From assembly GCA_964035545.1 (NCBI GenBank), contig OZ037768.1, forward strand, positions 977,501-1,041,500: a DNA stretch of 64,000 nucleotides, in the 5' to 3' direction. This stretch comes from Bugula neritina (taxonomy: Eukaryota; Bryozoa; Gymnolaemata; Cheilostomatida; Bugulidae). Numbering within the stretch: position 1 is the first letter of the stretch; every line of letters starts with the position of its first letter. The position numbers and the translations under genes are program-made. Of this stretch, positions 1 to 64,000 are shown piece after piece. The notes under the pieces are model-generated. The model was not told the DNA's origin. It saw nothing but the letters and a program-made list of their open reading frames with translations, and searched no databases.

Positions 1-168
1 ATGTTCAAAATGTGTGTAATTTGCTGCGAGATTTCTTTTTAGTTGTTGTAATGTGTTATGTGTATATTATGCTATACAATATATTAGGTGTATATATTAT
101 GTAATATGTTACTTGTATATATTATACGATATATTTAGTGCATATATTATATATTATTGCACACACAG

Positions 169-1697
169 CCCAGTACTCCATCATAAATCCTACAAGTATA
201 TATAATCTCACTGACCTTCAACCTGTTCTCCTCAACTCTACAGACGACTTTCGCATGGCTCCTTTTCACTTCGGAATAAAACTCTCTGTGAGTTATCTTC
301 TCTCACCTCTCTCTCAGCTACTAGCAGTAGACAGTGTGTTACTTTGTGCACAGTGTGTTACTGTGTGTGTTACTGTGTATACAGTGTGTTACTGTGTGTG
401 TGTTACTGTGTATACAGTGTGTTACTGTGTGTTACTGTGTATACATTGTGTTACTGTGTGTGTGTTACTGTGTATACAGTGTGTTACTGTGTGTGTTACT
501 GTGTATACATTGTGTTACTGTGTGTGTTACTGTGTAGACAGTGTGTTACTGTGTGTGTTACTGTGTATACAGTGTGTTACTGTGTGTGTTACTTTGTAGA
601 CAGTGTGTTACTGTTCTCTGTTATAGTCTAAGAACCCTGATAATGCTCTCTCAGTGCAGCTGCTGTACAATGATACATGGGTCCACAGTCTACCAACATT
701 GATAAACCTAATCACTAATTTGACGTTAGCAGATTACATGCCTGTCAACAGTTCAGCAGACGACAACATCACTGTACGTATAAATACTATCTCTATCAGT
801 TTAACCACTCACAGCATCAGTTACATCTGTATACTATTAGTTTAGCCAATCACAGCATCAGTTACATCTGCACTTTTACTTTCTATCATAACTTGTCATA
901 CGTACTCAAATCATATTTGATATAGCTGCATATAAAATATACAATACAATAAAGTGTTAGGTTATTATAGTGTATATTACAATAATAATGATGCCAGTGT
1001 CTTCATATTTCAGGTAGTGACATACAGTAAGCCCTGGGGGTCTATCGCACCGAGCTACACGTTTCATGGATCCATCTTCACTTTCTCTGTTATGGTTGGC
1101 TTTGCTATCACATTTCTTCCTTCAAGTTTTGCGCAGGCCGCAGTTGTTGATAGAATGGTAAGAGACGTTTGTTACTAACTAGTCAGTTACGTGTTGCTCC
1201 GGGCAAACAATGTGCACCTCTGTATGAATCATCATCTTTTTCATGTATTTTTGTTTTTTTAGTTTGTTCACCTTTTATGGTGTAACTTTATAGCTTCTAC
1301 TGTAACTGCTAGCAATATATTTGTTCTGGTTTATCTGTTGTATTGCATGAGTCATATATCTGTTGTACTGTATGAGTCGTATATTTGTTGTGTTGTATGA
1401 GTCATATATTCGTTCAACAGTCAAAAGCCAAGAGTCAGCTGAGGATATCGGGATTGTCTCCTCATCTTTACTGGCTTTCCATCTGCACCGTAGACTGGGC
1501 ACAGTTTATGGTGGTCGGGGTGTTCCTGATGCTCTCCTTCTTCATATTCCAGGTATTCCTTGGACTCACACTATACACACACACACACGCACACACAACA
1601 CACACATACAAACACACATACAAACACACACACAGCTCACAATAACAACACACATACAAACACATACACAGACACACACCACACATACACACACACA

Positions 1698-1728
<31 letters not shown>

Positions 1729-1817
1729 ACTCACAACACACACACACACACACACACACACAACACACACACACACAGCTCACAACACACACACACACAC
1801 ACTCACACACACGCACA

Positions 1818-1860
<43 letters not shown>

Positions 1861-4800
1861 GCACACATGCAAACACACTAGTCTAGCTCTACTCTATAAT
1901 ATATAACAAATACACTTGTGTTTACAGTTGAGACCGCTGATGGAGATAGGAGCATTGTTGGCAACTGGCTTGTTTCTCTTACTGTATATTCCCATATACA
2001 TGCTCGCCTTGTATATCTTCTCCTATGGCTTCACCATGACCTCTAACAGTCAGGGACTTATACAAACACTATGCATTCTGGTAACTTGCTTTAGACATCA
2101 TATTTCACATACTGCATATCACTATCTGCTTGTTCATACTATAATATATATTACAGTTATATACAATACTATAATATATATTACAGTTGTATACAATACT
2201 ATAATATATATTACAGTTATATACAATACTATAATATATATTACAGTTGTATACAATACTATAATATATATTACAGTTATATACAATACTATAATATATA
2301 TTACAGTTGAATATAATACTATGATATATATTACAGTTGAATACAATACTATGATATATATTACAGTTGTATACAATACTATAATATATATTACAGTTGT
2401 ATACAATACTATAATATATATTACAGTTGTATACAATACTATAATATATATTACAGTTGTATACAATACTATGATATATATTACAGTTGTATACAATACT
2501 ATAATATACATTACAGTTGTATACAATACTATAATATATATTACAGTTGTATACAATACTATAATATATATTACAGTTGTATACAATACTATGATATATA
2601 TTACAGTTGTATACAATACTATGATATATATTACAGTTGTATACAATACTATGATATATATTACAGCTGAATATTGTCTTCTTTGTACCAATCGGAATGA
2701 CAGCGATGTCGGAGAACGCATTCTACAGAGACGCTTCGGATACCGCCCACCTTGCCTTTACATTCTTTAACCCATTTTATACTGCCGGAGGGTTCTTCCT
2801 ACACCTTCTCAAGGTACTGCTGACTTACTAAGCTCTCCTATTTGCTGACTTTGCTAACAGTACTTTCAAGTTGAGCGACATCAGAGAGTTTAGTTTGAGA
2901 AGAATATGATATTATCAAATGTTTCTCAATGATTGAGTTGATCAACTGACATGTGAAGCCACAATACTAGGTGCATACAATTACTATTGTGAGTTATCTC
3001 ACTCTGGCTAATGTTTGAATATAGCTGACGTGCGCAGTGTTTTGGGAAAACCTCAATTTATGTAGTACTCAGCTGGTTTGAAGCGAACTTCAAAATCTGT
3101 CTGCAAATTCTTGTTGTATCAGAAGTTTCTACTGGAATTGGAGCTTATGAACTTTGACCTTTTAGTATGCTGACCTAATTTTAGTTTGATGTGAAACAGA
3201 GCTACACCCAACAGAGTGATATTCCTGTGATAAGAATCAGGTCTTACTTTTTGTGGGAAAACAGACTTTTACCTGTTTTTATTGCTGTAAGTAGTTTTCT
3301 GAATAGTAGTAATATACTTAATTACATTGCGAAAAGTTGTTTTGGTTTGCATATGATAATGTATATATTATATTATATGTGATAGTATGTATGATAATGT
3401 ATATTATATGATATTATATGTGATAGTATGTGTGATAATGTATATATGATATTATATGTGATAGTGTGTGTGATAATGTATATATGATATTATATGTGAT
3501 AGTGTGTGTGATAGTGTATATATGATATTATATGTGATAGTATGTGTGATAGTGTATATATGATATTATATGTGATAGTATGTGTGATAGTGTATATATG
3601 ATATTATATGTGATAGTATGTGTGATAATGTATATATGATATTATATGTGATAGTATGTATGATAGTGTATATATGATATTATATGTGATAGTATGTGTG
3701 ATAGTGTATATATGATATTATATTTGATAGTATGTGTGATAGTGTATATATGATATTATATGTGATAGTATGTGTGATAGTGTATATATGATATTATGTG
3801 TGATAGTGTATATATGATATTATATGTGATAGTATGTGTGATAGTGTATATATTATATTATATGTGATAGTATGTGTGATAGTGTATATATGATATTATA
3901 TGTGATATTATATGTGATATCAATACGCAGTGTTGGCTCGGCACTGCGTCATAATAAATGGAAGAATATTTAAATTCAATAACAAATTAGGCAGCAAATA
4001 ACTCTATAAAATATCGTGTCTTAAAGTAATATTATGACTCATATTGTTCACACAAGTATGACTCATAATTATGAGAATATGACTCACGTTTAGCCCATCA
4101 TCTGGATCCCAATGCTGATACTCATACTGAAAATGGTTGATGGCGTTAGCTCTGGTAAAAGTCTCAAGTCGCAGTTCTCCAAGTACAAAGACGGACTGAA
4201 GGAGAACAAGAACGCGTACAGTATAGCGGAGGAGGACGACGATGTGGCGGAGGAAAGGATGAAAATTGAAATCGGGAAAAAGGGATCTTCTAGCTCTCTT
4301 GATGTTAGCAATAGTATGCAGTTGTATTGGCAGCATTACTATTACCAGTTTTAGCAGCGTCAGCAGTAACAGTAGTAGTGTCCGTAGTAGTAGTACTAGT
4401 AGTAGTGGTAGTGGTACTAGTGGTAGTAGTAGTAGCAGTAGTAGTAGTAGTACTAATGGTAGTAGAAGTAATAGTACTATCAATAGTTGTACTAGCTAGT
4501 CAATTTCCTCTACTGATGTTCCTCTTTTAGGCTGTGCTGCAAGCTCAAGGTTTGCACAAAAAGTTCATGCGGCCCGCAGCAAAGTCCTCTACGAAATCTA
4601 TGATTGCCGTGAGAAACTTGACCTTTCAAGTTTTGCCCAACGAGGTGCTGGGGCTATTGGGTCCAAACGGTGCCGGCAAATCAACCACAATGAATATGTT
4701 GACAGGAGAGATTACTCCTGATGCTGGAGTGGTGAGTGTATTGTCTCTGTCAGCTGTTGAACTACAAGAATATAATATAATAATGCATAATGTACATAAT

Positions 4801-7800
4801 AAAGATTGTGTTTATTGTGTAATTTAATGTAATTTTATTGTAGAATAGTAGTTATCTTATGTTGTGAATTCCACGCCTTGTTTAAATTGAAAATGAGAGT
4901 AGGCAATGTTGGTGCACAAATATTTTATTTTTGATAACAAGAATTGCATAATAAATCAGGTCCTTATTGAATTGGGGGACCCAACTCCAAACTTGAGAAG
5001 CCCAAACTACTGCACTCAGTCACCCTCAACTCAGGGCTGCTTATAGAACAAGTTGTTCCTATTACTTTATACACATTGCCTCAGTTCCTTCTCTATGCAC
5101 ACCTTTAGGTTAAGGCTGGGGATGCGAACATCCACATGAACCTCTCTGATGCCTACAGCAACATGGGCTACTGCCCGCAGTTTGATGCCGTCTGGCCTAA
5201 CATTACCATCAGAGAGCATCTGATGGTCTACAGCGTCATTAGGGGTTATCATCCCTCGCTGGCCCACATTGTCACTCAATAGTAGGTAATACTATACTAT
5301 GATGGGTAATATTACGTTGTACTTGCTTGTTTCAAGTCTCTACTCCCTATTTAGAGTTACGCTCAGTATTTTAATTTGCTACTCACTGTTTTAAGTTTTT
5401 ATTGTGCAGTTTTATAGACTTACTGAGGCTACAAGAACACGCTGACAAACAGACTGTCATGCTGTCGGGAGGAACGAAGAGAAAGGTACTCAACAAACTT
5501 ATTTCTGTCTATTATTTACATTATTATATAATATTATTATATTATATTATTTACATATAATCTTTAGTTTCTGTTGGCTATTTTACGGCTGTCCTATTCT
5601 CTGCAATATATTTTTCTCATGCATGATTTTCCTCATTGGTAACTTCAAGGGTTGGAGTTGTGTTTTCCCATATTGCTTAGTAACACAACTCCTTGGTTGA
5701 TATAGATTGTACTTCGAGGGCTGAAATATTACAGCTGTTATCTGTCCCTTTATGTCGGCAGCTTCAGAGTGACTGAATCTTTTTAGTATAACATGTGTAT
5801 CCATAAGTGTTGCATTATATAATATACTATATAACTATATTATTATGTCATACTAAATTATCTGATATTTTATATTATATAATATACTATATAACTATAT
5901 TATTATATCATACTAAATTATCTGATATTTTATATTATATAATATTATATGAGTAGACATTATAGTTACTTAATGATGCTAAATTGGACATTATTTGGTG
6001 TACAAAATACCAAGTTCATTAGAATAAAAAATTTCACAGATTTTCTAGTTGTACAAAAATGCAATATTGGTAAAAGACATTTAGAGAAAGGGGGCACTGC
6101 TATACCATACATAACAACTGACCATATTAACTGTAGCTCAGCTTTGCCATAGCCATGATGGGGAACCCCAAAGTAGTCCTGTTGGATGAACCATCTACGG
6201 GTATGGATCCTCAGTCTAAGAGAATATTCTGGGACGCCATTAGCCATAGTATTGAAGGGTCAGGAAGGGGGGCCATACTTACCACCCACTACATGGAAGA
6301 GGCCGATGCTCTCTGCAACCGAATCGGAATCATGATAAATGGACAGTTAGAGTGAGTACCTAGTCGCAAGCTTTACAGTATTTTTAGTTTAAGAACCTGG
6401 ACTATAGCTATGAACTGTGTATAGTAGAATACCTTCAATCAACTTTATCTCAGAGACAACGGTTTTTATATTAAAATGAGTTCGTATTTTTTAAGATCTA
6501 AGATTGTTGGTAGTTGTCTCTCTCGCTGAACGTTGTAACTGCAGCTGTAATATTAGTCATTTCTAGCGACTCCAGTAAGTTATTAGAAAGGTGTTGCGTG
6601 TTGACAGATGTTTGGGTACGACACAACACCTGAAGACGAGGTTTGGGAATGGCTACCACCTCGAGGTGAAGCTGGCCAGTATGAAGGAGGCGGTGCTAAT
6701 CCGCGAGATTGACAAGTTACACGAGTTCATATACTTCCACTTCCCCTCCACCTACATCCTTGAGCAGTTCGGCCCGCGAGTAGCCTATAAGATTTCAGCT
6801 AATGAAGTCACCTCATTGGCTAAAAGTTTTGAGATTTTGGAGCTAGGTAAAAGCTTGAAAGTTTTGTTAACTTGTAGCTATGTAAAGGAGAGATCATTTC
6901 TCAACTGTAGTTTATTTTTAGCTAAATCAAATATCCTATATACTATAGTACTTACAGTCATATCTGCTATGTATTATATTATATATTATATGTTACCACC
7001 ATCAGTTGTTAAATGTTTAGCTCTTGAAATAAAACCCTCAAATGAAATTAGTAGCATGAAAGTGAATCTACATGTATATATATGACCAAGTAGAATATAT
7101 CAATATATGAGGATGTAGCAGTTGTCTTACCATGACCTACTGTATTACAGCTAAGAAGAAAATTGATATAGGAGAATACAACTTCAGTCAAGCCACACTT
7201 GAGCAGGTAATAGTTTTCCATTTATTACTAGAGTTTTATACCTGCATGTGTAATCACGGCTGTACTTATTCTATATTTTTATGCATGCAAAGTGACTGTA
7301 TCATGTGACTGTATTGTGTGACTGTATCGTGTGACTGTAACGTGTGACTGTATCGTGTGACTGTAACGTGTGACTGTATCGTGTGACTGTATCGTGTCAT
7401 TTGACTGTATTATGTCATTTGACTGTATTATGTCATTTGACTGTATTATATCATGTGGCTGTATTATGTCATGTGACTGTATTGTACCATGTGACTGTAT
7501 CGTGTCGTGTGACCACCCCGCCAGGTGTTTCTTGAGTTTGCCAAATATCAAATGGAGGAGACGAACACCGGTGATGAACAGATAGAGCGATCTCATGAAA
7601 TTGCAAGAAGTCGAAAGGTGGGTTCCCAGGCTACAGCTCAATTTTATGAATCTATAGTTATGAAATGAGTCGTACTTTAGGAAGCTTGCCTTGCTTGGGG
7701 GGTGCTGCAACCAAATTATAATATTCATTTACAATAATGATTTTATTTTATTGGATCCAAAGATGTACAATCAGTGAATTGTGTATTGTTATAACATATA

Positions 7801-10297
7801 ACTAAGATCTATATGTCTGTAAGCCTGGGTACATAAAGTTATAATTAGGAATATGGAATCTTATCTTTTCTTGTGTTTTGTAATCACTAGAAAATAAGCT
7901 CCCATTATAAATATCTGTGTATGTAACCTACATGACTCCTTTTAGGTGTCGGCCTTGCATTCAAAGACCACCTCATCAGCTCGTCTGAGTGGCACTAAGA
8001 AGGCGGAAGACGATGGCAGCCCACTGAGGGATGCTGTCAATAAATATTTCCTAGATGTGAAGGTCACCTTATAAACTAGTATACTGTATATTCTTATAAA
8101 CTAGTATACTGTATATTCTTATAAACTAGTATACTGTATATATTCTTATAAACTAGTATACTATATATTCTTATAAACTAGTATACTATATATTCTTATA
8201 AACTAGTATACTGTATATATTCTTATAAACTAGTATACTGTATATATTCTTATAAACTAGTATACTGTATATTCTTATAAACTAGTATACTATACATTCT
8301 TATAAACTAGTATACTGTATATTCTTATAAACTAGTAGACTGTATATATTCTTATAAACTAGTATACTATATATTCTTATAAACTAGTAGACTGTATATA
8401 TTCTTATAAACTAGTATACTGTATATTCTTATAAACTAGTATACTTTATTATATAATTACTGGGTTGTAGAAAGGAGTCCAGGACTCGAATAAATCAACT
8501 TCATTGCCTCAGGTGGCTCAAGTGGAAAATGATGACAAACTGGATAAAGACAGTGATCTGACCACCAGGTATGTACTCAGTCTGCCAGGTATATATTACC
8601 AGGTATATATACTACCAGGTATATACTACCAGGTATATACTACCAGGTATATACTACCAGGTATATACTACTAGGTATATACTACCAGGTATATACTAAC
8701 AGGTATATACTAACAGATATGTACTACCAGGTATATACTACCAGGTATATACTACTAGGTATATATACTAACAGGTATATATACTACCAGGTATATACTA
8801 CCAGGTATATACTACCAGGTATATACTACCAGGTATATATGCTACCAGGTATATGCTAACAGGTATATACTACCAGGTATATACTAACAGGTATATATAC
8901 TCAGTCTAACAGGTATAAATTATATTGTTTTAGTCGATCACATTTCACCAGTATCTACATACCTCTGCCTGCACCAATGCACCAGGCAGATGTGACTATC
9001 AAACCTTCTCTCAAACAATCTTCACAGAGTCTGAGGATGGGGCGAATGATGGCCCGAGTAAACAAGGTACTAGATTGAGGACTTAGGCTATTTGACTCAA
9101 CATGTGTTTTATATCTTCATATGTTGTATGCTTCTCTTTCATTTTATAAATTCATTATCAACATTGAATGACTTATTCTGTAATCAATATAATATTGATC
9201 ATTGGGAAAGTTGGGTGCATATTTGCTAAGTTTTGATACGTCGAGTTACATTAGATAATTGCTTCATGAAAAGTTGTGTTTTTGTAAAATACAGTGGATT
9301 TGCTCCGAAATCGAAAAATAAATTCAAAACTAGAAAACCCTAACTAAGCAGAAATTTCATCCTGCCAGAACTGTTAATATGAATAGTGTGATGTTGGACT
9401 CATTTCCCCCTTAGTTATTATTTCATAGACATTGACTTAGTATGAGCTTTACTCAAACCATGTGTATTTCTCTATCACTGTATATTATTGACACTTCAGT
9501 TGCTAATAGTTTTATTAAAGTACAATGATTTGTGTTTTTGAACATTAATAGAAAGAGTCCGCTGTAAAGTTTGAAAAGGTGGCTGTCTCAATGAACAGGG
9601 AGGCGGGAATTTTAACGGAGGTTGCAGATGAGGTATTTTATTACATTTACGATTATTTTCTTGTAATAGCCATGAAAGAAGGTTGTAAATTGATACTTTT
9701 ATTCCCAATGGTGTCAGAGTAAGCCCACAGAGTTTGTTTTTATGATGATGGCTAAATTTTATTAGATCCCAACTCTTTCACACTTTTTACAGCTTTGACT
9801 GTAATCGTCAACATTAGGTTTAATATAGATATACTCAGGTAGGCTTGTACTTTGCTATAGACTAACACTGATTATGTTTCAACAATATTCAGCAGTAATA
9901 TGTAAACGTAATGTTGTATTTCCTGCTTTTATTCTAACATTAAAATTAAAAAATATATACGAGCAGAAAGCAAACTCTGAATCTCTCTAACATGACCCTA
10001 AATCGAATAGACAACTCCTACTTAAATATAAAAACAATTGCCCTCCAGCTTAAGCCACTGACTAGTGATTTTAATTGTAAAACTACAAATATTTTAAAAT
10101 GAAAATTTTTCATGAAAAGCTGATCTGAATGCTGTCAATAAGAAACCTTCTCACATTTATTTCTATTGTCGCAGACGGAGGTTGTGACGCAGCCGTCTGA
10201 GAGAGTGGATTTGTTGTCACCAGAAATAGACACCAGCAGTGTGAACTCTTCTGAGAAGAAGTACGGGATCTCCAGTGAGAGGTCCCCAATACGCTAG
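169..10297 (+). CDS. ABCA-subfamily (ABCA5-like) lipid transporter, C-terminal half, 5' end off window
   Basis: Twenty exons: 169-287, 627-773, 1014-1157, 1421-1552, 1928-2080, 2667-2813, 3185-3286, 4094-4303, 4531-4731, 5109-5281, 5410-5485, 6137-6351, 6608-6846, 7151-7206, 7525-7617, 7946-8062, 8471-8568, 8934-9066, 9552-9632, 10175-10297 (stop). Phases join throughout and give 918 residues. The order is an extracellular segment, a transmembrane domain with six or so hydrophobic stretches (1014-3286, 4094), and one nucleotide-binding domain: Walker [10 protein letters not shown] (exon 4531), Q-loop [10 protein letters not shown], signature LSGGTKRK, Walker [15 protein letters not shown]-loop [29 protein letters not shown] and [11 protein letters not shown] are typical of ABCA second NBDs and closest, from memory, to ABCA5. 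ABCA proteins move lipids across membranes at the cost of ATP. A tail of about 214 residues after EQ (exons 7525-10297) has no recognised domain and is long for the family. The 4303 donor (GTTAGC) is weak but the only one in phase. Whether this is a full or half transporter cannot be seen. Confidence 0.88.
331..612. repeat. Minisatellite in ABCA intron
   Basis: Units built from gtgttactgtg and tatacagt alternate for about 280 bp upstream of the acceptor at 626. The ORFs across it are repeat artefacts. Confidence 0.9.
1568..1878. repeat. (CA)n microsatellite in ABCA intron
   Basis: About 310 bp of imperfect CA dinucleotides with scattered AA and CG interruptions, between exons ending 1552 and starting 1928. 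Confidence 0.95.
2141..2666 (+). repeat. 30-bp acceptor-site array, ABCA intron
   Basis: Seventeen 30-bp units followed by the true 3' splice site at 2666. Each unit carries tatattacag followed by ttg, matching the true junction tatattacag/CTGAATA; two units (near 2305 and 2335) read ttgaata, closest to the exon start. Units recur at exact 30-bp steps (ttacag at 2151, 2181 ... 2631, then 2661). Using a typical decoy would place an in-frame TAA six codons in. Confidence 0.93.
3350..3926. repeat. About 36-bp minisatellite in ABCA intron
   Basis: Unit built of tgatattatatgtgatag and tatgtgtgatagtgtata, about 15 imperfect copies. Fills most of the 3287-4093 intron. Confidence 0.9.
4366..4495. 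repeat. (AGT)n trinucleotide repeat in ABCA intron
   Basis: Imperfect AGT/GGT triplets just downstream of the exon ending 4303. Reads open in several frames, which explains low-complexity ORFs on both strands. Confidence 0.9.
5815..5945. repeat. Two-copy 60-bp tandem duplication
   Basis: Two almost identical 60-bp AT-rich units, containing tcatactaaattatctg, lie in the ABCA intron between 5485 and 6137. Confidence 0.85.
7285..7515. repeat. Minisatellite in ABCA intron
   Basis: Short units of the form gtgactgtatcgt, changing to 17-bp forms with tcattt toward the acceptor at 7524. The unit does not contain the splice junction. Confidence 0.88.
8075..8450. repeat. 24-26-bp minisatellite in ABCA intron
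   Basis: About 15 copies of a unit containing ttataaactagtatactg, starting about 10 bp after the donor at 8062. Confidence 0.9.
8561..8915 (+). repeat. 14-bp donor-site array, ABCA intron
   Basis: The exon ends ACCACCAG/GTATGT at 8568 and is followed by about 23 units of roughly 14 bp of the form actaccaggtatat, each repeating CCAG/GTATAT or AACAG/GTATAT. One unit has lost the site (acagatatgt). The array nearly fills the intron to the next exon at 8934. Confidence 0.9.
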
Positions 10298-10490
10298 AGG
10301 TGCTACAGGCTAAGGACCGATCTATGTACTGTACACACTTTATGTGGTTATGTGACTTTATGTGGTCATGTGACGTGATGCGGAGTAATTAATTTATAAC
10401 TTGCTATGAAAGTCCTTAAATATGCAGATATGATGTTTTTGAAGTAACACGTCTTTATGTCTTTCTCTGTATTTTGTTAGCTTTCAACTA

Positions 10491-10496
10491 AATAAA
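10491..10496 (+). terminator. Candidate poly(A) signal of ABCA gene
   Basis: AATAAA about 195 bp after the ABCA stop codon. Confidence 0.6.
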
Positions 10497-13400
10497 ACAA
10501 AGATTTAAATTTAAAACAACATTTGAGTGTTTTTACAGTACCTATTCAGGAGTTATCCCGCCACAGTCACAGTTATTGCATTTCATAAAGTGTACGTAAC
10601 TAAGTAACATCAAACAGATATCAGCTTTACAGAGCTGGTACACTGCAGATAAAACTTAAACTCTTAAATCTTTCAAAACAATATTTCATGATTTTATTGA
10701 TGAGACTCTAGAGAATGCATTGCAGAAGTCTAAACTCTTTTATCTGGCATAATGTGACAACAACATATCGCACTAAATTTTACAGAGTCTATAGTATAAA
10801 CTGCATATAATTTAGAATATTAGACATACACAGCTTTAGCTTTACAGCATGCAGCACGCAGTACAAATCATGCATATTCATATATGTACTAGAATGTGGT
10901 ATGCATTATTCATGATGGGAAGAGCACTATTTGAATATAGACATTAGCATCATCTGCTAACACCTGCGCAGCCTGGTCACGTGATCAGAGTGCAAGCATT
11001 AGAATAATACAGCAATAATTATACTTTATAGCTAATAGAAGGATAATAAAGGGGTGTAATTCAAGGTGTATATTATATTATATTATTTGGTTAAACTATT
11101 TAGCTACTGTTTGAAATTGCAAGAATTTAATGAAGAATTTATGACAACTTTTCATTCTCAACAGTGCCTTGCTACATGTAGCTGGGTATATAATGCTGTT
11201 CTAGCACCACACATTGTACATATAGCAGTAATGAAATGAGTTCATGCAATTCTAGTTTCTCGAAGCAAGAAGATTTTTATCTCAAACTCCAAGTTTGTTT
11301 GGACCATGCAATAAGTGGTCACTTATGTTTGCTAGCCAACCAATGCCATGATGCTACAACACAACGTTAGACTGTGACTTACACAGTCTATGAGATCTCC
11401 AACTCAAGGGGGGGGTGGAGAGGGGAGGGAGAATTTAGAGTTACATGGTGTGTAGTGAAAGGTGCAGGGTATATCAGAAGCTGCTTATTGCAAGTGAACT
11501 TGAGTCAGTTTAGATTTAGAGTTTTTCTATTTATCCGTGAGGCACCCTTTGCTGAGGCACGCGTTAGTGAGGCAGCTAATGGTCTGGCATCCCCCTTAGT
11601 CAAGGTGAGTTAATAGTTTATTTTCCAGATGACAAGCAGCTTTCTTAGTCTTTCCTCTGTAATAGCTGACACTAAAAGCTGAAAGCATTTTACGTTCTCT
11701 CACAAGGAAAGCTTACTATAAAATAAGAGAGTTGGAAGCTCTATGCTAATCTTCTACAAGGTGAATGAACTGATCCATAGAAAAAAAGCAATATTATCTT
11801 TAATTGAAATTTAAATTTAAGGAAATGAAGTATAGAGGTGATTAGCATCTGGGAGTATTCAGTATTCACCTCTCAGGGGAATAGCTTTCTGCCGATGAAC
11901 TACAGAGGTTTGTCCTGCTAGCAGCTAACGTTCTTTGCTATAGTGAGCATGTAGCCTGTAGAGGAGTGGTCACAGTATGCCCCTACTTCACAGTACCTCA
12001 GTTGTTGGTACCACACTAATATATTATAAGTATAGATGCCGTATATTGGTTTTGGTTTGTAAAACAACTTCTTCTCTCTCTCTAAATTAATAGTTTGTCT
12101 TACCCAGCCTTAGCAACAGTGTGTGAAACACAGAACAGAGTACCACTTAATCATAAATAAGTATCAAATAAACTTGTTAACTCATTAGTCTCAAGTCAGG
12201 GGCCTTAAAAGTTAATAATTAGGCAAGTCTATTTACAAACTCGTCATAGAGTTCACCTCTGTAGTAGAAATTAACCTTCCCTTTTATGGTATTGTGGTGT
12301 TGTTTGTGTTGTACTCTAGGTTTTGGTGAACCAGTTGATATAAATACATGTGGAATATTTAAATTTGTATTTTTATATGTGTAGGTTGTACACCTTATCA
12401 GTGATAACATTACTATTTTATACTTTAGTTGGCTGCATTGTATTTTTTCTGCTTGAAGAACTTTTTCATTTTCCAATGATTACTTGATATGAATATACTA
12501 TATATTCACGGACAGAGCTGTTTTCATTAGTTGCAGTAGAGTGCATACTTTGGTGCAGGAGATAATTTGTAATAAGATTTATATATCTGATGAGGTCTTA
12601 TGTATATAAATAGATTGTATCACTCAGAAAGAGTCGTTGACATCAAAGGTGCTATTTGGATTTCAATTCAGCTGTTATGCAGCATTCCACATGAGAGTTT
12701 TGAGTATACATTTAAGAAAACAGATTTTCAGTTCAATTTCCTGTTTAAGTGTTAATATTGTTGTTTTCATTCACGGCTCTACTATTATTAGCACAAAAGG
12801 GTTTTCTTCCTCTATACCACCTGCGATGGAGATCTAATCAATAAAACTAACCAATCAGGACAAAGCTACTATACGCATCAACGTACGAACTTGAGTACAG
12901 CTTGCAGTAAGAGATAGACTGGGCAGCTGTGCTGTAGATATTAGAGTCGGTGTGCGCATTCAACTGGGGTAAGTGTGTAGCATACACTTCAGTTTTACAA
13001 ACTCATTTTTAAGTGAGAGTTATTTTGAATCCAACACTTTTATATAATTTGTGTTTAGGAACTAACAGTTGAGGAGTTATCCTTATTGGAAGCCACAGTT
13101 TTGTGAAACTGCTGCCTAGATGAATCATAAATTCTCTGGCAGCTAGTTTTGGCTGCCATTCAATGTTCTGTGAAGAGATTATACAGAATAATCTAGAATA
13201 ATTTACTCGGTTTTTGCTTAAGCTGGTATTTCCTAGTAACACAACAAAAATAGGTCATAATAATTAAAAATTTATTTCAATCATTGTTAAAATACCTAAA
13301 GTTGAACTTATTTAAAATTTTAAAAAGAAATAAAACGTTTGTTAACATTACTTGTTAACGCCTACTTATAATGGCCAGTATTTACACTGAATTTCACAAT

Positions 13401-13679
13401 GTGTTTTCATGTCTGTGATATGTAATAAATCAATCAATCAATTGTTAAAATATTTATATATTTGACACCTTATTTAATTAGGTGATAATATTGCGTAATA
13501 GGCGTTAACACAGAAATTATCTGGTTGAAAATGTATTTAGGTATAATTGCAAAATTTTAGGTTAATGTATTACATTGCAGTGCTGAATTCACTCTAAAAC
13601 ATATAAATATAGTGTATACCACTTTTGTCTTTGATAATTCAGCTATATAACTTCACATAGCTAACAAAGTAAGCACTGT

Positions 13680-13891
13680 CACATGATGTCACATGCTATC
13701 ACATGCTGTCACATGCTGTCACATACTGTCACATGCTGTCACATGCTATCACATGCTGTCACATGCTGTCACATGCTATCATATGCTGTCACATGCTGTC
13801 ACATGCTATCACATGCTATCATATGCTATCACATGCTGTCACATGATGTCACATGCTATCACATGCTGTCACATGCTGTCACATGCTGTCA
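13680..13891. repeat. 10-bp satellite tcacatgctg
   Basis: About 21 copies of tcacatgctg/tcacatgcta, intergenic. The 10-bp unit is open in several frames, so ORFs here are artefacts. Confidence 0.95.
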
Positions 13892-14123
13892 CTGCAGTAC
13901 AATCAAAGTTCTATATCACAGTGTAAGTTTTAACATGTATATCTTTCATGCTGACATGAAGTGCTTTAAAGTTTTGAACGGAAGTGAAATTTCACTTTCC
14001 TTTTTTTTGTTAGACTTGATCTTCACAATTACGCAGAAAGCTATTTTGATAAAAGTTGAAACTGGTGTAACACAAGAGAGGGCAGGGGTGGGGCGGATGA
14101 ACACCAGAAGGAACAGAGGGAGG

Positions 14124-14186
14124 GTAAGGGACAAGGGAGAGTAGGGGATAAGGGAGGGTAGGGGACAAGGGAGGGCAGAGGACAAG
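14124..14186. repeat. Short purine-rich tandem repeat
   Basis: Three to four copies of a unit like gggagggtaggggacaa, followed at 14233-14275 by a pyrimidine-rich stretch of roughly complementary composition. Intergenic, upstream of the arrestin gene. Confidence 0.7.
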
Positions 14187-14364
14187 GGAGGGCATTATTT
14201 TAAAGCTCTATATCAACCCAAGCTGGCAGATTTACTCTTCCCTCTCCCTCCTCTCCCCTCCCTCTCTAACTCTGTTCCTATCCACCCCTGGAGGCCAGTT
14301 TTTAAAATAGTTGCTGCTGCTTGTAACATAAATTGGGTTCTTTAAGGTTAACGTGTCGTGTGTT

Positions 14365-14372
14365 TATAAATA
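14365..14372 (+). promoter_or_regulatory. TATA-like element upstream of arrestin gene
   Basis: TATAAATA 275 bp before the arrestin start codon. Position is plausible for a core promoter, but no transcription start is visible and AT-rich matches are frequent. Confidence 0.25.
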
Positions 14373-14646
14373 CAGGCGGAGTTTAAATGCCAACCCATTA
14401 CCTCAGAAGGTAGACAAAGAGCTCTACCGCCATACACTTCTCTTGTTTCTAGATCTCAAAGGCTGTATGAACACCTTATCTCATCATCACTAGAGCAAGA
14501 TCAGATGACAGGCTGAGAGACACACAGACAGACAGACAGACATAGACTAGTCTATATACATGTGTTAACAGCCTAGCATACGATGCTCTAGATACCCACA
14601 CAATAGATATAAAATACAAGACACACAAACAGAAAAAGGTTGCATT

Positions 14647-17600
14647 ATGGATTTTATAGATGGTCTGGATATAGAATTAGATAAGGAGTTTTATTACCCA
14701 GGGGAGACAATCAATGGAGCGGTGAACATATCATGTATAGCGAATGCTAGGATCAGAGGTACACAGTGTTTACTCAAGTCTCTGCCACTAATTATATATC
14801 TCTCTGTATGCATGCAGTAACTTAATTAGCAGGAAAATAGCATTTTTCCAACAGTAACAAGTTTAGCATAATAAGGTTTGATTTAAAAGGTTTGGTAGTT
14901 CAACGCTGACAGCAACTTCCTATAAAATCAATACACATAGATAAATACTCTCCCAGTCGGCAGCGTGTCTTGATTGCTTCCTTCTATCCATACAAGCTGC
15001 CCATTTCTGAAATATTCAACGATTTAATCTTCCATTTTAAATATTGTTCTTTGATTTGACTTGAGTACAGAATACAGATTCTTTCTCATTTGGCCTTGTT
15101 ACTGTTGAGTTTTCATTCTGAAAATTTTGGCATTTCACCGTTGCTTACAAGTTGCTACACAACTGCACATCGATACACACAACCTTGTGTTAAGTTGCCA
15201 CACACTTCAAACCATTCTTATCACAGAATAAGTAACGTGCATTTCTCACGCGTATAAGGGAAGTGAGAATCGAGTTCTCTTTTCTAGGAAAGTTGCTATC
15301 ACTACTAGTCGTAGCTGTAGAGTGGTGTGCAGCTGTTAATGAAGAAAAGTTGTGTAATTAAATATGTAGATACTGCAAACCCTGGCCAAGTCACACATTA
15401 GGAGTAGGTTTACACAGCCTGTTATATAATCACCTCTTACTATTTAGATACTATTTATTTTCTATAATTGATCAGTGGTTTCGCAGAAAATAATTAAAGG
15501 CCAGGGTATATCTGCAGAAAGCATTATTTATTGGCAGCTATGCCGGGCTGTCAGATATTATATGCAGAAATATTATTAACTGGCCATTAAATAAATACCT
15601 GCATAACCTAGAGGTTGTTGTCTGCTAATTAGTGTAATATGCAGCACTTTGCTACAGTCTAATTCTGCAGATAATCTCTGTATTCATCTTAATACCTTTT
15701 AGTTTATAGTTAGATATAACAAACTTTCTTAATTAAGAATTGTGTATATTGTGGAATATATTACGCTGAGGAAATGTAGACTTTTTAATAATTTCAGTTT
15801 CATTTTGAATCCAAAAGCAGTAAAGAGAAGTAGCAATATAACATAACTAGTAATTAGTGTGTATAACATCTGCTATGAGTTATATTATATGCTATATGTT
15901 AAAAGTACATTAAGTATAACAAATATAAAATGCGCTGCTTGGTATTTGAAGTGAAACCAATTCAAAAGCCGACTTTATGTGCAAAATTTAACTCAAGAGG
16001 AAAGTTATTATACGTCACAAATAATAAAACTAGACGTCTGATTTAGTTATGTAATGCAATGCAATGCAATGTAACATAATGCATTATAATGTTATGATAT
16101 TTTGAATGGGTGGAAGCAAATTTATGAGAAACGCTTCTAAAAGAGGTACATTGCTGTGAAAAATACTTAACTACTCAGCTGATACACATATTTGATATTT
16201 TTCTCAGAATATTACCAAACATGAGAAATTAGTATAATTTATTCAGATTGTTTCTTATAATTAATGGCTGTTGGAGACAAAACTTATTAAGTCATGATTT
16301 ATTTTGTTGTTTTTGTGATCTCCGGCCCTTTTGATTATCTAATAGCCTAAATGAACAGAATTGTAGCAATTTAACAGAAATACATTGAAATGGTTCCAAT
16401 GAGTTTCACATATAGTGCTACTCTAGTTTGCATGCATGCCTCTGTGAAACAATATTAGAAAGTATAAACTTAACCTCAGCTTAACACGATAACATAGGTA
16501 CTTATGCAGGTTATTATTTCTGCCCTATGTTCTTTGCCGTTCGGGGCTAAGAATAAGTTTCCTGACAAACTCAGCTACGTGTTACTATTTCATGACAGTA
16601 TTTCTATATTATTCTGAAATAGTGGATTGCTCTGCATTATTTACTGTCTAATTATTTAGGGCTAGCAGTATCGTTGACTGGCGTGGTGCAAGTTCAGTGG
16701 AAACTCGTCAAGAATGGAATGATCTACACTGTGAGGAATTCCCGTACACTCATGGATAACAAACAAATAATACTAGGTCAAAGTAAGTAAGTGAAGGTCA
16801 GAGTAAGTAAGTGAAGGTCAGAGTAAGTAAGTGAAGGTCAAAGTAAGTAAGTGAAGGTCAGAGTAAGTAAGTGAAGGTCAGAGTAAGTAAGTGAAGGTCA
16901 GAGTAAGTAAGTGAAGGTCAGAGTAAGTAAGTGAAGGCCAAAGTAAGTAAGTCAAAGTCAAAGTAAGTAACTGCCAACCCAGTAAGTATGTAAATGAAAA
17001 ATGATTGATTACTAGACCGTAGATTTAAAAGGTGCAGGGGTATAGATTTTGCTAAGTTCAAGTTTGAGGTGTAATTGATTTAAATTTCGAAAGCAGACAA
17101 TTTTTCCCACAACTCTAGTCAAAAGTTGGAGTGGTTTGATCAGTTGGGACTTGACCTGCATACGATGGGTTGCTATAAGTTTCTCAGCCAAGTCAAAATC
17201 AATTAGTTGTGAAGGACGCATATCTACAAGTTCTGTGCTGCAGTTATAATAATGCTGATTAGTACCTTAGAGTCTGCGTAGTGTAGATAGCTACAGGCAC
17301 ATGCGCACAGCAACTAAACTATTAGTTGAACGTTAGTTCTAACTATTCAGTGGATCAATAAGGAGCATCAGTACAGAGCTCGGACAAGTGCCCCTATAAG
17401 GACTACAAGTGGCCAAGATTGACTTCACTCAACTATACTTGTATTGTAACCTAATTTGCCCGACTATAGCTCTCCACTCAATCCACTCCAGTTATCTGCA
17501 CGGCACTTCAACTGGTGTCATTGCTTCACTCCGCAACTACCGATATTTTGGGAACATTTTCCTGAAGTTGGTGCTTACTTATAGCCAAGAAAATGGTTCA

Positions 17601-20600
17601 GATTTAAGATTTATTTTAACCTCCTTGAAAACCAAGTGCCTGTGTACATGTGTTTAGAGTATAATAACTATGAAAATATTAAAATGGAATATGACTATGT
17701 ATTATACCATATTTGATATTAGCCTTTAAGCAACATTTCAGAATTTTCTCCCCATTTATGACCCCTTATTCATTGATCACTAAATGAAGAACTCTTTAGG
17801 CTAGACTGCAACTTATTCTATTATAAATGAACAAAATCTAGGGTTGAGCCATGAAATAGGAAGTAGCCTTCAGCTTCAACTGCAGTTGACTAATTCTCCA
17901 CGCAACAGCAAAAATTTCTTCAGAGTGTGTTCCGTGGAAAACTATTTCCACATGCGAAACACTCTGACAATTTGACTAACCTCTGCATTCTATATGAAAT
18001 AATGAAATTACTAGAAGGAAAAGCAACTTAATAATGTGATTATAGTCTTAGTGCAAACAATAATGGGTAAAATTCTTAGTCTAATATTTTCAGAGTCAAG
18101 CAACACTTCCGTGGACATGCCCGTGTTGACGAAAGGAACGCACAAAATACTCTTTTCCTTTTCCTTGCAAGATGACCGGGAAATGCCAAGCTCGTTTGAG
18201 AGTAAACTGGGCATCATAAGATACTATATACACGCCTATTTAGACATCCCATACGCCTCTCCACCTCAGGCTAAGAAATACTTCTCTCTTATTGGTCAAC
18301 AGAAAGAATATCCACCAACCGAATGGCTGGTAAGTAAAGAATGAGCTACCAATGGGTTACAAAAAGGTGTGTTTAATATATTATGTTAGCAGCAATTTTG
18401 TGCTGTAATGCAATGGTTAGTCCAGCACACTATGCATTCTGCTTGCCTAGTAAATCGAGTACCAAGTGATTTCATGAGGAAAACCCACCTTCACCTTCAC
18501 CTTCAGCTGGTTCTCATATGGCCAGAGTCTATTGGGTTGGACCTCTGGGAAAATATAACCATCTTTTTTAATGATTTCATAGCCATGTTAGAAAATATAA
18601 TATGCGAAGTATAAAAAAAATACGAATAAGGATCAATTAATATTTTTGTCACAATGTTAATGCTGAAACACAGTTGAAAATGTAGTTAAAACTAGAAAGG
18701 CTGTTTGCCAATTTGCACAGCTTAACTGAAGGCTCTGTAAGTCTTATTTAGATCAAGATGATAATGTATTGACTTGTATTATCAGCAAAAGGTCTGTTCA
18801 ACTCTAACAACAAAGAAAGAATAGAACTAGTAACATCATGGTTGTTATCTCAGCTAATTAACCAAACAATAATATTTCTAGTACAACAATCAGCTTTGTA
18901 AGAGTTATGAGGGAGTAGAATTTCTAAAGGAACTTGATGTCAGAGCTGGAAAATGCAGGGTCATTCACCGAATGTTATTAATGCAAAAGTTATAACCAAT
19001 TTACTAAATGAATAATTTAGGTAAATGGAGAATATTCAATAAACTAAGTATACTGAAAGGAATCATAGTTTTAGGATATTAAATCTGTGTAATTTCAAGC
19101 TGATTAGACGTGTGACAAACTCATCAACTAAGTGTATAAGTTTTGAACTACATACAGAGGTTTTGATTCTAGTTGCCAGATGTTTTAATTTTAGTAAGTA
19201 TATAGCCGATGCAATGACTTCTAAAATGAAATTACTATAATATGAAGTAATGTAGACTAATTGAATAAATTGATCTACATTAAATAACCTGGGAGTTTCA
19301 GCTGAGCTCTCTTGTTGCTTATACCATACAACTACTTTGGTAGGTAGTTCTATCAGACTATCACTAGCAGAAAATGGAGCTAATCAGTTTATTTAACTTA
19401 TTTCTATCACAAAAAAACAACAATTTGAAGTAAAACATGCCATTGTTTATGAAAACTTAATTGCAACAAATCATTAATTAATTTGACAGATTGAGAGAGA
19501 TGAGTGTAAAACATGAAGACATGTAGTTTCATTTAGGTGACACAAAAAGAAATTTTTAGCTCCACTTTTTTGAAGAACAATATCTCCGTCTGCACCCTCT
19601 CATTGTCCACAAAGATTTACGATCTGTTGAAAATATATTAATAACTTATTTATATGATGACTCATGTTTCAGCTACCATATGATGACTCATGTTTCAGTT
19701 ACCATGTGATGACTCATGTCTTAGTTACCATATGATGACTCATGTTTCAGTTACCACTATGTTCCAGGTTCCCATTACGCTGGAACGACACAATCAAAGC
19801 TTATGCATGGCATGCAGTCACGGCTCTCTTTCCTTTGAAGTGGCCCTGGAGAAGACAGCCTTCTGCTGTGGTGAGAATGTACCAATGAGATTAGAGATAA
19901 CAAATGGTGTCAGTTTGAAAGTTTGGCCTTTCATCCAATTAATTCAGGTGAGTTGCAACATATATATTGTAATTTACAGAAAATTAATAGTTGTTGTTAA
20001 ATACTGAATTTGAATGGAGATTCACCACAAAACAATTTAAGGCTTTCTATACAAGAATTCATTTCATTAATTTAATTATAAAAGCTCTAATTATAGACTT
20101 ACCTCTTTCTAGAAATTACAAACTTTTAGATTATATTTTCTGTGACTAGTCACTACTAACTTAACAACAATGCTCTAAATGACAATATACTCCGGTAAGA
20201 ATCACTATAGGTTTATGAGAGAGATATGATAAATCTACATCTACAGTGTTTTACTCTCACTATTACACTGCACTGCTGTCTATAATACTATAACTAACTG
20301 TAAGTAACTGTAGGTAACTGTAGGTAACTGTAAGTAACTGTAAGTAGCTGTAAGTAACTGTAAGTAACTGTAAGTAACTGTAAGTAACTGTAGGTAACTG
20401 TAAGTAACTGTAGGTAACTGTAGGTAACTGTAAGTAACTGTAAGTAGCTGTAAGTAGCTGTAAGTAACTGTAACTAACTGTAAGTAACTGTAAGTAACTG
20501 TAAGTAACTGTAAGTAACTGTAAGTAACTGTAAGTAGCTGTAAGTAACTGTAAGTAACTGTAAGTAGCTGTAAGTAACTGTAAGTAACTGTAAGTAGCTG

Positions 20601-22505
20601 TAAGTAGCTGTAAGTAACTGTAAGTAGCTGTAAGTAACTGTAAGTAACTGTAAGTAGCTGTAAGTAGCTGTAAGTAACTGTAAGTAACTGTAACTAACTG
20701 TAAGTAACTGTAAGTAACTGTAAGTAGCTGTAAGTAACTGTAAGTAACTGTAAGTAACTGTAAGTAGCTGTAAGTAACTGTAACTAACTGTAAGTAACTG
20801 TAAGTAACTGTAACTAACTGTAAGTAACTGTAAGTAGCTGTAAGTAACTGTAAGTATGTACCAGAGAATAATATATCTCTGTCACTATGATGAACATAAT
20901 TTATTAATGTTATTCTACAATGTTTGGGTCTTTTCATAAAGTTCCCACAGTCTCCCCCCTTCATTTTGTAGAGAGTAGATTATTGTGTTGATAAAACTGG
21001 ATTTGGAATAAGAAGAGATGCTACACACATTGTGTGGGAGTACAAAGGACCTCCAGTTCCCAAGCATTCAACTCTGAAGTTAGAAAATCTAAGTCAGGTG
21101 AAGCCTTTGCTATGTCCTTTACAAACAGCTCAGAATATTATTGTATATTCCTAGTGAGGCAGGCTTGGCGTTCAGAATATTGTATATTCCTAGTGAGGCA
21201 GGCTTGGCTTGTGTAGTTATCAGTTATAAAGTAGTTTCAATGTGAAGCTAAAAGTAGCAACAGTCATACAGTGTAGTTGTACAACCTCCTAATTGAGGTA
21301 AAAAGCTAAAATATGCTGCTATGAGTTGAACAATGCAGTACACTATGAGTCATAGAATTTGTGATACACATCATTGTTTATTTGGCTATAAGTAAATTTG
21401 GACTTTCTGGGACATTTATATGTGAAGATATTTTACTGTAGTTGAAGAAGTTGTGTCAAAGGTTTTAGGAAACCTATATAATATATTCTTGTTATTTGCA
21501 GGCCTTACAGATTCCAGTGATGCCCCCCACTACTAGTACATGTGAAATTATTAGGATAGAGTATAAACTGAAGGTTAGACAACTCCAATAATTGCTAAAA
21601 TGCCTATGATGCATTTACAGAAACTCATGATGTCCAAAAATATTTTAGTTTTTTTAAAAACTAGTCTAACAAAGCCGTATCTATATTAAATGTTAAAAAA
21701 CAAACTTTGTATAAAACACCCATTTTATACCCAACTGTTTGCACTTTAGTGTTAATTTTATGAGCAGACGACTATGAACTGTTCATATGAGCAATACTGA
21801 CAATATAGTGACTTGTTACAGGTAAGCCTACTGACTATAAAATGGGGAGAGCCTCTACACCTGACTATCCCAATTCTAGTGACTCCTTACTACCAACAAG
21901 ATGAGAATATCAGAACTCTACTCAGTGAGTGAATCCAGTATTTTAATCCTCTTTAGTCAACTAACTCAATGGAACAATAGTATTCATTAGTATATGTGAA
22001 ACCATATTTAACTGATGACCTTTGGATATACTTCTTGTTAAATAACGAGCTTCAACAGGTTTTGTTCTGTAACAAATCATAAGTATTTTTCTGCGTGTTG
22101 CATTATTTTACTTAATTGATTAAACTCTGAGACTAGAAATAATCAGACTGAAGTATTTATTCCACAGAGCCGGCTGAGCAGTCTGTGATTGGAGGAAACT
22201 ACACAAGTCCCGAGTTGCAGACGGGTGCAGTGTATGATGGGACGGAAGAAGCGAGGGAGACAACTGTTTATCAGCCAGTCTACGTTTGTGTACCTCACAA
22301 AAGAATAATGCAGCCAGCAACCAGTACACTGAGTGCATCAGATGTCAAGCACAATATATCTGATACTAAAGTCAGCTTTGGTGAGGGCGTAGCTGATGCC
22401 ACCCCAAAACAAGCTAAAGTTAGAAACAAGAAAGCCCCGCAAGAGAATAAATCAATAATCAACACAGAAATAGAAATTTCGGATTGCAGAGTTTCTTCGC
22501 TGTGA
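14647..22505 (+). CDS. Alpha-arrestin (arrestin domain-containing protein, ARRDC-like)
   Basis: Eight exons: 14647-14758, 16660-16782, 18094-18329, 19768-19947, 20972-21097, 21502-21573, 21822-21924, 22168-22505. All phases agree, giving 429 residues. The N-terminal arrestin fold is recognisable from the start (DGLDIELDKEFYYPGETING; then LAVSLTGVVQVQW), including the family block SFESKLGIIRYYIHAYLD with its preceding GTHKILFSFSLQ. The C-terminal arrestin domain spans about residues 158-330 (SFEVALEKTAFCCGENV; VWEYKGPPVPK). Alpha-arrestins recruit ubiquitin ligases to membrane cargo for endocytosis. A C-terminal tail of about 110 residues is Ser/Thr/Lys-rich and shows no PPxY motif, which many relatives use to bind NEDD4-type ligases. 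Start is the first ATG in the arrestin frame, right at the family's usual beginning. Long introns carry splice-site-like arrays. Confidence 0.9.
14759..16659 (+). other. Long first intron of arrestin gene, nothing else seen
   Basis: A 1.9 kb intron of unique-looking AT-rich sequence. No exon, RNA gene or tandem array recognised. Confidence 0.6.
16776..16975 (+). repeat. 20-bp donor-site array, arrestin intron
   Basis: Ten units of 20 bp, form gtcagagtaagtaagtgaag. The first unit spans the real exon end GGTCAAA/GTAAGT at 16782, so seven exonic bases and the donor are inside the repeat. Each unit keeps an intact GTAAGTAAGT. Reading past the true donor meets TAA within two codons. Confidence 0.95.
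19655..19758 (+). repeat. 26-bp acceptor-like array, arrestin intron
   Basis: Four 26-bp units, each with catgtttcag/ttacc (one has cttag), sit immediately before the real acceptor tatgttccag/GTTCCC at 19767. Confidence 0.9.
20284..20857 (+). repeat. 10-bp GTAAGTAACT satellite in arrestin intron
   Basis: About 57 copies of ctgtaagtaa with variants tagctg, gtaggt and gtaact. On the sense strand most copies contain the donor consensus GTAAGT. The intron runs from 19948 to 20971. The long minus-strand ORF (repeated TYSYLQLL) is an artefact. Confidence 0.97.
21130..21211. repeat. Two-copy tandem duplication of about 40 bp
   Basis: Two copies of a unit containing tatattcctagtgaggcagg in the arrestin intron after exon 20972-21097. 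Confidence 0.85.
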
Positions 22506-22934
22506 TTGGTCCTTCAACAACAAGAAACAATCAATCTGACCCAGATCATGTATCACATGTCTTTAGATCCACACTGACTCTAGTTGGGGGAAGAATAACT
22601 CCACCAAACCAAATCTAGTCAAACCAATAACCTCAGACATCCTTTACTAAATGTTAGAAGCACATGATTTGTGATGTCATATTAATATATTAATTATTAT
22701 AGTATTATATAATTATAAGAATTATTATTATGTTATTGTGCGAACTGTTGTGTTTGTAAAAAGTTAATAAGCAATACATGGTAAGATAGATTAGTTAATG
22801 GTATATCCATTTTTATTTACTGATAGATAATAACATGTACAAGTATATAACAATAAAAAATATAATAAAATGAAAAAGAGATAAAATACACAATTATTAT
22901 CTTAAATAAGACATGAGATAGATGACAAGAGAAC
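22506..22934. other. Convergent 3' ends of arrestin and SMC2
   Basis: AT-rich 429-bp gap between two stop codons. It holds AATAAA on + at 22852 and 22864 (arrestin) and TTTATT on + at 22812, i.e. AATAAA on - (SMC2). If both are used the two mRNAs overlap by at least 40 bases in antisense. Confidence 0.5.
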
Positions 22935-25900
22935 TCAAGTTTGGACTTTCTTTCTCTTAGCGGACTCTGCGGACAGTTTAGTCTTCACGGTCACTGCCGA
23001 AGTCGTCTCCCCACTATTCTTCTCAGATAGAGGAACTTTCTTGTGAGGATTCTGGGTATACCGGGTTACCGTAGAAACGCCATCAACAAACTGTGTCCTG
23101 AACAGGACGTTGGCGTTGTTGAACATCCCATCTTTTAAGGAGACGACGACAAACTAAAAAATAAAATAGCCAGCAAGTTCACACCTCGAGTCACAGCGAG
23201 TTTACACATCGAGTCACACTCGCTTTGAGCTCAACACACAGCTGACTGAGTTACCTGGGAGTTCCTGAAGTGGGTGCGCAGCATCTGGCCGATATTCTGG
23301 GTGTGAGAGAGATCTAAGGCTGCATCTACCTCATCCAGGATGTAGAGAGGAGCCGGCTTGAAGCGCAGCATGGAGAGAATGAGAGAGAGGGCCACCAGAG
23401 ACCTGGGACAGAGCACTCGACATGCAGCATTCCAACTGACTAATGAAACGGAGAAACCAATTAAAATGAAGAATAAACTAGCCAATGAGCAGAGAGTACA
23501 CTAACCTTTGACCCCCACTAAGCTCGGTTAGAGTCTCTTTCCAGACATCACCGAATCCGACCTTCACCTCCAGTCCGTCCAGACAGGAAGCACCCTCTGG
23601 TGGTGCCAGTTTAGCCGTAGCCCCGGGGAGGAGAGTGGAGAATATGGAACGGAAGTCTTTGTTGACCTGTTTGTAGGCCTTCTCCACGGCAATGTTCTTC
23701 TTCTCATTCAGCTCGGCTATGATGTTAGCTGTAAGCATACGGCAGTGTACCTAGGGCTATACATACAGTGTCCCTAGGGCTATACATACAGTGTACCTAG
23801 GGCTATACATACAGTGTCCCTAGGGCTATATATACAGTGTCCCTAGGGCTACACATACAGTGTCCCTAGGGCTATACATACAGTGTACCTAGGGCTATAC
23901 ATACAGTGTACCTAGGGCTATACATACAGTGTACCTAGGGCTATACATACAGTGTACCTAGGGCTATATATAAGGAGACAGTGTACCTAAGGCTATATAT
24001 AATGTGCACCAGGGCTATATATAAGGAGACAGCGTACCCAGTTTCTCCTTGTCTTGCAGCAGGATGCGTCTCTTTCGCAACATGTCGTTGTGCTGCGACT
24101 GAGCTTGGTCCAGCATCGTCATGGCTCTCATGTTGACGTTTCTCTCCAGACCTTGTCGCTTTTCCTGAGGTCAGCAATAAACAGAGTGAGTAGTAAACAG
24201 AGTGAGTAGTAAACAGAGTGAGTAGTAAACAGAGTGAGTAGTAAACAGAGTGAGTAGTAAACAGAGTGAGTAGTAAACAGAGTGAGTAGTAAACAGAGTG
24301 AGTAGTAGTAAACAGAGTGAGTAGTAAACAGAGTCAGCAATAAACAGAGTCAGCAGTAGTAAACAGAGTGAGTAGTAAACAGAGTGAGTAGTAAACAGAG
24401 TGAGTAGTACACAGAGTGAGCAGCAAACAGAGTGAGCAGTAAACAGAGTCAGTAGTAAACAGAGTGAGTAGTAAACAGAGTGAGCAGTAAACAGAGTGAG
24501 CAGTAAACAGAGTGAGCAGTAAACAGAGTCAGTAGTAAACAGAGTGAGTAGTAAACAGAGTGAGTAGTAAACAGAGTGAGTAGTAAACAGAGTGAGTAGT
24601 AAACAGAGTCAGTAGTAAACAGAGTGAGCAGTAAACAGAGTGAGTAGTAAACAGAGTGAGTAGTAAACAGAGTGAGCAATAAACAGAGTCAGCAGTAGTA
24701 AACAGAGTGAGTAGTAAACAGAGTGAGTAGTAAACAGAGTGAGTAGTAAACAGAGTCAACAGTAAACAGAGTGAGTAGTAGACAGAGTGAGTAGTAAACA
24801 GAGTGAGCAATAAACAGAGTCAGCAGTAGTAAACAGAGTGAGTAGTAAACAGAGTGAGTAGTAAACAGAGTGAGTAGTAAACAGAGTGAGTAGTAGTGAA
24901 CAGAGTGAGTAGTAAACAGAGTGAGTAGTAAACAGAGTGAGTAGTAAACAGAGTGAGTAGTAAACAGAGTGAGTAGTAAACAGAGTGAGTAGTAAACAGA
25001 GTGAGTAGTAAACAGAGTGAGTAGTGAACAGAGTGAGTAGTAAACAGAGTGAGTAGTAAACAGAGAGAGTAGTAGTAAACAGAGTGAGTAGTAAACAGAG
25101 TGAGTAGTAAACAGAGTGAGCCAGATTTGTGCAAGGTGAGACACAAGGTGAGACACGAGGTGAGACAGGGGCGAGTGCTGGAGAAAACCCACCTGCAGTC
25201 TGGAAATCTGCCGAGCTGTCTCTTTGGGGTCATTCTGAGAGAAATCATAGGCTGAGTTCTGCTGCCCAAAGAACTGTTTCTCTTCGGTTATCCAATCATA
25301 TTTTAGGAGGAGATTCTCTACCTGCATGACATCTCAGACTATACTATATACATACTCAGACTATACTCTGTACATACAGTATACATACTCAGACTATACT
25401 CTGTACATACAGTATACATACTCAGACTATACTCTGTACATGCAGTATACATACTCAGACTATATAGTCTGTACATACAGTATACATACTCAGACTATAC
25501 TCTGTACATACAGTATACATACTTAGACTATACTCTGTACATACTCAGACTATACTCTGTACATACTCAGACTATACTCTTTACATACAGTATACATACT
25601 CAGACTATACTCTGTACATGCAGTATACATACTCAGACTATATAGTCTGTACATACAGTATACATACTCAGACTATACTCTGTACATGCAGTATACATAC
25701 TCAGACTATATAGTCTGTACATACAGTATACATACTCAGACTATACTCTGTACATACAGTATACATACTCAGACTATACTCTGTACATACAGTATACATA
25801 CTCAGACTATACTCTGTACATACAGTATACATACTCAGACTACACTCTGTACATACAGTATACATACTCAGACTATACTCTGTACATACAGTATACATAC

Positions 25901-28900
25901 TTAGACTACACTCTGTACATACAGTATACATACTCAGACTATACTCTGTACATACAGTATACATACTCAGACTATACTCTGTACATACAGTACACATACT
26001 CAGACTATACTCTGTACATACTCAGACTATACTCTGTACATACTCAGACTATACTCTGTACATACAGTATACATACTCAGACTATAAACATTAGGAATAA
26101 TACACTGTAATTAACCACACCTCTTTGGCAGCATTGTTCCCAGAATTCTTAGCATTGTTGATGTCGTGAGCCAGCTGCTCCAACTTCACTTTATTATCCG
26201 TGTGTTCTTGTTTCAGTTTCTTCTGTTCCACAACCTGCGGTAATGTTATATAATATTATATACTAAGTATAATACTATATAATATATACTAAGTGTAATA
26301 TTATATACTAAGTGTAATATTATATACTAAGTGTAATATTATATACCAAGTACAATATTACATACTAAAAGGCTCACCTTACTGTTGATCTCCTTATTCC
26401 ACGCTGACAGCTGCTGCCGATGTGTCTTCAACGCCGTCTCAATCTCCTTGACAGCGGCCTTCGTCTGTGACACAACGTCTTTATACTCAGCTGACTTCTT
26501 CTCCAACTCCACAAGATCTGCAAACAGACAGCACCTTGCTCTACATGTCATATACCTGCTCTACATGGCACCTACCTTTCTCTACATGGCACCTACCTGG
26601 TGCTACATGTCACCCACCTTGCTCTACATGCCACCCGCCTTGCTCTGCATGTCACCCACCTTGCTCTACATACCACCCACCTGGCGCTACATGTCACCCA
26701 CTTTGCTCTACACGTCACCCACCTTGCTCTACATGCTCAATTTGCTGTTTATAATCCCCAACTTCTTTCTCCAAAGTTTCAACTTCGAGTTTCAGGGTTT
26801 CGGAGTCCTGTTCATTCTTAGCATATTTCTTTTCTAGATTCTCCATTTCCTTTTTAGTTTTGAGCATTTCCTGTAAACAAAGTTACTTAGTTTTTAGGAC
26901 CACGCGAGCAAGTTGATGGCGATTGGTTACTAGAATCACACTATACTCACATCACACTATACTCGCACCACACTATACTCACACCACACTATACTCACAT
27001 CACACTATACTCGCACCACACTATACTCACACCACACTATACTCGCACCACACTATACTCGCACCGCACTATACTCGCACCACACTATACTCGCACCACA
27101 CTATACTCGCACCACACTATACTCGCACTACACTATACTCACACCACACTCGCATCACACGAGGTCAACTGCTGGACCAATCACTGACCTGCTCCAATTG
27201 CTTTAGCCTCTGTTCCCTCAACTGCTTAGCATTCTTTATTGTGTGCTCCAACTCCGCTACCTTCTTGATGCTGGCTTCTTTAGTCTTCTTGGCAGTTTCT
27301 ATCGCCTAAACGTCATTAGAAAAATATGAAATATACAACATTCTAGAACAACCTGTAGCACAGCTACAAGACTACAGAGCACAGCTACAAGACTACACGC
27401 AGCACAGCTACAAGACTACAGAGCACAGCTACAAGACTACAGAGCACAGCTACAAGACTACAGAGCACAGCTACAAGACTACACACAGCACAGTTACAAG
27501 ACTACAGAGCACAGCTACAAGACTACACGCTGCACAGACCTGCTGTTCCGAGGTGATCGTCTCCTCCAGCTTATCGATGTGATCCAGCTGAGCTCCGTGT
27601 GTCGTCTGCTTCAGCTTGTTTTGCAGCAGTTCAAACTCTCTCTCTTTCATGGCCAGTTGTTGTCGCAGCTTCGAGTAGCTTTCATATGCCTAGACGTTAC
27701 ATACAACTACACATTACATACAACTACACATTACATACAACTACACATGACGCTGGGTGGAACACGTCATTGTAGACTGAGACAATACCCACAAGATACA
27801 CCAAACTATACGACAAAACACTGACCTTAGTTGCAGCAGACAGGCGCCCGTCTAGTTCCAGAAGATTCTGCTTCTGCTCCACCAACTTGGCTGAAACATC
27901 TGAAATCTCGGAGAGTTTGGAGAGAATTCCGGAAGAGCCCTGAGGTCTGGAGCCCCCAGTGAGCGTACCTGCCGGGTCAAACGAATCCCCTTCCAGTGTC
28001 ACTGATTTCCTCATGATCTACAATAAAAGTGAGTGTTGTTAGGTGAGTGTAGACAGGTGAGTGTTGGCAGGTGAGTGTTGACAGGTAGGTGTTAACAGGT
28101 GAGTGTAGACAGGTGAGTGTTGGCAGGTGGGTTACCTGCTTATCAAATGTGACTTTCTTCGCAGCTTCAGAGTTTTTGCAGACAAAAGTATTGCCGAAGA
28201 CGTGTGTCATGGCAGCCTCAACATGTTTCTCATAACCGACAAGTTCCAAAGCTAAGTTGACGTTCTCGTTGCCGACCTGTAAGCCAGGAAGTAAATATTA
28301 CACAGGAAATGAATCTGATAAATAAACCAATCACGTGCGTTTCTTTGAAATATAGCACTTGACTTCAGTTGATTTACTGAGCAAAGCTGGCCACACTATT
28401 GATAGGAGCTGCTAAAACTACCAACAGACGGGGAGAAAACTCCACAATGAATCTATTTGGTCACCTAACACTTTCTCAAAGCTTTAGACAGCTGAGCTAG
28501 TTACCCCAATACAAAAGCATAAAAGTGCTCCTATACTGAGTCAGGATATCATAAAACTGTTTAAGGTTAAATGACAAAGTGCAGTACAAATGAACCAATG
28601 GAGAGATGCGAGAGCTGAGACTAACCAATGACTTGGCTCGGCTTGTAACTCTGCTGTCCACAGGTTTAGCTGTCAGTTTGTTGAGAGGAAGAATAGTATA
28701 CTTCTTCCTGAGCTGCCCGTTGTCTAGCAGCTGCTGGGCCGTCTTGTCATCATCCACTACTATGTTATACAGCTACAAGTATAGTATACAGCTACAAGTA
28801 TAGCATACAGCTACAAGTATAGTAATACAGCTACAAGTATAGTAATACAGCTACAAGTATAGTATACAGATACAAGTATAGTAATACAGCTACAAGTATA

Positions 28901-31900
28901 GTATACAATTACAAGTATAGTATACAGTTACAAGTATAGTAATACAGTATAGTAATACAATGTATAAAGTAAAAAGCATACCCGGCCGCCAGCCACAACT
29001 TCAAGAGCTGTCGAGGTAGAAACGTCCTTGACCTGAATAAGTTTAGCCACAGGACCCCTCACTTTCCTCCTATCAAAGTTCTTGACTGGGTCCACATAGT
29101 CAAACTGTAGACTTGGAAACCTGAGGTAAGGTTGAGTAGTGAGTGAAAGCATTCATACCAAAGAGAAAGAACTAAACTACGGTGGTGAAAATTAGCTGAG
29201 TTCTCAGCTAGTATTCAGATAGAAATAGGTCTATGATGAAAAACTCGAATGCTGTTACATGAAGAAGAAATGGAATTGATGACAACACTAATAGATATCT
29301 GTAGATGACTAGGAAATAGCGAACTGACCTGTCAGACAAGGAGTTATACTCTCTCTGTAACATCTCAGCTTGTCTAACTAAGTTAGCTCTCTCATCTCTT
29401 ACACTCTCCAGACTACCCTCTGTGTAGTCCATCTTCTTCTGGTCCTCCTGTAACACCTCACTGTACTATATATAACTATACTGTATATAACTATACTGTA
29501 TATAACTATACTGTATATAACTATACTGTATATAACTATACTATATATAACTATACTGTATATAACTATACTGTATATATAACTATACCGTATATAACTA
29601 TACTGTATATAACACTACTATATATAACTATACTGTATATAACTATACTATATATAACTATACTGTATATAACTATACTATATATAACTATACTATATAT
29701 AACTATACTGTATATATAACTATACCGTATATAACTATACTGTATATAACTATACTGTATATAACTATACTATATATAACTATACTGTATATAACACTAC
29801 TATATATAACTATACTGTATATAACTATACTATATATAACTATACTGTATATAACTATACTGTATATAACTATACTGTATATAACTATACTGTATATAAC
29901 TATACTATATATAACTATACTGTATATAACTATACTGTATATAACTATACTGTATATAACTATACTATATATAACTATACTATATATAACTATACTGTAT
30001 ATAACTATACTATATATATAACTGGGTGTGACTAAAATGGGTGGCCACCCGGTGTCGCGGGCCGTGACACCCATTTTAGTCAAAATCCCCCTTATGACTA
30101 AAATGGGTGTCGCGAACAATTTTCGTTTTATTTTCACATTTTTAGACAGTTGTGACAATTGTAATCATTTTTAAACTATTCTTCAGTAAATAATGGACAT
30201 CTCACAATCATTTAAACCAAAAAACATAAATAAATAATGACAAAATTGAAATAATTATGACGAAAATAGAACTTATCAAGAGTTATCTTTCCTCATCAAA
30301 AATTGAATTTTCACCTAATTTTACTGTTATCGTTATGATCATAGACATGTTAACTTATGAAACATATAATTTAAACTATTAAAAACACTGTGAGCAATAT
30401 TAACAAACAAAAATGTCTACAAAATGTGAAAATAAAACTAAAAATCTTCACGACACCCATTTTAGTAAAAACACCCACGAATGACTAAAATGGGTGCCAC
30501 GGTGATTTTTGCTTTATTTTTAGCTTTCTGGGCGGTTTTGGATACTATAAATTATGCATGTTAAAACTTTTAGTTGCTTTTACTAATCAAAATTATTAAA
30601 ATTTTTAATACTTACAATATTAGAAAAAAATCATAAAAACAAAACTAAGAACTAAGGGAAGATAACTCTAGGGGGTGTCACTGATAGTTTCGGTTTTTAT
30701 TATATTTTATTATTATTGTAAATTATTATTTAATACTACCGTCATTTAGAGTGAAACAGTTATTATATATTAGAGTTTTTCTAAAGTTTTGATCAACAAC
30801 CAATTTAGCAACAAGAATTGCCAAAAAGCTAAAAAATAAAGCAGAAATCACCGTGACACCCATTTTAGTCATTCGTGGGTGTTTTTACTAAAATGGGTGT
30901 CGTGAAGATTTTTAGTTTTATTTTCACATTTTGTAGACATTTTTGTTTGTTAATATTGCTCACAGTGTTTTTAATAGTTTAAACTATATGTTTCATAAGT
31001 TAACATGTCTATGATCATAACGATAACAGTAAAATTAGGTGAAAATTCACTTTTTGATGAGGAAAGATAACTCTTGATAAGTTTTATTTTCGTCATAATT
31101 ATTTCAATTTTGTCATTATTTATTTATGTTTTTTAGTTTAAATGATTGTGAGATGTTCATTATTTACTGAAGAATAGTTTAAAAATGATTTCAATGGTCA
31201 CAACTGTCTAAAATTGTGAAAATAAAACGAAAATTGTTCGCGACACCCATTTTAGTAATAAGGGGGGATTTTGACTAAAATGGGTGTCACGGCCCGCGAC
31301 ACCGGGTGGCCACCCATTTTAGTCACACCCTATATAACTATACTGTATATAACTATACTATATATAACTATACTGTATATAACTATACTGTATATAACTA
31401 TACTATATATAACTATACTGTATATAACTATACTGTATATAACTATACTATATATAACTATACTGTATATAACTATACTGTACATAACTATACTATATAT
31501 AACTATACTACATATAACTATACTGTATATAACTATACTATATCACTATACATAACGATACAAGCGATAGAGACACCTGCAACTTGCTGATCTGCTTAGC
31601 TATATTATCCAAGTTAGTCTTATCCTTGTCGTATTCCGTGGAGGTCTTCTTGAGGTCGGCCCGTTTTTTCTTCACCTCATCCTGGGAGTGTTTCACCTTC
31701 ATCTGACAGTTCTTGATGTCCGTCTCGGCCTGACTGATGGCATTCTTAGCAGCTGCAGATCAAAGAGTGAGACTGAGTAGTAGAACTAACAGTTAGTGAG
31801 ACTAAACAGTAGAACAAAGAGTGAGTAAGACTGAGTAGTGGAACAACAGTGAGTGAGACTGAATGGTTAAACTATTACTAAGTTACTGATCATTGTAATA

Positions 31901-34900
31901 AAGTGACTGAATTATAAGTGACGCAGAGTGACAACCTAAACTGAGGGATTAGAAGATAAAGATAGCCCGCATCCTCACCGATCAGCTGGTCGTTGAGGGT
32001 GGCGTCTTCACCATCCTCGTTACTAGCCAGTCCAGCAGACTCGGTCTGGAACTTCTTCTGTGCAGCAGCAAACGCCTCCTTCACTTCCTGTCGCTGCCGA
32101 ACAGCAGTAGCATTTGCTGTCGTGTTGCTATCTAGCTCGACTTTCTTCTTGCTCAGAACAGCTTCATCCTACAACAGGAGATACTCTTTCCTACCTCCTC
32201 CATTCAAGAACAAATGAGTGGTAGAATTATAGCCTTGAGCACTACATTGAGGTCAAGGACAGAGTGGGTAACGATGTCATATTACAGGACAGAAATATTG
32301 CCTCTTGGAGTCTACAAAGTGTTGCATGACACAAAGTGCTGTACGACACAAAGTGTTACACTCACGTCACTCAAATGTTTTTTCAACTCCTTCAGTCTTT
32401 TATTTTGAGATTTGATCTCTTTAACTGACTCATCATAATTTGAACTGGAGACAGCGTCAGCTTGCTGCTTCTCAGACAGATCTTTCTCTAGCTCCGTACT
32501 TTCTCCCTACAGACAACAATTCTCCCTATATACGTCTGCAGTTAGAGTATATACGTCTGCAGTTAGAGTATATACGTCTGCAGTTAAAGTATATACATCT
32601 ACAGTTAGAGTATATACGTCTGCAGTTAAAGTACATACGTCTGCAGTTAGAGTATATACGTCTGCAGTTAGAGTATATACGTCTGCAGGTAGAGTATATA
32701 CGTCTGCAGTTAGAGTATATACGTCTGCAGGCAGAGTACATACGTCTGCAGGTAGAGTATATACGTCTGTAGTTAGAGTATATACGTCTGCAGTTAGAGC
32801 ATATACATCTGCAGTTGGAGTATATACGTCTGCAGGCAGAGTACATACGTCTGCAGGTAGAGTATATAATATGTCTGCAGTTAGAGTATATAATACGTCT
32901 GCAGTTGGAGTATATAATACGTCTGCAGTTAGAGTATATAATACGTCTGCAGTTGGAGTATATAATACGTCTGCAGTTAGAGTATATAATACGTCTGCAG
33001 TTAGAGTATATAATACGTCTGCAGTTAGAGTATATAATACGTCTGCAGTTGGAGTATATACGTCTGCAGTTGGAGTTTGTAATACGCACATTGTTTATCT
33101 GCTGCTCTCGCTCTTTGATTTCAATCTCTAAAATCTGAACCAGGTTGTTGATCTCCTCGCATCTGTCTTGCAGTTGTTTGATCGACTCTTGGATGTTGGA
33201 GAGTAGCTGAGCAGAAGATCCTTTCTCTTTCTCGGCACAGACAAACTGTAGACACAGACAAGTCAGTTAGAAACTCCAGTCAGTACAGAAGATGTGTCCA
33301 GTTTAATCATTACTTACTTACCTGTCAGGTAATGTCAAGTTACTCACCTGCCAGGCAATGTGAAGTTTATGCAGATGCTCGATCTCCCTCACTATCTTCT
33401 GGTATTCGATATAAGAATCTCTCTCTCTCTTTAACCTCTCCAATTTTGGTGCCGTTTCTTCCTCTATCAACTGGCAGATTAAATAATATTCAGAATATAA
33501 AAACACATACTGAGCACGACTCTAACCTACTGAGTACGTCTGTAACTTACTGAGTATGACTCTAACTTACTGAGTATGACTCTAACTTACTGAGTATGAC
33601 TTTAACTTACTGAGTATGACTCTAACTTACTGAGTATGTCTGTAACTTACTGAGTACGTCTGTTACTTACTGAGTACGTCTGTAACTTACTGAGTAGGTC
33701 TCTAACTTACTGAGTATGACTCTAACTTACTGAGTCAATCTCCCTGACTTTACTTTCTTTTTTCTCAATCATTTTCTCAGCACTTTCTCTTTTTGATTGA
33801 TAAAGTCTGGTGCCTGCAGCTTCTTCTATCATTGACAATATCTACACCAAAATATTATCACTGCTGACTATATCAAAACCAAAATATTATCACTGTTGAT
33901 TAAACCTTCGACACAAGAGAATGACATCACATTACATGACTTAGAATAATTCTAAACACCATTTCTACAGAAAATCAGCTGTGAATATAAACCAACTTCT
34001 TAGTGCCACCCTACATGTATCATATCTTAACGTTAGCCAGAACTCGGGCTATCAAACAAGACAGTGGATATGGGAAGGTGAACCACCAAACAAACCTCAG
34101 GGGGTTTCATGTTCAGCACTTTGGTGATCCGCCCCTGCATAATGAGGAAGTGGGGGTTGTTGATGTTGAGGGATACTGACTGGAACAGATCGGCCACTTT
34201 CTGGTTGGTTGCAGCTATACCATTGATCATGTATTTGTTTCTTCCACCCACCACTACCTGGAGTAGAGAGTAGTATATAGTACACACTACATCTTATATG
34301 CATTACATAGCAGTATTATAATTCGGTATTACAGTGTAGTATAACATACTTACTATACCGAAAGGGCACTATCACTAACCTGTCTAGTGACTACTATCTC
34401 ATCATACTGACTGTACCCAAAAGGACACTGGTCAGCATCACTGTTATCAAACGTAATACTGACGGTTGCTTTGGTAATTCCTGCCTGACCATTCTTGTAG
34501 ACCAGCTCTTGTAGGCTTGTGGCTCGAACCTAAACATAAAGGGGAAATATTGGTTTTAACGATTAAGTCATTAACTTTTACAGTCAGAATGCAATTAATT
34601 ATTTTATAATTTGATTAATGGCAAAAAACTGAAATTTATTAATTTGAAATAAAAATTCATTTTGATTATGTTGCCCTCCAAGAACTTCACTGTGGGTAAA
34701 CGCTTTCGATTCCCATTTTGATTCTATTAAGTCATTTAAGTGACTTAGACTCTTAGAGGACATGATGATGATGATTGTCTCATTGAGTTACTCATTTTTT
34801 CCAGTTGATTCTATATTATATTCGGCAATAGTACAACTAATAACATAGCTTTGATGCCTAGAAACAAAATATATACGTATTAAAATATCCCTTACGTGAT

Positions 34901-35063
34901 GAAGGTTTGAAATTCCCAAGACAAAACATATTGAATCTAAAATGTTAGATTTCCCACTTCCATTCAATCCAGTTATAGCATTAAACAGAGCGTCAAAGCC
35001 GGTTATTTCAGTTCTCTGAGCATAAGATTTGAAACCGTCGAGAACAATTGATTTTATATACAT
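22935..35063 (-). CDS. SMC2: Structural maintenance of chromosomes protein 2, condensin core ATPase
   Basis: Twenty-four exons, in transcript order: 35063-34896, 34529-34380, 34257-34096, 33841-33731, 33470-33348, 33245-33090, 32506-32366, 32168-31979, 31752-31577, 29456-29329 (or from 29465), 29120-28982, 28772-28626, 28276-28136, 28017-27826, 27689-27540, 27305-27189, 26870-26723, 26517-26378, 26234-26121, 25321-25193, 24164-24038, 23728-23506, 23402-23255, 23153-22935. All phases match; total about 1212 residues (human 1197). SMC2 pairs with SMC4 in condensin I and II and compacts mitotic chromosomes. Visible: Walker A GLNGSGKS near residue 32, long coiled coils, hinge ([38 protein letters not shown]), second coil, signature [19 protein letters not shown] split between two exons, Walker [12 protein letters not shown], and the SMC2-type [16 protein letters not shown] before a basic tail. 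Start ATG gives the family's [15 protein letters not shown]. Introns carry ten or more minisatellites and one foldback element, yet the frame is intact. Confidence 0.98.
23741..24041 (-). repeat. 23-bp donor-site array, SMC2 intron
   Basis: On the minus strand exon 24164-24038 ends CTGG/GTACGCTGT, and about twelve following 23-bp units repeat CTAG/GTACACTGT. Four units read CTAG/GGACACTGT, so their GT is lost. The array fills the intron nearly to the acceptor before 23728. Confidence 0.88.
24176..25119. repeat. 16-bp satellite, SMC2 intron
   Basis: Over 900 bp of agtaaacagagtgagt, nearly 60 copies with occasional 3-bp insertions. Repeated [13 protein letters not shown] ORFs on the minus strand are artefacts. 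The unit does not contain either splice junction clearly. Confidence 0.97.
25331..26085. repeat. 33-bp satellite, SMC2 intron
   Basis: About 20 copies of a unit containing tactcagactatactctg and tacatacagtatac, with shorter 20-bp variants. Fills the intron between exons 26121 and 25321. Confidence 0.95.
26245..26360. repeat. AT-rich tandem repeat, SMC2 intron
   Basis: About five units of tatatactaagtgtaatat in the intron between exons 26378 and 26234. Confidence 0.85.
26536..26743 (-). repeat. 21-bp donor-site array filling an SMC2 intron
   Basis: On the minus strand the exon ends CATGTAGAGCAAG/GTGGGTGA, and nine imperfect 21-bp copies of that junction (13 exonic plus 8 intronic bases) follow. 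The array occupies practically the whole 205-bp intron. Reading through the true donor meets TGA at the third codon. Confidence 0.93.
26936..27152. repeat. 15-bp satellite, SMC2 intron
   Basis: About fourteen copies of cacactatactcacac/cacactatactcgcac. Confidence 0.93.
27351..27536. repeat. About 21-bp satellite, SMC2 intron
   Basis: Roughly nine copies of cagctacaagactacagagc, ending next to the donor of exon 27689-27540. Confidence 0.92.
27695..27748. repeat. Short 17-bp tandem repeat
   Basis: Three copies of acattacatacaactac beside the acceptor of exon 27689-27540. Confidence 0.8.
28028..28133. repeat. Short tandem repeat, SMC2 intron
   Basis: Six to seven copies of aggtgagtgttgacagg-like units between exons 28276-28136 and 28017-27826. 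Confidence 0.85.
28767..28955 (-). repeat. 19-20-bp acceptor-site array, SMC2 intron
   Basis: On the minus strand the true acceptor is atacttgtag/CTGTATAAC at 28772; about nine units upstream repeat atacttgtagctgtatact, carrying the acceptor and the first seven or so exonic bases. Two units have lost the AG (ttgtaattg, ttgtaactg). Confidence 0.93.
29461..30023. repeat. 15-bp satellite, SMC2 intron (left part)
   Basis: Copies of tatataactatactg in the intron between exons 31577 and 29456. On the sense (minus) strand units read tatatacag and tatatatag. The real acceptor lies at its edge, with two in-frame choices nine bases apart (before 29465 or before 29456). Confidence 0.95.
30024..31330. 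mobile_element. Foldback element (non-autonomous, long inverted repeats)
   Basis: The first 505 bp or so and the last 505 bp or so are inverted copies of each other with only scattered mismatches, separated by a loop of about 300 bp (30529-30823). Ends read GGGTGTGACTAAAATGGGTG and its complement. The 16-mer gactaaaatgggtgtc or its complement occurs five times per arm in alternating orientation, at the tip and again next to the loop. The same nine bases, tatataact, flank both ends, compatible with a 9-bp target duplication but also with the 15-bp satellite around it. No transposase ORF. Long arms and a 9-bp duplication recall Mutator-like foldbacks, but superfamily is not provable here. It splits the 15-bp satellite in an SMC2 intron. 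Confidence 0.9.
31331..31550. repeat. 15-bp satellite, SMC2 intron (right part)
   Basis: Same tatataactatactg unit as 29461-30023, resuming directly after the foldback element; the two parts were one array before insertion. Confidence 0.95.
32521..33082. repeat. 21- and 24-bp satellite, SMC2 intron
   Basis: About 24 copies of tctgcagttagagtatatac; units right of about 32860 have an added taa making 24 bp. All frames with multiple-of-three units stay open, which explains the long ORFs on both strands. Confidence 0.95.
33509..33736 (-). repeat. 20-bp donor-site array, SMC2 intron
   Basis: On the minus strand exon 33841-33731 ends GACTCA/GTAAGTTAG. Eleven 20-bp units then repeat TACTCA/GTAAGTTAGAGTCA, nearly all with intact GTAAGT (one GTAGGT). 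Reading past the true donor meets TAG at the third codon. Confidence 0.95.
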
Positions 35064-36353
35064 GTTAGATAAAATTATGAAATTAAAAAACACTAAATTA
35101 CTAAAAACTCATTTTTATTTTGACTTTAATCCCTTTATTGCCTTAGCTTTTTAGCGCCAGAATTTAAGCCTTTTCGACCTTACTAATGTCAACGCACATA
35201 ACAACGGTTCTTGCCAAAATTGTATGAGCTCTACCTTTTAACCGATAATAAATATTTTAAGCTGCATTGATCTCTCTTGATATAAATTAAATGTACGGTA
35301 AACGGTGAACGCCCGTAACTAATGTTAGAGCTCTGGGCTAGATACATGTGGGAAATTTTCGTGGCCTGTCTGAAGTGTGAATTTATGATAAAATTTTAGC
35401 TAAGATCACTGAACTAGAGTCTTTTCCAGTTTATTGAATAAGATACCACAACTATGCTAATCAATTTTGCGCATTACTGTTTAGATATCTGTAAATTGGC
35501 AATTGAAAGTTAAGATTCTGATTACTGATGAATTGTGTAAAACTAAATATCTGTAACACCATTATAGTGATTATTATTCATTTATTGAGTTCATTGATCT
35601 GCAAGTGCAATACTAATACTAATAGTTATAGTAATACTAATACTGAGTAATAGTAATACTAATACTGAGTAATAGTAATACTAATAATAATGCTAATTAC
35701 TGAATTAGTAATTAGTAGTTATTGTAGAAGTTTGTGCACTTGAAGTGAAAGTTAAACTAAAACTTAAGTTAAAGTTATTAAATTTAAAGTCAAATTATAA
35801 GTATAAGTATCACTCCAAGTCTAAGTATAAGGCTATGGACTCTATGACCTTATGCTTTATTATCATTATAGAGTATAGGTATTTGAAATCGCTTAAAACA
35901 GCACCGAGTTGGTGGTCACGGTCACTGTGTGCATTGTGATTGCTTCAGGGGTCTCGAGTTTAGAATTTGTACAACAATGTGAAACTGAATGTATGTACAA
36001 ATACTGTACTCAGTCACCTTTAACTAGGTTCTGCTTTTACTTCTAGTTTTAGCGATATTCATGGGTATGACTGTGACAGTTACTATGATTATGACTATGA
36101 CTAAAATTACTCTTAGTCATAGTAAGCGTAACACTAAATTTAAGTCCAACAGTAAATTAAACTGTCTAACTCTAAATCTTAGTCTTGTTCTTAGTTTTAT
36201 AGTAAATGTTATGCTTGTGGGTATGTTGCTGCCTACTCAATATTCATACTGGCATTGTAATTTATATTCAGTGAATACTGATAATCATCCACTCATAGTG
36301 ATTCAGTTTCACAAATGGTTACTTTTTATAGAATAAACTCCTTTGGTGCTGGA
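35064..36353. promoter_or_regulatory. Shared 5' region of SMC2 and DPH2
   Basis: The two start codons face away from each other over 1.29 kb. No TATA or CpG-rich core stands out. From about 35600 to 36250 the sequence is cryptically simple (runs of agtaatact, aagtataagt, gactatgact words). Either gene may have untranslated exons here. Confidence 0.45.
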
Positions 36354-39237
36354 ATGTCTGGTGATGCATCTTTTTATGGAGATGGAGCTGCGTCTATGCA
36401 GACAAAAGTAGAGATAAATCCACAAACAGTGCGTCCGACTCTAGCAGACGTTAACATAGATGAGTTTTATGAGATATCAAAGAGTGTTGAGTGGTTGAGC
36501 AGTCACACCTCAATCACAAAAGTAAGTCATAGTTACAGTAGTCACAGCTACAGTATACAGTTAAGTATATAGTTACAGTCATAGTTACAGTATACAGTAA
36601 CAGTCATAGTTACAGTTAGAGTCATAGTTACAGTCACATAGTTAATACTCATAGTTTTGAAGCGTGAATTCAGAGTTTCTGGGCACATTATGACAATTTC
36701 AGAGTTGCACTTGATTGCTAGAACTGGGTTGTTGCAGGTAGCACTTCAGTTTCCTGATGAGTTGCTAAGAGACAGCGTCTCCATAGTTACTAAACTGCAG
36801 AGTTGTCTCCCTCACCTCACATTCTTCGTGTTGGCCGACACATCATATGGTAGTTGCTGTGTGGACTTTGTAGCGGCTCAACATTATAAGTAAGACTAAC
36901 AGATTACTCTGTTTCTATTGTAATCTCTTATAAGTTTCTGGAACTTTCTGAAGTAGACTTATAGATGACTCTCTTTCTATGGTAATCTTGTATAAGTCAT
37001 AATTAATTTTATTCACTGTAACTTGCTGAAGTTGCTATTAGATCTGTGGTTCTGTTTGAGTATCTCAAATAGTTTAATTTTCAACTGTTATTAAAATGTT
37101 ACTCATTTTTAGTGCAGATGTTCTAATCCACTATGGATCAAGTTGCCTTAGTCCCACATCTAATATCCCAGTTTGGTGGGTGTTTGGGAGAGCCCCGCTA
37201 GATGTAGCTGACTGTTGTCAGCATTTAACTGACATCACTACTGGGCGTGAGAAACCTCTTGTCTTGATGTTTGATGTTCAGTATGAATATATTATTGGTA
37301 AGACAACTTCTCTCTCTCCTGATTACTTGGAAATCTAAATACCAGCTATAGAATGTGTTCTACATCATTCATCTTTCTACAGGTTACACTTGTGAATACC
37401 CTTGCTTGGTTTGTCTGTTGCTAACATACAAAATTGTTTAAAAAGAGTTTATTCTTTTCAACACACTTATAAAAAATATATTTAAAAATCTGATTAGGTT
37501 TGGACTTGGTTCTTTCATTTGTAGATGAAATATTTGTAAAGATGAGAGAATGCTGTAGTGACATTTCTAAACTCGTCCGATCTCATTTAAGAACCTCAGC
37601 TAGCTCCGAGTTTGAAAACTCGACGTCTGAGGATAACACTTCCCGATTAGAGGTTAATGGAAGGTCGTGGTGCTTGCTGGATGCCGCACACAGTATGAAA
37701 GACTATGATGTGATGTACATAGGAACTGAAGGTCGCACTTTAACCAACTTGATGATGGTGATGAACACTAGCCAGTTCCACACGTATAACCCCCAGACAC
37801 AGGCCTGCCGACTCGAAGATATCAGAATCAACAAGTCGCTGATGAAGAGGTTTTACCTGATAGAGAAAGCCCGAGATGCTAACATCGTAGGGATCGTAGT
37901 CGGGACGTTGGCTGTTAGAGACTATCTGGTTGTACATGAAAGGTTGAAAAAACTCATCAAAAAAGCAGGTTTGGAGTTGTTTTGCACTCTTTAGTATTTT
38001 GACTTTTTTATGGTTTCAGACAAAATCATTAAATAATTGTAGATTTTTCTTATTTTATTTACAATTTTTTGTTGTTTTATTATTTCCATGCATTTCAAGC
38101 AGTGAGTACACTGAGGCTAATATAGTAATATTTAATATTATTTAATATTTATATAATAATATATCTGTAGGCAAGAAGTCCTACAGTATCATAGTTGGTA
38201 AACTAAACACAGCTAAGTTAGCCAATTTCATGGAAGTTGATATATTTGTGTTGGTGTCGTGTCTCGAGAATTCTTTGGTAGACTCGGCGGAGTTTTACAG
38301 ACCTGTCGTCACGCCTTTCGAGATGGAACTGGCCTGCAACACTGACCGGTAGGTATTCTGCATAGTTTGTGTGTCTGAAGTTGGTTTGGGGGAAGCTTAG
38401 GGTCCCAACCATCTTAACCTTCATATATTAGTATTAAAAATACTAAGGACCGAAGATTTTCAATCATTGACATGTAATATAAACATCGTGTTTGTTTATT
38501 GTCTCCCTTTATAAAAGTTGACAACTCCTAATATTTCATATTTGTTAAGCCACATACTATCTAAAAACCAAACACAATGATCGCAAAAATGCTTGATAGA
38601 GGAGATCGATTTCACCCGTGTTACGCTACAAAACACATGCTATGAAACTACTCAAGATAAATTTCAATTGCATTTCATAGTTGTTGTGTTTACCAGAATG
38701 GAAGATTGTAATCGCTCACATTAGTTCCAGTTAGTGTAGGCTGTAGGCTTCCGCTTCCTCTTGATTTCAGTGAATGGACTGGCGACTACACGACAGATTT
38801 CCGATCATTATTACCTGGTGGAGACAACTTCCTACCCATACCCAATACCATGCAGTCACAAGCAGACGTCTCATTGATTACAGGCGCAATGAGGCATGTT
38901 GGGATACGGGAGGATGTAGCTGTTGGCGGACAAGTTGCTGTGAGAGAAACTAATAACTCTCTTGTGGCTACTTCTGCTAAGTCGGCCGGTAATGTGTTAA
39001 TATACGTGTTGTAATACGGTATGACTATTGCACTATACGGTATGACAATAATATACGGTATGACAATACTATACGGTATCACTACTATACTACATACAAT
39101 ACTATACTATTATAGGAGAATATCTGTCAGCCAGAACATGGACCGGTTTAGAGCAAGATTTAGGCAAGACCCCTGTACAGGAAGTGAAACAAGGGCAGTC
39201 TGGGATAGCTATGGGCTATGAGAATGAACCTCGTTGA
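36354..39237 (+). CDS. DPH2: Diphthamide biosynthesis protein 2
   Basis: Seven exons: 36354-36521, 36738-36889, 37113-37297, 37498-37968, 38171-38348, 38771-38988, 39116-39237, phases consistent, 497 residues (human about 489). DPH2 forms a heterodimer with DPH1, an iron-sulphur enzyme that transfers the 3-amino-3-carboxypropyl group of S-adenosylmethionine to a histidine of translation elongation factor 2, the first step of diphthamide synthesis. Family landmarks: [78 protein letters not shown], and the end [15 protein letters not shown]. The cysteines in SYGSCC and LVSC are the expected cluster ligands. An in-frame ATG at 36315 would add 13 residues; 36354 is preferred because the added residues look non-conserved. 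Head to head with SMC2. Confidence 0.96.
36530..36650. repeat. Short repeat in DPH2 intron
   Basis: Imperfect units of agtcatagttacag following the donor of the first exon. Confidence 0.75.
39020..39085. repeat. 18-bp repeat in DPH2 last intron
   Basis: Four copies of atacggtatgacaatact, each with GGTATGAC resembling a donor, a few bases after the real donor CCG/GTAATG at 38988. Confidence 0.8.
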
Positions 39238-40338
39238 CTAGTGTACAAGTATCGCCATCTCGCCATTACTTAGTCTACAGTAGTGTCGAAACTTTCAATT
39301 CTCTGACTCAAATAATTCACTATTTAAATCTAGTAGGAAGACGTCTGCGGAGAGAAATAGTCACTGCAACTGCTTATAATCATTTATTATAATTTGTTCA
39401 CTTATTTTCTGATACATGTAATTTTGGAATTTTTTAGTCTCCTTATGCATGAATTTGAGCCCCTGAAATGCAAGTGACTGACTAATTATATCAATATCCC
39501 AATGATTACACAGATTTTCTATTATGAATTACATTTATAAATTTATTTATGAATTAAAAGACTTTCTGTACCTTGTAAATATTTGTATACAGTAACAGGA
39601 AAAAGTAACAATTCTACCCAACTTGTAAATGACAGAATGACATTTGCAAATCAGTGAAATTCATAAGTTTATCCACATACCAAATCAGTACAAAAATGGG
39701 AAGCTAACTTCAAATAGTATTCTATACCACAGTATAATAAAATAAAAAAGTATGACAATATAATGTAATTATTCGATTGACAATTGGATAGCATAAAATC
39801 TGGGCATAAAAATGAATCTTGAAAATATTTTTGAGAACTGAGCAAATATTGAATGTCCTAGAAACGGTGCATAAGTTGAATTCTCCGAATGAAGAGAAGT
39901 ATCAAAATGATTGCTGGATGAGTACAGACTCTGTATTGGCGGGCATTGATAGGAGAATGTATGCATACAGTCATACACACAGCATAGACAATAAAACTAG
40001 CTTACAAAGTTATATAAAATTACGTATTTACTGCATATATACCCTCATTGCAGCTAACTAAAGATAAATACTAAAATATACTTTTTTAGGAGTAAAAATA
40101 TAAAACTTGCTGAATCTGTATTAACTATTGATCCCTGAAACCTAAGATACTGTCGAGTGAATTGCATAGGCATAAGGAACACTATCTCGCCAAGGGAAGA
40201 CGACCACTAGTGGAGCTCTCTAGGAAGAGGGGAATACTGAACTGTATAACAAAATGGCACGTGTGATTGTCGTATGGTAACCCTGCCGTTGAAACGCCAT
40301 GCAAGTGCGACCCTTGGTTGACCCCGAGTTCAATCTTA
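39238..40338. other. Convergent 3' region, DPH2 and FYB-like gene
   Basis: 1.1 kb between two facing stop codons, AT-rich, no gene seen. AATAAA at 39736 and 39741 (+) could end DPH2 mRNA. TTTATT at 39542 on + could serve the minus-strand gene, but is about 800 bp from its stop. Confidence 0.45.
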
Positions 40339-43300
40339 TCACAAATCTAACTCCTCGTATATCTGCTCCTCTGTAAAATAAATTATTTGGTGTCTCATAA
40401 ATTAACAGGGAATTAGATAGACATGAAATTCCTGTACAAATTACCCACAGGAAACCTAGGACCAGCACCACTGTTCTAAAATGGTTGACTTGAGTTTAAA
40501 ATCCCTAAATGGAGAAGCCATTGCACCCGACTAAAGCCAACAATCTACAGCTTCAACTTCAACATTAATGCAGGTCTAACATTTACTGGTTGAATAATTT
40601 TCCAGCACAATAATAACTCGAAGCCGTTAAAACAGTAAATTACATTGTTTTCATAGTTCATTCTAGAAGAAAAACCAGAAAAAGTAAACCAGCATCACTA
40701 ACCAGAGAGTGGGTACATACCGGAATCTTCCAAGGCCACTGTAGCTGAGCCGTTACCTACAGACTCTTCCTCTAGGTCTATCATATTAGAGGCATCAACC
40801 AGCCCAACTGCAAACAGCACATGTATGTTGTAGAACTTAACGGAGTAGAACTTACAGTAGCAGGTATACGTGCAGGTAGAGATTACCAAGTAGCAGGTAT
40901 GTGTGCAGGTAGAAACTACCAACCACACATATTACAATGTAATGTAATTAAAGTACTCAGATAAAGGATACACCATTTCTCCTATTCCCTCGTTCTAAGG
41001 CTGACCACATTATACCAGGCAGCCATATGAGTAGTGATTCAGGCAGCCATATGAGTAGTGATTCAGGCAGTCAGCTAGTCTATTATAACTCACCAATCTG
41101 AGTTTTCACGTTCTTCACAATCCACTTCCCTGCGGGACAGTTATCTTTCCGTATGAGAGCCACCGTCTCCTTCGCCTGCATCGCCAGCATGTTCTTACCG
41201 CTGCCGGAACACGCTGACTTAGCCTGAACATAGTGACTAGACACCAACTCGTCCTCTGATATCTGTGTAACGTGTATGTTATATAATCATATAATACTGT
41301 ATATAATATATTACTGTATATAATATATTACTGTATATAATATATTACTGTATATAATATATTACTGTATATAATATATTACTGTATATAATATATTACT
41401 GTATATAATATATTAGTGTATATAATATATTACTGTATATAGTATATTACTGTATATAACATATAACTGTATATAACATATCACTGTATATAACATATAA
41501 CTGTATATAACATATAACTGTATATAATATATTGCTGTATATAATATATTAGTGTATATAGTATATTACTGTATATAATACATTACTGTATATATAATAT
41601 ATTAGTGTATATAATATATTACTGTATATAGTATATTACTGTATATAACATATAACTGTATATAACATATCACTGTATATAACATATAACTGTATATAAC
41701 ATATAACTGTATATAATATATTGCTGTATATAATATATTAGTGTATATAGTATATTACTGTATATAATACATTACTGTATATATAATATATTAGTGTAAG
41801 TGTATGGCCAACCTTAAGTTTCTTTATCAAAGCTTCTTGTTCTTTAATTTCATTCATTCTAATCTGCAACATGAAATCAGCATCTAACACAACACACTAC
41901 AGTATCTTACAGCTACTACACAGTACACACTACAGTATCTTACAGCTACTACACAGTACACACTGCGCTATCTTACAGTTACTACACAGTACACACTACA
42001 GTATCTTACAGCTACTACACAGTACACACTGCGCTATCTTACAGTTACTACACAGTACACACTACAGTATCTTACAGCTACTACACACTACACTGTATAC
42101 ACTACACAGTACACTTTATACACTACACAGTACACTTTATACACTACACAGTACGCTGTATACACTACACAGTACACTGTATACACTACACAATACACTG
42201 CACACACTACACAAAACACAGTACACACTACACAGTACACTGTATACACTACACAGTACACTGTATACACTACACAGTACAGTATAATTATACACTACAC
42301 AGTACACTGTATATACACTACACAGTACAGTATATACACACACCTTTTGAAGTCTTTCTTGTTCTTTCTTTTCTTTTTTCTTTTTTTCTTTTTCTTCTTT
42401 AGTGAGTTTCTTATCAGAAGAGAGAGTTGAGCTGGGTGCCTCTAAGGGGGTGCTTACGCTCCTGTATAACACATAACATGTGGCAGCACTGCTTAGCGTG
42501 AGCAAATAGCCTCAACCTGATGGGACAATCAGTATACCCATCCCTCACAGCAGTAAAACTGGAAATGGAACTAAAACTAAAATTTAAAAATTGTTTTTAT
42601 CTAAAACGTACTATTTTGTCATTTTTGAATAAATTCCCGGCAATATTTTCAAACAGCTACAAAAGCTCAATAGTAACACCCAAAATAACTTACTGGTGAG
42701 TAACAGTAGTTACCAGCCAATCACGGACATCAATAGAAACAAAGAGCCAATTACGAACCCCGTAACATACTGTCACACAACAGCAGACGGCCGAGCAGTG
42801 CTACTTACGCTTTCCTAGGAGTGTCTTCATCAAACTCTTCATAAACTTCCTGGAGATCTTCTTCAACTGTCGGGGCAGCACCACCAGCGTCTCCATCATC
42901 ATACAGCTCTTCACCAGGATCTAAGGCAAAGCATACCAGTCTACAGCTTCTAACACAGCATAACCTCACAACTGCTGGTCCAGTACCTCAAACCACTGAA
43001 CCAGTACCACTAACCACTGGGCCAGCACCACTAGCTACTGGACCAGCGGCTCTAACCACTTGACTATGTGGCAATACACTAAGGCTGTGGGTACACAATA
43101 CACTAAGGCTGTGGGTACACAATACACTAAGGCTGTAGGTACACAGTACACTAAGACTGTAGGTACACAATACACTAAGACTGTAGGTACACAGTACACT
43201 AAGGCTGTGGGTACACAATACACTAAGACTGTAGGTACACAGTACACTAAGGCTGTAGGTACACAATACACTAAGACTAGGGTACACAATACACTAAGAC

Positions 43301-45758
43301 TGTGGGTACACAATACACTAAGGCTGTGGGTACACAATACACTAAGACTGTAGGTACACAGTACACTAAGGCTGTAGGTACACAATACACTAAGACTAGG
43401 GTACACAATACACTAAGACTGTGGGTACACAATACACTAAGGCTGTGGGTACACAGTACACTAAGGCTAGGGTACACAATACACTAAGGCTGTGGGTACA
43501 CAGTACACTAAGGCTGTGGGTAAACAATACACTAAGGCTAGGGTACACAGTACACTAAGGCTATGGGTACACACCTGCGGCTGGGACAGGTAAAGGCTTT
43601 TCCCTCCGACTAGGAAGTGCCGGAGCTGACGGAGAAGGTGGAGGAAGCTTCGGGAGGTGTGGCTTAGGAAGAGGCGGGCTGACGACCGCTGCTTCTAGCT
43701 CCTCGTCCTCTTCTGTCATTGATTTGCTGCCGATATACAGTATAACTACTGAGGTACAGCATTGTGATTTGCTGCCGATATATAGTATAACTACTGAGGT
43801 ACAGCATTGTGATTTGGTTTAAGGAAGACAATAGAAGGAATGTAGGAGACATCTGTTATACAGTAGAAGTTGTTGATAGGCAGATAAATTAGGAACTTTT
43901 TTCTAACAGTAAGTCTGCCACACCCACACACTACAAGCAGTCACTGCTGGGAACTTGTTGAACATTATACTAAAAAATATGTCAAAATGTGTAAATTACG
44001 ATCAGCCTGCTATTCTAAATGTTAGAAAATAAGACCTTCAACTTCCTGTCATGTGACACTTACATTAGCGAGTTGGAGTTACAATCTTCATCTTTTCTTC
44101 CACCACAAACTCGCAGCTCTACACCAGTTTCAGAGTTCACGAGTTTCGCCACCGGCAGCGTGATGCCGAGTAGAGACTTGCACTTTGTCGGCTTATTGAA
44201 CTTTCTAACAAAAGTTAACTTTTTGAACTTTTTCCCGGCATTGTCAGTCTCAATCGGCAAATCAGGCGAGTTCTCTTTATTCGCCGCAGAACTCAGCAAT
44301 TTGCGCTCGGGATCCACCGCTCTCAGCGAGTTTTTTCTTTTCTCGATAAGTACAATGTCAATGGGCGTCTGGGTGCCGTCTGTGCCATTCACTGCCGATT
44401 TGCTGCCAATTCCAGTCGGCTTATTTGGTGATACGGATGGCTTGGTGGAGGAGATGGCGGGTTTGTTAGGGGGAACTGCTGGCTTGATATTCAGTGGTGA
44501 CTTGACGGGTTTCACAGCGAGTGGAACTCCATTCTGTAAGACCAGAGCAGACGGTTACTTGACTAAATAGTTGCTAACCTCATCCCCCCCCCCCCCTGAA
44601 CTGGAGATGTTACACAGATGCAGTGGGCAAGTAGTGGGCATGTGATATGCTTACAAACAGACAACAGCAAAAGGAATAAGGAAACTATTTTATTAAACTG
44701 TCCACTCTTTTATAGCAGCAGTTTCATTTCATGAAAAAGTTGGTGTAATGCTGAGTTGACAATGTTCTATTTCACTGCCAAAATATGATTAGATCTACTA
44801 AACCACTGATAGAAATCTACTAGATTTCTAATATAAATTTACTAGACTTCTAGTATAAATCTACTAGATTTCTAATATAAATCTGCTAGACCTCTAGTGT
44901 AAATTTAACAAATATCTACTGCGAGTTAACATTTTGCTATTCCCATGGTATGCATTTGGAGTAAGCGTGAAGTGAAAGTTTGAGAGTGTTAGACTACCAG
45001 TAGAATGTGTTGAAGAGAAAGAATGTTTAGTACTATGAAAACACAAAACACCACTAGACTGCAAATAGCAAATACTTGAGGTTGAAGATAGTGCAGTTTG
45101 AGTGATGACAAGAAAGCTGTGGCATTAGTAGGCCAGTTAACACACACTTTGACAACCACAGTGCTTTAAGGAAGGAGGAATGGAAGAGAGAGTGTAATAG
45201 TTGGGTGTGGAGGGATAATCACTTTGAATAGAGTGCAGATGTGATACTTACTGGAAGAGCAAGTTCATCTTCCGGCTGAAATAGTGAATATTAAGTGAAC
45301 ATTAAATGAGCAAAGTGAACTATTACTGTTCCAATTCTATTATCAAAGCGAATATATAAAATGACAGAAAGTTGAACAGAAAAGTTCCCAATGTAGAGGA
45401 GAAACTAGCAGCTATAGCTCATGGGAAATCCTAACAGAGGGGAAATCAAAGTTGTAATATAAGAGATGGAAGCTGCTAATCTAACTACTACGTAATCTGG
45501 AGGGAATAATTTGAAGTATTAATACTAAGAAATGGTGTGACACATTCAGCAGTTGTGTGACAGAGCACGAGTCATGTGACAGAGTAAAAGTCATGTGACA
45601 GTGTTATGTGACAGTGTCATGTGACAGTGTCATGTGACAGAGTAAAAGTCATGTGACAGTGTCATGTGACAGAGTACGAGTCATGTGACACTTACATTGT
45701 TTGTCTTGCTGCTGAGAAGAGCCATTCTTTCCTTCAAAGTCATCCCAACTTCGGCCAT
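40339..45758 (-). CDS. FYB/ADAP/PRAM1-like cytosolic adaptor with helical SH3-like domain
   Basis: Ten exons in transcript order: 45758-45696, 45275-45252 (24-nt microexon), 44533-44064, 43726-43575, 42920-42809, 42461-42344, 41863-41813, 41262-41094, 40807-40721, 40370-40339 (stop). Phases match; 425 residues. Layout: basic/proline N-terminal half with KPxxPxNKP repeats; proline-rich SH3 ligand stretch (PPLPKPHLPKLPPP) near residues 190-220; acidic segment with tyrosines in EELYDDGD and EVYEEF; Lys/Glu helix (LTKEEKEKKKKEKKEQERLQ); then EQEALIKKLK, VALIRKDNCPAGKWIVKN, IGLVDASNMIDLEEES, resembling the helically extended SH3 domain of human FYB (compare its NPEGKWLGR...YGYI...IDYDSL); C terminus EEQIYEELDL. 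YEEL and YEEF resemble Src-family SH2 ligands. FYB proteins link tyrosine kinases to SKAP adaptors, VASP and integrins. Assignment rests on order of motifs and remembered homology; alternatives are other SH3 scaffolds. Confidence 0.68.
41283..41800. repeat. 17-bp satellite with higher-order duplication, FYB-like intron
   Basis: Units of tatataatatattactg. A block of about 190 bp with a distinctive order of variants (tagtata, aacatataac, aacatatcac, tattgctg) occurs twice in tandem, roughly 41413-41600 and 41601-41797. Confidence 0.9.
41883..42338. repeat. Compound satellite in FYB-like intron
   Basis: First half has units of ctacagtatcttacagctac and acacagtacacactgcgcta; second half has ctacacagtacactgtatac units. 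The sense-strand donor GTGTGTGTATATACTG at 42343 resembles the adjacent units. Confidence 0.9.
43066..43572 (-). repeat. 24-bp satellite beginning at a donor, FYB-like intron
   Basis: About 21 units containing cactaaggctgtgggtacac, with a repeated internal order of variants. On the sense strand the real donor CGCAG/GTGTGTACCCATAG is followed by units reading tGTGTACCCACAG, so the first 14 intronic bases recur, although CAG is not next to GTGT in the copies. Confidence 0.9.
43721..43810 (-). repeat. 45-bp tandem duplication of an acceptor, FYB-like gene
   Basis: Two 45-bp copies, 43721-43765 and 43766-43810, differing at one base. Each contains tatcggcag/CAAATC, the acceptor of exon 43726-43575 with its first six exonic bases. 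Using the upstream copy (exon from 43771) would insert 15 codons without a stop, in frame with the rest. Confidence 0.9.
45538..45692. repeat. Minisatellite next to first FYB-like donor
   Basis: Units of gtcatgtgacagagtaaaa and gtcatgtgacagt, about nine copies, ending at the donor of exon 45758-45696. Confidence 0.9.
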
Positions 45759-45983
45759 TTTCAACTACAAGCAATGAGTACAGCATCAGGTATACTGATG
45801 TTATGTAACACGCAACTGAGTGAGAAGATAACTTCACTGTTCTATCACAATTATTAGGTAGCGCTTGGGCACAAAACAAAACACAATTTTTTTTAGAAAT
45901 TGCTCTAAATTTCATGTTAGGGTAAGGTATTGCAGTCTTGTTGAGTTGAACTTGCATTATGTGGAGTCAAAAGTTACAGTTAA

Positions 45984-46378
45984 TGTAGATAGTGTAGATA
46001 GTGCAGATAGTGTAGATAGTGCAGAAAGTGCAGATAGTGTAGATAGTGCAGATAGTGTATTTAGTGTATTTAGTGTATGTAATATAGATCTAGTGTAGAT
46101 AATGCAGATAGTGTAGATAGTGTAGATAGTATAGATAATGTAGATAGTGCAGATAGTGCAGATATTGCAGATAGTGCAGATAGTGCAGATAGTGCAGATA
46201 GTGCAGATTGTGTAGATAGTGTAGATAGTGCAGATAGTGTAGATGGTGCAGATAGAGTAGATAGTGCAGATAGTGTATTTAGTGTATGTAATATAAATCT
46301 AGTGTAGATAATGCAAATAGTGCAGATAGTGCAGATAGTGTATTTAGTGTATGTAATATAGACCTAGCGTAGATAATG
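45984..46378. repeat. Hexamer-based satellite (agtgtagat / agtgcagat)
   Basis: About 390 bp of gatagtgtagatagtgcagata, with a longer block (tatttagtgtatgtaatata followed by gatctag-like sequence) repeated three times. Confidence 0.92.
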
Positions 46379-47699
46379 TAGACACAAAAGGCTGCATAGT
46401 TGCAAGGTAGAATAGTAACAGAGAGTGAAAAGGAAAAGAAATAGTCATGTGAATATAGTCCAGTCAATTAAAATATTGAGATCACACTAATACAACACAA
46501 TACAATATAACATAACTCAATATAATCCAGTATAAAATATACCTACTTAACTTGACCTTGTATAGAATGAGGAACTAAGTTATCAGGAGTTAGTCACAAC
46601 TATGACTCAAATTATTATGAAAGAGCCCCCCCCCCCTACCCACCAAAAAGACTCATGCTAGCATTTGTTTCACTAGGTTTAGGAATAAATTTATCAATAC
46701 ACACCTTTACACATGCAGTCAGTGCAGATATAACTACTGTAGATGTAACTAGTGTAGATTTGGCAAGTTCCCAAGTCACTGGTGGCTGACTCTCTTCTAT
46801 GTATCACTAGTAACTAAAATGAAAATGCACACAAGTTAAATTTTAGCCAACTTTTTTGAGGCAAATAAAATAAATGATATTTTCACAATGAAAATAATTA
46901 TGCCAACTTTCTTTTAACAAATTGGCTTGCATACTACAGGTATTCTAGGTGATCCATTATTAAAGTTACCCATTACTTATTCCATTAGAAGCACCGTTTG
47001 ACTATCAATACGAATAGTTTTTATCTTTATTACTAACTGGTAACTATTATAGTAAGCTATCATGATCACTATGCTAATTTATTCTATATCAAATATTTAA
47101 CAATAAGATATACTTTGAAATCTAATATAATATAATATAATCTAATATAATATAATATGGCATGAAACTGAAGATTAAGTTTTCACATCACAGAGAGTAA
47201 ATATTAAGAACCGTGAAATGAGATGGTATTATATGATTTTCAGATGTTGGTTTTAAAGAGTACAAAGAAGCCAAGTCTTATGAATTAAAGCCAAATACTG
47301 CTAATTGAATTAGCAGTTGGCAGGGTTGTAGCTGAACGCTGATACAAAGTACACTGTACAGCATTCTCTCACCAGCCAGGAAGTTAGATTTCTATTATAT
47401 AGAACACTAATCACTGCATATAGTCACTGGCTACTTATTGACTATCTACAGACCTATTTCAAAATCTAAACTACCCAGAATGTTCCCAACACACTAGAAA
47501 ACAAGCTAGATGTTACAGGACTTCTACTTTTGTCTGGTCAGCCATGGGGGGACAATTCCCTGTCATAAGTTAGATTACAGTAGCAGTACACAACACACTG
47601 AGGTTTTGTTGGGTTTCATCTGTAGTACAGTTAATGTTACTACAAGTTAGAGAGGTAATCTGAAGTCTATGATAATTAATCTAGACATGTAGCTGGTAA

Positions 47700-47806
47700 A
47701 AATCAACTGGCAACATGCAACTGGCAAAAAGTAACTGTCAACAATCAACTGGCAAAAAGTAACTGTCAACAAGCAACTGGCAAAAAGCAACTGGCAACAG
47801 CTGGTC
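47700..47806. repeat. Short tandem repeat
   Basis: Imperfect 24-bp and 12-bp units of aactggcaaaaagtaactgt. Intergenic. Confidence 0.85.
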
Positions 47807-48017
47807 AAAAAGAATTCATTCATAGAATAATATTGGATTTGCACTTGAAATTGTTGTATATATAAATATAATTACTATAATCAGACTGTGCTAATAGCAA
47901 CTGTTTCAGCCTTACTTCTCCCAGTCTGTCCAAACATTGATTCCAAAACATACAAGGCTAAGAAAACACTACAACTATTCATATTTATGCAAAACATCCT
48001 GTAACGAAGTAGCACTT

Positions 48018-48069
48018 GTCACAGGATGTCACAGGATGTCACAGCATGTCACAGCATGTCACAGCATGT
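48018..48069. repeat. 10-bp tandem repeat gtcacagcat
   Basis: Five copies of gtcacaggat or gtcacagcat, intergenic. Confidence 0.85.
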
Positions 48070-48514
48070 GGTAGTAGCCAGTGATCATATAGAATATCAT
48101 GTGTAACAATAGTCAACTACTAGCACTACCACAAGGGGAAAACTTAAACATACGCCGAGTTTCACCTCCAGTCAAACTCTAGACTGTCGTATAATTCATG
48201 TCTCTCAGCCAATGGCCTGCTGCCACACAAATTTATTGTTAAATATAATCATGCTAAGTGTCGAGATAAAACATTGCTATCAGGAAAGTCTAGGAAATTA
48301 ATGAATAGCAAACACACACAGCTCTAACTTCCTTCTTGATATGATACTATCAACTATCTCAACTGATTTACACTGTAGTGTAGCTGATTCAACTCTTCTA
48401 GTATCAAGTAATGTATGTTATAGTATGTGATGTATGCAGATGTTACAGGCTAGAGTAGCACACACTCCCTAGTAGCTGTAGGAAGGCCCTGCTTCGGTTA
48501 GCTGGAGTCTTAAT

Positions 48515-48722
48515 GCTATACACTAAAGTTATACACTAAACCTATACACTCAGGCTATACACTCAGGCTATACACTCAGGCTATACACTAAGGCTATACA
48601 CTCAGGCTATACACTAAGACTATACACTAAGGCTATACACTCAGGCTATATAATAAGGCTATATACTCAGGCTATACACTAAGGCTATACACTCAGGCTA
48701 TACACTCAGGCTATACACTCGT
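48515..48722. repeat. 13-bp satellite
   Basis: About 16 copies of ggctatacactca / ggctatacactaa, intergenic. Confidence 0.93.
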
Positions 48723-51700
48723 CTGAGCATACACTATTGAGTGACTAACTAACTGACTAACTGGTGCAGCCCTACCAACTATGTAGCCCTATAACTTATT
48801 CAGTTATACCCAGTGTGACATTCAGCCCAGCAAGGTAATCGTGTGATAGTCAGAGCATAGCTTCACAACAAACAGCTTTTCCACCCAACAGAGCTTTCTA
48901 CCCAGTAAAAGGTGACCCTAGGCATTGATGAGGTGAAAGCTGCTATTATACACTGCATATCCCCAGGTAACCTAACAGTTTCCAAATAATCCCGTAACCT
49001 TAAAATCCAAAGATGCACAACTAACTAACCATCATCTCAAACTCGTCAATGTGGTAGAGATAAAGGTATAGAAGCCATCATTGTTATCAGGTAAGTTAGC
49101 AGATGATGATATATCTACTGTAGAGACACAGAGCAAGTAAAGGAGTACACAATACAGCTGCTTGTCTGTCTGTTTGTCTGTCTGTTTGTCTGCCTGACAT
49201 ATCACAACAGTTGGTTTCTGCTCCCAGCTAAAATGCCTGTTGACATTATCAATCGAAACACAAATGAAGCCTGGACACTTGATAAGGCTCAGTCAAAAAT
49301 CTGTCAGGTTAAAAGCAGACGGCAAGCCAAAACAATGTGCTAGAGTCAGCAAAATCACTCTGCAAATAGTCAGCACTAACAGATAATATGGACAGCAAAT
49401 CCTAGGCAGCATCAACAACCCAAGAGCTGGTGGACAATGTTGCTACAAGATAGATACTGCACCTCAGAATAATTAAAACCAGTTTTGTCAAGCATGCTGT
49501 GCCCATGACTGCTATGTACATCAGATTTATCTTGATGAGAAAAATATTTTTTGGCAAATATATTTAGCTGAGTTAAATATGGGTGAGCTTCTGTTAAGTC
49601 TAAAGTACCAGGGGTTACTGCAGATGAAATCATTGGTGCATATATTAACCCACTGTGTTAAGGAATATTCCAGAAGGTCATAGAAATGGGGCAAGTGAAG
49701 TAGCTACTAGTAATTTTAATTACATCAAAGGAACTCAATATACACTACATACTTAAATGTGACGACCAAATTTTAAGGAGTACTAAATTCATATAATTTT
49801 AGCATCAAACTTTAATATTATTATTTCCTCTACTTCCTAACTAACCAGAAGTTTAAAATTAATTCCAAACTTTAAAGTCAAGTAAAAAAAATCAGGATAA
49901 TTCAACTATTTAACTGTAAAAACTATTTCTATTATTATTGTGTCGCACTTACTCTTAGATCTAGTTATTCACAAACTAAAAGTGTTTTATCTTATAAAAT
50001 CAAATAAATAATCATTAATTGCTGCTTATGTTATCATATATGTATTCAAGTTGTAGGTTGATATATTGATATTAACTAAAACTGAAACTAAAAGACAAAA
50101 GCGTCTCCAACTTAACAAGTAACAGTAAGTACCCAACACTAGTAGTTACAGTTACTGTTTGTCAAGTGCCATAATAATAGTTATTATCATTTTTATGACC
50201 ATTAATACTAATAGTAATACTAACACTAATAATAAAAGGAATAGGTAATAGGCCATAGGCTGCAATGATATCCTACAGCCGCAGGCTCTTGGCTTAGTTA
50301 GCTTACATTTAATTCTTTCACCTTTTGATAGGAATAAAATTTTAGTGATTAGGTGAGTAGGTATATTTATAATATCAATTAATATTATAGTTAATACACT
50401 TATAGTCATGGAGCTATAATAATAATTATACGTATTTAATTAAAAAATTAAATACTAATATGTATTTATGTAATCAGTATGAATATTCAATGACAACATA
50501 ACATCAAGCTCAACTTCAAGTTAAAGTAAAAGTTTAGCAACGACATAAATATGACCATCACCATGTTCATGTTGATGTTAAACTATAACAGTCGTTCCAA
50601 AAGCCATAGGCAACGAGGCAATAGGTAAATATGACTGTGAGTGCAAGTGTGAGCACCAGATTCTCAATCTTACAGTTACAGTCACTCTGACTTTCAGTCT
50701 CAACTCAGAGTCAGTATCACTTATAGTTATACTTATTCAGTTTCACTGTATCACTCATGGCATCAGTATCACTGTCAGTATCACTATCAGTATGAGTATG
50801 ACTGTATCAGTGTATCAGTATGAGTGAACAAATACAATTCAGAAAAAATTCATATTAGTTATTATTAATATTACAATATTAATGATTTATATTACTTATT
50901 AGTTATTACGTTTCAAATTGAACAGTTCTATCAGTATCACTTCAAGTTTATTAGTATTAAATTTAATAATAAATATAATATTAAATTTAATACCACTGCA
51001 CAAGTGACTTACCCTGTCAGTTTATTACTCTAAGTCTATGAGCATAGAATCACTATCGTGACCATCACTCACACACTGTGTCACTATTTGTATTACTATT
51101 AGTATTATATTATTGGGAGGCGTGATATTTTGCAAGCAGAACAGCAATAACTATTATTCAACTTCCTCCTTGATTTGTTTGCTATGTTCGTGATTTTGCT
51201 TGAAGATATCAGCGTAAACATTGCAGATTTCAAAGGCGAGAGCTGACCTTTATTTGACCTTCATTATATACGAATTTCCCCAAGTCTAAGTTGCAAATCA
51301 ATATCAATGTCAATATGTCAATATGAATATCATAGCTTTAATAGATGCTATACTTGAAGCTCTCTTAATTCACCGTATAGTCATAGTGGTTTTAGCTGTA
51401 CTTGAATAATAAGTTTCACTAAAGCTGGTTTATTTATATATACTATATACAGCTTTAGGCTTAGCTGCTTGCCTGCTTAGCCTTAGGGAAGTTGATATTT
51501 TTCTGAGAGTGAGTGAACCGACACCATTGTCATTAACTTGAAACTTGAAATTTAAATTGAATTTCAATTTGTTAATAATATCAATACTTATTTAATATCA
51601 ATGTGAATATGAAACTGAATATCATATATCATTATCTAGTATATGAATACTGAATATGCATTTCATTAAAAATATCATTTTATTATTTATATTGATATCG

Positions 51701-52319
51701 TATTCATATTGTTAAGTTCAACTGATAGCTTAAAATCAAAGTTAAAATGGCAATCATAAGTAAGAGTAATATTAAACTTTTAGGATCTGAGTTTTGTTTG
51801 ACTAATTTAGTCTTAGTTTTTATATCAAATTTTGATTGATATTCTATTGTAAACCAATATGAATATGAATCTCGACTTAATTCATTAATTGCCATATTGA
51901 GTTTTACTTTTATGTTCCAGTGTTTACAATATGAATATGATATACTCATATAGTGCTATATGTTCTTATATGATGTAATGCATCATATGATTTGACATAA
52001 CACAGTATGTGATATTGTACATTATAATATATCATATGGTGTGATATAGTTTATCTTTAAGTGTCAAATTTTCTATATGCATAAATTTTTAATGCAAAAT
52101 TTGTTGCAGCTTCTTTCTTGTAAGTAATTTACATTGAAGGAAATTTTTATTATTTTGCATGTGATAAAATTCTGCAGCTTTATACAAGATTTTAAACGCT
52201 GAAACTGATTTATTTTAATCTGGAACTGGTGGGGCCAATATACATTTCTTAATTTTCATTTTATTTAACTACAGTGTGCCTTTTAGCATTGGATTTGTCA
52301 AAAGTTGATAAGCTTCTTC

Positions 52320-54825
52320 ATGTCGAGTTTCAGTGGGGATGTTTTACGTCAGAAGTGTCAGTCGCTGCTGAGCTCAATTCGAGAGAGACCTGACCACTTG
52401 TCTGATAAAGGTGAGATTTATATCTCATGGGTAACTTTTTCTAACTGAAGCATAATAATGCAAAGTGTCCGCATTGATTTTTTGAACTAATTGAGTCACA
52501 TATATATAATTTTGCAGTTGCATGAAATACTTTTCGTAAGTCAAGAAGTTTAATAATGGTAGCTAGAAATTGTTGTATTTTATATCGAAAAGGTTTGCAT
52601 ATACTCTCCTACTATTCTGTAAATTTTTAGACGCAACTCTAAGTCTATCTAAAGCTGCAGTTACTGGCAACAAAATACTTCGGCAAATTAGCGAGAAATC
52701 AGAATCAGAATGTCTTGATATAAGGGTGCTTTGTGACTATGCCCAGGTTTGTGTCCCCTAATAGAGCCCAGGTGAAACTACCTTTGCTAGTCAATTACTT
52801 TACTCTAAGTCTAATTACCACTCACTATTTATTACCATGTTACATGTCACTAAGCTTTACAACTCTTTGCTTGTTGTACACAGTTACTCCTGGATTTCTC
52901 TTACGCTATTGAAATAAAGATTGTGAATGAGGAATTCACTGGAGACTATAAAAATAAGATTCAGCTAATTTTTAGTAAGTAGTTTATCATTCTATGTCTT
53001 TGGGACAGTTTCAATCACAAGAATATCAAGCTGTAGCTACTGCAACTGCTCACTGTCCTTATGAGATAAACCATGTTGATTATTTTTCACCTCCAGCTGG
53101 TTGTGAGAGTCGCATTTTCTCTCTTAAATTATCTCTCAGCTAGTCAGTTGGCTAGTCAAGCAGCATTAGCTGTTCTTGTGGTTGTATGTACATAATACCT
53201 GACTGTATTATGCATATACCTGGCTGGATTCTGCATATACCTGGCTGTATTCTACACATACCTGACTGTGTTCTACATATACCTAACTGTATTCTGTACA
53301 TACCTGCCTGTATTCTGTATATACCTAAATGTAGCTTGCACAGTCACTGAGACAACCACCAAGGTTTCACTGTGTATTAGTTGTACAGGTCACCTAGATG
53401 AAGCCTTAGAACTGTTGAACCCTCTGTGCAATACTAAGGAGGCATTGTCCCCGTCCCCAACAGAGTTGAGTAAAGTTAATGAGCTGAGGGAATGTTTATA
53501 CTGGAGGAAGGGGGCTCTACTGTACATGTTCTGTCACACGGCGTATCACAACCAGTCTAGACTGCTAGCCACTCCAACATTGAGAACAGAGTTTGTTTCT
53601 TACGCAATACAAGGTATGAAGAAATTATTTATTTGTTGAAGTTTAATAGAAATTGACCCTATTTCTAGAGATGTAGTTCACACAGCTACAAGTACAATTA
53701 TTAGTACTCATAGTATATAGTATCTCCAAACATCTTTTTGAGATTTCTCTTGGTATTTTAGCTTTACCATATTGTAAAGTTTTTATTCCAAAAAGAAGAC
53801 AACTCTTACCAATATTTGGAAAAATAAATCGATTTCTTTTCTGCTAGTCTAAACTCATATTTACTCAGTCCTTGACAGAGTTACTGGGATGGAACGGAGA
53901 GGAGAAAAGTGAAATTAACATCTCTTATATTGGTTTTTTTCTGGTCTACTATTTCAATATTTTAATTTTAGTATCCATCTTGTATGTATATAATAATTCT
54001 ATCAAACAGAAATTCAAACAAACTCACTCCATGCTCTGTTGTGTGTTATAGATGCTATTAAATTGACATTATATTCGTTTAGTCATGAAAATATTATGTT
54101 TTTTACATAGTTTGTTACATATTTTGCCCGATGTGTTTGAACATTTGTTTGCTATAAAAATATTTTAATTTAAAATACATTTAGTTCATAGTTTGCAGTA
54201 TCTTTATACTACCTTTTATATTGTGCACATTATACTATATGGTATTACATTGCATACTTACTCTAGGGTTTAATATTCAACTGTAGGGGTGAGATATCTG
54301 TCAGTGGAGATGAGAAACACAAGAAGAGAGCAGACAACTCTTGAGTATGAGTCATCAGATGAACATCTCCTACAACTCATTAAACAAGGTGAGTTTTCCC
54401 GGGTTATCCAGTTGGGGAATCCCTGACATACTTTATTTTTGCAATAATACAATATTTATATAAGTATATGCACAAATATACATAAATACACATAGGCTAT
54501 TTTAGTGTCACCTGTATATGATTTTTCGGTCGTAATAATTTCAAGTTACTGCCTGCCTTAACATTCACTCTACCCACCTATCTATGTGTGTTTCACAGGT
54601 ATATTTAGTGATGTCAACATGCTGTCACTGATGTATGCTGCCGAGATGTGTTACTGGATTACCCTCATAGACACCGGCAGCAGCACTGACATTGATTTCT
54701 CACCCAAAGCTATTGGCCAGCAACTAGCTCAGCAATATATTAGTCTAGCTGATGGACCTCTGAAACACAGTTCCTGGAACACAGAGCAGGCTGTGAATAT
54801 ATGCAATCATCTGCAGGCTGCATGA
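52320..54825 (+). CDS. RIMOC1: RAB7A-interacting MON1-CCZ1 complex subunit 1 (C5orf51 orthologue)
   Basis: Six exons: 52320-52410, 52631-52746, 52884-52974, 53389-53613, 54287-54388, 54599-54825; phases join to 283 residues (human about 294). The human protein stabilises RAB7A and works with the MON1-CCZ1 exchange factor in late-endosome and mitophagy traffic. Recognition rests on blocks that match the human protein as remembered: RECLYWRKGALLYMFCHTA, GIFSDVNMLSLMYAAEMCYW, and the end GPLKHSSWNTEQAVNICN, plus NEEFTGDY in the N-terminal half. All-helical, no membrane segment or known enzyme motif. Start is the first ATG in frame with the N-terminal helix. The intron before exon 53389 carries a 22-bp repeat. 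Confidence 0.88.
53195..53335. repeat. 22-bp repeat in RIMOC1 intron
   Basis: Six units of tatacctggctgtattctgc-like sequence before the acceptor at 53388. Confidence 0.87.
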
Positions 54826-57648
54826 CTCAATACATGTAATAAGCTAACTGAATATTGAAATACTCATATGTGAGCCTATTATATCAGCTTTTTGCTGTAC
54901 ATGAAATTAGCTGTTATCTTATTTCACTAAATTGTAGTCATCAATTAATTAATTTACGTATTTTTGCTTATTTTTTTGTAAAAACCATACAATCTGTATA
55001 TCATAGACAGTGCATGTAATACTATGTAGTATTTGGGAACCAAAGTTTAATTTGAAAGAAAATTAAATAATGTCATGTTATTTTTTAATAAGGTGTATTT
55101 AATAATAATTCTAATACATTTTAACTTTAATTGCTTTATACAAAAGCTATCTAAGAGTTGCCTTCTCTTGGCAAAAATGCTGATTGTAGAAGGCAGAATC
55201 ATCCTTACATGACCCCTTAAATTTACGAATACCTTTAAAACTCGTGCTGTAACAGCACAGCTATTAAATAAATTAATATAGGCACTTAGAACAAAAATCA
55301 ACAATTATAATATCTTTATGTAGTCTTCACAAGAAACAAGCTTTAACTGAGTAGGCAGACAACTTCTGAAAACTTACTTTGACTACACCGCTACTGCATC
55401 GCCACACAGAAAGATCAATAACTGCATTACCATTAATTATTTTACTGTGACTAAGAGTAAGTTCAATATCATTAGTTAAAGTAATAAATGTAGAATTAGG
55501 TGCGCCTTGGATTCACACATAAATAGTAACTACCACAATCAATAAAAAAATTTCTCTGACGTTCACAAACTTCACGTCAAGTTAAAAATCCGTGCTAAAT
55601 ATTTTCTGCTCTAACTTGACCTTGGGTAAGAATTATTATTACTGTTAGTGTTAGTGTTAGCGTTATTAGTATTACTATTACTATTAGTATTAGTATTAGT
55701 AATAGTATTACTTCACCTAAATCTGTTCGCTGTTCTAAGGCTAAAGACTAAGAGTAATTCTAATAACTTAACAAGTACCAAGTATCAGTATGATGGGTAC
55801 TGTGATAGCATGAGTGAGATTGTATGACTATGTCTATGAGTATGTGCATGTAAAGCTTAGAACAAGTGATGAATACCAATAAAACTAAGTATCATGATCA
55901 TCATAGTCGTGTGATTAGGTTCAAGTTTGCAAGTGTAATATTATTCTCTAACTGATAACCTCAACATTAACCCAAAGTAGTTAAATAATTGAATATAACC
56001 TGTTTTCTCTGCTTGCTGTTGCTTTCTATCTATTTTCCTATTCTGTCTACGAGTTGATTGCCATAGCGATAGTTTCTAATAACTAATGCCATAGTCGCAG
56101 TGCTTAGTGATGGCTATCAGTATAATTAATAGTTTTATACATTTATTGTTATCAAATCAATACGAATGTTGGTAACATTCCTGTCTTTATTTTTCAAGAT
56201 AATCATGACAACCACTATGATTATCAATTATTGTTTCATTACACTTATTGTTATGGAATGGTATTATAAATATGGTAAGGATCACAATAACAATATTTAC
56301 AGTCATGTTTCTTTTCTTCCAGAATTTTTTTGTAACAAGTGTTCAGCGTAGTATACTCAGTTTCACTTATAATTATCAATTATTACATTTATTATTATGA
56401 GCATTAACACCAATAAGCATAGCCTTGTTCATAGTTACAGCGAAGATATTTTCTTATTTTTAAAAAAATTACCGCCAAGAGTTAAGTCTACAAGTTTATC
56501 CTCAGTGAAATTAAAAGTAAAATGAGTAGGCTATGCTGTTGACAATTTCTTATATTTCGGTCAATATAGATAAATTGTAAAAACCTTTGCCAGGATCACA
56601 ATTTTCTCGGTGACTCACAATTAACATTTGTACTCAAAGTGAACGCAATGTGCACTCAAAGTGAACGCAGTGTATATGTCATAGCATCTGAGACTTGCTA
56701 GTCACCGACTATTGATGTAGTTGAAATTCTAATTAGAATTTGTTTGACTCACTGACTATACTTTCACTGCGGCATGTTAACTATAGGTGTTAATTTTTGT
56801 TTGCTTTAGTAAGATGGCAAATGTCATGCAGCAATGATAATTGCATGGATTATTAAAATGTTGTTATAAAAAAGAGGGTAAATCACCATTAGATACAGAA
56901 AAGTAAGACTGGTTTCAAGATATGAAAATCTTACTGCTTCTATTCTTATAGCCTGTTGAAGCTATTGAGTACGGCTAAGCATGCCTCGGTTAGACTGTTG
57001 AGCGAAAAGCTATTGGCTTTTTAGATCAATAAAACTAATTATATTTGCATACTGAGAATTTCTGATAACATCATAAAGTAAGCATCCATACAACCCAAGT
57101 GGGGATATACAGCATCATCATTCACGTGGGGTGATCCAATCTCTCTGCTAATTTAATGTCAAAAAATCTAATAATTATCCCAATTTATATATGAAAACTC
57201 AAAGTCCCTGCACAATGATTACCTCCCCTGAATGTATCATTCAATAAAAATTTGTATTTCTTGTTTTCAAACTATATTTTTGATTGCAACATATAGTATA
57301 GGTTCTTGAGACTGAAGGATATAAGTTTGGTTTTACCAAATATTTTTGACAATTGTGTGTTGATTTAGGTCAAACTTTCATTACCTTTTAGATTTAGACT
57401 CTCTATTTGAGACATGCTAGCAGTAGCTCAGTATTGATTCCGCTAGAGTGTTAGTTAATGACCTGAATGAAGTTTCTTCAACTCGCCACCATTTAGATTT
57501 GTTAAGCAGAATAGGTTAAGGTTTTGTTTCATGTGTGCTGACGAATGCATTTGTAATTGACACCTAAAACTTGAAGTGAAATGATGATATTTGCAACTCA
57601 GCTGTATCTCTTATAACTCAAGTGTACTTGATTTTAATTTCAAGAGTT
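54826..57648. other. Intergenic region RIMOC1 to RAB3, no gene seen
   Basis: 2.8 kb, AT-rich. From about 55620 to 56450 it is cryptically simple (attagtattagta, atgactatgtctatgag words), like the stretches upstream of DPH2 and RIMOC1. No coding exon recognised; RAB3 promoter and any untranslated exons probably lie here. Confidence 0.5.

Positions 57649-64000
<6,352 letters not shown>

Follow-up and report, generated by a model that had tools for sequence, protein, structure and literature searches.

Do the minisatellites in the introns of a bryozoan genome originate at splice junctions, or do they only come to rest there? The question is raised by a 64,000-nt stretch of Bugula neritina DNA (contig OZ037768.1, positions 977,501 to 1,041,500; hereafter the window) from a genome of 216 Mb. 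A first-pass annotation had listed ten arrays in the window and claimed that in at least eight introns the repeat unit contains the intron's own splice junction. All ten arrays were found in the sequence with TRF, the listed numbers being array starts. Seven of them adjoin junctions fixed by protein homology, and five of these seven overlap the junction (2141, 16776, 26536, 28767 and 33509); at the other three (8561, 43066 and 43721), the junctions came from ab initio calls or from reading of the sequence. Of the ten, only about half were shown to hold exon bases, and the observation as a whole is partly confirmed.

Exon borders of SMC2 (77% identical to SMC2 of the bryozoan Watersipora), an ABCA gene and an arrestin-domain gene (ARRDC) were set by spliced protein alignment. 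The borders at 8561, 43066 and 43721 and at L028, a locus outside the window, come from an ab initio model or a reading of the sequence only. The ab initio gene finder, trained on 16.7 kb including POLR2B, concurs for most introns of SMC2 and for its own training gene; it also sets tiny exons inside arrays, for example in introns 17 and 6 of SMC2 (SMC2-17 and SMC2-6). For ABCA, 22 introns were kept, 21 with four of four references agreeing and one with three of four, and discordant ones were left out; five introns of the arrestin-domain gene were used, and spurious exons of 0 and 6 nt were disregarded. The arrestin-domain donor at 16783 has an alternative ab initio position at 16787. TRF rows with a period below 7, fewer than 1.9 copies or an overlap with a better row were removed, which reduced 125 rows to 81 for the window plus 10 kb upstream. 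The resulting test set comprised 50 introns of the three genes with 39 arrays; five introns hold more than one array, and the statistics treat arrays as independent. The control genes POLR2B and PRPF8 provided 55 introns, and outside the window we analysed 19 ten-kb stretches at spread positions, chosen blind, plus four near contig ends.

Arrays were present in 32 of the 50 introns; all 39 lie mainly in intron (22,997 bp) and none mainly in exon (7,939 bp). We compared their distances to splice sites with random placement within the intron and found an excess near splice sites: 26 of the 39 end within 20 nt of one, against 15.2 expected (P = 2 × 10−6). This bears out the claim that position is the feature the arrays share. 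The ABCA and arrestin-domain genes alone gave 10 of 17 arrays against 3.3 expected (P = 9 × 10−5). Within 5 nt, no enrichment was seen for SMC2 alone (6 of 22 arrays, 5.0 expected) or for acceptors (3 arrays, 3.5 expected), and arrays with three or more copies reached P = 0.06. Acceptor-side edges concentrate 11–14 nt from the acceptor (9 vs 1.64 expected, P = 1 × 10−5).

The matches of each unit to the exon end were scored against random coding 12-mers. Exon bases were found in the copies at six introns with homology-fixed borders (8–12 of 12 nt), namely at the donors of SMC2-4, SMC2-5 and SMC2-17 and the acceptors of SMC2-3, SMC2-11 and ABCA-14. Here the claim that the unit holds its own junction stands, but it does not extend to the 31 of 39 arrays that stay outside the exon by TRF coordinates, eight entering one. 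In SMC2, encoded on the minus strand, the donor array of intron 17 (26518-26722; array 26532..26735, 9.8 copies of 21 bp) has units of 12-13 exon nt plus the donor (26722/26723) and matches 12 of 12 exon nt (p = 1 × 10−4); that of intron 4 (33471-33730; array 33508..33735, 11.4 copies of 20 bp; donor 33730/33731, ACTCA/GTAAGTTAGA) matches 9 of 12 (p = 0.014), but 5 of 8 (p = 0.29). Introns 5 and 3 carry two-copy duplications absent from the earlier list. The one at the donor of intron 5 (33246-33347; duplication 33314..33367) reaches 20 nt into the exon (10 of 12, p = 5 × 10−4) and looks like an early stage of an array, and the one at the acceptor of intron 3 (33842-34095; duplication 33833..33899) reaches 9 nt into ILSM codons (8 of 12, p = 0.015). 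The unit of the acceptor array in intron 11 (28773-28981; array 28767..28947; acceptor 28772/28773) holds CTGTAT of the conserved LYN codons (10 of 12, p = 2 × 10−4). On the plus strand, the acceptor array of ABCA-14 (intron 2081-2666; array 2136..2673, 17.9 copies of 30 bp; acceptor 2666/2667) reaches 7 nt into the exon (8 of 12, p = 0.013), and the donor array of ARRDC-2 (intron 16783-18093; array 16775..16970, 9.8 copies of 20 bp; donor 16782/16783, AGGTCAAA/GTAAGTAAGT) matches 8 of 8 exon nt (p = 0.002), but 8 of 12 with p = 0.12. Two-copy stages are found alongside junction arrays of about 9–18 copies.

Downstream (3′) of a predicted ABCA C-terminal exon (8513-8568, ab initio only), the plus-strand donor array CCAG/GTATATACTA (8569..8897; TRF row 8585-8897) matches 7 of 8 (p = 0.02) and 8 of 12 exon nt (p = 0.08). 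In a minus-strand FYB-like gene, whose protein has one weak homologue, a 45-bp unit in two copies (43720..43816) includes the acceptor (intron end 43727) and exon CAAATCA, with matches at 43726 of 7 of 8 (p = 2.5 × 10−4) and 7 of 12 (p = 0.02). Exon overlap was not significant in the 12-mer test at the other array of this gene, which runs from a donor read at 43573/43574 (43072..43573), at ARRDC-3 (plus strand, intron 18330-19767; acceptor-side array 19652..19761, 6 nt short of the junction) or at ABCA-7, where the array copies the intron side only. The array of SMC2-21 (intron 23729-24037; array 23743..24038) lies 14 nt from the acceptor and touches the donor (24037/24038) only in the TRF row of 46 bp; for the tests we took the row of 23 bp, which stops at 23972, 65 nt from the donor. 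Introns 6 and 18 of SMC2 are filled by arrays (32527..33076, 13 nt from the donor and 20 nt from the acceptor, and 26249..26368, 9 and 14 nt, respectively), and the 57.8-copy array of intron 20 (24178..25120) stops 13 nt before the acceptor. Two patterns are mixed: copies with exon bases, and arrays that merely run up to the splice signal. For the many arrays halting at the edge of that signal, selection on the signal suffices and seeding is not needed.

Overall, exon overlap was significant in a minority of arrays. By Fisher's test it exceeded chance in the window genes (7 × 10−4 for donors, 0.005 for acceptors) and not in the control genes (0.58 and 1, respectively); all 105 introns together gave 0.0098 for donors and a non-significant 0.28 for acceptors. 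A swap test with real exon ends in four settings gave P = 0.003 to 0.08 for donors and 0.08 to 0.64 for acceptors. Because the array-free introns ARRDC-1 (p = 0.006) and SMC2-1 (p = 0.0115) also score low, single p values near 0.01 prove little. Polarity was read from 13 aligned SMC2 rows, including the window's own model and a human row, in which LYN is found in 13, ILSM/ILAM in 13 and AWQ/AYQ in 9. Because the exon codons within the unit are conserved across animals in SMC2-11, SMC2-3 and SMC2-5, the exon is the source of the unit in these three introns and is older than the array.

As the annotation had also held, the arrays do not represent one inserting family: the 39 consensus units differ between introns by eye, several derive from the local exon, and some have AT-rich words in common. 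On the same two grounds, an introner (one mobile family with its own splice sites) was rejected. Of the 39 units, nine hold donor hexamers in sense and three in antisense (mean 1.2 and maximum 5 in 500 base shuffles). That the genuine site sits among near-identical copies held for SMC2-4 and ARRDC-2, with 10 and 9 donors, respectively, scoring at least as high as the real one or at most 0.5 below it, and for SMC2-11, with five such acceptors. It failed at eight junctions where near-equal decoys were not found (SMC2-21, SMC2-3, ABCA-1, ABCA-3, ABCA-14, ARRDC-3, 8569 and 43573). The array-poor control intron PRPF8-6 has six.

Junction arrays are not universal to exon borders. POLR2B and PRPF8 have seven arrays in 55 introns, none above 3.4 copies, and long arrays are absent from them; in POLR2B, PRPF8 and DNAH6, 3 of the 13 intron arrays lie no more than 20 nt from one. 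Among the 23 unselected stretches we judged only L019 and L028 to be credible junction cases. L028 is a blindly picked stretch of another chromosome; at a predicted donor there, the copies match 13 of 14 exon nt (p = 5 × 10−5), and of these copies the most distal one agrees best with the exon. Its gene, without a Pfam match, may be angiomotin. For the escape of array ends from homogenisation that marks amphioxus mirages, the picture is mixed: the distal copy is likewise the best or tied exon match in SMC2-17, ARRDC-2 and SMC2-11, and is not in SMC2-4 and ABCA-14. L019 is a dynein heavy chain gene (best match DNAH6) with an array touching an acceptor, where exon overlap was not significant (p 0.07–0.48). 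An array at L026:382 lies 9 nt from a predicted donor, and L033:6884 and L028:6835 were other candidates. Of loci with arrays like that of SMC2-11, 19 of 34 lie within 0.5 Mb of contig ends (1.4 expected) among the matches listed; these loci were hand-clustered, one position each, on contigs C1–C7, with C8 and C9 left out. A simple subtelomere model was rejected: the four contig-end stretches have 0–7.4% array cover, so location alone does not predict array density. An 801-bp SMC2 stretch had no second full-length match among the matches listed, best first (one haplotype).

Probably, then, the arrays here are a mixture of exon-intron-boundary minisatellites ('mirages') and ordinary intron minisatellites. 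In the first kind, a short segment straddling a splice junction would duplicate in tandem; the extra copy, landing in the weakly selected intron, could grow via slippage or unequal exchange, and the genuine site would stay the outermost copy because selection holds the exon copy and working splice signals. Other arrays would be born within introns and enlarge until they meet the donor or acceptor tract, which would account for introns filled right up to their splice signals. We infer both this mutational route and its temporal order; R-loops, replication-transcription conflict or break repair as its origin are guesses. The earlier interpretation that the boundary is duplicated into the intron is partly supported, with the exon as source in three introns, but not for the many arrays that stop at the signal edge.

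Ordinary minisatellites might instead arise at any point of an intron and expand until they are halted by purifying selection, which acts on the exon and the splice signals, so that contact with a junction would reflect saturation rather than origin there. The acceptor-side edges at 11–14 nt, which mark the inner edge of the acceptor tract, the abundance of similar AT-rich arrays near contig ends and the 12 of 32 array-bearing introns with less than 70 nt of non-array sequence, below the 82 nt of the shortest of 105 introns, all fit such filling. Left unexplained are the exon bases within copies, the junction-straddling two-copy duplications of SMC2-3 and SMC2-5, and the L028 locus, and we regard filling alone as unlikely, though far from negligible. 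A far smaller chance goes to the reverse order, in which the array is the older and the spliceosome took up one of its copies afterwards, leaving an exon end derived from the repeat (intron sliding or gain in a repeat), as proposed for amphioxus globins (PMC3087553) and human tandem repeats (PMC2812944, PMC10809524). Units of ABCA-10 read CTGCAG/GTAAAAC and could in principle act as either site, but the conservation across animals of the exon codons in the units of SMC2-11, SMC2-3 and SMC2-5 argues against a shifted boundary. Coincidence among short introns, long arrays and a splice consensus resembling simple repeats is hardly credible: SMC2 alone is at expectation within 5 nt and the array-free ARRDC-1 and SMC2-1 pass the exon-copy test, but it is rejected overall by tests that control for coding sequence and for the lengths of introns and arrays.

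Boundary minisatellites are not new in kind. The mirages of amphioxus, described for Adh3, the globins BflGb6 and BflGb9, troponin C and PGBD5, precede them, with normal splicing despite the copies and length instability reported (PMC3087553, PMC3902484). As there (10-72 bp in Adh3), units span the boundary at donors and acceptors, include many AG/GT copies and vary in sequence between introns; unlike in those accounts, the present case concerns a bryozoan, many introns of neighbouring genes, a statistical test, an edge pile-up at the acceptor tract and genomic sequence alone. Human variable internal tandem repeats (PMC2812944) are likewise minisatellites, about 30 bp in size, that sit at exon-intron borders, but they change how transcripts are spliced and give rise to introns within segmental duplications, whereas the pattern here is clearest in conserved SMC2. 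Dual-specific AGGT sites in tandem repeats (PMC10809524) share the repeated AG/GT as potential donor or acceptor, but only 5 of 39 units have AGGT in sense (3.7 in shuffles). Human subtelomeric VNTRs (PMC7608644) are similarly dense near chromosome ends but exceed 60% GC, whereas the bryozoan ones found resemble an AT-rich array. We found no report of bryozoan boundary minisatellites in the literature searched, which does not prove absence, and the main text of the bryozoan genome paper PMC13326412 is without the words tandem repeat, satellite or intron.

More speculatively, and with little confidence, exon borders may be recurrent birthplaces of repeats wherever minisatellites turn over fast, near chromosome ends in particular. 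Genes like SMC2 would then be exons set between largely repeat-made introns, some copying their own junctions, with the spliceosome picking the outermost of near-equals and splicing or transcription marking the junction for duplication. In lancelets, boundary minisatellites have so far been noted gene by gene. With 32 of 50 introns in three neighbouring genes bearing arrays, from two copies to dozens and several of them junction-seeded, numerical study becomes possible, and such a genome could answer how arrays start, how the spliceosome finds the right site among its equals and whether arrays contribute to intron gain or boundary shifts.

The assembly comprises 215.8 Mb in 295 contigs, and the window lies on contig C4 (977501-1041500). 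The exons of its nearly complete SMC2 gene (22983-35063, minus strand, 24 exons) were modelled by spliced protein alignment, with human SMC2 as the guide and one zero-length exon ignored. Every chosen border is GT-AG, although the aligner permits little else, and the best match to the protein is SMC2 of the cheilostome bryozoan Watersipora subatra, at 77% identity (runner-up, 56%). The window also contains an ABCA5-like transporter gene that starts upstream and ends at ~8.6 kb, an arrestin-domain (ARRDC) gene, a diphthamide-synthesis gene, a proline-rich, FYB-like gene with a single weak homologue and a Ras-family GTPase gene. In open frames of the latter (59573-60718), two successive similar stretches of 16 residues may be duplicate exons used in a mutually exclusive way.

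Protein alignment set the borders of 50 introns (SMC2, 23; ABCA, 22; ARRDC, 5; numbered below by gene), 32 of which contain at least one tandem array with a period of at least 7. The exons tested total 7,939 bp, and none of the arrays lies mainly within them. Compared with random placement of each array inside its own intron, 26 of 39 arrays ended no more than 20 nt from a splice site (15.2 expected, P = 2 × 10−6), including 10 of 17 in the ABCA and arrestin genes (3.3 expected, P = 9 × 10−5) and 16 of 22 in SMC2 (11.9 expected, P = 0.009). The first-pass annotation had placed the arrays at splice sites, which holds at this distance and, within 5 nt or overlapping, for donors (8 arrays versus 3.5 expected, P = 0.007), but within 5 nt there was no excess at acceptors (3 versus 3.5) or in SMC2 alone (6 of 22 versus 5.0), and arrays with at least three copies reached only P = 0.06. 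Acceptor-side edges piled up 11-14 nt from the junction (9 versus 1.6 expected, P = 1 × 10−5, which is optimistic because the interval was picked after the distances were known); for 6-17 nt, the count was 12 versus 4.9 (P = 6 × 10−4).

We compared the exon bases flanking each junction with the corresponding bases of each intron copy in 105 introns (50 from window genes, 19 from POLR2B and 36 from PRPF8), using random coding 12-mers as substitutes for the null and holding the last two bases at donors. The intron side has a copy at 41 donors and 45 acceptors. Exon bases matched the intron copies beyond chance in window genes (Fisher P = 7 × 10−4 for 21 donors and 0.005 for 22 acceptors tested) and not detectably in the control genes POLR2B and PRPF8 (0.58 and 1); pooled values were 0.0098 for donors and a non-significant 0.28 for acceptors. 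Under the four settings of a coarser swap test, donors reached significance in three and acceptors in none, and two array-free introns also scored low in the exon-copy test (ARRDC-1, p = 0.006; SMC2-1, p = 0.0115). Clear cases are the donors of SMC2-17, SMC2-5 and SMC2-4 (the last over 12 nt only) and the acceptors of SMC2-11, SMC2-3 and ABCA-14, each with a different repeat sequence. In these six the unit does contain the junction, as had been proposed for at least eight introns, but by TRF coordinates just 8 of 39 arrays extend into the exon. SMC2-5 and SMC2-3, absent from the first-pass list, have two copies each and look like first stages of arrays.

The repeated exon bases encode LYN in SMC2-11 and ILSM or ILAM in SMC2-3, residues shared by all 13 aligned SMC2 rows, and AWQ or AYQ in SMC2-5, shared by 9 of the 13; the rows include our own gene model and the human sequence. 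Because conserved codons should predate the arrays, the exon is the source of the repeats in all three. Strong donor hexamers occur in 9 of 39 units in sense versus 3 in antisense (mean of 1.2 in shuffles preserving base composition only). An arrestin-domain intron carries 57 copies of ACTGTAAGTA (20287-20856), each with a donor hexamer, 339 nt from the donor and 115 nt from the acceptor, and each 23-bp unit in ABCA intron 10 (adjoining stretch L009, 8694-9003) resembles a donor at its start and an acceptor at its end (GTAAAAC...CTGCAG).

Seeding at junctions as the single cause explains part of the set, but many arrays halt on reaching the intron-side edge of the acceptor tract; two processes lie behind the arrays. 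Less than 70 nt of non-array sequence is left in 12 of the 32 array-bearing introns, the shortest of all 105 introns being 82 nt, and this residue, together with the edges at the acceptor tract, is expected if arrays expand until they reach selection-protected sequence. For the junction-containing arrays, we consider it fairly probable that a short segment across the splice junction would be tandemly duplicated, that the duplicate would expand within the intron and that selection would preserve the exon side. In four of six listed arrays no copy matches the exon better than the most distal one (ties being weak evidence), a pattern consistent with a single founding duplication and later growth with interior homogenisation, as described for amphioxus mirages (PMC3087553). 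Possible reasons for preferential duplication at junctions are short direct repeats in the splice consensus, replication slippage and R-loops.

The spliceosome had been expected to face many near-identical sites. Counting copies that score no more than 0.5 below the real site, this is so at the donors of SMC2-4 (10), ARRDC-2 (9) and SMC2-17 (5) and the acceptor of SMC2-11 (5), but SMC2-21, SMC2-3, ABCA-1, ABCA-3, ABCA-14, ARRDC-3, the predicted ABCA C-terminal donor (8569) and the donor read in the FYB-like gene (43573) have no such copy. Array-poor control introns contain 0-6 such sites.

Elsewhere, POLR2B (C1) and PRPF8 (C4, 4.16 Mb) have seven arrays in 55 introns, with at most 3.4 copies. 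Arrays of at least three copies cover 17% of the window, 16% of L009 and 0-4.8% of 19 of 23 other sampled stretches, the remainder being L034 (7%), L024 (14%), L028 (20%) and L021 (77%). Most of L021 (2338-10000; C3, 17.84 Mb) is a 49-bp satellite of ~155 copies, possibly centromeric. At a predicted donor in L028 (C7, 1.18 Mb), which has five near-equal copies, 13 of 14 exon bases recur in the most distal copy, a match unequalled in 20,000 random draws. A 7.4-copy acceptor array in L019 (C3, 4.72 Mb), also with five near-equal copies, extends 4 nt into the exon, an overlap not significant in the exon-base test; across this junction (PDIQ|RQLP) the protein aligns gaplessly with DNAH6 chains of known structure. 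Among the matches listed, 19 of 34 hand-clustered loci (C1-C7) with SMC2-11-like arrays lie within 0.5 Mb of contig ends (1.4 expected); four stretches near contig ends are nevertheless not array-rich. L027 (C6, 1.98 Mb; 10 kb, 47% GC, 5.7 kb called coding) departs from the mostly ~33% GC of the other stretches. L001 (small contig C275; 50% GC, a 629-aa open frame with an ABC domain) probably derives from an associated microbe.

Amphioxus mirages likewise occur at donors and acceptors, with the boundary and exon bases in the unit and units differing between introns (PMC3087553, PMC3902484), and human tandem repeats at exon-intron boundaries were already known (PMC2812944). Boundary minisatellites are known as a kind; those of Bugula neritina lie in another phylum and are unusually dense.
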